Assembly: GCA_017506865.1 (NCBI GenBank)
Contig: JAFCMP010000540.1
Coordinates: forward strand, 496,001-560,000
DNA length: 64,000 nucleotides
DNA from: Tribonema minus
Lineage: Eukaryota > Sar > Xanthophyceae > Tribonematales > Tribonemataceae
Direction of reading: 5' to 3'
The notes beneath the pieces are model-generated. The model was not told the origin of the DNA, ran no database searches, and saw only the letters and a list, made by a program, of their open reading frames with translations. This document shows positions 1-64,000 of this stretch, piece by piece. A program made the translations under genes and the position numbers. Position 1 is the first letter of the stretch, and every line of letters begins with the position of its first letter.

Positions 1-97
1 GGCAAATGCACGTGCTCGGCAGTACGTGCGGAAGCGCCACATTGACTCACTGCGCGGCAGTCTCCGCCTGCGACAACTCTGGACACCTGCCAGCGCC

Positions 98-762
98 CCC
101 TCGCAGCCTGTCCCAACTCCGTCGCCTGAAGCCCGATGCTGAGCCTTCGCCTTCGTCGCTGCACACACACGCTCTCGCTGCGCGCGCGGCGCAGGCAACC
201 GAGGGCGGCGTCGCGGGCGCCGCAGCAGTGCTCCGCCTGCGTAGTGTCATCCCTTTACATCCCCTTGTCACCCCTCGCAGCCTGCCCCGGCTTCCTTGCC
301 TGATGCTGATGCTGAACCCTTGCCTCCCCCCCTGCGTGCGGGGCCCGCGGTGCAGGCGACCGAGGGTGGCGTTGCGGGCGCCTCTGAGATGGCGGCAGCG
401 CTCAGCGCGGTGGACGCCGCGCGGCCGCTGAGCCTCAACATGCTATCGCTGCGTGCTGCGCAGGCCACCTGCGTAGCGTCAGTGCTCTGCCTGTGGAGCG
501 CAATCCTTTTTACATCATCTTGCCGTGCCAGCGTCCCCTCGCAGCCTGCCCCGACTCCCGCGCCTGAAGCCCGATGCTAAACCTCCGCCTCCCCCACTGC
601 GTGCACGCTCTCGCTGCGCAGGCGACTGATGGCGGCGTCGCGGGCGCCTCGGAAATGGTGGCAGCGCTCAGCGCGGTGGACGCCGCGCGCGAGCTGGCGC
701 GCAAGCTGGAGCACGGCGCGCAGGTGGAGGGCTTCGGCCAGGCGGCGCTTGCGGCGCTGGAG
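98..762 (+). repeat. Three tandem copies of an exon plus its acceptor region
   Basis: A block beginning CCTCGCAGCCTG and ending in an exon start (ATEGGVAGA or ATDGGVAGASEM) occurs from about 98, 269 and 533. Each copy keeps the acceptor CAG. Only the third copy (exon 622-762) keeps the full exon and its GTGCGT donor. The first two lose similarity after 8 to 30 codons. Confidence 0.8.
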
Positions 763-3700
763 GTGCGTCGGTGGTGTCATACGATCTACTTCAACTTGAA
801 GTTTGAAGAATCTGAGAGCAGGGATGATTACATCGCCCCTGTTTGAAAGGCTTTCTACTTACGGTGACCAGAAGCTGTGCAAAGCTCATGCGCAGACTGA
901 GACCCATTGTATAGGGTTATCATGGCAGCGACGGGAGATGCGAAACCCATCGTTGTGCAAATGGGGGGGCGATAGCACACTAGGCTGCTTATTGCAAATC
1001 AAGGATCTCAAAACTTGCGGGGGCGGACCTTGTCGGCACAGGCTCGCGGTGCAAAGAGGAAGCTTGAGTACAATGTTCAAGTTGTATCATGTGCTGTGTG
1101 GCCGTATCTAGGGTCATGTGATGTACTTCTGTTTCGAACTGGAGAATATTCCTGAAAGTACTTTTTATTAATTCTCGCTCAGGGCGCGAAGAAGCCCAGA
1201 TGAATGGCATCTAACTTGAAGCTTGCTGTACAGAATCTACATGTCGCATGACAGTCTGAAAGTGTCTCAACGACAACCACTCAAACGCCGCCGCCGCCAA
1301 ATGGCATCTCGGGATCCTCCCCTACGTCCTCCCATATGTGCCCCCGCCCCCCTGAAAGTGCTTTTATTTGCCTAACTATAGTGTTTTGTTCTCCTAAACA
1401 GACTCATGTCCAAGGAATCAAAATTAAATATTACCTAGGCTGAGACTATCATAGTGGAAAGATCCAAACATTGAAGTGACCTGACTGTGCATGTTCGCTG
1501 AATCGAAAGTATGATTGCGTTGATCTGCTGTCCAATGTTATGCCCACGCCGCGCATGTCGCACGTCTGTGTGTCTTGCACGCGCATGCGCAGGCGGCGCA
1601 CGCAGCGCAAGCGGTGCTGACGCTGGAGCTGCAGGCTAAGGCGGAGGAGGACACGCGGCTTGCAGCATTGCTCAGCAGGTACATGTACTTTTAATTGTTT
1701 CAAAAATTGCGTGCGGCATCAGCTGGCATCGCTGCACCTTGCAATTTATATGCAATGAATCAATGGTAGCAGCGGCTTGCGGACTGCTCAGCAGGTGCAT
1801 CATTACGCGATGTATCCTTTACATGTGATTGTGAACTTGTTGCATGCGACATCAGCTGGCAGTGCTGCGCCTTGCAATTGATATGCAATGAGTTACATTG
1901 GTAGCAGCGGCCATGTGAGAAGAAAAAATGAAAGATCACTGCTGATGCAAGGCCTTGCTGGCAGCTCGTACAACCCAGAGAGAGCTGCTCTGGTGCTGCA
2001 TTGAGCACACCACGTTGCTCTTTGGTGCTTCTGCGCCGGATCTTGCTGGGCCCGCTTCCTCCTCGGGGCGAAGTGGTATACTTCGAAGTATATGTATCTA
2101 TCGCCAGGGCCAGAAGCAAATGCCATGAGCACACCACAGTGGAAGTATGTGACATGGACGCTGTTGTAGCATATGGCAGTTTCATCCACAGTAGTCAGAA
2201 GACTTCTGTGTGCAAGCACATACCACGTTTCAATGCCCACTGTTGGAGCATATGGCAGTTGCATGCTCATTGCCGTTTGCACGCTTGACGGTTACGGCAG
2301 TTACACTTGCCGGTACACGGAGCACAAAACAATCGCTTCTGGCAGCACACGACTGGCCGTCGGTCCTCTGTTGCATTGGTCACCTTGTCCACCTCTAACG
2401 GTGTGGAGCAACAGGCTAGTGAGCAGCAGCTCTCTTCGTTGCATCAGCGCCATCACTCCCGCGGCAACGCGCCGTGGGCTTCTCCGCCCGCCCCCAATGC
2501 ACTGAGCACTGCAGCCTCCCGCACGCAATCGCAGTGGCGACCCCGCCCAACTACCAGCGCACGTCCAGCAGTAAGAACGCACGGCTACGCTGCATGCACA
2601 ACGGCCCATGTACTCGCACCCATCCCTGACGCCGCACGTGCCAGCTTCAACTTCAACCTCATCGTCGCTTTGCGTCGGTGTCTGCAGACTGGAGGTGCCC
2701 GCGGCTGCGCTGCGCGATCTGGAGGCGGCGGCGGCGAAGGCGGGGCTGCAGCGCTCAGAGGGGGTGGCCGCCGCGCTCGCGGCAGCGCGCAAGCGAGTCG
2801 CGGCAGCTAATAGCAGGTATGCAACGGGCAGGACTTGGATTTCAAGACACTAATGTGCTGGTAGCGACAGCAGCACCAGCCAGCGGTTTCATTCACTCAG
2901 TGCCACTGTGCCACCATGAGACACACAAGTCATGACTTCAGCGTGCAAGCGCGTCGCAGCAGCCAACAGCAGGTAGCGGGCAGAATCTTGAGTTTAAAAC
3001 ACTACTGTAGTGGGCAGAACCTTGAATTTAAAACACAACTGTAGTGGCAAAACCTTGAATTTCAAACACTACTGAAGCAGCAGCGACAGCAGCGCCAGCC
3101 AGCAGTATCATTCCCTCAGCGCCACGGTGCCACCTCACAGACACGCAAGGCATAACAATGGTGCAGAATATTTGTCAGTGCATGAAGGCTGCGGCGAAGT
3201 CGTGGTCACGGCCATGCCAACTACGCCGCCTGCCCCTCACAGTGTTCACTGCGCTCTCGGCTCTGACTAGAAAAGTGCTGGAAGCCATCGGCAAACAGCA
3301 GCCACAATGCCACCATGCACAACGCTGTGTCCCCAATATCAACCCCAAACACCCCCCTTCCTAGCCCTGCCCCCTCCACCCCCCCCTCCTCCTCCTCCTG
3401 CCGCAGCATCACGAGCAAGCCGCCCGCAAACGCCGCCGCCATAGAGGCAGCGCTCGGCGCAGCAGCGGCAGCGGTCGACGCCGCCGCCGCCGCGCTGGCG
3501 GCGGCGCGCGAATTGGCGGCAGCGGCGGCGGCACGCATCCGCGACGGCAACGCAGCGCTGGCAGAGGCGGCGGTGCGGCACGCCGACGCGGTGGCGGCGG
3601 CGCGCGCGGCGGCGGTGGAGGCGGCGCCGCCCGTGGCGACGGCGCTGGCGGAGTATAGCGCGGCGCTGGCGACGGCGCGGCTGGTGATGGGGCAGGCGGC

Positions 3701-6700
3701 GGCGCGTGCGCAGGTGACGGGGGCAGGGCTGGTATGTATGCTTGGCAGCGTTTGAAGCGATGCGTAGGGTTAGGGGTTGAGCGTCACACTAAATTGAGTA
3801 AAGGGTTGGGTTAAGTGGGGTTGATGTTGGGAAACGTTCAGCCTAGTGGTCTTGGCGGTAACGGCAGGTGTTGTGCACGTCATTGCAGGTGCTCTTCCGC
3901 TCTGTGTGGCAAGCTGAGCACGGAAACTGCAAGCAGCGTGCGCTGTGCAAGGTGCCAGACCAAATTTTTACGTCCCGCCCAGCGCATGGTAGCCTCCACT
4001 GTCTTGCAGCGCCTGAGGGGGGTGTTGGGGGGGGGGGGTGGACGGCACGCTCAGGGGCAGCTGCCCGCACAAGACCGGGCATGCTCTTGTGCTACATATG
4101 GCATCAGTGCGGCTGGATGCCGGAATCGCAGGCACCTCTACTTGATCTGCTCACCAGCATCCCCCCGGGGCGTGCGACCCTACTTCAAGTCGAAGCACTC
4201 TCAAACTCAACTACCTTGGCGCTTGACGCTCCTCGCTCCCAGGGGCAAGGCGAGGAGGTGGCATCAGCGCCGTTCCTGTCGTCCGCGCGCGCCGTGCTGC
4301 GCGCCGCCGCCGCCGCCGAGGACGCCGTCGCGGCGGAAGCGCAGCGGCAGCGCTCCGCGCAGGCGGCATTGCTGGCGGAAGCGCGCTCGCGCCTCGCCGC
4401 CGCGCAGCAGATGGAGGCGCTGGCGCAGCACGGCGATGGCGCGGCAGCAGCGGGCGCGCCGGCAGCGGCAGCGGCGGAGGGCGGCGGAGGCAGCAGTAGC
4501 AGCGGCAGCGGCGGCGGCGGGGAACGGAGCGTTGTGGAGAGGGTGGCGGGTGCGCGCGGCGCGCTGCAGGCGGCAGTGGCACGCATGGAGGCGGATGGCA
4601 GCACGGATGTTGGCGACGAGGTGCAGGTGAGCGCGCGGGTGGTGCCAGGGTTAGGTTTGGGGTAGGGCTGCGCAGCGTTTCAGGTGCTAGGATTCAGGGG
4701 TAGTGGGGGGGGTAGGCGAGGGTTAGGGTTGAGACAAGGGTTAATGTGTCAGGCTGTCGTCCAGTTGCGTGCACCAGTTTTGTTGCATCGTGATGATGTG
4801 CCGCGGCGACCAGAGTCCAGGCTTGCTTTCACAGTGCCCCTCTGCAGCTACTGTACCAAGTTGAGTCTCAGCAACCAGATGTTCGATTTTGCACCCCATG
4901 CAGAGTGCTGTTGCAGAGGTGAATGCCGCGGAGGCAGTGCTCATGCTGCAACGTCAATTTGCGTCGCAACCACTCAACGTTTATTCTGTGCCACTCCACG
5001 CTCCGCAACACGCTTTGCATCTGGACAACTCGATATTCGTTGTGCGCTTACTGCGGAGCGCTGTGCAGAGCACGGTGAACTTCGTAGTGCTCTACGCTCC
5101 GCGCAACACTAGTGAGCATTACTACAACTCAACGTCTCTTCTGTGCCGCTCCACAGCATCAATCTGCATCTCACCAAGTTCAACTTCAGTACGCGTGCGC
5201 TCGCTCATTGCAGAGCGCCATCGCCGAGGTGGACGCCGCCGTGGCAGCGCTTTACGCTGCGCGACATCAGTTCACATCACAACAACTCGATGTTTCTTCT
5301 GCGCCACTCCACGCCCTGCAACAAGACTTCACGCCTCAACAACCAGTTTGGATCTCACCAGTTTCAACTTCAACATGTGTTCATTCTTTGCTCACTAAAG
5401 AGCGCTATCGCGGAGGTGAATGCCGCTGTGGCAGCGCTCCACGCTGCGCAGAGCGCGCCGCCCGCGCCCGTGGAGGACGCCCAAGACGCCACAGGTCTCA
5501 CGGGTGCAGCTGGCAGTGTGGCAGCTGAACGACCGCCGGCCGGGCAGCCGCAGGTGCGGTGCAGTCACTGGTCCCATCCGCCAGTTATTCGCACTGCCAT
5601 CATGAAAGAGGGTATAATTCATCAGATAGAGGCCAGCGAGAGGCGAGGCCTTTCCTGCTGAATGTCAGAAAACGCTGGCATCTTGACACAGTGCTTGGCC
5701 CTGCCGATTCACTCATTCACTCAGAGTCGCTCTCAGGACCCGTCCAGCCAGATACAACTGCCGGTGCGCTCACAACATTGCGCTCATTTCTTGCGCAACC
5801 ATCTAGAATCTGCTAAAAACAGCATGCACAACGTTGTCGTTTGCTGAGCACTGCCAACTTTATTCTGAAGGCCCATGTGGACAGGCACACGCCTGGCGGC
5901 GGACTTGTGGCAGGCAAAAGATGCTTTCGATTGAGCACTGAGCATGTGTCAGCGCTCAGGCGCAGCAGCAGCAGCAGCCATCGGCGCCCTTCAACAGCGC
6001 CCTACGTGTGTGCCACCTCCAGGCTCGCACGCCTCTCCGCCCCTCGCCACAGCGCGCCCTGCACCTTCCTTGCGCACTCGCTCTCGCTGCCGCTTCGCCT
6101 AGAACCCTAACCCTAATTAAGGCGAGGTCACTGAAATTGCGATGCTTGCACCCGCAGGCGCCGCCGCCAGCGCAAGCGCCGCAGTCGGCCGGCGCATCGG
6201 CTGCTCAGGCGGAGTGGCTGGAGGGGCTGCGCAGCAGGGCTCAGCAGGCACGCGAGGCACAGATGCGATCGCACACCGCACCGGCTAGCGCCGTGGAGGA
6301 TGCTCCTGTTTCACAGGTGAGAGTGTGTTTAGGGGGGGGGGGGGGGGTCCACCTTGCAACCTTGTAGCTTGGTCATATGCAGTTTATGTTGAGCAAGGTT
6401 AGAGAGGGAGAGGGGGCGCAATTGCGATCGCGCGTAGCACCAGTCAGAGCCGTGGAAAATGTTGTTGTGTCACAGGTGAGAGTGGGGGGGGTGGTGCTCT
6501 CCATTAGATGTTGGCCATTCTGTGTCAAGGTTGGAGAGGGAGAGGGGGCGAAGATGGGATTGCGTGTGGCACCGTCCAGTGCCGTGGAGGATGTTGCTGT
6601 GTCACAGGTGAGAGTTATGGGGGGGTTGCCGTCCATGAGACGTTGGCCAGTCTACGTCAAGGTTAGAGAGGGAGAGGGGGGGCGAGGACGCGATTGCGAT

Positions 6701-9700
6701 GCGATGTAGCTGTAGCACAAGCACGCTGCATGTCGCACGTGCACACGCGCCGACGGTGCCCGGCAGTTACAGTTTCCAAACGCTCAGCAGCTCAGGCAGA
6801 GCACACGCCGCCCCATCTGCATCTTGTAGTAGCAGCATGCTTGGTTGCAGTGCACCGTATCACATACTTCTATATCACGTGCTGATGCGCTCTCACTGTG
6901 CACTGCGGGACAGGCAGCCAAGGATGCTGAGCCGCTGATGGAGGAAGATTCCGAGGAAGGTTCCGCGGACTTCGCCGCAGCGGCGGAGGCGCGTGGGCAG
7001 GCGCTGGCAGTGGCCCTGGAGTGGCTTGCCAACCTTCAGGTCAGATATGGCCTCGCATTGTGGCTGCTCACTGGCGCGCTGGGCTGCTATTGTCAAAACT
7101 TCAGAACCTGCTTTCTGTGTTGACATACTTCAATTATGGCGCTCCGGGCCCGCCGTTGCCAAGTTTCGCGGCCTGCTTTTCGTGTGCCGTCGACGTGCTT
7201 GAAGCAGTGCATGTGGCGAGAACTGGCTTAGTTGTTGAGACATGAGGTACTGCAAACATTACACTCTCTTTCTCTGAGTTCCCTGTCCTTGAGATCCCGT
7301 CTAAGCTGGCGTTGACAAGACCCCCCCCCCCCCCCCCTCGCATCCTGAACCAGCGACAGCTCTGATGAGGGCTTGTAGAACGGCACTCACACTGTGACTC
7401 CTCATGCATGGCGCTGCGGACTTCTAGTAAGTTCGGTGCTGCGCCGCTGCAGCCTCCATGCCTGCTGAGGTTTGCAGGTGACTGCAATGCAGCTGCCGCG
7501 CAATTGCTTGTGCCACTTCAACTTCAACGCACAATCGCTGGCACACACACACCCCCTGGGGTGGCAGCCAATGTGCTTGCAGCCTCTGACCGTCGCAACA
7601 CGCATCACCGATATGCACGACCCCCTGCAGGGGGATGTCAACAGCCTCGGCGGCGGGCTGTTGAGCGCTGCTGCAGAAGGCGCTGCCAAGCGTGCCATGC
7701 AGGATGTGGCAGCGGGCGCGCCGACTGCGCAGCAGGCCCTGCAGGACCTGGCTGAGGTGAGCACTGTCACAGATGTGTGTGCATCATGGCTCAACACGAG
7801 CTCCGGGATGTGTGTGCCGTGCGCAGCGCCCCTTGCTGCATTGGTCGGACGCAACAGGCACGGCGGGGGAGGGGGGGGGGAGGGCTATATGCGCCTTTTA
7901 GTTGCACGCTCAAAACTGCCCTTCGCGGCAATCGCCATCAACCCCCCCCCCGTGTGCGGCAATCACCATCACCCCCGCTTCCCCCCAGCCAGCGCATGTA
8001 CGTATCGTTCTGCCAACGCTCCTGTGATAATATATATATAGCGCCGTCTCACAGCGCTCCCCACTTGGCCACACGCAGGCCAGTTTAGAGTTATTTGGAG
8101 CTTAGAAGTTGTGGAAACGGTGCCTGACTCACATATGGCCACATGCGCTCGCCCCTCTGACTGCCCGCATGCGCGCACTCGAACCCTCACCCCACAAAAA
8201 TGTCACGCGCGCGCCCCAGTCGCTGGAGGATGATGCGAGCGCTGACGCGGCGCTCGCGTAAACCCTAACCCTTTACAAAACGTGCTTGCGCAAACAGTTA
8301 CCCTGGCCTACCGCATGCGCTGCAAACGCTGAAGGATGGAGTGAGCACTGCCACGGCGCAAACGCGCATTGCAACAGATATGCCTGCGCGAACTCTAATT
8401 TTACAACACCGCGTGCGCGCAGGCGCTGCAAACGCTGGAGGACGAGGTGAGCGCTGCCGCGGTGCTGGCGGACCGCGTGTCGGACGCCATGGCACGGCTC
8501 GACACAGCAACGAACAGGGCCAGGGACGCGGCTGCGGGGGCGCCAGCGGATGCCGCGTGCAACGCCGCCTTGGACCAGGCCGAGCAGGTGCGCGGTGCAC
8601 GTCATGCTGACAGTCTCTATGTTGCATTTGGACGAGGCTGAGCAGCCGTGTTGGACAAGGCCGAGCAGGTGCGGCGTGCTGTGCGCGCGACGTTGACAGT
8701 GTCTCAGTTGCATGGGGTGGGGCCGAGCATCTGCGTCGGACGGCGTGTGGCGCGCGCGACACTAACGGTCTCGGTTGCATTGCACGGGGCTGAGCAGGGG
8801 CGGTGTAAGCGGCTTGACAGTCTGTCTCTTTTGCATTTAAATGAGGCTGACAGGGAGCGTGTGGTGCGGGCGGCGTTGACGGTTGCCGTCGCGCGCGGCG
8901 CTACAGTTGCCGCACCCTGCGAGTTCTGGGGCTGGCTACTGTCGGAGTGCGGCATGACAGACTCTAGCCGGGCAGGGTTGAGCTGCTTCGCCGTGTCTTG
9001 TGCGGCGTCTGATGATGATCACCAAAGCAGGACCACAGCACTGTTAGACATGCTAATCATGCAGTGTTTACAAAGTGCCGCAAGCGCCGTATTTCATGCG
9101 GCTCATCTCGCTGACGCTCCGCATTTCGCGCCGTGCCGACTCACTTGCATCGTCATCACCCCGCCAGCTGCCACAAAAGGCACAGCCCCCCGCCGTGAGT
9201 CACCACACGCGCACGGACAACGCACTGGCAACCTGCACCAACGATTTCCCCGATGACGATGTGTTCCGCACGCTGCATTCAGCACAGATTTCTCTCAGCC
9301 TCCGTGCCCCTCCCACCGAACCTCAAATTTGCAGTTGCTGGACGCCGCCGCCGCGCGCTGGGACGCGCGCACGACGGCGGCGGCGGAGGCGGCGGTGGCA
9401 GCGGCGGAGGCGCGGCTGCGCGCGGCGCGCCAGGCAGCGCTCAACGCCGCGCAGGAGAAGATGTCGCTCATGCAGGCCGTCGTCGACCTCGTACGCGACC
9501 TGCAGCTCGTGCAGGTGAGCGTTGCTGCCGCTCGTAATGCGCGTGATGCACGCACGAAAGTTTCTGCCGTGTGGACAGCGGCTGCCTCGCGGAGGCAGCA
9601 GGCGACTGCGCTGTGTTGTGCATACAATAGCTGTTGTGGGCTCATGCGCGCTGTGGCAGATTCGGTGGGCAAATGCGGCCTCTTTACGATGCCGACCGCC

Positions 9701-11084
9701 TGAGAATATGATGCAAACGCTGCGTTGCGACACAACATCAGGGATTGCATCAGTCCGACTCCGCCCGCTAGCCAGGCACTGTGTTCCCCCCTTTGAGGCC
9801 ACAAGGGACTACAGACTCGTGGAGACCTGCAGCGCGCTCTGATACCATGGCGCTGCTCCGTGTGATTTGCTCCATGTGATTTGCTAACTCCCCACGCTGC
9901 CGCTGTTACCCAATTCAACAATGAAAACATGCGCGCCGCTTCCCGTCGCTGCCTCGCAGGCGCACCCCGCGCCCAACAGCGACGACACCCACGATGGTGA
10001 CGCTCAGCAGCCGCTGCTGACGGAGGCGCAGCAGCTGCTCGCTGGCGCGCGCGACGCGCTGCAGGGCGACCTGGCGCAGTGGATGCGCGGCGGCGCTGCC
10101 TCCGCCGCGCAGCTCGTTGCGCAGGCGGAGCGTGCGATACGCGCGGCGGCAGCGGCGGCGGAGGGCGGCGGCGGCAGCGCTGATGCTGCGCCAGCCGCCG
10201 CCGCTGCTGCTGCGGAGCGAGGCCCGTCGCCAGGCGCATCTGCTGCGGTGAGCGTTCGGAGCACGGACAGCAGCGGCGCGCGCGGCGGCAGTGGCGGCGG
10301 CGGCGGCGGTGACGGTGGCGGCGGCGCAGCTGAACTTTCTGCGGAGGACGTGCAGCTGGCGGAGGCACTTGCTGAGCGCGACGTGCTGGAGTTTGTGCAG
10401 CGCGCGCGCGCGGAGGCGGGCGCCACTGCGCGCAGCAGCAGCAGCAGCAGCAGCGGGCCTTCGAGCGCAGTGGGAGGGGACTCTGACAACCCCCCTGCCG
10501 GGTTCACAAATATCAACGACAGCCATGCGGGAGCGCCATCTCAACGTCCGCGGCCTGATGCGTATGGCGGTGTGGCAGGCAGCGCCGCTGCAGCCGATGT
10601 TGCCGCGCCGAATCGCGGTGACGGCAGCGTCGGCGGCACCAGTAACCGGCGCAGCTCATACGTGCCCCTCTGGGTGCGTGCCGTAGCAGACGCAGAGCCC
10701 GACGATGGCTCGGCAGGCCCCAGCGCCGCCGCTGCAGTCGGCGGCGCTACCGCAACTCCCGCTGCTGCCGCAGCGGCACCGCGTGCGCAGCCGCCCACGC
10801 CCAAAGCCAGCGACGCACATCACAAAGGCACAGCTGGCGCGCCTCAAGCGGGGCGTGACACGATGCAGGGGGGATCTAGAAAAGGGTCGGTGCCGGCGTC
10901 ACACACACAGCCGCCAGGGCAGTATCGCAGCGGTCCGCGGCAGCGCTCAGAGGGCGGCGCGGCGGGCAGAGCGGCGCCGCGCAAGCCGCGGCTGACGCCG
11001 CCGCCGGGGCTGGAGGGCGAGGAGTGGTCGCGCATGGGCGCCACGATCGGGCGCATGATCGGCAAGCTGTTTGGCGAGGGTTGA
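622..11084 (+). CDS. Alanine-rich coiled-coil protein, 3' part of a multi-exon gene
   Basis: Function not recognised. Twelve exons join in phase: 622-762, 1593-1678, 2688-2816, 3407-3713, 4243-4626, 5401-5553, 6158-6316, 6914-7039, 7631-7756, 8423-8587, 9335-9514 and 9960-11084 (stop). Each begins after an AG and ends before a GT, mostly CAG|GTGAG-like. They give 1,026 residues in the window. The first exon is phase 0 and has no start codon, so the gene begins before base 1. The first eleven exons encode Ala/Glu/Arg/Leu-rich helices with the look of a long coiled coil, for example ARELARKLEHGAQVEGF. The last exon is different: Gly/Ser/Ala-rich low complexity with a short helical stretch near AEDVQLAEALAERDVLEFVQ, a Pro-rich tail, and the C-terminus RMIGKLFGEG. 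No catalytic motif is visible. A cytoskeletal or axonemal role is possible but is inference only. Exon edges are tandemly duplicated in several of its introns. Confidence is high that it is a gene and low for its role. Confidence 0.75.
1712..1911 (+). repeat. Tandem intron repeat carrying a copied exon 3' edge
   Basis: Two copies of a unit of about 130 bp (from about 1712 and 1844) share CATCAGCTGGCA and GCAATTNATATGCAATGA. The copy near 1775-1796 reproduces the end of exon 1593-1678 (CTTGC...CTCAGCAG|GT), giving a second potential donor site downstream of the real one. Confidence 0.65.
2780..3150 (+). repeat. Duplicated exon 3' edge and donor after exon 2688-2816
   Basis: The exon end (GCAAGCGNGTCGC...AGCAG|GTA) recurs at about 2945-2974 with the same donor. 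It is followed by repeated intron text: three short copies of GGGCAGAACCTTGAATTTAAA-type sequence near 2833, 2976 and 3017, and two copies of a CAGCACCAGCCAGC...CTCAGTGCCAC segment. Confidence 0.7.
4895..5460 (+). repeat. Tandem array of four exon 5' edges
   Basis: Copies of an exon start encoding SAIAEVNAAVAALHAA lie at about 4905, 5060, 5209 and 5401. The spacing is about 150-190 bp and the units include intron text ending in CTCAACGTTTNTTCTGTGCC-like sequence. The units at 4905 and 5209 keep a reading frame close to the real one; the unit near 5060 is decayed. The last copy (5401-5553) has the complete exon and donor. Confidence 0.8.
6250..6700 (+). repeat. Tandem copies of an exon 3' edge with donor sites
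   Basis: The end of exon 6158-6316 (GCACC...GCCGTGGAGGATG...TCACAG|GTGAGAGT) recurs at about 6420-6475 and 6549-6608, with a trace near 6680. The period is about 130 bp. Every full copy retains CACAG|GTGAGAGT, so three equally good donor sites lie in a row. GTTAGAGAGGGAGAGGGGGC separates the copies. Confidence 0.85.
8217..8900 (+). repeat. Repeats on both sides of exon 8423-8587
   Basis: Upstream, the exon start (GCGCTGCAAACGCTGGAGGA) has a copy at about 8320-8350 and a weaker one at 8220-8250. Downstream, the exon end and donor (GCCGAGCAG|GTGCG) plus about 50 bp of intron recur about four more times (near 8655, 8727, 8789, 8843), each ending in a TTGCAT-like string. Both edges of one exon have thus expanded independently. 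Confidence 0.75.
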
Positions 11085-11103
11085 CGGCGCGCTTGGCTTT
11101 GGT

Positions 11104-11228
11104 GTTGTGCGCCCAGGTCTTGTCGATACAGCGCATTTCGGAAACAGCACTGGTACTGAAGTGCGTTGTATCGACAACACCTGGTGCTGGTACCGAGATG
11201 TATTGCATCGACAACACCTGGGCGCACT
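11104..11228. repeat. Foldback (hairpin) element with three arms
   Basis: A left arm starting GTGCGCCCAGGTCTTGTCGA near 11110 is followed by two reverse-complement right arms, one ending ACAACACCTGGTGC near 11193 and one ending ACAACACCTGGGCGCAC near 11227. Sequence and arm length match the element at 59,899-59,990. It lies directly after the stop of the coiled-coil gene and could form a stem in the 3' UTR. Confidence 0.8.
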
Positions 11229-12060
11229 GTGTGCGTCTGAAGGCGCGCCCGCATGCGCAGTCCCCTTGCGGGCGCCTTGTAGATTGCGTGTGTGCGTGGC
11301 GGCCAGAGAACTCCAGAGCCCGCGTTGTGCTTCGTAACGCGCGCAGGCGGTGGAAGGTGGCTGCTCAGAGGGTGGCGCGTTTGGGCAAATGGGTGGCAGT
11401 GCTCCGCGCCCAGGAGGTTATTAGGCACACACGGGGGTGTTGCAAGAGCCCAGCAGTTTGTGCACTGAATAGCCTGCGACAGATGTTTGGCACTTGTCTG
11501 CAGCCGACAGGGAACATCCGCAAGGTACAAAGGGGGATAGGCCTGGACTGTGGCAATTGGCTCAGCGGCTTAAGCCGTTGCCGTTGCTGATGTGATTACA
11601 TGTGTACAGTTGAACTTTTGTTGCTCCAAGAGACTGCAAATAAGCCATCACACGCCGGTCTGATGAGACTATGGCGACCACCACCTGAAGTGCTTTGTCC
11701 ACATTCCTGTTTGTTGGCGCGTCTGCTCTCACATGTCATGTTTTGTAGAAGTAGGTGAGTTTTTCATGCTTCTAACTTCAACAAGTATTCGACCAATGTG
11801 CACAAGACTAAATTTCGGAAATTTTGCGTAGGGCGCAAAAATTTCAGATGATGCGTGTCCAGCTTCATACCAGAGTCTGCATTACGTGCTTGTGACGACA
11901 GAGTGTTTCACTGCTCTGTGAAATTTGAGCTGAAATGAAGCGGCAAACGCCCCCCCCCCCCCCTCCCCTCTACATCATCCAACTGCCAGCACCGCTTATG
12001 TGGAGCGCTGCCAACAAGCGGAGCGCAAACGCGGCAGTAATGCTCTTGACCTTCGCGCTT
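11229..12060. other. Intergenic stretch without a recognised gene
   Basis: I see no convincing coding sequence. The stretch holds a run of about 15 C near 11,950 and AT-richer text around 11,600-11,900. Confidence 0.5.
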
Positions 12061-12078
12061 GAAGGTCGGCTGCTCACA

Positions 12079-13133
12079 TCATGCTTGCGTACTCCATAGC
12101 AATAGCTTCCAATAGCACCCGCTCCTGCGCCCCAATGCTGCCAAATGACCCATTCGCCAAAGTGGCACGCTTGTAGCGAATCTGCAAGCGAAGTGCATCT
12201 GACTGGCCAACGTGCAATCAGTATACATGACCGTGCGAATGTCAGGGCCGCCGCAGTGCAGATTCAGCACGAGCTGGAGCGTGGGCTCACGCACCTGGGG
12301 GCGTAATGTTATGTTTTGGTAGTCACTGATGGTGCCGCTGCTGGTCAAGAGGGATGCCCTCCGCGTTTTGAACCATTTGCTTGAGTTTGTCTACTTGAGT
12401 TTGTCTACAGTGGCGTCCGCCACCACCGCTGCCAGCACCGTAGACGTTCCCGTCAGCGTCACTACGTACACAACTGCCGCTGTCATGGCTGACATGGCGT
12501 CGAAACGAGAGCTGGGTTCCATGGTACAGCTGGCTGACATGGCGAACAGCGGCGTTCGGACTGACGCTCCTGCCCATGTCCTCGCTGCCCTGGGGTGAGC
12601 ATGTGAGATTCGGCTCGCGACACGCCTGCGGGGAAGAAGGCGCGCGATGCGCGCTTCACGACGCCGCAGATGCGCTCCCATGGATGCACTACTGTACCAG
12701 TTTGATAGCGTCCACAGCAGCGCAGGGCAGTACAGCGGCAGCACTGGCCACTGCCTCTGTGCCTCCCCGCCGCGCAAGGTTGAGGTGCAGCTCGATACCT
12801 GCGCGCGCCGCCGACAGGCGCAGGCGCACCATGCTCTCCCAAGGGATCAGCTCTTCGCTGTAGCAGAGCTCAGTGTGCTCATGGCCCTCAAGGAACCCGT
12901 TGCTGATTTGTCTGCAGGGCGAGCAGGTGATCGGGCCCCCTCTCCGCATGCAGCCTCTGCGAAATGTCGCCAAGAGTCTCTGAGGGTTTCACGGACAGCT
13001 CCACCTGGCGTCCCGCGTCTTCCGCGATGGCCGTAATGTCGATCAGCAGCTGAACAGAGGCTGGCAGGATGACGGCGGTGAAGCGGGAATGCCTTGCCTT
13101 GATGTCGCTGCTGCTGCCGTAGACGTCTGGCAA
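12079..13133 (-). pseudogene. Decayed gene with ubiquitin-like domains
   Basis: Reading the minus strand from 13,133, one frame holds VKPSETLGDI, matching the ubiquitin segment VEPSDTIENV. After a frame change comes ESMVRLRLSAARAG and LNLARRGG, resembling a ubiquitin C-terminal tail. Further on, TLTGTSTV...TVDKLK matches ubiquitin TLTGKTIT...TIENVK, and EGIPLDQQR (about 12,349-12,375) is almost the ubiquitin EGIPPDQQR. TISDYQNI and LQLVLNLHCGG (about 12,245-12,330) match TLSDYNIQ and LHLVLRLRGG. The pieces lie in ubiquitin order but in different frames. A 14-bp direct duplication (TTGAGTTTGTCTAC, twice at about 12,381-12,408) causes one shift, and the residues between DQQR and TISDY are missing. 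This was therefore at least one ubiquitin-like unit, probably two in tandem, now broken. A spliced ubiquitin-like gene is a weaker alternative because no GT-AG pairs fit the breaks. Confidence 0.65.
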
Positions 13134-13619
13134 GTACTGCTAGATGGCAGAGTCGCCCTGCTGCAGCTTGACGCCCCTGTAACGAAGCTCTCTCAGAGTG
13201 CGCCCAGTAGCGGCTTGCAAGCGGGCCTCACCGCTGCCACGGGGCTGGTGTCATTGCATTTAACACCTCTGAAGCAGCCCAGCAGCCCCTCGATTGCTCG
13301 TCCGAGGCCCACAGGCCCAGGTCCATCACAGCCCCAGCTCAATCACACGAGGGCTGGATATTTCGTCCTTCGGCGCTTGGGGCCTGTCGCGGACTGTCGG
13401 GGGCGTGGGCGCCGAGCGCCTTAGTTGAAAGGCTGCATGTTTCGATGTGTGCGCGCTTGGCGCTGGTGAGGACTGTCGAATCCGTGAGCACTGAGCGCCA
13501 TGTGTTCATCGTTTCACACTGAACCGATCCACTCTCTGTACTGACGGGGGGGCAGGGCACACTGATGTGGTTCGAGGAAACCTGCAAACTTCAATCTCGC
13601 CTTCTGTCAAAGTAGTCAG

Positions 13620-13850
13620 GTGCTTTGCTGCTGCTGCGTCTCACCCAGTTCGCGCTGAGCCACGCTCGTGGCCTAGCGTTGGCAGTTAGCAGAGCGCTTG
13701 TACCTAGTTGTCACTCACGTTGCCGAGGCTTCGCCAGTTCACTTGCGTCGTATCTTGTGCTGCCAACATTCTGCACGAGAGCACCCGCACCAGACATTCC
13801 CCAGATGACACGCTCTCTGTCGCACCCCGATCGCAATAATCTTCAAGCGA
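13620..13850 (+). repeat. Dispersed repeat family a, copy 1
   Basis: Starts TGCTTTGCTGCTGCTGCG and contains GTTGCCGAGGCTTCGCCAGT and CTTGTGCTGCCAACATTCTG. Other copies lie at 16,925-17,150, 17,205-17,400 (diverged) and 51,410-51,610 (inverted, as arm partner). It is about 230 bp long and non-coding as far as I can see. Confidence 0.7.
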
Positions 13851-14065
13851 ACCTCAAAGAAAAACGAAACTTGAAGTTGTATATTATGTCCTGGACCGCA
13901 TGGGCTGCGCGCTTGAAGTTGAATTTTAAAAAAATGAAACAGGCAGAAAAGCTTTAGACGAAGATCGACACAGGGTGCTTGACCCTTGCAGCGGCATCTG
14001 CCTCTGGTGTTGACATAGCGACAGCGCAGCGATAGTCAACAGATCGACTGCGGGCCATCCTGCCG

Positions 14066-15742
14066 ATGCAGCAGATGCAAGCTATTCATCGTGAGCATGA
14101 CGAAGCAGCCCAGCAGGAGCCCTCCCGCAAACACGCTGCAACCGGCCGGCAGTTTGCAGGCGCTGATGCATCATGCCTGGACCAGTCTATCTGGGGCTAT
14201 TGCCTCAGCTACCTTGGGCCAGGGAGGTTTGTGCACAGCACTGTCAGCAAAGATATCCTGGCGGCTTACAGGACGTTGTTCGACCACGCAACTACCACCA
14301 TCTCAGCGGACCTGTTCGCCACCTTGCCCATGGCTCAGCTGACGTTCGTTGGCAGCAACTTCGTTCGATGTGCTTGTTTGTCCAGAAAGTCCATGCATAC
14401 ACTGGCAGGCGCTCCTTTGGAGGTGCTGGAATACGCGACGCCCCTGGTGCTTACCCGCTTCAGCGCAACGGAGTACTGGAACGCGCTTGCTGAGCAGGGG
14501 CGGCTCGATGTTCTGCAGTGGGGCAGAGATGCCCACAACTTCTGCCCCTCTGCAGAGGTGGCCATCGCAGCGGCGCGCGGCGGCCGTGTGCACGTCCTGC
14601 AGTGGCTGCACGAGCTCATGCCCTTCAGCACTCAGACCACCCACAGTCTCCTCGAGAGCGCTGCGTCCAGCGGCCAGATTGACGCCCTTAACTGGGTCAT
14701 TGCAGGGCATGACTGGCGCGGCGGAGGCGCCCCTGCGTGCGCCGCCGCCGCCGCCGCGGGCAGACTCGCCGCGCTTGTGCACCTTCGCAGGCACGGCTGC
14801 GCGTGGGACCACGATGCTTTCGAGGTGGCTGCGGCGCATGGTCGGACGGACGTGATGGATGTTCTTGTCTCTGAAGACCCGCCGCTGAGCGTTGACGACG
14901 CCTACCGGCGCGCAGCACGGTGCGGGCAGCGCGAGTCTCTGGAGTGGCTCGAAGTTGTCTTTGATGGCGGGACGCTGTGGGACGAGAACGTCTTCTCCTG
15001 TGCCGCAATCAGCGGAAGCGTGGAGCTGCTGCGCTGGCTGCACGCAGAGGGGTGTCCATGGGACGACCACGCAAGCCGCATGGCTGCCATGGAGGGCCAC
15101 ATTGAGGTGTTAGACTGGCTACTCGCCGCCAACGCGCCGATGGCGCTTGATGTGTGCGATGTCGCATACGAATACGATCAGTTTGAGGCCTTCAAGTGGG
15201 CGTACAGCCATGGCCTGCCAGTTGCGGGCAAAATGGAGATGGAACTGGTTTGCTGGGGTGATGTGGAGCGGCTCGAGTGCCTCCGTGTCAAGGGTCACTG
15301 GTTCCACAACCCCCCCAACATGTGGGCGGCCGGCTGCTTCAGTGTCAAGCAGTGGCTGCACAAGCACAGATTCCCGTATGACGCGCGCGCTGCATTCGGC
15401 CTCACTGGCACGGAGGAGGTTCAATGGATCCTCTACGAGGTCGGCAGCGGCGCGTGGGACGAGCGCTCGTGCGTCGCGGCGGCCTCTGAGGGCGACCTGA
15501 CGGCGCTGTCGCTGCTGCACACGACATGCCGCGCGACGGGCGGCGGGCACGACGAGGAGGTCTGCGCGGCGGCGGCGGCGGGCGGGCACGCGGATGTGCT
15601 GCGGTGGGCGCAAGGCGAGGGGTGCGCGTGGGACGGCAGGGTGTGCGCGGAGGCGAGGGTGAATGGGCACCTGGACGTGCTCAGGTGGGCAGTCAGCGAG
15701 GGCTGCCCATGCGGGGAGGCGGAGCTGCGGTGCCTGGCGTAG
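14066..15742 (+). CDS. Ankyrin-repeat protein with F-box-like N-terminus
   Basis: Single-exon ORF of 558 residues starting MQQMQAIHREHD. Residues about 38-75 (DQSIWGYCLSYLGPGRF...AAYRTLF) look like a degenerate F-box. From about residue 110 the protein is a run of ankyrin-type units of about 30 residues. These show heterokont-style repeat ends such as GHIEVLDWL, GSVELLRWLHAEGCPWD and GHLDVLRWAVSEGCP, with WD at the unit junctions. Such proteins are protein-binding scaffolds, and an F-box plus ankyrin layout would suggest substrate recognition for a ubiquitin ligase; that is inference. No signal peptide or membrane segment is visible. A frameshifted second copy lies in inverted orientation at 51,062-49,373. 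The upstream 200 bp contain a local inversion relative to that copy. This is the intact member of the pair. Confidence 0.85.
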   Translation: MQQMQAIHREHDEAAQQEPSRKHAATGRQFAGADASCLDQSIWGYCLSYLGPGRFVHSTVSKDILAAYRTLFDHATTTISADLFATLPMAQLTFVGSNFVRCACLSRKSMHTLAGAPLEVLEYATPLVLTRFSATEYWNALAEQGRLDVLQWGRDAHNFCPSAEVAIAAARGGRVHVLQWLHELMPFSTQTTHSLLESAASSGQIDALNWVIAGHDWRGGGAPACAAAAAAGRLAALVHLRRHGCAWDHDAFEVAAAHGRTDVMDVLVSEDPPLSVDDAYRRAARCGQRESLEWLEVVFDGGTLWDENVFSCAAISGSVELLRWLHAEGCPWDDHASRMAAMEGHIEVLDWLLAANAPMALDVCDVAYEYDQFEAFKWAYSHGLPVAGKMEMELVCWGDVERLECLRVKGHWFHNPPNMWAAGCFSVKQWLHKHRFPYDARAAFGLTGTEEVQWILYEVGSGAWDERSCVAAASEGDLTALSLLHTTCRATGGGHDEEVCAAAAAGGHADVLRWAQGEGCAWDGRVCAEARVNGHLDVLRWAVSEGCPCGEAELRCLA

Positions 15743-16924
15743 TGGCACAGCGCGTTGTGGATGGGCATGCTGGCGGCAGCGTGGGCCTGCAAGGAGGGAG
15801 CATGGGGTGAGGGAGGGCGTGCCGGGGTATCCATGTAGGGGCCATTGCGAATGAGCCGAAGGCAGAGCGAGGTCAGTCTCAGCGCTTTCTGTGCAGCAGC
15901 GCGGAGCTGTAGCAGCACCTGCTATATGTAGTGGCATATCGGCAGGGGTAGCAGAATTCGGTGCCGCATCCGCTGCCAGGTACGAGCGCGTTTAAATCGC
16001 GTTGTTGACTCGCACGCTGATGATCAGCGCATATTTTGAGCCAGCGCTTGTGATGTGCCATCAGTCAGGGTCAATCAAGCGCACTTAGAGATCAGCGATG
16101 ACAGTACACAAATGCAGTACAGGCGCAGTTGAAGTGGTCCAAAAACAGGTGAACTATCACCTTTTGGCGAGCTACCTGCTTGTGACAGGGCAAGTGGTCT
16201 CGTGACATGTCGTCCCCTGCTTACTGGTGTGCCAGACAGATGGTGCTGTCTGCGTCAATATACGAAGCGCTCACCAATCAATGGCTTGGCATATGTTAGT
16301 CGTCAGATTTCCTCCTGGAAATCTTGCCTCCATGTTTGACTGCCCTCCAATTGAAATGTCTGGTACTTGAATGCATCTGCAACAGGGTTGATTCACTAGC
16401 ATTGCGTGGCCGGTGAAACCTTGGGCTCTTTGTGCACACATGCAAATCATAGCTCGTGCTTTGCGCACATTTGCACGTCGTGTTTCCTCCATAGTGGCGT
16501 AGTCATGTACTGAGCCGGATGGATCACGCGTCCTCGCTTTTTGGCTTGTCATACCTACAAAAAGTGAGGACAGTGTGATAGTTGTTTGTTGTGATACAGT
16601 ATATATATACATGGGGATCTGGCGCTTTTACTGTCAAAACTGTCAATTTGGGCAGCGTTGCTACAGCAGCGCTCAACTCCTGTGACCAGTACGCCGCAGC
16701 AGCAGCCATACCCTTGGTACACTTTGGATGGTGTCTTCGGAACAGGGAATTTATGATACTTGGTCATCAGTCGCATAGGGCGCGAAAAAGCGTAGAAAGT
16801 AGACTACTAGCTTTGCTGTGTTCCAGAATCTACTGTATACAGCTGTACATGCATCTTGTGAAAACTAAAAGAGCCTGACCTTGCCGTGTTTCCGGCTTCA
16901 CGTGGCTCGCCTTGTGCTTAAATA

Positions 16925-17400
16925 GTAAGGTATTTTGCTGCTGTTACGTGCCAACCCAGCACGTGCTGAGCCACTCTGATGGCCAGTTGGCAATTGGCAG
17001 TGTGAGCTCTTTTACTAACTTTACTGTCGTTGCCGAGATTTCGCCATTGACTTGCATCATGTCTTGTGCTGCCCACATTCTTACACGGATGTCACCAGCA
17101 CCCATCCCCCCAGATAAGTGCTCCCTGTCTCACCGGGTGTACGCTTCTTTGAAGAAAACCAAGTTCAAGTTCACTTCAACTTGAAGTTACAGAGCGACAG
17201 GTGGAGTGGAGTGAGGCGCTGCTGCTGCGCCCTAAACCAGCACGCGCTGAGCCTTTCTCGTCGCCTATGCGTTGGCATAAACCATCGCGCAGGTTGCTCA
17301 ACGTGGCTCCATTGAGATTTCGTCTTGCATCGTTTTCTTGTGCTGCCTGCAGTCTGCACGGCCGTCACCGGCACCTGAGATTTCCCCGCCTGAAGCGCTC
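16925..17400 (+). repeat. Dispersed repeat family a, copies 2 and 3
   Basis: The copy at about 16,925-17,150 begins TATTTTGCTGCTGTTACGTG and keeps GTTGCCGAGATTTCGCCA and TTGTGCTGCCCACATTCT. A more diverged copy follows at 17,205-17,400. A short palindromic CTTCAACTTGAAG lies between them near 17,175. Confidence 0.6.
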
Positions 17401-17514
17401 CCTTTGAAATCATCCGATGCGCCTTGCTGTGTGTGTGTGTACTTCGCCTTCACAATAATAAAAACGTGAATGGCAGCTGCGATCACACTCGTTCGTGTGC
17501 GCCGCTGCGGGGTC

Positions 17515-17950
17515 CTAGGCTGGACGAAGCCTTCTTCTGCGCTGTTGTCCTGACGAAGCCGGATGAAGCCGTATCCTGCCACATGCATGCTGTTTGATCC
17601 TGACGAAGCTTTGTTTGCCATGCGCGCTGTTGACTGGACCGAAGCCTTCTAAAAACGTCAACCTGACGAAGCCTAATTTCGCCTGCCGCGGCTTAGATAG
17701 TGGACGAAGCCTGATCTGCCACAGTCATATCTAACGAAGCGTTCCCTGACAATGCGCAGTGAACAACGAAGCTTGTCGGCCATGAGGCGCGGTGATAGAC
17801 TGATTTTTTGAGGTGCCGAATGCAGCCAGTTGTGTACTACAAGGCGACGGTCGGCAAAATTGCACAAACGAGGGAGCAGCAAGGTTTCAGATAGGTTAAG
17901 CAAAGCGTGACTGGCTGATGTCGGGCCTTGACGAAGCCAGGCCAGCGCGG
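17515..17950 (+). repeat. Degenerate array of GACGAAGCC motifs
   Basis: TGACGAAGCC or close variants occur about ten times, near 17,520, 17,552, 17,590, 17,637, 17,663, 17,701, 17,732, 17,764 and 17,930. Most spacings are about 26-47 bp and the text between them is mostly unrelated. No open frame spans the array. Confidence 0.65.
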
Positions 17951-17959
17951 CGGAATGAG

Positions 17960-20110
17960 CGGCCAAGCGTCGGTTGTAGGGGCGAGGGACCCTTCAGGGC
18001 GCGAGCCTTCTTAAGTCATGGCGCGCGCAAGTCTCCACTACTGATGCACTGGGCGTGCTGATTTTTGCGGCTCGTGCGTATGCCGTGCGTATCGCTGCAA
18101 CCGTTCACCAATCAGCGCGCAGGGGTTCTGTTGCCTCCCCTCCGGCAACATCTAGGAAGCTGCCAGTTGATTCTGGCGCTGGCTCTCCAGCTCGCGAGGT
18201 GTTGCTGCACAGGCGGCACTGACCGCATGCAGCGTTTTGGCACTTGGCATGTATCGCATTGCATCATCAAGCCTGCGGCCACGCTTCGCGGCCTGCAGAG
18301 CTCTCGAGGGCTCACGGTCTCAAGTTTTATCGTCTACTTCAAAGCCGTTACGCGCTACTTCCTGAGGCACTTAAACCTAACTTAGGACCGGGGGCTACTT
18401 AGGGTTAGGGCCAGAAAACCCGGCGCTGGAGGTGGTGTTGATGTGCTACAAGACAATACATCCTGCAGCGTTCCCTTGATATATTCAGAATGCCTTCAGT
18501 GCTGCAATGAACTCTCTCCAGCATTCCTTTGGTGTGTTGCGAAGTGTGTATATTCTACTCAAGCTATGCTGATGAGATATCATCACTGCAGCCTAAACTG
18601 TAGCATCTCCATCACTTGGACGTCTTCTGGTTGCTGGCCTTCAAGCTGTTTTTGCAACTGGAATTGTGTCAGGTCTTTGCTACGGGCATCACATTTGCTT
18701 ACAATTGTGTTTGCGGGCGTTTTGCGGACGACTGTAGTGTACAGTTTCGAAGTTCAAAGAATTATCTGGCTTCAGCCAATATGATATAGAGGCAAAAAAC
18801 AAAGCTACGCCAGTACGCTACAGCTGAAAATGTTACTGTTGACATCAAAAGTAATGAATCGTAACAGCCAAAGCAATATTGCGACAACAATCAGTTCAAC
18901 ACAATACAAAAGATATCACTTGTGCCTGAAACTTCACGCATTTTGTATGCAGTCTGCGCTTTTACCTGCAGCATATGCCGAACACCTCTATGCATTGAGC
19001 AACACATTGAAACTGTCACCGGCACTCACTTGGCAAGCACCTCCAGCGCTGTCACCTCATCTTACGCATTCGCTGTTCTCACTCAACTGGAGCACACAGA
19101 ACGTACTGCATCCAGTTCAAAGCAGGCGCTGCTTGTACAGTGCACCTGCCAATTGTGCACGTCCAGCAGTCTCACCTGTGTTGCACCTCGTTGTTGTCAG
19201 TCCGTGGCCTCGCAGTGTGCAGTGGAATAATGAACCCGGTGCCCCCTGTCCTTAGCAATTATCTCTGCTGCTCTGGTCTCGCGCCGAGCGTGACATAGGG
19301 TGATGAGTTGCAGACGATGTGTTCGGCTATTCAAAGCCAAAGTGCGTTTCCATCGCAGTAACCGTATTTGCATCTGACAAAAAATGAAATGAAATGAAGA
19401 GCAGCGAGCACAGACATGCGCCAGCCAGCAGTCGCGCGTCACGTGTGCCATCGGCCGGCAACACTGCTGTCTCACCGAGACGCCCTCGCGTCAACGCATC
19501 GCGCTGAAGCAGTCGCCACATCACTCGCATTTTGTGACATTTCCATGTCAAGCTTGCTGCATTAAAAATGTAAAAGTAAATCCCATATATGCTCTAAACG
19601 TGGCAGGACAGCTTAATGGCAATGCAGATGTAATCCCACACCATGCGCATAACATGATCTCAATGCAACAGAAAACATTGAGGTGATGCACATGTTTCAC
19701 ATTCAAGCAAATGTTGAGGTGATGACCTGCTTTAAGCGCAACTTACACAAGAGGCTGTCTGTTTCCGGGTCACTCGCCCCCCATTCCTTCAGGAGGGGGG
19801 TGCTTTCTTGTCGGGTCATAATTGGCCTTCCTCAGACCGATAAAACGCCGATAATCCCTAGTGTCGCTCTGGCCACAGGCGATGGCGCGAGCTCGCCAGT
19901 CGCGCATCTTAGTTTCCCCCTCGCAGAGGCTTAGTCTGAAGAGGGCGCCGCCTATCGCTGCCTGTTTCGTCCCATCAGAGGTAGTTGCGGAAGTCATTCA
20001 TTCTGCTGTTTCACGCTCCCGCGGCCAAGGCTTTTCAAGCCTAGGAACTTCAACGCGCCAAAACAACTTGAAGTTCCCAACCAAGTGAAAGTCAAGCATC
20101 CTGGACGTCT
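17960..20110. other. Arm-specific stretch without a recognised gene
   Basis: It has no counterpart in the right arm. It is AT-richer from about 18,430 to 19,700 and contains a TTAGGG-like tract near 18,398. Short ORFs occur (for example 18,830-19,255) but show no motif or codon pattern that I would call coding. Near 20,048-20,080 an inverted pair GAACTTCAA ... TTGAAGTTC lies just before the next gene. Confidence 0.5.
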
Positions 20111-20187
20111 GCTGGCAAAAGGCTCGCCTGATCAGGCCTGAAGACCCCTCTCCAACAAAACCAACAAGAGCCAAGTCGCACTCCGAG

Positions 20188-20973
20188 ATGGCGTCGAGGT
20201 GCGCGAAATACAACAAGAGCGAAGCTGGTAGACAGCGGAATGCAAGGTTTAATGCCAAACTCAAGCAGAAAAGGCAGGACCCCCAGAGCGAAGCCGATAG
20301 GGAGAGAGCGGAGAGGGTCAGGCAGCAGACGCGGGAGTCAGGGCGGCGTCGGCGAGCTGCAAAAAAGAGAAACCAGGGCCCACTGACAAACTTTGTGGAG
20401 CAGCGATCTGTGGAGCCTGGCGGGGGGCTGTATGCGCTGTCCTCCCTGCTGCCGGGGTATGCATTTCCTCTGGCTGGCGTTGGAGTGCGCACCCCAAGCA
20501 CCGGCCACTTGCTGCCTGCTGCTATGTGGCACACGGAAGGTGAGCAGCTGAGACAGGTGGTGGACCCTCAGGCTGGCTACATGCTCAACTGTGACACAGC
20601 TCTGCCACAGCTGGCGGCCCTCCACCCTGCATGATGCCTTGGAGCCTGCATACGCGATTCAGCCAGCGATGCAGGCCAGGGTGAGGCCAACTGCGTGATA
20701 ATCGCGTCTCTGTACACGGACACGATCCAGCGGATATCGCAATCTGCCAGCGAGCAAACACCGGTGCTGGCTGCGTATGTGGTTGTGACCCAAGCGATGC
20801 TGCCAGGGCAGGAGCTGCGCGAGAACTGTGGATCTGAGCGCCCTCTGCCATGGACCGATGCACTGATACAGTACATAGTGCGCCGGCTCCGCGCAGACCA
20901 CAAGACACCCCCTGTGCCCAGCGACCAGCAGCCACCAGATGCAATGAGGTTCATCATGGAGCAGGAGACATAG
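20188..20973 (+). pseudogene. Basic protein of unknown function, left-arm copy, one in-frame stop
   Basis: I do not recognise the family. The frame runs from MASRCAKYN to IMEQET and is interrupted once, by TGA at 20,632-20,634, where the right-arm copy has TGG (Trp). The N-terminal 65 residues are strongly basic and helical (REDRERA-type heptads, GRRRRAAKKRNQGP) and could bind nucleic acid. The middle is Gly/Pro-rich with LLPGYAFPLAGVGVRTPSTG. The C-terminal half has TDTIQRISQSASEQTPVLAA and ends in a polar tail. Similarity to the copy at 43,820-44,588 extends well past the gene, so the whole segment was duplicated. TGA readthrough or a selenocysteine-like use is not supported. It could be a host gene or part of an unrecognised transposon. 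Confidence 0.6.
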
Positions 20974-21840
20974 AAAGCAAGCAAACAATCATTTCCCGGT
21001 GTTGATCACTCAAGAAACAGTGCGGCGGCTCCTAGAGGATCACAGGAACTGCAAGTGCTCAGCAGTCGGCAGATGCACGATGCAACGAGGATCATTGTCA
21101 ATGAGGAAACAAAAAAAAAGGCACATGGATCAGGAAACAAGAGACGGCAAACAATCACATACAGGACACAAGAAACGGCAAACAATCACATTCAGGTGTT
21201 TTCCAACCCCACCCCATGGGCACACAGGAAATGAGCGCGTTGTCAAGTGATATTTCAGTGCCTGTGGTCAGTGCCTGTGGCAGAAGTCAACGCAGCGACG
21301 TCGAACACATTTTCGACAGTATCGTGTCACAACAAACATCAATGGCCATCACACCCACATGTCACAACAAACGTCAATGGCCATCACACACACACATCAC
21401 TCTGGAAACTTGGCCTGGCAGGCGATGGTGCATTATGTCAACTGTTTTTTTTTATGTTTGTGATAATTTTGCTTTGGTGTTTGCATGTGTTCGTCAGACC
21501 AATATTGTAAATTCATCAGATTCCCTTGCTTTGTGTCAAGGAGTCTGGATGATACCACTACTTCAAGTGTCATATTATATGTTCCATGATGTATGTGTGT
21601 AATGGTTGGAGCAGCTCACCAGCTCCGCGTTGTATGGTGGTACCATTTTGTCAACAAGCTGTGGCGCAGAGGCAGCGGCAGACACAGCGCCAAAGCAACA
21701 GACAACAGCCAGGTACAGTGATTTGCTTGCAGCAGGTCTGGGGGCGGCAGCACCAGGATAACACCGTGGACATTAAATTTGTTTTGTTTTGTGTAGGCGC
21801 TTCTGGCAGTGCAAATGCCAACAGCAGGCAGTGACACTCC
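20974..21840. other. Duplicated non-coding flank of the basic gene
   Basis: It matches 43,005-43,810 inverted. It contains short tandem repeats: GGCAAACAATCACAT near 21,149 and 21,177, and a 33-35-bp CACAACAAACNTCAATGGCCATCACA unit near 21,328 and 21,363. I see no gene in it. Confidence 0.6.
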
Positions 21841-22462
21841 TATTTCACTTGCGGCGCAAACCCTTGCAATGCTGTTATGTGTGCAGTGCTGAAAGTCTCG
21901 CAATGTCACATGAGTGCACCAACCAACTTGGCATGCAGTTGGGCTGTGGTCCACTTGTTTAATTGCATGTTGCTTCTGATGAAAGCCAAAAGGCCGTCAT
22001 GCATGTGAGGGGGCAGCTGTTGTATGCAGACAGGCTTCACCATGCATCATCCGTCTGGTACCTCATTCACGCCGCCTACACATCTTCAGTCGGTGTCAAC
22101 ATGCAGTGGCATGCCAGCACAGTGCAAGAACCTAAGAGACGCGTGGCGTCCAGGCTTCTTGAATTCATGTATATAGCGCCAGAACAGAAGCGGCAGCAAG
22201 CAGCAGAGAGGATTGGGCAGCAAGCAGCAGAGAGGATCGGGGAGGCCTGCTGCACTCTCCGCAGGCATTGCACACAGCACTTCATTTCACGCAGTTGCAG
22301 GTTGTTCTTGCTGAATTTTGAATGCGCCGTCAACAGCATTGCCGTCAGCGCTCATGCACTGAGGGTTCGAAGTACGTTGTCGCAGCAGCGCTCCACCGCC
22401 GATACCCCCTCAGACATGCATACATACCCCAAGTACCCCCACACTTCTACTCCGTCCCCACT
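21841..22462. other. Spacer at the 3' side of the NACHT coiled-coil gene
   Basis: No gene seen. A 24-bp tandem duplication (AGCAAGCAGCAGAGAGGAT, twice at about 22,194-22,235) is present. Confidence 0.5.
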
Positions 22463-25400
22463 TCACGCGCCGCCCGTCGTCGCCGCGGAGATCTTGTGCA
22501 GCTTGGCCAGTCGCCGCAGCTCCGCCTTAAACGCCTTCGCCGCGCGCAGCTTCACCGTGGCCCTGTCCACAACGCCGTCAGGCGAGTCAACATCACCGTC
22601 ACCACCGTCATCATCATTGTCCGTGTCGCCGCCGTCATCACTGCCGGGGACCGACGCGGCGGCGATGGCGGCGGCGGCGGCGGTGCTGCCGGCGGCGGCG
22701 GCGGTGGCGGCGGCGGCGGGGCGGCCGCCGAGGCAGGCAGCGTATGGCGCCGTTGCTGCCTGGAAGGAGCTGCGCCTTGAGAGGAGGTGCGGCGCGAGGC
22801 GCATCTTGGGCAGCGAGAACTGCTGCAGTGCGGCCTGCGCACAAATGGAGGGGAGGGGGAGGGGGTGACGATGAGCTGTGAGTATGGCACAGGGGCTGTC
22901 AGCTGATGTGCTGGGTGACTTTGAAAGGAAGGGACTACGGGGGGGTGGGGTGAAGCTCACACATGGCCTCTCCCTCTTGACGCTTGCGGCTTTAATGGTG
23001 TACTGCGCACGGCATTCAACATGTACTTCACAAGGGCTCGGCGCGTCGGCTTTTCGCACCCTATGGCAGAATGAATAAGAAGTACTTCCGGAGTATGAAA
23101 CCTGCACACCGTTGCCTGGAATATGACAATGAGTGGCGCAGCAAACAGCCAACTTCATAAAGCACTTCAACGCACGACTCACCTCCACCTCAGGCGGTCG
23201 TGCCGCCGCCGTCGCAGCAGCGGCCGCAAGCTCCATGCTTGAGGGCTGGTTGTCAGACGTGTCAAACGACGCACGCGCAGAGGAGGGCACGCCGCCTTGC
23301 TGCGCCGTCCTGTCCTTCTCTTCCATCAGCGAGTCCAGCACAAACTCAAGCTGTCGCACCTGCGCATGCGTTGGGGGGGGGGGGGGCGGTGGAGGGTGAG
23401 TGTTGAAGTTGGTGCTCACACGCCTGACCCAGCAGGTACAGCAAGCGTCACCATCAGCCACTCGGAAGCGCAATCGGCGGAATTTTGGCTGACGTGTTTA
23501 CATGTTCCAGTTGGCCGTGTGTTGCAGAGCGGTATAATTGCTTTGAGTGTGCCCTGTCTTTCTGCTGCGTCAGATGGGTGCGCACAAGTCATGCGCATCC
23601 ATGCATGGACGTGTATAGCAGCAAGCAGCACTCGTAGCAGGCGCAATCACACCGGCCATCGGCATTTCTCAGCGCTCCGACTCGGACACCCGGCACGAGC
23701 GCACCCAATCGCATGTGCGACCGCGCTGCGCAGCACGCAGCACTCACCATGCTCACGACCTCTGCGTCACCGCCGCCTCCGCCGCCGCCGCTGCCGCCGC
23801 TGCCGCCGCCGCCGCTGCCGCCGCCCTCCGGCGGCAGCGGCGCGCCCAGCAGCTCGCACACGTGGCGCAGCCCGCCCATCGCGCAGCGTCGCGCATCCTC
23901 TGCTGCATCTGCTACCTCACGCGCGCGCCGCAGCTTGGCCTGCGCCGCCGACAGCCGCGCGTGCAGCGCACGGGAGGCGCGCCCGCCGCCGGCGCCGCCG
24001 CCGCCGGTGGCGCCGCTGCTGCCTGCGCCCGTCGCTGCCAGGCGCACATAGCGGATGTCACCGAGCTCGGCCTCCATGGCGGCGGCGGCGGCCTTGAGGT
24101 CGCAGAGGCGCGTCTCGCCGGCGCGCTTCAGGTCCAGCATCTGCGCCTGCGGGGGTTTAGGGGGGGGAGAGGGGGGGGCGAGGGGGTAAGCGTGGGTTGC
24201 TTGGTTGTTGCGCTGCCGTTGTGCAGCAGCGCAAGCGCCAAGGCATGATGCGGGGATGTGTATGACGGCGCGTCGCTGCTGTAGGGAAATTGGCGTGCGC
24301 ACACATTCGCGGCTCGGGGAGACAATGCTCCTCGTGCCGTGCGCCAACGCACAGGCAGACGTGCGCTGCCGACCGGTGCAGCACACTGCATACGTGCCAA
24401 GAGGCGGACCGCAATGTAGCTGCAGCAGTCCAGGGAACGGCAGGAGACGCCCAGCAGCACGTGTGCTCCCCCCCCCCCCCCCGGCCCCTCCCAGCCCTAC
24501 TGAGCCATGCATGGCGAACATTAATCATTCACCTCCAGACGGCCTGTGTTCAGGTACTTGACGACAAAGACGTCAGGGTCCGCAATCCCCGTCGCCTGGC
24601 GAATGCACGCCCACGCCTCCTCAGCCCCCGCCGCCTCCGCGCTCTCCAGCGCCACCGCGTGCGCCGCGCCATCGCCCGCGCCGCCGACGCCGCCGACGCC
24701 CCGCTGCCCTGCAACGCCCCGTGTCGCCTGGTGAAACAGCTCCGTCGCCACCGTTGCGGCGCCGCCGCCGCCGCCGCCTCGCTGCGCGCGGCCCGCGCTG
24801 CCGCCCTCGTCAGCGGCAGCAGCGGCCTTTTGTGGTACAGGCGAGCTGCTGCTGCCTCCGGCGGCATTGCCGCTGCCGCCGCCGCCACGCCTTCCGCCGC
24901 TGCGGCCCCTGCCGCCGCCGCTGCCGCCGGAGAGGCGCGTCGCTGCTGCGGCGTTGGTCGTCTGCAGCACGATGTGCTGGCGGTAGCGCGACTCTAGCAT
25001 CTCGCGCTGCAGCGCGGCGGCGGCGAGCATGGCGCGGCGCAGCTCTGCGGACGCCGCCACCGTGACGGCGCGTTCGTCGCGCTCCCCCTGCAACCGCCGC
25101 CGGATCTGTGGTGCGGCGGCGTCCGGCGTCGGTGGGAGAAGGTCAGCGCGGTGCTGCTACTTCAAGATGAACTACAATTGGGGGTGATCAAGCGGGCTGC
25201 TGTTACAGATGTGAATGAGAGTGGAGGTTGGTGAGGCGCAGCGGTGGACAATCAAGCGCGAAGCTTGGGGTCAGGCACGCTGATACTTCGAAGTATAGTA
25301 TTGAGCTCTGCTTGTCGACAGTGCTGCATGTATGGCTCGTCCGTAAGAACGGGCAGCGATGCATATGAGAACTGAATCAGATGTGTGCAACCATGCTGGA

Positions 25401-28400
25401 AATTCGGCCATTGAAAGTGGCGGGGAAGGCAGCTAACATCAGGCACTTGAGGCTTTCATTACGTACCTCCTGGATGAGCCGCGCGTCCTGTTCGAGCTTG
25501 ATTTCCAGCTCTGCGATCAGCGCGCGCGAGTGCGCGGGGTGGCGCTGACACATCTTGAGCAGCGCGCGGTAGTTGCGGGCAAGCTGTCGCGCACGCTTGT
25601 GGCCTGCCTCGATGCGCGCCTCCTGCGAGACAGGGTACAGGGGGTGAGTATAGGTTAGAGGGGGAGGGGGGGGGGGTACACATAGCGCATAGGCTGGGGG
25701 GGGGGGGGGGGTAGGGGGGATCTCTACGCGTACCTCAATACTGCACATGCATACACTGTGAAACCAAAACCATTCGCTGCTTATGCATGTGGGCTGTGCC
25801 TGAGAGTGGCTGTGGTCCTCTGCGCACGCAGGCAGATTGCTGACAAGCCCAGCTCAAGGCCTCACACACGTCATACGCTTGTATATATATATATTGATGA
25901 TTGATTCATTGATTTGTATATTGGTAATTCTGAGCATGACACGCTCCGATGCGCACCTCTTTGCCGTGGTGTCCCTTGCCCTAGCCGTAAACCTAGTGCT
26001 CAACCCTGATCATAATGTCTGAAGAGTGTAGTGCTAGCCCTGACCCTGGTGCGCAGTGCTCCGCTGCCCGTCTCCTTGGCAGTGCGTCCCTAGCCTTGGC
26101 GCCAGCCCTGATTCTAGCCCTAGCCTCAACGCTAACCCTGCTTGTGAGCCTTGGCTCTAGTCCTAGCCCTGACCCTGACCTTGATGCGCAGCGCTCCGAT
26201 GCGCTCCTCTGCGCCCGCGCACATGTAATTCTTACCTCAACCCTACCCTTGATCCTCACTCTGAATCTACCCTCAGACCTAACATTAACCCTAACCCTGA
26301 CCCTAACCTTGGCACACAGCGCTCCGATGCGCTCCTCCTTAGCAGATCGTGTGATTTATGCTTCAGCTCTAAAACACATATGCATCGCTAACCCTAACCC
26401 TATCTTCAGTCCTAACCCTAACCCTAAACCCTGACCTTGGCACGCAGCGCTCCGATGCGCTCCTCGGCGCCTGCGCGCGTGTGCGCGCTCAGGCCCAGCT
26501 CCAGCTCCTCGTCCTCCGCGGTGGACAGCACACGGCTCAGCTGCATGCGGCGCTGCACGAGGGCATCCACCTCACTCCTGCGCATTGATCCGCAACGATG
26601 AATTCGCGATGAGTTCATGATATTCACGTGTACATTCATACGGTATATACGTGTGCGTTAAGGCCCAGCTCCAGTCCCCCATTCTCCGCGGTGGAGAGCG
26701 CGCGGCTCAGCTGCATGCGGCGCTGCACGAGAGCGTCCACCTCGCTCCTGCAAAACACGCGGTCTGTAACAATGAATTCGCGATGAGTTCATGAAATTCA
26801 CTCGTACTTTCATATCGTATATGCGTGTGCGCTCAGGCCCAGCTCCAGCCCCTCGTCCTCCGCAGTGGACAGCACACGGCTCAGCTGCATGCGGCGCTGC
26901 ACGAGGGCATCCACCTCACTCCTGCGCATTGATCCGCAACGATGAATTCGCGATGAGTTCATGATATTCACGTGTACATTCATACGGTATATACGTGTGC
27001 GTTAAGGCCCAGCTCCAGTCCCCCATTCTCCGCGGTGGAGAGCGCGCGGCTCAGCTGCATGCGGCGCTGCTCGAGAGCGTCCACCTCGCTCCTGCAAAAC
27101 ACGCGGTCTGTAACAATGAATTCGCGATGAGTTCATGAAATTCACTCGTACTTTCATATCGTATATGCGTGTGCGCTCAGGCCCAGCTCCAGCCCCTCGT
27201 CCTCCGCAGTGGACAGCACACGGCTCAGCTGCATGCGGCGCTGCACGAGGGCATCCACCCCGCTCCTGCACAACACACAGTCCGTATTGATGAATTCGTG
27301 AAATTTAGACTATAGGTACGTTCACATGTTGTATACATGCACGGTTGATACGGCGTAGTATTCAGCCCCCTGGTGTACGTACACACACATACAACATGAC
27401 GACACGTTTCAGCTTAGACATGCACCTCGCTTTTGGATGCGCGCGTGCAACAGTACGGACGGTCTAGGGTTAGCACATGCAGCACGGCTCAGCGCGCATG
27501 CAGCACGCAGCTCAGCAGTATATGCCGAGAACATCCACCTCGCTTGCTGTACATGCAGGCAACAATACGGACGGAAATGGAGCCATCGGCTGCGATGGAC
27601 TGTGGGCAGCTGTATTTGACCCCCATGGTGTTGGTGGAAGCCTGTGACAATGGGCCTTCAAGGGGCTTTAAGTTGTCATTGCACATGGTCCCATATACCA
27701 AGCCCACCTTGGGGCTGCTGCAACAACTACTGTACAAAATCACAAGCATGACAGAAGTGGCTGAGCATTGTGACAAGACACTGACTGACTCCTCTCGTAG
27801 TGGGCGTGATGTTGGTCATCTGGGCCCCAAGCAAGAGTGGATGATAAGTACAAGGGACAACGATGGTGTGCGGTGAGCACAGGCAGCACGGCTCTGCGCG
27901 TATACAGCGCACTGCTTAGCTTCACATGCTGCTGCGCAGGCAGCGTTCACTCCTTTCCGCAGCAAATCATAAGCCGCAATCATCCTCCCAGACAGTCCCT
28001 TCCCGCATCCCTGCCTCTCCCTCGAATCCCCCTGCTCATTGCCGCGCGGCGAAGCAGCACAGCTCAGGCAAACGCACCATCACGCAGCGCTCACCAGCGT
28101 CTGCCTTGTCGCCGCGACGACAAGAACAAGTACAGTGATGGCGCAGGGAGGTCAGCATGTGCAGCACGGCTCAGTGCGCATAAACCGCTCGAGGAGCGTC
28201 CACCTATTCAATACCCCCGCAGACAGTCCCTCCCCGCACCCCTGCCTCTCCCTTGACACCCCCCGCTAAACGCCTCGCGGCAACGCAGCACAGCTCAGCG
28301 GCCACCGCGCCGCCGACATCCCCCATCACACAGCAGCGCTCACCAGCGCCTGCCTCGCCACCGTAGCGTCACCACGCGCACCTGTAGTTGAAGATCTCCT

Positions 28401-31400
28401 CCTGCATGGCGCTCGTCAGGCGCGACCAGTACCCCTCGTCCTGCTCCGCCCCCCCATCCCCGGGCTTGCCCCCCGGCAGCGCCGCCGCCGCCGCCGCCGC
28501 TGCGGACCCGTGCCGTCTGCGCCGCGGCGCCGCCGCCGCCGCCGCCGCGCCCGGCAGCAGCAGCCTCACGCCTGCTGCTGCGCGCTGCCCTGCAGGGATG
28601 ATGGCCGACTCCTCGGAGAGGACCCCAGGCTTGCCGTGCGCTGTGGCAGGGGCTGTTGCGGCGGCGGAGGTTGCGGCGGCGGCGGCCTGAGGCAGGTGCG
28701 GCGGCGGCGCGCAGCAGCGGGGTCAGGGAAGGGTATGGGGGGGTGGGTGTGCGGGGGGAGGCAGCCTGACATGTGCTGAACGCTGTCCTGCTGCAATCAC
28801 TAGAATGTAACTGCTGACACTTTGTTTACAAAGCAATGTAGGTCTGATGAGCTGTGCTGCCCTTGCTGGGGTCCTGCTGCCCGTGGCTGCTGCCGAAGGC
28901 CTTGCTGTGTTGCTGCAGCGGATGCTGCGCCGCCGCTGCTGTGGTGTGCTGTTGGCAGCGGTCAGAGGTGGCATGTCGCAGGCGTCGCGTATGCGGGCAT
29001 GCAGCACAGCTCAGCACCAACAGAAAGTTTTGAAGTTGCAGCACCAGCATCAATTTCTACAATCCAGTGGTTATTCCCGCAAACATCGCAGAGGTCTGCA
29101 CAGGTCATGATTCCAAAGGCGCAAAATTCAGCCTCTGGAGAAGTAATGGGGAGGGTTAAACACATGCAGGTCTATTTACCCCTGCCCGCATGAGCAGTGC
29201 CCTAAACCTTCAGAAAATTGTGTGCTCAATCTGCCCAGTTCTCAGTGCAACAACCTTGTTTGAAGCATTTGTTGGTGCAAACAATCATAGAGACCCGATG
29301 TTGTGAGCAAACAACGAATGCACAAATCAGTGAAAACCCCTGCACACAACCCAGCAGCGATGGGCGCACTCCCCTGCCTCGGTGTGGTGGGAAAAAATAT
29401 TGCATCGTGACAGGATTGAACCCCGCAGGGCTACTTCTAATGAGCTGAAGTCGAAGTAACAACGGTGGTTTTGCAGAGACTTCAAATCAGTTGAAGTTGA
29501 AGCAACAGCGATGTATTCGTACAGCCTTGCAAGCGGATGAGCGCTCGCTGAAAAAATTCGAGGTTGAAGTACCAACGGTGTTGCGTACAGCTACAAGCGC
29601 GCAGAAAATCACTCTGTGAGTCACCTGCTGCGGCTGCGAGTGTGGAGTTGAAGTTGCTGCAGCAGCGCTCAGCGTCTTGCCACGCAACCGGCGCACAGAA
29701 AGTGAGACCCACACGCACAACACAAAACCAATGGGTGTACCTATTTATGAGATTCTGATATCCCAGAAACAGCTAGCTGAACTTGGAGCCGAACGAAGTG
29801 GGTTGTGGTACTGTGTTGAGCTGCAATCGGGCGAACAGTACCTGCTGCGGCTGAGAGTGTGAAGTTGAAGTCGCTGCAGCAGCGCCCGGCGCCTTGGCGT
29901 GCGCCTTGGCCGCCGCATCCGCTGCGCCGGACTTGCCGCTGCTGCCGCCGACGCTGGGGTGCTCCAGCGCGGCGCGTGCCTACGACATACATTCAACGAT
30001 AGCAATATTGATGCACATACTTTGAAGTACTTTTCTGTGTGATGTATGATGCAGATGGTTGTGGGAGCATGAGGCAGGCGACCGAACCAGTACGCAGACG
30101 TTTGATTGTGTGCATGTCCTTGCGGCGCACGCCTGCGGCATACGACATTCACTGGTGGCAGCGGTAAAGCTCATGGAAGTGCGTCTTTTTGGTGCGCCTA
30201 CAACATAAATTTACCGGTTGCAGTTCTTTAGTAACAAAACAAATGAAAAACGAATCAAAAGATCGTAGAGCTCTAGGCGACAAGGGGTGGTTAGCCGTAA
30301 GTGCCTTCCACCAATGACCGTGGTCGCCGCTGCTGCAGTCATTGGCCACGAGTCAAACAGTGCCACCATATTCACAGTAGGCAAAAAGACTTCTGTGTGC
30401 AAGCTTTTTAGCGTTTGAGTACTTTGAAGTACTTCTTCACGTACTGCATGGGGCGGATTGTTGTGGAGGCGCGACGCAGACGAGCAAACCGGCACGTAGA
30501 CGTTTGATTGCGTGCACGTCCTTTCGATCGATTAATTTCGCCCAGGGCGCGAAAAAACGCACGGAAGATCAGTAAAACCTCTGCTCCCAAAGTATCTAAG
30601 TCTCTGTCGCAGACATAAACAATGCTCACCGCTCAGCACAGAGGTATGGGCACATGCCCGTGCTCCAACATGGCACATGCCTATAGTCAATGGTGACAGC
30701 AGTGAAGCACGTAGCATGAAATCTGGGTTCTTGCGCCGCAATTAAAGCAGGCTTGCAAGGTTAGGGTTGACTTCAGGATTGGGGTTAGGGCTAGAGTGAG
30801 TCGCCAATCACATGACTCAAGACCTCTGTTGTGAACGCAGCAAGGGGATTTTGCGAGTGCGGCAAAAGGGGTTCTGGCACAGTAATTTCATACTGGAAGT
30901 GATGGACAAATGGCCAGGGCGGCATGAAGCAGACGAGCATATTGGTACGTACATCATGACTGAGTGTAGGCCTGTAGTTTGAAACATCAAATTACCTGCC
31001 CATCCCGGACCGCAACGCCAATACCCCAGCATACATACCCCAATACCTCAACAAGTGCATACCTACTTACCCCCAACTGCAGCGCCCACACCCCCCAGCA
31101 ATACATACAGACCTGGATACCTTGGCATGCGCATACCCGCCTACCGCAACCTGCAGCGCTAATGTATATGATTAACTGATGCCCTCTGATGCGCAATCCG
31201 GGTTAGCGCTAGCATTTTAAAGCATTGATATACACGATTCTTGGCATCACGCGGCCGTAGCTCGTCCCCCGCATACCCGTGAAAGGCCAACCTGCAGCAT
31301 TGACATACCCATCATACCACACTCAATACCTTGGCAGGCGCATCCCTCCCTACCCCAACGTGCGGCAGTGATAGATATTCTTTCCTGATGCCCTGTGGTG

Positions 31401-34400
31401 CGCAATCAGGGTCAGGGTCAGGGTCAGGCGTTGATACGTCTATGATTACTAGCATTGCGTACCTCGATGCCGCGGCCGTAGCTCGTCCCGCAGTTGGCGA
31501 GCGCGACCCACGGGAACTGTATCCACATCCAGCGATGATAATAGTACGTAGAGCGGCTCGGAAACTCCTCTGCGGATGACGACTGCGCCTGCTGTTCCAT
31601 CGGCGGCGTCGTAGATACGGGCGCCACCGCGGCGGCGGCGGTGGCGGCGTGCGACAGTCCCGCGGCGGCGGCGGCGGCGGCGGTGGCGTGCTTGTCGTCC
31701 TCCCTCGCCGCGGCGAGCACGGGCCTGTGGGTGCTCGCAGTGCACGCGTGAGGCGGACGGTGGGGGTGTTGGGGGGATGAGTTGTGTAACAACGCTCAGC
31801 AAGCACAGGCGCCTCCGACCACGGTGTGAGGCTAGGCAGTTATCGCTCATACCCCCTGATACATGGGTGTGGGGAATGAGCCGTGAGAGCAATGTGCTGC
31901 GTTTGGGCGCAAGGGGAGCAGCGGAACTTAGGGTGGAACTTCACATGACCTCACGCTTACAGTGTACGTGGTGTAGCATAACAGTGTGGCGTGCTTGTCG
32001 TCCTCCCTTGCCGCGGCGAGAACGGGCCTGCGGGTGCGTGTGTGAATCGGCGCGGTACGGTGGCTTGTGATCACTGGCGGTGCGACTGCATGCCTTCTGA
32101 TGATGACGCATCGATAACGTAACTGTAACAAACGCCGAAGAGCAGCGTGAGCTCATAGCGGCGGCGGCGGCGGGGGGTGTTGGGGGTGTGAGGTGTGAGG
32201 GACGGGCCGGTGCGCCTGGCCCTAACTGCAACCCTGATCCTGATCTTGATCCTGACCCTGACTCTGAGTTCAACCCCTTGAAGAACCTAACTTTGACCTA
32301 GCTGCAGGGGGGGCTGACGTGCGCACGAGGCGAAAGCGCGCATCACGTGCTACCTAGAACCCTGGGGCGAGGCCATGAACATTTGCCGCTGCGCTCGTGG
32401 AGCTTACTTGACATGCTTCAAAATTGCATACTTCAGGGAGCCCTGTTGCCACGTGTGCAGCCGTGTTGCTGTTGCCTCAAAGTGCAGCGCTGCAAAGAGT
32501 CAACTTCTGCAGTGCGTGCTGCATGCTGTGGTGGTACACGGCACTGGTCACCTACACTCTGTGCATGTACCATATCCATTGTGTGCACCTATGCACACAA
32601 CATCCAAGCTGCCCATCTTACTTGAAATGCACACATGTGCATACACGTGTACTGCCCCTCATCACAGACAGAAGCCTCACGCCGAGCGCCCCCCCCCCCC
32701 CCCCCCCCATTACAGGACCAATACCTAAATTCCCGTGCATCGATATAACCCCCCCTATACCTGTGCAGAACGCTGCGGCCCTCCTCGTCGACGGACAGGA
32801 ACTCAACGCCGAGCGACGCCAGGTCTTCGTTGGGGATGCGTGGGTGTATGAAGGGGGGCACATCGGCGGCCTCCTCGTGCCCCAGCGTCGCAAACTCCAG
32901 CAGGAAGTCGGCAATCTGTGGCAGCATGGCATCGGTCAACGTTCAGCAAAGTGGTTACAATTGGGATTGTTGCTCCGGCGTTGCATGTAGCGATTATGCA
33001 AAAAAAGAGACCAGATGCATGACCCGAAAACAATGTTGGTGGTCTCATGATAACGAAGTTACGAAGAATTCAGATAGTGCTCCACCGTCGCAAACTCCAG
33101 CACGAAGTCGGCGATCTGCAGGGGCACGTTATGTAACAACTTGTCAAGATAACATACTTCGAAGTTCTTGAAAACGTACATAGAAACAAATCAAAATATC
33201 GTAGAGCTCTAGACAGTTGCGCAAAAGGAAATCAACTCGTAGTTAGCTCTTGTCATGTATATGTGCATGGTGTCAGGCGGCATTAAGTTTTCAATGGTAT
33301 CACCAGCAGCAAAGTCATCACGTACGGGTTCTGGCTCCAACATTGAGGCAGGCATGCAAAACAGGGACCAGATGCATGACGCAACAACTCTGTCGGCTCT
33401 CCCGCGGTGACAGAAAGCAAGAAAAGTTCACAAAACTCTCATGTGCCCCAGCGTCGGCAGAATCCTGCAGGAATTTGGTGATCTGCAGTGTGGCGGATTT
33501 CAAATATTTTAACAGTGCTGAATTTGTTGCTGTCAGACCTGATTGCAGGCGTGCGCAATATTATGCCTGCAACAAATTCTTCGTGTGCAAAAATTGTTCC
33601 TCAACACCTTTCCCGGTGCTCATGAGTACATTACTTTCAACAAAAAAAAAGCAACAAAGTTTTTTTTTCAATGAACAAATCAACCGACTCCAATGATGAT
33701 GCTGAGCACTGGTGTGGAGGTTTTGCACGTGCGTACAATCACTGGCACAGGTAGTGACGTGTGCAATTTCCTGCACGGGCAGTGGCGAGCCGGAGGCTTG
33801 AGAGGCGTGTATCATGCTGCGGTGTGGCGGGAGAAGGAGCGCTGGGGACTGACCTAACCCTAACCTTAACCCTAACCCTGACTCTAACACGCTCAAGCAC
33901 GTGATCACATCGCGCTGCGTGCTGCAAGTTACCGTGGAAGTCAACAACTGTAAGTTCAACTATAATGTGCCATGCCGGCGCGCTGCGCGCCCTTACGAAT
34001 CGCGCGCTGCATGCTTCAACTTGCTGTGCCGTTGAGCAACTGTAACTTCAACCATGGCGAGCCATGCCGGCGCGCTGCGCGCCTCTAAGACGATGACGCC
34101 AACGCACGCGGTCGGACGTGTGCGCGTCTCGCTGGGTGAGCGTCTTCACCTACGTGTTCAACTGTGACGCGCCAGCGCCGCACCTTCATGATGACGGCGC
34201 CGACGCGCGCGTCAGACGGGTGCGCGCGCTCCTTGTACTCGTCGAGTGCGCGGCTGTACTCCTCCACGAGGTCGTAGCTAGGGCGCGGCGGCACGGACCA
34301 CTCCGCAGCACCCGCCTCTGCATCCACGCCGCCGCTGCCGCCGCGGCGCCGCGCGCCGCCGCCGCCGCCGCCGCCCTCGCCGCGCGTGAGGCTCGCCCTG

Positions 34401-37400
34401 TGGGGGAGGAGTTGACGCGTGAGTTTGGCGCCGTGAGCGCTGCGTCGGTGGGTTGTGGGTATGCGAGTTTCAGCTTGAAGTTGGTACTTCAACTATGATG
34501 CGCAACGTGAGACGCCGTCGCCGCCGCCCTCCACGCGCGTCAGGCCCGCCCTGCAGGGAGGGGTTGACGTTGTTAGTTTGGCGCCCCGCGCGCTGCGGTG
34601 GGTTGTGGGCATCCGAGTTTAAACTTCAAACTGGTGCTTCGACTAGGATGTGCCACTGCGGCAGCCCTTGCTTGCCGCATGGCCACGCTCACGCTGGAAG
34701 GTCGAAATTGCGAGAGAGTTCTATGTGCTGACCCTAATGACCCTAATCTTGCCCCTACGGCGCAACGGCGCAAAGGACGCCTTTTCTTTGACGCCGTCAC
34801 GCCCTCACATTGCGCGCCCACCACTGAGCTGCGCATGCACGCAGTTCAGGTTTTAGCGCCTCGAGTGTGGAGAGGAGGGCGCATGTGAGCGCCTGTCGAC
34901 GGCCGCGGTAGGACCCGCAGGTGTCAGCTGTTGCGTCGAGTGGTCTGTGTCCGCGCATGCCTACCCCTGAAACGTAATTGTAGCCCTACATTTAACCCTT
35001 ACCCTAACCTTACCCTAACCCGAAATGCTAACCCTAATCATAACCTTGCCCCTAATCCTACCCCGCTGTCCACATCGCAAACTGAGAGCCGTTGCGCGCG
35101 CGCGGTGCACTCATGCAGAGTTACGAAACTGCTGTTCATGCTACTGCGTCCACAGATGTGTGTGGACGAGGTCCACGAGGCTCATTGCCAGAAAAGCACG
35201 AGCTGAGCTGCTTGGCAATCAGAAGCTACTACTCGATAAATAGGGACCTGGCGCATGCCGAGCAGCAGCAGCACACAGTGTTGCGCTTGCCACGACAGGA
35301 GCAGGCATATGCAATAGTACGTGCAGGGTCTGCAGAGAGCTTTGGGTAAACAGCAGTGGAGTGTGGGCTGCAGAACATCAGGCAATAAACTGCAGCATCG
35401 GCAGGCCACGCAAGAGACACTGCGCGCTCATAACCCTAAACCTAACGCTGCCCTTAACTCTAAAAGCTGAGGTACTGCCCCCACTTCTGCTGCGTCCACC
35501 AGAGGTTGAAGATAGAGACGTCACGTCGGTCGATGACGCTTAAAATCCTCAACCCGATTCCTAGCTGGGCTCTAACCCCCTGATTTACGCATGCGTAGCA
35601 GCTGTGCAGGTGGTGTGCACTCATCAGAAGCTGAGGAGCTGCGCCTTGTGCATGCGCCAGAAATCGCCTAAGGCCCTAAACCGTAAGACTGATCCCTTCC
35701 CTGCCCTAACCCCCTGGTTTACGCATGCTGAGCCGCTGTGCGGGCGGTGTGCACTCACCAGAAGCTGAGGAACTGCCCCTTGTGCTGCGGTGTCCACCAC
35801 AGATCGAACATGGAGATGTCGATGAGGCTGTTCTTCAGCTTGGGCCACGCCCCCGCCACCTCCAGGTGGTACGGCAGGCAGCTGACGCGGCGGTCGCTGG
35901 CGGGCAGCCGCGCAAAGTACCGCGCCTGTCACATGTATGTACGCACAGCACCAGCATTACAAGTAGGGTTAGGGTTGGGATGAGGTTAAAATCAGGAATG
36001 GAGTTAGACTTGGGGTGAGCGTCAGGGTCAGGCCACATGCCCGCCACCTGCAGGTGGTACGGCAGGCAGCTGACGCGGCGGTTGCTGGCGGGCAGTCGCG
36101 CAAAGTACTGCGCCTGTCACATGTATGTAGGTACGGCACCAAGGTTAACATTAGGGTTAGGGTTAAAGTTAGGGTTAGAATGAGGGTGAGGGGCAGGCCA
36201 CGCCCCTATCACCTCCAGGTGGTACGGCAGGCAACTGACGCGGCGATCGCTGGCGGGCAGGCGCGCAAAGTACCACGCCTGTCACGTGTACGTAGGTATG
36301 GCACCAGCGTTACAAGGACGGTTGAGATTAGATTTAGAGTTGACATTAGGGTTAGGATAAGGGTTAGGATTAGGGTCAGGCCACATGTCCGCCACCTCCA
36401 GACGGTAAGACAGGCAGCTGATGCAATGGTACTGGCAGGCAGCGGACGCATCTAATTGTGGCAGGCGGTCGCCTTAGTTACCGTGCCTGCGTGTACTACC
36501 AGTCGCCGTAATCACCGCGCTTGCGCGTACTACCAGTAGGTATGGGTACGTGACAGAGTCAGGGGCGTCAGAATCACCTTCAGTTGCAAAGGTCCGTGGT
36601 TGCGAAATTTGACACGTCTGGTCTTGTTGCCTTATGGTGGCGCGGCAAGCACGCGGGCGTAGGTATGGCATGCAACATCCAGGCGCGTCACCAACATCAA
36701 TGGGCCTCTTTGGCGAGGTACAAGTGCCAGGGACTGTGTTTGCCATTTCATGTCTGTTTGCCTGATGATCGGTAAGTGATGCGTGGCATGCTCGCGATGC
36801 ACTTTCTCACTGCCTGAGCGTGCAGGTGTTGAGGATATGCCAGGTACTAAATACAACCAAATACTCCAAATACGCACGTTCCCCTAAGCAGCCTGTGCGC
36901 CCCACCGCTCAGATGCGAGCACTTACATACTGTAGCGCGAAGCCGCAAACAATGATCTACACTACACCTCCATCTGACGACAAACTAGGTACCTCGCGAT
37001 AGTGTCACAGCAAGCGCGCCGGTGCACAAAGGTACCGCGACCGCTCGCGCGCCTGCGCCCAAAAACCATGCCAAGGGGTGACCTCAAGCTTCAACATGAA
37101 GTTAGGGGCGCAAAATGCCTAGCGCTACGCCTTAATGGTGCCACAGGCCAGGTAGCGATGGCATCACAGGGCACACACACCGATGCTCCGGCTAGCGCGC
37201 CTGCACCCCATCATGACCAGGGCCCACCTTATCTTCAACATGAAGTTGGAGCATCACCACGACTAGCGAGGCAGCTCACCATCTGCGTGTGCAGGTGCAC
37301 GTGCTGCTCCGGCGTGCGTATGCACTTGGAGTACACGACGCGCCGGAACTCAAAGTTCAACATGAATTTGGGGCATCACAACGACCCCAGCGAGGCGGCT

Positions 37401-39331
37401 CACCATCTGCGTGTGCAGGTGCACGTGCTGCTCCGGCGTGCGTATGCACTTGGAGTACACGACGCGCCGGAACTCAAACTTCAATATGATTTTGGGCCAT
37501 CACAACGACCCCAGAGAGGCAGCTCACCATTTGCGTGTGCAGGTGCACATGCTGCTCGGGGGTGCGGATGTACTTGGAATAGACGACGCGCCGGAACTCG
37601 TCGTGGCTGAAGGAGCGGCGTCCGCGCACGACCATGGTGTTGACGCGCAGCAGCAGGCGCAGCGTAGCGCGCTGGTTCTCGCGCAGCTCGTAGCCGAGGA
37701 CCATCTCCGCGGCGCCCCACACCTGCCGAGCACGGGGGTATTAAGGGGGGGCATAACAGAAAATTAAAATTAATGTTCCAGAATCTAGCTGATTCTTCTG
37801 TTCCTTCTATATATATATATATATATTGAATATTAACATCATGCACATCATCGCGCGCTGGTTCTCGCGCAGCTCACAACAGAGGACCATCTCCGGGGCC
37901 CCCACACCTGCCGAGCACGGGGGTATTGGAGGGGGGAACAACAGTGAAATAAATTCCAGAATGTAGCTAATTGTTTTTTCCTTTCATTAATTTACAATAT
38001 TACATGATAAAAGCAGGTGCAGCGTCGCACTGTGGTTCTCGCGCAGCTCGTAGCCGAAGACCATCTGTTGCGGCTCCCGATACCTGCCGAGCAGGGGGTG
38101 TTTGGGGGGGGGCTGTCAAGGTTTTGGTTAGCAGGGGGTGTTGTGGGGGGCGGGGGGGGCAGGGGGGGGGGGGGCTGTCAGTTTTGGTGACTGGTGGAAA
38201 GTGGGTGGTGCGGCGGCAGTTGGACGGTGCTGATGCATCAGATGTGTGCTTGACACGTGGTGTTGGTGCATGAAGCAGCCTGGTTCACTAAATGAATTAC
38301 GGCGCTTGTCGGTCTCGGTTCTCAAGCAGGCAGTAGCAGAGGCTCACCCTTGCTGCTCCCCAGATGTGCCTATCGATCTGGAATCGCGCAGCTGCTGTCA
38401 CAGCTGAAGCCTCAACGCGTTATCTTCATCACATAAAATGTCCAATACTTTGAGCAAGTATGGTATATGATGGCGCGAGCTGCATCAGCGGCGAAGAATC
38501 GTGTGGCAGTGGCTTTGGTTCAAAGTAGTCCATAGAGCGATAAGCTGAGCCATATCTGCCATTCACAGTCTGCACAATGCAGTCCATGTCACAGTTTAAG
38601 TACACTTGGGGCATCAGGTGTGTCCTGGTCGGACTTTGATTTACTTGTTAGGGTTAGGGCCAGGACTGCAGCAGCGCTCACCTGCTCAGGATTGCAGCGG
38701 CGATGATTACAGCTGATTTTTACCGTCCCCACTGCGCCACTAGCGTACAGCATGCCAAGTACTGCTCCCGTGACCTAGGGTCAGCAGCAATACTCGCGTT
38801 ATCATCGGAGAGTCGATTACTCCGCACCTCCGGTCAGGGTTTGGTAACTATGGTTGAGACCAGCAGCAGCGCTCAAGTCCTCATAAGACAGCCCGTGACG
38901 GCTGGCGTACATCACGCCGAGTACTGCCCCCGCCATCTAGGGTTAGGGATTGCAGTAGTGTGCTCCCCTCTTAATTGTCGCGGCTAACGTACACCATGCT
39001 GAGTACTGCGCTCACAACCTTCACCTAGGGCTAGGGTTAGTATCAGCAGCAGCGCTCACACCTCGTCATCGAACAGCCCGTCGCGGCCGGCGTACATCGC
39101 GCTCAGCACCGCTTCCATGACCTAGGATTAGGGTTAGCAACAGCAGCAGCGCTCACCTCCTCATCGAACAGCCTGTTGCGGCTGACGTACAGCACCCTCA
39201 GGAACGCTCCAATGACTTAGAGCTACGGTTAGCAGCAGCAGCTGCAGCAGCGCTCACCTCTTCATCGGACCACCGATCGCGGCTGACGTACATCACGCTC
39301 AGCACTACTCCCATGACCTAGGACTAGGGTT

Positions 39332-39387
<56 letters not shown>

Positions 39388-42352
39388 CGCTCACCTCCTC
39401 ATCGGACAGCCCGTCGCGGCTGGCGTACAGCACACTCAGCACCGCGCCCGCCACCTTAGGCCCCTCGCCGTCATCCCCCGCCAGCGTCGCGCACATATCC
39501 AGCAGCTTGGACGTCAGCGCCATGGAGTCGGATGTCGCCAGGAAAGCATCTAGCAGAGCCTCAGTTGCGCGCGCCGCCGCCAGCGCCGCTGCTGCGCGCA
39601 AGCGGCGATAGGTACGGTGTGAGGTGCTGAGAGAGCATCGTGTGGGCAGGGCAGTGAGTGCGCTGCGCAGCGTGAGCGTAGTGGTTGTCGGCGGCAGCGC
39701 TGACAGCAGCGCCATGGAGCCGACTGTTGCCTGGGACACATGCACTGTGTAAGCAATGCCACGTGCCGGTGCTGCCGTTGCCGCCGCTGTGCATACAGCG
39801 TAGGCAATGCGACAGTCTCAAATGTTGAGTGGCATGTCATGCAGACAGTACAGCGAGTGGGCTGCGCAGCTTGAGTGCCCTTTGTATCGGCAGCAGCGCT
39901 CGACACCAGCTAAGTGCAGCCAAGGGGATTCCGCCAGGAGCCACTAGAACAAGTGCTGTTGCAGCGTGTTGCACACATAACTACCGTGGTGCTATGTGCA
40001 GACAGTGCTGGCTCATCGTTCACCATGCCAACAGCGCGGGCCCTGCGCCCGCAACCTACGAAGCATGGTAGAGGTCGACGCAACCGCTGCCGCAATCGCA
40101 GCCACCTCCCCACGCGCCGACACCACAGCAGCAGCGCCGACGGCGCCGACGCCGCGCATGTTGAGGCGCAGTGCGTACCGGCGTAATACAGCATATATAG
40201 CACGCAAGGACGTTCTTTGCAAATGCTGTAGCCACACAATGCACTAATGCTGCAACCACACAATGCCCGACCAGTAGTATCCATCACGACGTGATTACGT
40301 ACGACTCACCGCCGTCTGGCGCATCAGTGTCCGCCGCCGCTGCCGCCGCGAGGGCGCTCGCGCCGGCGCCCGTGTGCATGTCGAGGCGCAGCGCATACAG
40401 CAGTGTGCGCAGGAACATGGGCTTGTTGCGCATCGGCAGCGCGACGATGCGCTGCCGCTGCGCCGCCGTCAGCACGGGGCCCCGCGGCGGCAGGTCGGAG
40501 AAAGCCGTTATGATGGCGTGCTGCGCCGCCTCCGGCAGCGGCTCCACTGCCAGCATCGGGCAGCCGCGCCGCCGCAGCTCCGTGTACGTGCGGTGCTCGC
40601 GCAGCGCGCCGCCGCCGCCGCCGCCGCCGCTGCCGCCGGTGCAGAGTGCGCCGCCGCCGCCGCCGAGCGCACTGCCGCCGCCGCCGCTGGCGTTTGTGCA
40701 GACCTGCGCGTGCACACGGTGCGGAAAAAAATAATGTGTGTTTGTAGTGGCCCTCACCCATGCTTCTTCCAGAGCGCGATCAGAGTCGCAAAACACACGT
40801 GCATGTGCTGTGGCCCAACCCCAGCTCTGGCTAGGGTGAGAACTACAGCAGCCATGACCCCGGTTGTGGTACTGATTGCGGTCACGCCTTTACGTGGTAG
40901 TCTCGCTGTGGGCCCTTGGCCAGTGCGGTACGCTTCAACAAAATGAGACACGAAAGCCTTTTCGGCTTCGCCCCGGCGTGCACAAGCCGCGACGGCGGCA
41001 GTGCATAACACCGGCTCCCACCAAACCAGTGTGAAGGTCACGCAGTACCCATCATTGCCACGCTTGAACCCTGTGCAGCATTCTCCATCGTTGCGCCGCT
41101 TAAACCTCGCGCACGTACGCGCTATAATTCTCGCGCGCACCTGCAGCGCCTCGTGCTGCACCGTGCTGACGATGAAGCGCACGCCCGGCGGCAGCTCCAT
41201 GGGCAGCCAGTGCAGCGCGCCCGCGGGCATGTTGGCGCCGCGCAGCGCAAAGACGCCGTCGATGAGCACGATGATGCGCGTCGGCAGGTGACGCTTTGCC
41301 GCGGCCGCGAGGAAGCGGTTCAGCGACCAGATGAGGCGCTCCTCGGAGGTTGGGACCTGGGGGGGAAAAGGGGGGGGGGGGGGGGAGGGGGTGCTCAGGC
41401 GGTGGCAGCGGCTGCGGCTGTCGTTGGTGAGCAGGCCGCAGTGGACTGCGGTGATGTCAATGAATGTTGAGCGCTGGCCTTTCGGGATGGTGTATTGTAA
41501 GCATGAAGTGAAACGCGAAGGGGATTGCACGCTGTTGCGATGCGGCGATAATTGCTGTGCAACACGCGTTGCCCGTAGGCGCGATGGCGCCATGCATCGG
41601 CTCAGAATTCATCGTGCGGCGCGTGAGACGTGCGAGCAGCAGCATGCCACAAGTTGCATGCATATAGAGACTACCGGGCCACCGCAATGCCAGGAATTGC
41701 AGGCGCAAGCCTTGAAGTTCTGCAGCTGGCAGTGCTCTTCAAGTACAGCCGCTCACCTCCATTTCCCTGAGCTGGAAAAACTGTTTCAGAGCTGTCTCCA
41801 GTGAGTGCAGCATGTGGGACAGCCGCTGCGCCGCCGTGGACGCACCGGCAAAGTACTTGAACACGAACTCATCCTTGTGCCTTGCGGCAGCCCTCTGCTT
41901 CTCCCAGTTGCTCAGCAGAGCGTTCTTGCCTATCCCTGTAAGGCGAGAAGCCAGTTGGTCAGCAGCCATTAAATACAGATGACGTAGTACAATTTCAAAA
42001 TGGACAGGCAGGGCATTCACAAGTCGGAAGCTGCTGCTGCCGTTCACCGTGTACACCACGTCTGCCTTAGTCTGGCACTCCCGCTGGACATGTTGGCGTT
42101 GTCCTACCCACCTGGTTCGCCGACAACCACCAAAGGTGGCTTAACGTCCATCTCAATTGTGTCCGCATGCCTGTCGAGCGTGGCAAAGTAGTTGTCGTTG
42201 ATAGGCACGTACACATAATCGCTGCTACGGCTGGCAGCGAAGGCCTCGTGCTCGTCGCAATATGAGGTCTCGCCAGCGCTGCCATCATCGTGAGGCACAG
42301 AGTCCACGGCCACGCCCCCCTCACCAACGCCAGGCATGTTTCCTAGAGGCAT
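22463..42352 (-). CDS. NACHT NTPase / nephrocystin-3-like protein with C-terminal axonemal-type coiled coil, 18 exons
   Basis: Exons in transcription order: 42352-42112, 41935-41757, 41356-41141, 40703-40310, 39591-39395, 37722-37528, 35925-35759, 34397-34184, 32915-32761, 31724-31463, 29979-29842, 28686-28382, 26577-26436, 25622-25467, 25105-24533, 24146-23748, 23359-23183, 22834-22463. Every junction is GT-AG and in phase, giving 1,493 residues. Residues 78-85 (GEPGIGKN) form a Walker A loop split by intron 1. LIDGVFAL (Asp173) is the Walker B region, followed by LPPGVRFIVSTV. Residues about 315-474 resemble the NACHT helical and winged-helix part (FLRTLLYALR, LYASRDGLSDEE). Residues 475-740 match nephrocystin-3-like proteins as I know them (LPYHLEVAG, LLEFATLGHEEAADVP, YYYHRWMWIQFPW). 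From about 865 on it is coiled coil; EAWACIRQATGIADPD near 1150 resembles the ODAD/CCDC151-CCDC114 outer-arm docking family. A ciliary role is inferred. The start Met is uncertain and an N-terminal domain may be missing. I cannot exclude two adjacent genes, but phase favours one. Confidence 0.75.
25860..26435. repeat. Degenerate telomere-like (CCCTAA)-type tracts with copied exon text
   Basis: Irregular CCCTAACCCTGACC-type repeats alternate with three copies of GCGCTCCGATGCGCTCCT (near 26,191, 26,320 and 26,447). The last copy is part of the coding exon 26577-26436, so exon sequence is mixed into the telomere-like array. Confidence 0.75.
26436..27300 (-). repeat. Five tandem copies of an exon as an alternating A-B dimer array
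   Basis: The start of exon 26577-26436 (SEVDALVQRRMQLSRVLSTA) with its acceptor TGCAG|GAG recurs from about 26,577, 26,753, 26,922, 27,098 and 27,267 on the minus strand. Units alternate in two types of about 171 and 175 bp. The 345-bp A-B dimer is nearly identical in both occurrences, so the dimer duplicated recently as a block. Only the most 3' copy keeps the full exon and a GTCAGG donor. The others run into an intron tail containing CATGAACTCATCGCGAATTC. Confidence 0.9.
27430..28330. repeat. Intron with decayed exon-like and tandem repeats
   Basis: GCAGCACGGCTC strings near 27,479, 27,885 and 28,157, together with ACATCCACCTCGCT near 27,529, look like remnants of the neighbouring exon array. 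A separate unit of about 230 bp (GACAGTCCCTNCCCGCA...CTGCCTCTCCCT) is present twice, near 27,990 and 28,220. I do not call the 147-residue ORF at 27,433-27,876 a gene. Confidence 0.55.
29460..29690 (-). repeat. Copies of the 3' edge of exon 29979-29842
   Basis: The exon end (GCTGCTGCAGC...TTCAACTTC...CAGCCGCAGCAG|GT) recurs at about 29,611-29,680 and again, more decayed, at 29,470-29,580 on the minus strand. The 29,611 copy keeps CAG|GTGACT. Confidence 0.65.
30000..30960. repeat. Tandem intron repeats with an ACTTTGAAGTA palindrome
   Basis: A unit of about 110 bp starts TACTTTGAAGTACTT and ends GTTTGATTGNGTGCANGTCCTT. It occurs at 30,017-30,122 and 30,420-30,525, with a weaker copy at about 30,890-30,960 and a related piece at 33,150-33,300. 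A separate pair sharing ATCGTAGAGCTCTAG lies at 30,263 and 33,199. Confidence 0.6.
31975..32045 (-). repeat. Copy of the 5' edge of exon 31724-31463
   Basis: The text CGTGCTTGTCGTCCTCCCT...CGGCGAGNACGGGCCTG is the start of exon 31724-31463 (RPVLAAAREDDKHAT) with its acceptor region, duplicated about 300 bp upstream of it. Confidence 0.75.
33065..33495 (-). repeat. Two copies of the 5' edge of exon 32915-32761
   Basis: The exon start (CAG|ATTGCCGACTTCCTGCTGG) recurs at about 33,118-33,075, encoding IADFVLEFATVEH, and at 33,486-33,440, encoding ITKFLQDSA. Both keep TGCAG acceptors. They diverge after 12 to 17 codons. Confidence 0.8.
33925..34085. repeat. Tandem repeat of about 100 bp
   Basis: Two copies share CAACTGTAANTTCAAC and GCCATGCCGGCGCGCTGCGC, at about 33,950-33,995 and 34,035-34,083. 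They lie just downstream of the donor of exon 34397-34184. Confidence 0.7.
34330..34610 (-). repeat. Duplicated acceptor region of exon 34397-34184
   Basis: CCGCCGCC...CGCGCGTNAGGC...GCCCTG...GGAGGNGTTGACG...AGTTTGGCGCC is present at about 34,355-34,432 (real exon start) and 34,515-34,585 (copy). A further shared string GTGGGTTGTGGG...CGAGTTT follows each. Confidence 0.7.
35080..36470 (-). repeat. Expanded repeats on both sides of exon 35925-35759
   Basis: Copies of the exon 5' edge (acceptor CTGTCAC...GTACTTTGCGCG and CGCGTCAGCTGCCTGCC in minus-strand sense) lie at about 35,850-35,935 (real), 36,030-36,125, 36,205-36,290 and, weaker, 36,375-36,440. The period is about 175 bp with TTAGGG-like spacers. 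Copies of the exon 3' edge (CAGAAGCTGAGGANCTGC with CACTCA donor complement) lie at 35,740-35,800 (real), 35,615-35,660, 35,460-35,500 and, decayed, near 35,100-35,170. Confidence 0.8.
37265..37530 (-). repeat. Tandem copies of the 3' edge of exon 37722-37528
   Basis: The exon end (RRVVYSKYIRTPEQHVHLHTQM) and donor ATG|GTGAGC recur at about 37,350-37,275 and 37,480-37,400. The period is about 125 bp and both carry the same coding sense (CTCCGGCGTGCGTATGCACT). The frame stays open in these copies. Confidence 0.85.
37770..38110 (-). repeat. Tandem copies of the 5' edge of exon 37722-37528
   Basis: GGTTCTCGCGCAGCTC...GAGGACCATCTCC...CACCTGCCGAGCACGGGGGT is present at 37,673-37,740 (real exon start and acceptor), about 37,858-37,925 and about 38,033-38,100. 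A (TA)n tract lies near 37,808-37,827. Confidence 0.8.
38650..39440 (-). repeat. Seven to eight copies of an exon 3' edge and its donor
   Basis: The end of exon 39591-39395 (VLYASRDGLSDEE|GTGAGCGCTG) recurs downstream near 39,255, 39,152, 39,053, 38,957, 38,871, 38,720 and, truncated, 38,680. The period is about 85-150 bp. Between copies stand CTAGGGTTAGGG-like strings and GCAGCAGCAG runs. The copies nearest the exon keep GAGGAG|GTGAGCGCT; the more distant ones are decayed. Confidence 0.85.
39328..39385. repeat. (GCA)n microsatellite
   Basis: About 17-18 GCA units with one CAA interruption lie immediately downstream of the donor of exon 39591-39395. The tract looks like an expansion of the GCTGCTGCT that follows each donor copy. 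Confidence 0.9.
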
Positions 42353-42700
42353 CGCGTACCGCTCGGTACTCGCTACATACAGCGCACACGCGTGCTTCTT
42401 TCTTGCTTCTTCGTTTCTTTTCGGTTACTTCTTGAAAGTTGAAGATGGTGCGTCACACGCACCTAAAGTAAGTGCACCTCCATGTACAGTACAAGCCACA
42501 TTGGCAAGCAAATAAGTAAAAGTACATGCCACATGGGGTGTTCAGCGCCTCGAAGAGAGCCTGCAAGCTGATGCTAAAGTACGTTGACTTCTGAAGTGCA
42601 AACAATCTGACCAACACCGCTGGTATGTAAGTAGGTGTACATGACGTACTGTTACCCTGAAGGGGCATATGCATCATGGGCATGGATTAAGGTTGTAAAC
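42353..42700. other. Upstream region of the NACHT gene
   Basis: No further exon was recognised. A TTTCTTTCTTGCTTCTTCG pyrimidine-rich tract (about 42,398-42,430) could be a promoter-proximal or intronic polypyrimidine element. No TATA-like signal was called. Confidence 0.4.
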
Positions 42701-42880
42701 ACGGTGCCACACCTCCTCTCGCAATGCAGCTCCTTCCAGGCGGCGACAGCGCCGCATGTGGCGTCTTGGTGCCTTGGCAGCCACCCTGCCGCCGCCGCCG
42801 CCACCCTGCCGCCGCCGCCGCCGGCAGCAGCGCCGCCGCTGCCACCGTCGCTGCTGCGTCGGTCCCCGGCAGCAAATGCC
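42700..42880 (+). pseudogene. Fragment of the last exon of the NACHT coiled-coil gene, inverted
   Basis: The plus-strand text CACCTCCTCTCGCAATGCAG followed by AGCTCCTTCCAGGCGGCGAC matches the minus-strand exon 22834-22463 from about 22,790 onward (HLLSRRSSFQAATAP). It continues into the same (GCC)n Ala-rich stretch and GGTCCCCGGCAG. The exon start and its acceptor are missing. The fragment marks the inner breakpoint of the inverted duplication. Confidence 0.8.
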
Positions 42881-43004
42881 AGGGCAGTTGGTGCACTGAG
42901 GTGACATGGCCTCAATACCCCAATGAGCTTGCAACATGACTTTCAAAACTGCACACAGTGACATGGCAGCATTTTGCTAGGGTTTGCGTCGATAGAGAAG
43001 TAGC

Positions 43005-43810
43005 AGCGTCACTGATTTTGCTTGCATTTGCACTGATCAGAAGTGCCTCCACAACAAAACAAAAGAAGATTGTTGCCAACAGTGTGATCCTGGTGCTGAT
43101 GCCGCATCCCGTCCTGTTGCAAGCGCATCACTGTACTTACCTGGCTGTTGTCTGTTACTTTTTGTTGTTGTGTCTGCCGCTGCCTCTGCGCCACAGCATG
43201 ACGCTTGTATGATATCACAATGCAACGCGGTCCTGGTGAGCTGCTCCAACCATCACACATAGACATCATGAAACAGCTCATACGACAGTATCATCCAGAG
43301 GCCTCAACAAAGTATCGTAAACTGATCAATGAACAACCTCGGTCAAACACACACAAACACCAAAGCACAAATGTATGAAATGTCAGAACAGACAAGCAAC
43401 ATGTCCACCAGTGCCTGCCAAGCCAACAGTGTAGAGTGATGTGAATGTGTGATGGTCATGGATGTCTGTTGTGACATGATACTGTCGAATCCGTGTTCGA
43501 CATCGCTGCGCTGACTTCTGCCACGGGCACTGAAACATCACTGCACAAGGCGCTCATTTCCTGTGTCGGGGGGTGTTGGAAAACACACTGGATGTGATTG
43601 TTTGCCGTGTCTTGTGTCCTGTATGTGATTGTTTGCCGTCTCTTGTTTCCTGTCAACCTGCCTTTGTTTTGTTTCTTCATTGACAATGATCCTTGTTGCA
43701 TCTGGCAGCTGCTGAGCACTGGAAGTTCCTGTGGTCCTAGAGGAGCCGCCGCACTGTGACTTGAGTGACACACACCGGGAAATGACTGTTTGCTTGCTTT
43801 CTATGTCTCC
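43005..43810. other. Duplicated non-coding flank, right arm
   Basis: Reverse complement of 20,974-21,840, diverged. I see no gene of its own in it. Confidence 0.6.
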
Positions 43811-43819
43811 TGCTCCATC

Positions 43820-44588
43820 ATGAACCTCATTGCATCCGGTGGCTGCTGGTCGCTGGGCACAGGGGGTGTCTTGTGGTCTGCGCGGAGGCTGCGCACTATG
43901 TACTATATCAGTGCATCGGTCGACGGCAGAGGGCGCTCAGATCCACAGTGCTTGCGCAGCTCCTGCCCTGGCAGCATCGCTTGGGTCACAACCACATACG
44001 CAGCCAGCATCGGTGTTTGCTCGCTTGCAGATTTCGAGATGCGCTGGATCGTGTCTGTGTACGGAGACGCAATGATGACGCAGTTGGCCTCACCCTGGCC
44101 TGCATCGCTGGTTGAATCGCATATGCACGCCCCATGGCACCATGCGGGATGGAGAGCCGCCAGCTGTGGCAGAGCTGGGTCACAGTTGATCATGTAGCCA
44201 GGGTCCGCCACCTGTCTCAGCTGCTCACCTTCCGTGTGCCACATACAGCAGGCACCAAGTGGCCGGTGCTTGGGGTGCGCACTCCAAACCCAGCCAGAGG
44301 GAATGCATACCCCGGCAGCAGGGGGAACAGCGCATACAGCCCCACGCCGGGCTCCACAGATTCAGACCGACGCTGTTCCACAAAGTTTGTCAGTGGGCCC
44401 TGGTTTCGTTTTTTTGCAGCACGCCGACGCCGCGCTGAGTCTCTCGCCTGCTGCCTGACCCTGTCAACTTTCTCCCTATCGGCGTCGCTGCGGGGGTCAT
44501 GCCTTTGCTGTTTGACCTTGGCATTGTATCTTGCATGCCGCTTGCTGCCCGCTTCGCTGTTGTTGTTTTCCGTGCTGATCGACTCCAT
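43820..44588 (-). pseudogene. Basic protein of unknown function, right-arm copy, broken
   Basis: Counterpart of 20,188-20,973. It starts MESISTENNNSEAG and shares the basic helix ADREKVDRVRQQARDSARRR and NQGPLTNFVEQR. The frame shifts near 44,244, where one base is absent relative to the left copy (CTGCTGTATG against CTGCTGCTATG). It also has a TAG near 43,903 where the left copy has CAG. It keeps TGG where the left copy has TGA. The two copies are thus broken at different places, so the gene was intact when it was duplicated. The family is not recognised. Confidence 0.6.
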
Positions 44589-44999
44589 CTCGACGTGCGA
44601 CTTGGCTGTTGTTGATCTTGTTGGGAACAGGTCTTCAGGCGAGCCTTCTCTAGACCCTATTTTGTTGCGGATTCAAGCATGGAACTTCAACGTTGAAGTT
44701 CCGTGTTTGAAGTTCGCGCGCTTTGGTTTGGTTGAAAAGTTGCAGCTCAGCCTCTCCAGCTCGCGGCATATACATATGCAGACCCTCAAGAAAACGCGCG
44801 ATGGGTCCGCCTCGGCGAGGGTGATGCAGCGCGCTGGTGAGTGCGCCCTGCAGCCTCCTCAGCTTCGAGTCAAGAAGCTGTGTGAGTTGCATGTGATCAC
44901 GACGCCTTTGCGGAGCTGCAGTGGCTTGATTGCTGTACGTTCAGCCTCCGCTGTCACCACGAAACTGCGCATCTCAGAGACTGCTAGGCGGCTGTCCCA

Positions 45000-46245
45000 C
45001 TCACCAGCACCATGGTGTTGTTGTTGCATGTGCGCTGCTCGCTCTGCCAGAGCTGCTGCAGTGCGCGGTGGAGTATCTGGGCGACGACAAGGACCTCTGC
45101 AGCGCCGCCACTCTCTGCAGGACGGCCCGCGACGATACGATTTGGAGTCCGCTCGTGAACCGCCTGTGCAACGAGTTTCCCCTGCCACAGTACTCTCATG
45201 TCACCCCTGGGTTTAATGAGATGGATATGGAGGCTCCACCGGGCTTCGTTCGGCCAGAGATGCATGAGCACGGCATGGACGACCCCTATCTCTCACCACG
45301 CTTCAATCGCGACACCGGAGTACTGGAGTTTGGGTTCGTCTCCCCCAACGAGTTCGTTCTAAACTGGTACGGCCGCTCGAAGCGAGCTTGCCAAAAGTGC
45401 CGCCGCTCTCGTGCGGGCCGTGCAGGTGTGCGAACATTTGAGCGATAACGCTTGCTGCTGCATACCTTGTCACGTCGCCCCTGCTGCAATAGCGCACTTG
45501 GAACGGCACACCCCACGACGAAGCAGGTCGCCAGTTCCTGCCAACGTTTCACGCCAACACGATTCCATCACCGCCGCCTGATGACACGCGGTCTCCCTTC
45601 CTTCCTCCTCAAATATCTGTTTGGGCAGCTGCATGGTGTCCACCGCACACTGCTGCTTGCAAGTCCGTTACAATTGCGTAACCCCAACCCTAAGACACAT
45701 GCCATCATCGCTCATCCTTCAACTCCAGGCGTGCCCTTTGGTACATCGCTGTCCACTAAATGTGACCGAGCACTGTTTGCCTGCCTTCCTATTCGCGCAG
45801 TTTCACCACAGACAGCCATGCGGCATTCCGCGCGCACTGCCGCTCGTGGCGCCACTGCGAAAGCCGCAGGGAGCCGAGTGAGCGCGTGCCCGCGGCGTTC
45901 GTCGACCCCCGCCACGCCGATCCGGAGCGCTTCGCGCAACTGCCAGCGGCGCGGCAGTGGGCAGCGCTGCGCCGGCACGTGAGCGCAGTGCTGCGCCAGC
46001 TGCGCGTGCCGCTGGCAGACGCGAGAGTGCGCGCTAACATGGAGCGCCTGGCCGACTGGGCGCGCGACGAGCTGTGCGATCACGAATTTTTGCACGAGGA
46101 CGAAGTGCAGCAGGCACTGGCCGGGGTCACCACAAGCAGCGCTGCGCGCGCGTGCACGGATTTCTGCATTGGCGACTTGAAGAGCAACGGCCTGTGCCCG
46201 GGGTCTTATGCGCGCGTTGCGATCGTGGACGGCTGGGCGAATTGA
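45000..46245 (+). CDS. F-box protein, probably two or more exons
   Basis: An open frame around 45,030-45,366 holds a recognisable F-box: LPELLQCAVEYLGDDKDL, then CSAATLCRTARDDTIWSPLV and NRLCNEF. F-box proteins bind Skp1 and bring substrates to SCF ubiquitin ligases. A donor at 45,367 (CTG|GTACGG) and an acceptor at 45,800 after a pyrimidine-rich tract (TTCCTATTCGCGCAG) join in phase to exon 45,801-46,245. That exon contains HAAFRAHCRSWRH and a helical domain with RRHVSAVLRQLRVPL and LHEDEVQQALAGV, ending GWAN. Alternatively the first exon runs on to the stop at 45,448. No ATG lies in frame just before the F-box, so an upstream exon joining at an AG near 45,008 is likely. The gene lies only in the right arm. 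Confidence 0.6.
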
Positions 46246-46249
46246 GCCC

Positions 46250-48230
46250 CGGGCGGCTCGTGCACCGGCAGAGCGCTGCTTTGGTGCATCACGGGGGTTG
46301 ACTTCGGACCGTAGTGTGTGAAGTCGCACAGCAGTGGCATCATGCAACGTCTTTGAGCACAGTCATATTCAGTGAGAATCAGCCAGGGAGAGGCGGGTTC
46401 GTGCGGAGCAGTGATGCCTATGACCAGCGCTGCACCGCGGGCTGCAGCACCCGCTGGAGCTACATAGCGCAAATGAGCCGTCTGCAGCAGCGGCTGCTGT
46501 GCGTTGCCCGTGCACGCTGGCGATGCTCGGGGGGTGCCAGGCCCATGCAGACAGCACGTCGTTCTGCTTTCAGGACTGACGAGTGGAAGGGCGTCAGATC
46601 TGTCATCTAGTGATTGCACTGCAGGGGAAGCAGATTGGGGGGAGAGATCGCATCCGGCGAATTCGAATTAGAGTCTGGCACGTGCGTTGTACGGGCCGCA
46701 AGATGCACATTGAAGTTGGCGGTCATTGGGGGCCTTGGCAGATGCACTCTTCTCACGGCACATGCATGAGGCTGCAAGAGCAATCAATGGTGAAGGAATT
46801 GCATGACACACGAGTGCTTGATTTTTTTGTCATTCTATGCGCTTCTGGCCGACGACTGCGTGACGGTGGTTGCTCTGCCCGCCCACCCATATGCGCTTTA
46901 CACAAGTGTTGTGATATTGCACTCAAAGACTGCTGTGCATTCACCCCTTGTGGACGTTGACATTGATCAACCGCTGCCGTGGCTGCAACTTCAGTGCCTT
47001 AAAAAGCTTTGCATGTTCGTCTCTGCATTAGAGCTTAGCTGGCATTGCACTGCGCCCGCAACGTACCGCGCCGATGCTCAAATGCATTTTGCTTAAATTC
47101 TGGAAGTCGAGTAACGATTGATGATTGTGTTTTTTGCCCGACAGAGCTTTGGTATTGCGCTTGATGATTGTGGCGTTACTCGAAACGTCGTAAAGGCAGG
47201 ACTGTGGTGGTGCCGTCTGTAAGGATTGACGCTGCCTTCCGCAGCATGGCATTGCATGTACTCGCCTGATGGCAAGGCCCTGGTTTAACCCAAAAGACAA
47301 ACGTGGTAATGGTCTAGTGATCTCGGCCCACTGCAAGCTCAATCTGCAATAGAGCTGCACCCTCACGGTCACTACCCTATCTACATAGGGCTTTTGCTTG
47401 GACAATAAATCACTTCTGATACATACATTTTTGCTCTAATGTGCAGGTTTTGCTGGCGACCTGCTGGCGACTGTCACAGCATCATTTCTTCGCATTGCTT
47501 CTGTTTTCGTTCAGCGTTGTTGCTCGTGATGAACATAGTAGCACATTTTGAAATTGCGATGACATAATATCATCTGCATGCATGGCAGCTAGCGCGTTCC
47601 GGCAGTCATAATGTACAGAAGTCAACAGGTTGCTGGAACAGGTGACGACCTCAGGCTGATCGTTAAGCCCTAAGCTTGCAGCATGGATCCCTTGCTTTGC
47701 CCCCCACGTGCATTATGGTGTCATGCGCCATCATTGTGGCTATTTGCGCCTATGACATAAAGTCGGCACCAGCATTGCGCCCCATGACATGCCTTGCTAC
47801 CATCCTGTTGTGCGGCAATAATGTGGCGACAGACACTTGAACAGCGGGTCACAGTATTGCTGCATGCAGTGTCTGCATTCATGGCACAATCCAAACTTTG
47901 TTACAGTGACTAGTAGTGCGCATCATGATTCGTGTGCGCCTGTCGTGCACGAGCACCACCGCATGTGTCTACCGCGCGAGTGCAAGTATTGCCTTGCTGC
48001 AATGTAATGAGGGAAGAAGTATGAGCGTTAAAGTTGCTGGCTGCAGCACGTGAGCAGGATTGCGCCAGCAATCGCTGTGCATGCGCTGGTAGCTTGGCGT
48101 CACCTATGTTGCATAGCCACCTGATAGATACTGCATCTCGACATAGCCATTGGAAATTTGTCAGAGCATAATGGGCCTGTCCGCGCCCTACTGAAGCTTG
48201 AGAATTGATAAAAGTGCATGCAACGATCGT
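46250..48230. other. Arm-specific stretch without a recognised gene
   Basis: Only short ORFs without motifs. AT-richer from about 46,790 to 48,250. No tRNA or rRNA signature was seen. Confidence 0.5.
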
Positions 48231-49370
48231 CAATGCGCACTGAGACACTATCCAGTTTTTACAAGATGCATGTAGATTCTGATGCATAGCAAGTTGGCCC
48301 TCCACTTTCTACGCCTTCTCGCGCCCTATGCGAGATTTTTGACTGATAAAGTATCATGCCATGTTCCGTACACAGCATCCAAAGTGGACCAAGGGCATGG
48401 CTGCTGTTGCTGCGTAGTTGCTCACAGGAGCTGAGCGCTGACGTGGCAACAATTTGACAGCAGCGCCAGATTCCCATTTACTGTATCACAACAACCATCA
48501 CACTGTCCTCATTACTGGTAGGTATGACAAGGCACAAAGCGAGGACGCGTTATCCGGCTCAGTCAATGACTATGCCGGTATGGAGGAAACACGACGTTGT
48601 GCAAATATGCGTAAAGCACGATTCCGGATATGCCTGTGTGCAGAAAGAGCCCAAGATTGTGAGAGGCAAACACAAATTGAGGCATCGGTGCCATGCAATG
48701 CTAGTGAATTAACTCTTGTTGCAGATGCACTCAATTACCAGACCTTTCAATGGGAGGGCAGTCAAACAAAGCAGTAGAGGCCAGGAGGAGATCTGATGAC
48801 TGACATATGCCCAACAATTGATTGTTGCGCGCTTCGTGTATTGATGCAGGCAGCACCATTTGTCTGGCACACCAGTAGGCAGGGGGACATGTCACGAGAC
48901 CACTTCACCTGTCACGAGCAGGTGGCTTGCCAAAAAGTGATAAGACCACCTGATTCTGGACCACTTCAATCTGCGTATGTACTGCATCGTGTGCTGTCAT
49001 CGCTGATCTCTAAGTGCGCTTGATCGACCCTGACTGATGGCAAACTTCAAGCGCTGGCTAGCATGCATACTGGCTAAAAAAATGTGCTGATCACGAGCGT
49101 GCGAGTCAATGACGCGATTCAAACGCGCTCGTACCTGGCAGCAGATGCGGCACCAAACTCCGCTACCCCTGCCGCTATGCCAATATAGCAGGCGCTGCTA
49201 CAGCTCTGCGGTGCTGCTCAGAAAGCGCTGAGACTGACCTCGCGCTGCCTTCCGCACAATCACAACGGCCCGTGCACACCAATGCCCCGGCATGCCCTCC
49301 CTCACCCCCCCATGCTCGCTCCTTGCAGGCCGACGCTGCCGCCAGCACGCCCCTCCACAACGCACTGTGC
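48230..49370. other. Duplicated non-coding segment, right arm
   Basis: Inverted match to 15,750-16,870. Shared strings include CGCGCCCTATGCGA (48,320) against TCGCATAGGGCGCG (16,770), and TGTCACGAGACCACTT (48,890) against the reverse complement near 16,195. No gene seen. Confidence 0.65.
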
Positions 49371-49372
49371 CA

Positions 49373-51062
49373 CTACGCCAGGCACCGCAGCTCCGCCTCC
49401 CCGCATGGGCAGCCCTCGCTGACTGCCCACCTGAGCACGTCCAGGTGCCCATTCACCCGCGCCTCCGCGCACACCCTGCCGTCCCACGCGCACTTCTCGC
49501 CTCGCGCCCACCGCAGCACGTCCATATGCCCGCCCGCCGCCGCCGCCGCGCAGACCTCCTCGTCGTGACCGCCGCCCGTCGCGCGGCACGTCGTGTGTAG
49601 CAGCGACAGCGCCGTCATATCGCCTTCAAAGGCCGCCGCGATGCACGAGCGCTCGTCCCACGCGCCGCTGCCGACCTCGTAGAGGATCCAGTCAACCGCG
49701 TCCGTGCCGATGACGCCGATCGCCGCGCGTGTGTCGTATGGGAATCTGTGGTCGTGCAGCCACTGCTTGACAATATTGTCGCCGGCTGCCCACATGTCAG
49801 GGGGGTTGTGGAACCAGTGACCCCTGACGCGGAGCCACTCGAGCCGCTCATCATCACCCTCCAAGGCCAGTTTCACCTCCAGCTTGCCCGAAACTGGCAG
49901 GCCGTGGCTGTACGCCCACTCGAAGGCCTCAAACTGTTTAAACGTGTATGCGACATCGCACGCATCGAGCGCCATCGGCGCGTTGACGGTGTGTAGCCAA
50001 TCCATCATCTCAATATGGCCGTCGATGGCAGCTACGCAGCTTGCGTGGTCGTCCCATGGACACCTCTCCGCGTGCAGACAGCGCAGCAGCTCCACGCTTC
50101 CGCTGATTGCGGCACAGGAGAAGACGTTCTCGTCCCACGGCGTCTCGCCATCAAAGGCAACTTCGAGCCACTCCAGGGACTCGCGCTGCCCGCACTGCGC
50201 GGCGCGCCGGTAGGCGTCGTCAACGCTCAGCGGCGCGTCTTCAGAGACAAGAAAGTCCATCATGTCCGTCTGACCATGCGCCGCAGCCTCCTCGAACGCG
50301 TCGTGGTCCCACGCGCTGCCGTGCCGGCGCAGGTGCACAAGCGCGGAGAATCTGCCCGCAGCGGCGGCGGCGGCGCACGCAGCGGCGCCCCCGCCGCGCC
50401 AGTCATGCCCCGCAATGATCCAGTCGAGTGCGTCAATCTGACCGCTTGATGCAGCGCTCTTGAGGAGACTGTGGGTGGTCTGCGTGCTGAAGGGCACGAG
50501 CTCGTGCAGCCACTGCAGGACGTGCACGCGGCCGCCGCGCGCCGCTGCGATGGCCACCTCTGCAGAGGGGCAGAAGTTGTGGGAGTCTCTACCCCGCTGC
50601 AGCACATCGAGCCGCCCCTGCTCAGCAAGCGCGCTCCAGTACTCCGTTGCGGTGAAGGCGGTGAGCACCAGGGGCGTCGCGTATTCCAGCACCTCCCGAA
50701 GAGCGTCTTGCCAGTGTAAGCGTGGTTTTTGTGGACAGCCAGTGACATCGAAGGAAGTTGTTGCCAGTGAACGTCAGCTGAGCCATGGGCACGGTGGCGA
50801 ACAGGTCCGCTGAGATGGTTGTGGTTGCTTGGTCGAACAACGTCCTGTAAGCCGCCAGGATATCTTTGCTGACAGTGCTGTGCAGAAGCCTCCCGAGCCC
50901 AAGGTAGCTGAGGCAGTGGCCCCAGATAGACTGGTCCAGGCATGAGGCAGAAGCGCCTGCAAACTGCCGGCTGGTTGCAGCGTGTTTGCGGGAGGGCTGG
51001 GCTGCTTCATCATGCTCACGATGAATAGCTTGCATCTGCTGCATCGGCAGGACGGCCAGCAA
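49373..51062 (-). pseudogene. Ankyrin/F-box-like gene, right-arm copy, frameshifted
   Basis: Second copy of 14,066-15,742. The N-terminal 120 or so codons (51,062 downward; MLAVLPMQQMQAIHREHD, then LDQSIWGHCLSYLG) are in one frame. The remaining 439 codons (50,692-49,373; MLEYATPLVLTAF to LRCLA) are in another. The shift lies near 50,695-50,715, where this copy has one extra base in the string after ACACTGGCA. The rest of the ankyrin array is open and highly similar, with conserved WD and GHL repeat ends, so the break is recent or the downstream ORF is still used. A shorter ankyrin-only protein from 50,692 is possible. Confidence 0.75.
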
Positions 51063-51409
51063 TCGATATGTGGACTATCGGTGCGCTGTATGTCAACAGC
51101 AGAGGCAGATGCCGCTAAAAGGAGTCGAGCATCCTTTGTCGATCTCTCTCTGCCTGCATTTTTTTTTGGGGGAGAAACTTCGTTTCTTCTTCTTGAAGTT
51201 GTATATTATGTCCTGGACCGCATGGGCTGCGCGCACGATAAATCGGGCTTGCAATAACTAAATCTACGGAGGAGCCGGCGGTTCGGCGCTGGCCGGCGAG
51301 GGCCGCGGCACTTGCAACAGTGCGATGCGGCGGTAAGCGCTGACGTCGCCATCAGGGGCAATGACTGCGTTCCAGTTGTCGATCACGAAGTTTAAGTTGT
51401 TGTTGCTCG

Positions 51410-51610
51410 GTGAGCACAGAGCATCGGGAGAATGTTTGGTGCTGGTGCTCCTGTGCAGAATGTCGGCAGCACAAGGAACGACGCAAGTGAACTGGCGAAT
51501 CCTCGGCAACGTGAGCAACAACTTGCTACAAGAGCTCTGCCAACTGCCACGGCTAGACAATTAGAGTAGCTCAGCGCGTGCCGGGTTAGGACGCAGCAGC
51601 AGAAAGTACC
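51410..51610 (-). repeat. Dispersed repeat family a, copy 4
   Basis: Reverse complement of the copy at 13,620-13,850. It contains GTTGCCGAGGATTCGCCAGT in minus sense. Confidence 0.75.
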
Positions 51611-52149
51611 TGACTGCAACACAAGCCACGCGAAGCCGGGAACGGGATGAGAGTGTGCAACGCCTCTCACAAGAGCAAGGATCGCCACTACATAGCAGGA
51701 CGTTTCTCAGAGCTGCCGGGGACGTGCCGGCTTGCTTGGGCATATTTTTATGATTGGATTAGCACCTCGACAGCTTGCAGGAGCAGACAAGAACGGGGCA
51801 CAGCAGGCATTGCAGCAATGATGTCCGACAACAGCAGCGGTTGGCACCAATAGGACGCAGACCGGGTCGCGACACAGTGGTGATGCAACAAGGCACACCA
51901 GAAGAAACACACGCTGCACCTCGAGTGTACATGAACTTTTTCTCAATTCTTGCTCAAAGGCGCGAAAAGCCCAGATGGAACACGTCCTGCTACCTACAGA
52001 GTTCATGTACTGATGCGATCTTGCGCTACACACCGCACCTGCCGAGAACACTTCTACTGGCGTTACTCGCCACAGGCCAGAAGCTACCAACGATGGGCGT
52101 GTGCGGCAAAACCATCACCAGCACAGAACGCAACGGGGAGTGGGAGGGC

Positions 52150-52990
52150 TGCAACCGGGTGGGGGGTGAGGGCTGAGGGCCAGCGGGGGACGGTCATTGT
52201 CTGCATACGCTGCCGTAATGTGACGCGGTGCCGCAGATGCAAAGGCCAGCATGATTGGGCTAGGGAAGGGGTTTAGGGGTCAAGAGCAAAGCTGCAAGAG
52301 CTATGGTGCCCGCAAGGCTGGAATTGTGTGCGATCCATCACAGCTCTACCTGCAGTGACCACAAGGCAGACAGCGGGTGGTGGACAGGGCGTAATGGCCC
52401 ATTTGCTTGGAGCCATATAATACTGTAGCCTGTATTCAGATGCGCTGGCTGGTTGAGCATGCGCGTCGTCTGTGCTTCGTCCAAAGCCCGGGAACACTGT
52501 TGGCGTCTTATGCCAAAACAATGGGGCTGAAGAAGCGCTGGGGTATCTGCCTGCGTGCTGGCGCTCTCTTGCAGCGCAGTGCTTGTGATGGCAGCTTGCC
52601 AATAGCGCGCTACATCTTGGCTGCGCACAAGCTCCATAATGAATGACCTTCGTGTGCTAAAGCGCAGCCGTCCCATGTACGCACAGCTGCCAACGCATGC
52701 CTGGGGGAGTTGCCAAACCACATGAAATTTGCACGCACGCAGTCTTGCTGCCAGTTCCCCAATCCCTGAGCACAGAGCATGCCTAGCCATACGCACTGGC
52801 ACGTGATCCTGCGCGTCGCACGGTGGGGTGCCCTGCCTTGCCGCTGCACACACGCACTGAAGTAAACGCTTCACACAAGAAGTTTGGCGCACCCTCAGGC
52901 TGCACTGCCGATGCACACACGCGCCGGAGCATAAACTTCCACTTGAGAAGTCTGCTTCATCCCTTGTCATGTTGCAGTATGTTGCATGAG
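52150..52990 (-). repeat. Dispersed repeat family R, copy 1
   Basis: In minus sense it matches 57,540-58,290. Shared strings include ATTCCAGCCTTGCGGGCACC and GCGTATGCAGACAATGAC. Its upstream part also matches 53,330-53,740. A 268-residue ORF at 53,144-52,338 runs through it, but its Cys/His/Arg-rich composition and lack of frame conservation in other copies argue against coding. Confidence 0.75.
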
Positions 52991-53329
52991 GCTCAGCGAT
53001 GCTGTGCGTCGGTTTTCGGCCAACAACTCGCTTGACACAGCATATCATATGATGGGAACGCGCAGCATGCCAAGCATGCGCCGCACTGCTGCGGCGCACG
53101 CGCGACGCCAGCGCAGCGTGCGGTGGCATGCGACGCTCACCCACTGCAGCGCTCCGCCGCCGATCACAATGACGCCGATCACAATGATGTCACTGGCATA
53201 CGTGCGCCGTGGCACTGCAGCGCAAGCCCGGCGAGCTGCGCACCCCCATCGTCGTGTATCAGGCGAGATGTAGCCGACGGTCTGCGGACAGCAAAACATG
53301 TGCGCTGAGCCATGTGGTACTGCTCTTTG

Positions 53330-53790
53330 CAGTATGCATGTCAAAGGATGTAGCACCTTCAAGTTCTTGTGTGATTTTTTCTACTCCGGCGCGTGTGTGC
53401 ATGGGCAGTGAACGACGAGCCAAACCTCCCGAGTCGAGTGTTTGCTTCGGCGCGTGTGTGCAGCGGCAGTGCAGAGTGCCCCACCGCGTGATGCGCAGGA
53501 TTGCGTGCCAGCACACGTGCTTAAGTTTTGGCAAGGCATGCTCTGCAATCAGGGTTGGGGCCAGCGAAACCGCGTGCCGCACATTTCATTCCATTTGGAA
53601 ACTCAGAAGGCGTGTTTTGGCAGTCATGCGTACATAGGAAGGCTGCGCTTTGGCACGGATAGATCACTGATTTCGGAGCTCACGAGCAGCCACAACGTAG
53701 TGCGCCATCGTCAACGTGCCATTAGAACAACCACGTGTCAAGCGCGCGGCAGCGAGCGGTGCAATGCGAAGGTGTTTTGCTGACCATTAG
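53330..53790 (+). repeat. Dispersed repeat family R, copy 2 (partial)
   Basis: It carries the 5' part of the family: GCGCGTGTGTGCAGCGGCAG, GCCAGC...CGTGC and TACATAGGAAGGCTGCGCTTT. It ends near GTGTCAAGCGCG. Orientation is opposite to copy 1, so copies 1 and 2 form a loose inverted pair around 52,990-53,330. Confidence 0.65.
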
Positions 53791-53888
53791 CTCTCAGCCA
53801 GCAGTCAACGCATCTGCCATATCGTGAGCTCAAAACGCACTGTTGAGCGACTGCTCGCTGCAGTTTGTTGCGGTATACGTGCATGCAG

Positions 53889-54012
53889 GCCGCTGACTCA
53901 TGCCAGTTCGGTCTGCTCGATCCTGCCGACTGATCAACCTTGAGCAGCGCGCCGCTGACTCATGCCAGTTCGGTCTGCTCGATCCTGCCGACTGATCAAC
54001 CTTGAGCAGCGC
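53889..54012. repeat. Exact 62-bp tandem duplication
   Basis: GCCGCTGACTCATGCCAGTT to CCTTGAGCAGCGC occurs twice head to tail (53,889-53,950 and 53,951-54,012) with no difference that I can see, so it is very young. Confidence 0.95.
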
Positions 54013-54525
54013 ACCGGCTGCAAGCTATGTATTCGCCTGCAGCGAGTGCTCAAGCATCAGCTAATCATGTGCCTTGTGTCACGCGTGCCACCATCGTGCC
54101 ATCTGAAGCAGTCTCGGTGGCCCCAGTGCTTTGGCACGTACTGAGCTCTTGCACTCCATCTCGTGCGCAAGAGGCCCCTGCTCTTTGCTCCGCTGGTTCT
54201 GATGGAGATTACATCACATCTATTGCTGTCCTGGTCTGTATTGTGCACGGCCGCTACCACTACAGCGCGCTGCGGTAGGCAGATATTGCCGCACGTAAGG
54301 CTATCGTGCAGCTGCATGGCGACACCGGTACAAGTTTGCCTGTATGACGCGCTCTTTGTATTGCTTACTGCTCTGTTTTGCACGCGTCTTTCGTCCGACG
54401 TCGTCGTCGGTGCATGCATCATACTTCAAGTTGGAATCAACCTGGAATAAACCTAAATAGAAAAAAGAACCTTGGTGACCTGGAACCTTGGGCAACAACT
54501 TTTGCGGGAAACCGCACTGCGCCAT

Positions 54526-55861
54526 ATGAGCTCACCTTGGAGCAGAAAGCGGCACGAAGCGAGCAACAGGAGGCTGCTGGTCGGGCTGTCGCTGCTGTTT
54601 GCTGGCCTTCCGGCAGCTACTAGCTTTCACATCCCAACTGCTGAGCCTGAAGGCCGCCTGGTCAAGCCATCCGACCAGACTTCACTGTCAATGGTGGATA
54701 GAGTCGACTTCACGGTGAGCGCAAGGGGATTTGCCGTGCCGTACTTGTGCTGATCGTGTCACTAGCTCCCGTGTACTTTTATTGGCTTCATTCATGATGT
54801 GTTGGTGATGGTGAAGGCGGACCGCATGCGTCTAGACCACCAACCTGTGTGATGCATGGTGTCCACAACAATGTGAGCTGCGTGTCCCCAGCTACAACTT
54901 ATGCTGGATGGCTCTTTACAGGAGTTGCAAGGTACATGATTGCACTGCCTACAAGGGTCCACAAGAACAACGTTCAAGGGTTCACTTCACTCCCTACAAT
55001 TTTGAGGTCTGATGCACGTACTAAAGATCATTGGGTCGATGTGCTTTGCGGATGATGAGCGCACGGAACCTCTCAACTCCTGGCCATATGCGTTCTTGGT
55101 TGAATGAGCAGCTTGCCTGAAAACTGTCGCAGCTGTGGCTCACTTGTTGACATGTGTGTTTAAATCTGTGACCTGAGCATGAGATATCCTTACCCTGACA
55201 CTGGCGTCAACTTCTATTTTGCTGGGGCACAGGCGGTTGCAAGGAATCTACCAAATGCTGCAGCAGTTAGGAGCAATGTAGTCAAGCACACGCAGGTTCT
55301 GGCTGCGGTGGCAGAAGTGGGTGGTTCTGTAAGCACTTTCCGCAACCTGGTTGACGAGGTGGGGGAGGTGGAGACAGGGGTGGCGGCATTGATCTTATAC
55401 ACCCAAAAGGCTATGCTGAAAACCGACATCGGCCTGGTGCACCGGCCCTGCTCTGCCAGCTTCAAACAGCGGGTGGAGAAATTTCAGACTCAGGCCCGAA
55501 AACCTGTCTCTGCTCGTTTACGGGCCCCGCGCTGCTGGCAAGACCACCCTGGTGCTGGCTGCTCTGCAGGTATGTGTGTAGGCATAGATGCTGCTTACAT
55601 AGAACATCCGCGCAGCATGTGGTTCACCTGATATTACGCACGGCAAGAGGGCAATGCGTTTAGGCACCACCTGGCAGCGTCTTATTTTGTTGATGATTTC
55701 TTGTGTAGTGTTTGACATTTGCAGCATGGCAGTAAGGGGGGGTGACCGCAGTTTGCAACGACCAGTCCAAAGGCTGATTGGCGCTTAGGATGATACTGCA
55801 TGTGTGGTCATGCCCTCTGCTTGTATATTCGCTGCGCCAGAAGCACAGCGCCAGCAGCGGC

Positions 55862-55951
<90 letters not shown>

Positions 55952-57304
55952 CAGCGTGCTGTTTACCAAAGCAGGTGCTGCTTGTGTGCATTGCCCATGC
56001 AACGAAAAAAATAGGGTTCATCCTTGAATTATATGAGCGCGACCCCCCTTCCCCCGAATGTCAATCATACCCCCCCTCCCCCACGCCCGCCCCCCCGCGG
56101 TCTTTAGCAAGCATAGCCGATGGTGTACGCATACGCAGAGCTTTGACCCAGCACATTGGTCCTTTTGCCCTCAGTTGCAACTCGCCGGAGACACTGCATA
56201 CATTGAATAAATGTACATGAAAACATGTGAATATACAATACATTCACACGTGTACACACGTATACATGTATACTTATACACACATAATGTTCCAAAACTC
56301 ATGCAAATGTGTATTGCCATGCACACCTGCAGGCCATGCCTGGTGTCATCTGCATCAGCTATGACGGCGGGGTTCGGGATGTTGAAAAATATTTCGAGGC
56401 AGCAGTGTTGACAGCGCTGCCACCGCCAGTTCGAAGAACTCTGAGTCAAACAGCACCTGGCGTGAAACTGCAAGCTATACTTGCTGCATACTACGGAATG
56501 CTGAAGCATCGAGCGGTTTTTGTCGTAGAGGTTGCCAGCCTTGTAACACCGGAGCAGCTTAGGAACATGCTGTCAGCGATCAAGCGGCTTGGGTTTGATG
56601 AGGGCCTAGCCACTTTTGTAGTGGTACTATCAGCAACCAGAAGCGCACTGGGGTCCAACATCAACCTCTTTGCGCAACGCTGCAGAGTATTTGCTGCACC
56701 TGACTTCAGCAAAGAGGAAGCTTGCCAGTACCTGGAAAGCCACCTTACCGTTGAAAACGACACACTGGACATGGCTGAGGTCGTTGATCGGTTAGGCACA
56801 AGAGTAGGGCACCTCGTCGATCTATGTCTGCTCTGTGACGAAGAAGGCGCACAAACCGAGCAGGATGTGATGAGGTTTGTGGACAGATACCGAGATAAAA
56901 TGATCCAACATGCTTCTTCTGAGCTCAATTCCTTCTTGCACCAAGCGCCCATCAAGAGCAAAAAAGGCAACAAAGTCAAAGGATTTCTGAGGCGGCTGCT
57001 ACGCAGCGATGATGTACTCACCATCACAGATGCCATGGAAGCCTTTGAGTTCACGACAAAATACGCAGTGTGCCGCGCTTTGGTGGAAGGGGAGGCTCTT
57101 CTGGTAGACTTGGACACCATGGCAGTGAAGGCACACTCTGTATTTATGACAGAGGCGATCAGAGCATACATTGCCCGCCCCCCCTGTCAGAAGCAAAAAG
57201 CAGCCACTTCAGCGCAAAGGCAGACAGCCAAAGCCAAAGCTCCAAAGCACGCGCAGCTGCCAGTGTCAAGAGCACCGAAGAAACGTGCTGCAGACAGCAC
57301 CTAG
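54526..57304 (+). CDS. P-loop ATPase (STAND / ATPase_2-like) with N-terminal leader
   Basis: Exon 54,526-54,714 starts MSSPWSRKRHEASNRR, followed by the hydrophobic stretch LLVGLSLLFAGLPAATSF and a GTGAGC donor. Exon two begins after CACAG at 55,233 (AVARNLPNAAAVRSN) and joins in phase. The stretch 55,490-55,569 encodes LLVYGPRAAGKTTLVLAAL, a clear Walker A, ending CAG|GTATGT. The last exon 56,333-57,304 (AMPGVICISYDGG...) joins in phase. It holds AVFVVEVAS as the likely Walker B strand, LATFVVVLSATRSALG as a sensor-like strand, and a basic C-terminal tail (KKRAADST). The leader looks like a signal peptide and could be a heterokont plastid presequence (ATSF junction). Odd point: exon two and the Walker A stretch are in different frames around 55,480-55,500, with no intron that I can fit. 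The gene is therefore either broken by one indel, affected by a sequence error, or differently spliced. Confidence 0.6.
55862..55950. repeat. (CAG)n microsatellite, about 28 units
   Basis: Uninterrupted CAG/GCA repeat of about 86 bp inside the large intron (55,570-56,332) of the P-loop ATPase gene. It reads as polyGln, polyAla or polySer in the three frames, but no exon is supported there. Confidence 0.95.
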
Positions 57305-57539
57305 CTAAATGTATTCCGAATGATGAAGTCGCCTGACACCGCGGCACACTCGCATGTCTTGCACGCAAACGTGTGCTGTGTTTCATGTTTGAACTGTTTG
57401 CACAAATGATCTTCCTCTCTCTCAATGACTGCTCCGCACGCATTTGCTGCTGCTGCTACTACTTGACATTAAACACAACCATTTGCACCTAGAATAGGAA
57501 GCATGGCGTCATTCAACTCATATTATCACGATATCATTG

Positions 57540-58290
57540 CCAGCAAATCGGCATGTGCAGATCACAACTTGCCACATGCGCAAAACTGCATGCCAGTGCG
57601 TATGGCCAGGCGTGCTCTGCAGTCAGGACTGGGACCAGCGAGACTGCGTGCGTGCGCATTGTGTTGAATTTGGTAATGTCAAAAAGGTTGCTTTTGCAGC
57701 TGCGCACACACGGATGCTGCGGTTTCAAAGTTGGCATGCTGTTCGGGAAGGACAGTGATTCTGGACCACGTGCGCAGCCACAATGTAGGGCGCTATTGGC
57801 AAGCTGCCATTACAAGCACCTGGCATCAGGCAACTGCTTGAGCAGTGGCATGCAGGCAGAGGCCCTGGCGCTTCTGCAGCCGTATTGTTTCAACGCACGT
57901 AACGATGTTTTCAATCAGCGCCATTGCCAAGTGACCAGGGCAGCAGACGTTGCACATGCTCAGCAAGGCAGCGCATTTGAATACAGGTTATGTTTTAATG
58001 TGGCTCTTTGCAAATGGGCCATTACTGCCCTGTCCACCGCCCGCGGTTCGCCCTGCGGTCACTACATACAGGCAGACATGTGATGGAGCGCACGCAATTC
58101 CAGCCTTGCGGGCACCATAGCTCTTGCAACAAAGCTCTTGACCCCTGAACTCCCTTTCCCCAACCCAATGCTATTGGCCTTCGCATCTGCAGCGGTCACA
58201 TTTGCGGCACTGCCAGCAGCGTATGCAGACAATGACTGTTCCCCGCTGTCCCTCAGCCCCCACCCCCCACCCGCTTGCAGCCCTCCCACT
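57540..58290 (+). repeat. Dispersed repeat family R, copy 3
   Basis: Most complete plus-strand copy. It runs from CACATGCGCAAAACTGCATG to the C-rich CCCACCCCCCACCCGCTTGC tract and is followed by another C run near 58,334. Confidence 0.7.
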
Positions 58291-58529
58291 CCCCGTGTGC
58301 ACCCCTGTGCACATCATGCTGGTCAATCAGCAACCCCCCCCCCCACACACACACACCAAGCCTCCCTGCCTCCTTCTCTATTTGAGTCGGCCACGGGACG
58401 CCGACTACTCGCTGAGTTGTGACACGCCGTGCCACGTGTGCTCAGCTTGAGCTATAGCATGTACGCTGCCGTCATTCCTGTGTGTTCCCCTGGGCATATT
58501 CGTCGTCTACTAGTTATCATGATCGTATG

Positions 58530-59460
58530 CGTTGATGTTGCGTGTGCACCGCTGGGGCATTCTGCGCCATGATGTGGTTGAGGAGGCTGCAGCAGCCGCT
58601 GCGGCGGCAGCTTCGGCGGCAACAACACCGCGCAGCGCAGTCAGTGGCGCAGACAGCAAAGCTCCACCGCTGGCTCCAGCAACGCCAGTGCCAGCGAGGA
58701 CAGGTGCAGCGATGCCCTGCGCAGTGGCATCGCTGACAATGGCGGCAGCAACAACAGCGGCGAAGGCCGCAGCACAGGCAGTGTCCGCGCTCACCCCCCT
58801 TCCACTTCCTGTAGAGCGCTTACAGGCGTGAGTTCTACTGGCGGGATGAGTGCGGCCGGCGGCTGCTTTCAGCTGATGGGAGTCACTTAAGGGCTTCATT
58901 GCAACAGGCACACAGGGCCAGCCCGCCGCTGGCTCCTCCTTTGCCGTCCTGCTGCTGGCCTTTGCGGTCGAATGTGGACATGCCTATGTAAAGGCCAGCT
59001 GCACGCCGGTGGCTGCATCGTCATCTTCAACGTTTGTCGCGGCATTTACGGCGCTGCTCAACCAGTAGTACAGGTTCGAAGTGGCCGCACGGACCCGCAG
59101 CACCACGCTGTCCTTGGCGGCGCCCCCACCGCGCTCACCGTACTGCTCGACGCCGCAGACGCCTTGCACGCGCTGGCAGTTGTCGCGCGCGAGGCAGCGG
59201 CGCGGCGGCGCACGGCAGTGCTGGCAAAGGCCCGGGGCCAAATGTCTGTGTGGCGCCATCACCTGAGCACTGCATTTCACGGCGGCAGCAGCAGCCAACG
59301 GCTGCGGCGCTGCGGCGCGGCAGCGGCGGCAGAGTCCCAGAACATACCTGTTCTGCCTGCAAAGCATTGCGTCGCTCGAAGCTGTGGCGTGGCAGCGGCG
59401 GCAGAGGCCCGTCTCGTACCCGTTCCACCGGCAAAGCATTGCGCTGCTTGAAGACGAAGG
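58530..59460 (+). CDS. Possible small alanine-rich gene, uncertain exons
   Basis: An Ala-rich frame at 58,532-58,831 (EEAAAAAAAAASAATTPRSA, then TMAAATTAAKAAAQAVSA) is followed by a frame near 58,911-59,068. That second frame has a hydrophobic stretch SSFAVLLLAFAVECGHAY like a signal or membrane segment. A third frame, about 59,090-59,240, has ALTVLLDAADALHALAVVAR. The frames differ and I could not fix the splice sites. The composition could also arise from GCN-rich repeats. No function is suggested. Confidence 0.3.
59270..59450 (+). repeat. 62-65-bp tandem repeat
   Basis: GGCAGCGGCGGCAGAG...CC...GTTC...CCNGCAAAGCATTGCG is present twice (about 59,317-59,375 and 59,393-59,450), with a partial copy upstream. 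Confidence 0.6.
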
Positions 59461-59898
59461 TGAAGGTGCGCCGTGGGCGGAGCGTCGGGGGCAGCCTGAA
59501 CGTGGACTGCCCATGGGGTGTGCGCCGCCGCATTTGCCACAAAAGCCGCCATAACGGACTCCGCTGGCGTTTGTTTCCTCAACAATTGAGCATCACGCGC
59601 TCTAGACACCGCCGCGCATGCAGGCGTGACCTCGAAGCCTGTGCGCTTGGCAGCTGTGACACGCAGCGTTCAAAGGCGCGACCATGTATATCGCATTGCC
59701 GAAGAATCGGCACAGCAATGCTACTAGTAGGCTGGCAGCACACGGTGCTGTCACGGTCAAGTGGCATGGGGAGGCCTCAGCACTATGGGGTACAAATTGC
59801 CACTGGCACATCAGAACGAGCTGCTCTAGACTACTTCTAAATACTTTCAGAAGAGCATTGCAGGTGGATAAACTTCTGGCAGTGCTCTCGCTGGTAGT

Positions 59899-59992
59899 GT
59901 GCGCCCAGGTGTTGTCAATGCAACGCATCTCGGTAAATGTCGTACAGGTACCGAGATGCGTTGCATCGACAACACCTGGGCACACAGGAGGA
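59899..59992. repeat. Foldback (hairpin) element
   Basis: Arms of about 37 bp pair with about two mismatches around a 13-bp loop. The left arm is GTGCGCCCAGGTGTTGTCAA...CGCATCTCGGTA and the right arm TACCGAGATGCGTTGCATCG...CTGGGCACAC. It is the same family as 11,104-11,228. No target-site duplication was identified by eye. Confidence 0.9.
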
Positions 59993-59999
59993 GTAGGGA

Positions 60000-61245
60000 G
60001 AAAGGATACCGAGGGCTTTGTGAGTCAATGGCGTTTCTGCATTGCACACTTTGGGACCAATTGATGCTCCAATTTGATTGTGTGGCTGGCACGCCAACAT
60101 TATGCCATAGTATCGTGTCATGCATCTACACTCTATAGCACTAGTAGTGCTCGCGTGTAAAATACTAGTAGCGTCCTCACTCAGCTGACACACAAGCGGC
60201 AGTCAGCCTGCGAGTGAGCATGTTGGCAGGCACAGCAACAGCAGAAAACATTGCAGAGGAAGCATCTGCAAAAAACTGCAATTCGTTGGAAACCTTACAA
60301 GACCTAGGATCTGTCAGTGACATTGCCGGAGAAGATGTGTGTCCGGCGCCTCGACCAAATGTGTGCAAAATCATTATGATTTTTGCACAGCCTGAGCATG
60401 AAGCCGGTGGAGATCTCAAGCCTGTCACCGGTGAAAATATCTGATCCACAGTCATCAGTGCGTGCATTTCGATTACATTTTAACAGCATGGTGTTTAGGT
60501 CGCTTGATGGCGTGTTCCGCTACAACAATCCACTGTGAAGCTTCCTGGGCATTGTTGAGTTGGAACCTGGTAGAACTCGAAGAGTGCGGTTGTGCTCGTG
60601 CTTCACCGCTGGGTGGCAACAGTTTTTGGAAATGTGCAGGGCGCCAATAATATGAGTTGGAGGACGCTGAAGGCATGGTCATGCTTGCGAGTGTCTATGC
60701 GTGGTGCTTATAATATGGAGAGGCAACATTTTATACTTTTGGTGAAACAGCAGAGTCTCTGCCTCTTGATCGCAGAAAATGCTGCACATGTAAGACTACC
60801 GTACAGCACCAAGTGCTACTTGGTGACTTTGAGGTGGAAACCTGCCTCCTGCGTTAATGGGCAAGGCCGATATTTGTGTATATGTCATGTGCAAAGCAAT
60901 TTAAAGGGATGTTGAGTAACAAAATAACTATGGGCGGAGCTCTGCGGTCGGTATAACTATTGGCGGAGCTCTGCGGTCGGTACAATATGCCCATAATCAG
61001 TGCCTCAAGCAACCAAATCACGTCCAGCAAATCACCGCTGGCCGCAACCTGCTACATCTGCTGCATCCGGATCTTTCGTAGAACGCTTTAATATGTAGGC
61101 ACCTCACAAAGCTAGCATCAGTCACCTCCGACATTCTGGCATTGCGCATGTACATACCTTCGAAGTACGTGATATAGAGATGCGGACAGGTATGTAGCTG
61201 TAGCATGTAGCACCATGGCGTAGCAGAGATCATGGAAAGGATATC
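60000..61245. other. Intergenic stretch without a recognised gene
   Basis: Short ORFs only; one of 76 codons at 60,214-60,444 has no motif. A 29-bp tandem duplication (ATAACTATGGGCGGAGCTCT..., twice at 60,924-60,981) and a CCTTCGAAGTACG palindrome-like site near 61,157 are present. Confidence 0.5.
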
Positions 61246-62568
61246 ATGGCGGCCCGTATTGCCAATTCTGAATCAGCGCAGAAATGCAAGGAATCCGATC
61301 TAGCGTGCGCACAAGCGCAGGACATTAGCACCAGTGCTGCAGATGGCAATGGCGCTTGTCAACAGGACGATGGCACGAGTGGCAGCAGCAGAGCAACTGG
61401 AGACGGACGCGCAGCGCACAAACGCAAGAGGGTACAGAATGACGGTTGGTCAATTTCCGATCAAACAGGCGAAGGGGAGCACACGGGCGGGCAAAGTGCA
61501 GTCAAGCGCTCTAGAACAGGTCACAACAGTCTGGAACAGCAAGGTCTGGTGCTAGACGACGAAACTGGAGGTGGAGGCAGTGCGGACCCGGAGTACAAGT
61601 GCAACTTATGCGACCTCGTGGTGACGAAGTGCATGTCGCTGCTCTCGTTACAGCAGAGGTTAAACGCCCACATCGCGGCGAAGCACCAGCGCGAACACCA
61701 CAGTGGGACAGCAGCAACATTCCTGGAGCGCTCCGACCTCAGCACCTCGCACTTGCAAACCATCTACACCGAGTGTGACTTGTGCAAAAACCTGTTTCAT
61801 GCCAACAAGACATTCAGGGTGGACAGCAGCGATCCCAGCGCGGGCAAGCGCTGCCGCAAATGCAGGCCTATCACTTCACCCGCTGCAGTGGCGGCAACAT
61901 TGTCAACAACAGCATCAGCAGCACCGCTAGCACCTGATACATCGACGGCAACAGCCACCACGTCGCTGCCACAGCAGCAACCGGCGTGCACACCCATCGG
62001 CAACCCCTACGCAAAGGGACCAGCGCACGCGCAGCAGGCACCTGGTGCTCAGGCTGGTGGCAGCAGCTCCTCCGGCAGCTCAACGAGGCCGGAACGCGGG
62101 GGCAGCAGTGCTACACGAGGGGGTCGGGGTCGCAGTGGAGGGCGCGGACGTGGCAATGGAGGACGTGTTCGCAGCGGCAGCAATGATGCAGACATCAGCA
62201 AGAGCAGAGCGACTAGCGGCAGCAGAACCGGAGGCGGCAGCAGCAGTGGTGCCGGCGGCGGCAGTGCAGCCGGTACTAAGGACAGCGGAGCTGGCAACGG
62301 CCGCAGCAGTGATGCCAGCAGCCGCAGCGGCGGTGCTAGCAACAGCGGCAGTGGCGCGCGAACTCAAAACGGCCGCGGTGGCCGTGGCAGCGGTCGCAGC
62401 AGCGACAGCGGTGGACGAGGCTGTGGTCGTGGCGGCCGCGGCGGCGGCGGAGGGGGCCCCCGAGCGGCAGGTGCGGCGACAGCAGCGGCAGCGCCTGCAG
62501 GCGCAGCAAGTGGGGCAGACAGCGCCAGCCGCCAAAGAGTGGGATCGTGTCACGCAGTGGGTGCTTGA
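61246..62568 (+). mobile_element. Zinc-finger, Gly/Arg/Ser-rich ORF of a retroelement-like unit
   Basis: Open frame of 440 residues starting MAARIANSESAQKC. Residues about 117-140 form a C2H2-like finger (CNLCDLVV ... HIAAKH). Residues about 175-206 hold a second Cys cluster (CDLCKNLF ... KRCRKC). From about residue 265 the protein is RGG/GRG/SSG low complexity, as in RNA-binding proteins. The next open frame, which overlaps its 3' third, carries a motif that I associate with the C-terminal part of non-LTR retroelement proteins. I therefore read this as the first ORF of such an element, without seeing its reverse transcriptase. A host RNA-binding zinc-finger protein is the alternative. Confidence 0.5.
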
Positions 62569-64000
62569 GCACTCAATGGGCCTGCAGCCACCAGGCCAGA
62601 CCTGGCACCAGTTTGAGCAAAGTGGGGCCCACTTCCATCTGGCAGCGCACGGCCCAGCCTTACAGCAAGCGCGACTCCCAACACGGCATGGCGGCCTTGG
62701 CATTACCAGCGCCTGCGACATCGCTGATGCTGCGTATGTGGCGGGCACGTTGCAAGCGCTGCAACCAGCACTCTCTGGATGGGCGGGGGTGCTGCTGCAG
62801 GCGGCTCCTCAAGCGGCTGCAGACGACGCTGCTGAGGATGCGGCAACACAAGCGGCACCGGCAGCAGCGGCAGCAGCACCAGCACCAGCAGCATCAGCAG
62901 CGGCAACTGTTACAGCGGCAGCAGCGGTTGCCAGTGGAGGCGCGACCGCTCCGGCAGCGGCAACTGCATCAGCGGCAGGCCGCGCTTATGGCGCAGCCAT
63001 TCCGGCAACACACGACGCAGCTGCCGCTGGATCAGGGGCCGCGGCGGCAGCACAGGCGGCACCAGCGGCAGCAGCAGCGGCGGCGCACGGTGCACCTACT
63101 CCGGCGGCAGCAGCGGCGGCGGCAGCAGCAGCTGCTCCAGCATCAGAAGCTGCTGCAGCAGCTGCAGCACATGTTGCACCTCAAGTGGCCTCGGCGGCAT
63201 CACTAACTGCAGCATCAACAGCAGCTGCTGCGGGCATAGGCAACACAGCTGCTCCAGGCCCTACTAGGGCTGCTGCAGCACCTGCAACAGCAGCAGCGTC
63301 GGCAGGCGGTGCCGCAATCATGCCGGCTGCGACAGCGGCAATGGCGGTGGCAGCGGCCAATGCGGCAGGTGCTGCACCAACACCTGCGGCAGCAGCAACA
63401 CCACTGGCAGCAGCAGCAACGGCAGGCGGCGCAGCTGCAGCACCAGCGCACGCACCAGCGGCAGCCGTCAATGCAGGCGCTGCGCGTTCCACACCAGCAA
63501 TGCTACAAGGCGCAGCAGCAGCAGAGGTGGCGCGCCTGCCCCTCATGCGGACGATCGCCACAGCTGCCGCATCCCTACGTGCAGCAACAGGTGACAAGCT
63601 GGAACATACACTGCCACCAGCGCTAACGCCACTGCAGCAGCAACCACCTACACAGCAGCCGCCGCTGCGGCCGACAGCAGGTGGTGGCACTGGTGCGGAG
63701 GCTGTTTGCGTACTTGACGCCAGTGCTCTGCAGTTGCAGTGTAGCCTGAAGCGCCCCAATCAGAGTGCGCTTGCAGATGCCGTCGCTACCGAGCTTGCAG
63801 ATAAGGTGGAGGCGGACCTGAAACAGCTGCCGCAGGGCACGCAACGCACGCAAGCACTTGCTCGATTCCGGTCGCAGCGCCACATGCACTCGATCGGCAT
63901 GGCATTCCTCAACGAGCCCATGTACTCCACAACGGCTTCGTTCGACGGCCTATCCTGGCAACTGGCCGTCAAATGCGCCATCGAAGTAGAGGAACAGACG
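61931..64000 (+). mobile_element. Second open frame, retroelement C-terminal-like, runs off the window
   Basis: A frame without stops from 61,931 to the window end (about 690 codons). Around 62,505-62,760 it encodes EWDRVTQWVLEHSMGLQPP and ARLPTRHGGLGITSA, then DIADAAYVAG. The LPTRxGGLG...AAY signature is familiar from the region after the reverse transcriptase in LINE-like proteins of algae and oomycetes (family knowledge, not searched). A long poly-Ala/Gln stretch follows (about 62,820-63,500). Then FRSQRHMHSIGMAFLNEP and FDGLSWQLAVKCAI resemble the next conserved block of the same region. No reverse transcriptase, endonuclease or terminal repeats are in the window. The element could be an internally deleted LINE relative. 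Confidence 0.45.

What the first reader, a model, noticed from the sequence alone, without database searches (positions are those of the whole stretch)
98..39440. Exon edges with their splice sites are tandemly amplified in many introns of both long genes
At least ten introns of two unrelated genes on opposite strands contain two to eight degenerate copies of the adjacent exon edge. Each copy includes the acceptor or donor and about 50-150 bp of intron. Only one copy at each site continues into a full exon. This is too regular for chance. It suggests a mutational process acting at exon-intron junctions, or selection for arrays of decoy or alternative splice sites. I do not know this as a described genome feature.
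Basis: partly seen in the sequence, partly recalled or inferred. Interest (0 to 1): 0.78.

Follow-up and report, generated by a model that had tools for sequence, protein, structure and literature searches.

The report
Copied exon edges fill long introns
In this intron-rich genome, short stretches spanning exon-intron borders have been copied head-to-tail into many introns, leaving decoy splice sites that appear to decay harmlessly; the copying hits borders more often than chance, and why is not known.

Summary
In 25 window introns, 19 of 50 exon edges have a significant copy in the adjoining intron; in kinesin and dynein genes elsewhere, where homology fixes exon borders, 28 of 78. Chance predicts about 2 of 128. 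Copies lie only in the intron an edge abuts (26 of 70 tests, 0 of 70 on the exon's other side). They are direct copies, spaced 86-200 bp in 56 of 67 cases.

Decoys look neutral: GT kept in 26/32, AG in 31/35, splice-site strength as in simulated neutral decay, 28 of 31 indels frame-shifting. Selection for decoys is not supported. My best reading: frequent short tandem duplication of intron DNA, where units straddling one junction survive because splicing keeps using the innermost site.

That model alone under-predicts junction involvement (24/36 intron-only clusters within 40 bp, 35% simulated, p=4e-4) and predicts longer exon parts than the observed median of 45 nt. A junction-biased duplication process stays open. 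Six keyword searches (capped lists) showed no description of such arrays.

The parts
622..11084 (+). Gene A: 12 exons (622-762, 1593-1678, 2688-2816, 3407-3731, 4243-4626, 5401-5553, 6158-6316, 6914-7039, 7631-7756, 8423-8587, 9335-9514, 9960-11084), one open frame to TGA
   Evidence: splice-site walk and joined translation; no RNA; homology not searched
98..620 (+). Array of acceptor-edge copies upstream of exon 622-762 (copies start near 195, 356 and 464)
   Evidence: self-hits 88-221/526-648, 226-423/480-689; copy starts read by eye
1771..1794 (+). Short copy of 3' edge of exon 1593-1678, followed by GT
   Evidence: exon edge above null (A2 donor); place read by eye; intron part of the repeat
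2939..2972 (+). Copy of 3' edge of exon 2688-2816, followed by intact GT
4902..4949 (+). Copy of acceptor and 5' edge of exon 5401-5553, AG kept
5165..5262 (+). Copy of acceptor and 5' edge of exon 5401-5553, AG kept
6415..6625 (+). Two copies of 3' edge of exon 6158-6316, each with GT
8206..8359 (+). Two copies of 5' edge of exon 8423-8587, AG lost in both
8645..8741 (+). Copy of 3' edge and donor of exon 8423-8587
22463..41356 (-). Gene B: 16 exons found (41141-41356, 40310-40703, 39395-39591, 37528-37722, 35759-35925, 34184-34397, 32761-32915, 31463-31724, 29842-29979 in one frame; 28382-28589, 26436-26577, 25467-25622, 24533-25105, 23748-24146, 23183-23359, 22463-22834 in one frame to TGA)
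   Evidence: no significant Pfam match in either block, and only glycine-linker matches in PDB for the first block
38861..39305 (-). Five copies of 3' edge of exon 39395-39591; GT kept in the three nearest
37837..38111 (-). Two copies of acceptor and 5' edge of exon 37528-37722, AG kept
37233..37475 (-). Two copies of 3' edge and donor of exon 37528-37722 (about 91% identical, period 124)
36031..36450 (-). Three copies of 5' edge of exon 35759-35925; AG kept in the two whose junction maps
35464..35656 (-). Two copies of 3' edge of exon 35759-35925, GT lost in the one whose junction maps
34513..34617 (-). Copy of acceptor and 5' edge of exon 34184-34397, AG kept
33077..33118 (-). Copy of acceptor and 5' edge of exon 32761-32915; a second, weaker copy at 33443-33485
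31986..32037 (-). Copy of acceptor and 5' edge of exon 31463-31724 (40/42 exon bases identical)
31250..31268 (-). Short copy (19/19 bases) of the 3' edge region of exon 31463-31724
29623..29679 (-). Copy of 3' edge and donor of exon 29842-29979 (89% identical); this intron was not among the 25 counted
   Evidence: read
26661..27272 (-). Four copies of acceptor and 5' edge of exon 26436-26577, all with AG; higher-order 344-bp period
26162..26337 (-). Two copies of 3' edge and donor of exon 26436-26577

Best explanation
Intron DNA in this genome undergoes frequent short tandem duplication (units of roughly 90-200 bp). A duplication inside an exon damages the protein and is lost. One inside an intron is harmless. 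One that straddles a single splice junction is also harmless if splicing keeps using the site nearest the exon, because the extra copy of the exon edge and its splice site then falls inside the intron. Exon definition, the pairing of acceptor and donor across a short exon, would choose that innermost pair and ignore decoys outside it, even strong ones. Exon parts shorter than real exons are not taken for exons; longer ones would be selected against. The leftover copies then decay neutrally. Shown here: the local, head-to-tail, junction-anchored copies; their occurrence in other genes; neutral-like decay; the short exon part. Inferred: exon definition and the purifying filter. Not explained by this model alone: the roughly two-fold excess at junctions. 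A conserved exon acting as a seed that keeps re-pairing with its decoys, or a duplication hotspot at junctions, could supply it.
For: Local tandem copies occur in 18 of 20 loci fetched only because they carry a SINE-like repeat; their mean duplication coverage, about 0.25, is like that of the checked introns (0.22-0.31). Coverage is flat from the junction to 300 bp into introns and falls inside exons from 0.29 (0-25 nt) to 0.02 (75-100 nt) and 0.002 or less beyond 100 nt. Copies lie only in the abutting intron (26/70 own side, 0/70 other side). Decoy splice-site scores equal simulated neutral decay of the real site (donors 8.2 vs 8.6, acceptors 7.4 vs 7.2 bits, with the decay set) and far exceed random GT/AG in introns (-5.4, -1.0). 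Real-decoy differences are about 0.07-0.11 at codon positions 1-2 and 0.18-0.20 at position 3, as expected if the exon is constrained and the decoy is not. Frame-shifting indels 28/31. 90th percentile of exon part 79 nt; smallest of 46 internal exons measured 86 nt. A spliced kinesin aligns end to end with KIF3B through two decoyed introns, and a spliced dynein with DNAH7 through two.
Against: Simulations of this process without a junction bias give a junction share of 0.29-0.39 (observed 71/107 = 0.66), 35% of intron-only clusters within 40 bp of a junction (observed 24/36, Fisher p=4e-4) and exon parts of median 64-70 nt (observed 45). Adding an 80-nt exon-part limit lowers the simulated share to 0.15-0.26, making the excess larger. 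The excess is no weaker among the most similar copies (11 junction, 3 intron-only at 90% identity or more), although junction hits look younger than they are because the exon side is constrained. Decoy-decoy differences are still biased to codon position 3 (0.16/0.14/0.24), which could mean some constraint, though sequential copying from an evolving exon and the high GC3 would also give it. The process is patchy: 20 kb of C90 and its allele, and window 12-24 and 40-64 kb, have almost no duplications.
Confidence: 0.58

Rival explanations
1. Junction hotspot: a mutational process (for example linked to transcription, R-loops or nucleosome placement) preferentially makes tandem duplications of about 90-190 bp near exon-intron junctions, with one end 20-80 nt inside the exon.
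For: Junction excess over random placement even when exons are hidden from the comparison (24/36 clusters within 40 bp vs 13.9 expected, p=1.5e-4; vs 107/304 simulated, p=4e-4); narrow spacing, 56 of 67 between 86 and 200 bp; short exon part; the most similar copies also junction-rich.
Against: Intron-only repeats are 36 of 107 and per-base coverage is flat across introns; in the introns-only comparison coverage is even lowest next to the junction (0.13 at 0-25 bp, 0.21-0.26 beyond 50 bp), partly an edge effect. At tight thresholds the excess is weak (5 bp: 15 vs 10.4, p=0.058; 10 bp: 17 vs 10.9, p=0.018). Selection on where copies may sit could shape the same ends.
Confidence: 0.25
2. Conserved-exon seed (compatible with the best explanation): random duplications initiate everywhere, but those touching an exon stay similar to a constrained template and so keep recombining or being converted, so they persist, amplify and remain detectable longer.
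For: Copies in one array share a similar exon-side boundary (C168, C516, C113). One distant decoy is 45/45 identical to the exon edge while a nearer one is 41/44.
Against: The excess is also seen in the introns-only comparison and at high identity; no direct test of gene conversion was made.
Confidence: 0.4
3. Functional decoy arrays: extra splice sites are kept by selection to slow or regulate splicing or to provide alternative exon ends.
For: Decoy GT/AG are mostly intact (57/67) and strong; third-position bias persists between decoys.
Against: Retention and strength equal neutral decay, indels break frame, spacing ignores the reading frame.
Confidence: 0.07
4. Artefact: wrong exon calls, low-complexity matches or assembly error.
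For: No RNA data; GC-rich, repeat-rich sequence; gene B has no significant Pfam match and gene A was not searched.
Against: 28 of 78 junctions fixed by kinesin/dynein homology behave the same; alignment to solved kinesin and dynein; other-side control 0/70; most copies are 70-90% identical, too diverged for assembly duplicates.
Confidence: 0.02

Closest known systems
Tandem duplication across an intron-exon boundary in potato RdRp (Ma, Lan and Niu 2016, PMC4974935; abstract and Results/Discussion section read)
   Same: A tandem duplication spanning the 3' end of an intron and the 5' end of the next exon, carrying acceptor and polypyrimidine tract with it
   Different: One case, in which the copy became a new spliced intron and exon. 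Here copies are numerous, affect donors and acceptors alike, form arrays and appear to stay intronic and decay
Intron gain by tandem duplication of an AGGT-containing exon segment (Rogers 1989; Hellsten 2011; known here only as described in PMC4974935)
   Same: Local tandem duplication places extra splice signals in a gene
   Different: There the duplicate creates a new intron from exon sequence; here the intron already exists and is lengthened
Introners (PMC9860276, three passages read)
   Same: Recurrent sequence additions tied to splice sites, reported mainly in fast-evolving lineages such as green algae
   Different: Introners are similar between genes and can carry target-site or terminal repeats; each array here matches its own exon edge and not other introns
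Tandem exon duplication giving alternative exons (recalled)
   Same: Extra exon-like sequence beside the original exon
   Different: Here only a short edge, mostly 24-79 nt, with one splice site is copied, with broken frames
Decoy exons and pseudoexons acting in splicing (recalled; PMC8819188 seen only in a search listing)
   Same: Intronic sequences bearing strong splice sites that are not used
   Different: Those are isolated and sometimes functional; these are tandem copies of the adjoining junction with neutral-like decay

Membership tests
Intron gain by tandem duplication | New intron bounded by splice sites from the two copies | tested here: not met
   Copies lie inside introns whose flanking exons join into intact frames or homologous proteins without them; intron age itself was not tested
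Tandem duplication across an intron-exon boundary | Direct head-to-tail copies containing both sides of a junction | tested here: met
   71 of 107 classified repeats span a junction; within 1 kb in the window 50 direct and 1 inverted match
Tandem duplication across an intron-exon boundary | Copy becomes spliced as a new exon or intron | not testable with these tools
   No RNA data; frame-shifting indels and spacings argue against it
Introners | Sequence-similar elements in introns of many unrelated genes | tested here: not met
   Edges exceed every non-cognate intron draw at 47 of 128 junctions; other-side control 0/70
Introners | Target-site duplications or terminal inverted repeats | not tested
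   Unit ends were not searched for them
Alternative tandem exons | Full exon with both splice sites and open frame | tested here: not met
   Exon part median 45 nt, 28/31 indels shift frame
Functional splicing decoys | Splice sites conserved beyond neutral expectation | tested here: not met
   Scores equal simulated neutral decay; no cross-species test possible
Exon-definition splicing | Short exons, long introns, innermost splice-site pair used | tested here: inconclusive
   Median internal exon 166 nt, median intron 718 and 679 bp; decoys were sought only in introns, so their lying outside the used pair is partly by construction; the mechanism itself was not tested

The most novel reading that the evidence does not exclude
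Exon-intron junctions are hotspots of a tandem-duplication process with its own size and placement (units about 90-190 bp, exon end 20-80 nt from the splice site), probably tied to transcription, splicing or nucleosome position, and it has been a main source of intron growth in this genome.
Probability: 0.25. Interest if true: 0.82.

Novelty: new variant of a known kind. Interest (0 to 1): 0.62.

Why it matters
About 27% of the bases in 64 checked introns (13,152 of 47,915 positions) lie in recognisable tandem duplications, so duplication is a visible route by which introns grow here. Up to four intact decoy splice sites, many about as strong as real ones, sit in one intron and seem to be ignored, a natural experiment on how the spliceosome chooses. 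If the junction excess proves mutational, it would tie splicing or chromatin structure to DNA duplication. If it is only survivorship, it gives an in-genome test of exon definition. If the organism is a green alga, that is notable: Volvox and Chlamydomonas have been assigned intron definition because their introns are short (PMC4378016, passages read).

Tried and rejected
Chance or low complexity: rejected by non-cognate-intron nulls, interior-exon controls (4 of 105 above null) and other-side controls. Wrong exon calls: made unlikely by repeating the test on 39 homology-paired introns. Selection for decoys: rejected as the default by the neutral-decay comparison. Coding decoys: rejected by frame-shifting indels and non-triplet spacing. 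Strict junction-only mutation: rejected by flat coverage and intron-only repeats. Plain random duplication plus purifying selection: not sufficient. Telomere-like TTAGGG/CCCTAA motifs are twice as dense in duplicated as in other intron bases (2.05 vs 1.01 per kb); no mechanism inferred. Allele comparison: the searched part of gene B (646 aa) has no second haplotype in the assembly, only a distant match on C83; gene A was not looked for. The allelic pair read (C90/C179, 93.3% identical over 20 kb) has almost no duplications; a dynein contig that may be an allele (C385) could not be fetched. Identity of the organism: not found (literature searches gave no match that I recognised); 'green alga' is my inference from GC-rich codons (GC3 0.84), flagellar genes with many introns and sequence style. 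Six literature searches for such arrays listed nothing that describes them in the titles and abstract starts shown; lists were capped (one search showed 15 of 2,663, one search showed 20 of 36), and only open-licence PMC text is held.

Rows dropped: 58 of 132 kinesin matches and 24 of 54 dynein matches (those lying in fetched loci) were used; two neighbouring pairs were skipped for profile gaps; 7 of 46 paired introns were left out for weak borders. One of those 7 joins (C146+470) is inside the dynein protein, and the alignment there is visibly poor over about 30 residues; the two decoyed joins in that protein align well. The 46 internal exon sizes include exons bounded by some of those 7. In the decoy set, 11 of 78 had no mapped junction, the template held at most 90 exon bases, and decoys were picked by exon-part similarity, which biases exon-versus-intron identity comparisons. 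The simulations use chosen, not fitted, parameters, and repeat hits within one array are not independent. One search stopped on a file-writing error after its first table (quoted above); the rest was rerun.

Full report
What was checked. The window lies at C537:496001-560000 of an unnamed 158-Mb genome of 554 contigs. I rebuilt the two genes: gene A on + (12 exons, one frame from 622 to a TGA at 11084) and gene B on - (9 plus 7 exons, each block in one open frame). Gene A was not searched for relatives. Gene B has no significant Pfam match in either block (best E=0.24), and its first block (646 aa) has only glycine-linker matches in PDB (best E=0.02). Their exon borders therefore rest on frame and splice signals.

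The copies exist. In the window, 50 of the 61 direct self-matches are offset by under 1 kb, and nearly all of these sit at 0-9 kb and 26-40 kb, in the two long genes. Per intron, 28 of 45 repeats span a junction. A 60-bp exon edge finds a better match in its own intron than in any of 60 non-cognate intron draws at 19 of 50 junctions, affecting 14 of 25 introns.

It is not confined to the window. To avoid relying on my gene calls, I took kinesin and dynein exons elsewhere in the genome and paired neighbours whose profile positions join. Of 46 paired introns, 39 passed. There 28 of 78 junctions have a copy, and 43 of 65 repeats span a junction. A spliced kinesin-2-like motor aligns end to end with solved KIF3B through two decoyed introns. 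A spliced axonemal dynein aligns with DNAH7 through two decoyed introns; a third join in it, which I had set aside, aligns poorly. Segments 80-140 bp inside the exon match in only 4 of 105 cases over both sets. Exon edges match the intron they touch in 26 of 70 tests and the intron on the other side of the exon in 0 of 70.

Anatomy. Copies are direct and mostly head-to-tail. Successive spacings run from 86 bp upward, 56 of 67 lying between 86 and 200 bp; 23 of 67 are multiples of three, as chance gives. The exon part is short: 10th to 90th percentile 24-79 nt, median 45. The smallest of 46 internal exons measured is 86 nt. Copies within an array share a similar exon-side boundary, as if one unit had been multiplied. 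One exon (26436-26577) has copies on both sides.

Are decoys selected? In 78 decoys at 38 junctions, GT is kept in 26 of 32 and AG in 31 of 35 with a mapped junction. Splice-site scores match a neutral decay of the real site at the divergence measured in the exon part: donors 8.2 against 8.6 bits, acceptors 7.4 against 7.2. Random GT and AG in introns score -5.4 and -1.0. Differences from the real exon are about twice as common at third positions (window 0.11/0.09/0.20; homology set 0.07/0.08/0.18), as expected for a constrained exon and a free decoy. Between decoys the third-position bias is weaker but present (0.16/0.14/0.24). I think this reflects copying at different times from an evolving exon and GC-rich third positions, but slight constraint is not excluded. 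Of 31 indels in aligned exon parts, 28 shift the frame. The simplest reading is that decoys are neutral: neither purged nor kept.

Where do the duplications fall? With exons included, the fraction of bases in duplications is 0.29 just inside the exon, 0.25-0.31 from the junction to 300 bp into the intron, and 0.22 beyond 400 bp; it falls to 0.02 at 75-100 nt inside exons. With introns alone it is 0.13 next to the junction and 0.21-0.26 beyond 50 bp. So duplication is not confined to junctions. Loci chosen only for a SINE-like repeat show a similar density, and 56 of their 118 repeats touch coding-like sequence. However, simulations of random tandem duplication with purifying selection, exon constraint and the same detection give a junction share of 0.29-0.39 where 0.66 is observed, and 35% of intron-only clusters within 40 bp of a junction where 24 of 36 are observed (p=4e-4). 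A placement test on introns alone agrees at 40 bp (24 vs 13.9 expected, p=1.5e-4) and is weaker at 10 bp (17 vs 10.9, p=0.018) and 5 bp (15 vs 10.4, p=0.058). Simulated exon parts are also longer (median 64-70 nt). The simulation parameters were chosen, not fitted, and hits within arrays are not independent, so the cluster test is the safer one.

Mechanism. I favour frequent short tandem duplication in introns, filtered by splicing. If exons are recognised as units, the innermost acceptor and donor are used, copies outside them are invisible, and copies too short to look like an exon are tolerated. This accounts for the adjacency, the one-sidedness, the neutral decay and the short exon part. 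The junction excess needs something more: a conserved exon that keeps re-pairing with its copies, or a hotspot at junctions. I cannot separate these without alleles, relatives or new mutations.

Comparison with known systems. A single potato gene shows a tandem duplication across an intron-exon boundary that became a new intron (PMC4974935, abstract and one section read). [quoted passage not shown] Volvox and Chlamydomonas introns (averages 491 and 371-373 bp) have been taken as short enough for intron definition (PMC4378016, passages read); the introns measured here are longer (medians 718 and 679 bp). Six keyword searches showed no description of exon-edge arrays in the entries listed; lists were capped and the library holds open-licence papers only.

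Verdict. Its 'mutational process' reading is partly supported, its 'selection for decoys' reading is not. I rate it a new variant of a known kind, with a live possibility of a junction-linked duplication process.

Noticed in passing
window 30243-30419 (-): A dispersed repeat of about 178 bp in an intron of gene B, with 39 near-full-length copies at 92-95% identity among the candidates scored (SINE-like by size and dispersal only).
   Followed up: partly
window 14036-15739 (+) and 49376-50773 (-): Two long open frames with the same C-terminal sequence in opposite orientation about 35 kb apart; shorter frames near 20.1-20.6 kb (+) and 44.2-44.7 kb (-) also resemble each other, suggesting an inverted pair of mobile or duplicated segments.
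   Followed up: no
G000 C90:790001-810000 and C179:178001-198000 (L039-L042): Two collinear contigs 93.3% identical over 20 kb, so the assembly seems to hold separated haplotypes in places; this stretch has almost no tandem duplications.
   Followed up: partly
introns of the 64-intron set: TTAGGG/CCCTAA hexamers are twice as dense in duplicated intron bases (2.05 per kb) as in other intron bases (1.01 per kb).
   Followed up: no
window 26481-27298: A higher-order array: 344-bp units 98% identical made of 174-bp units about 82% identical, implying recent expansion.
   Followed up: no
L073 and several kinesin loci: Duplications are patchy: some genes (for example the C537 dynein locus) show none, others (C113, C511, C516) have many per intron.
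   Followed up: no
window 55852-55955: A nearly pure CAG run of about 35 units (94% matches).
   Followed up: no
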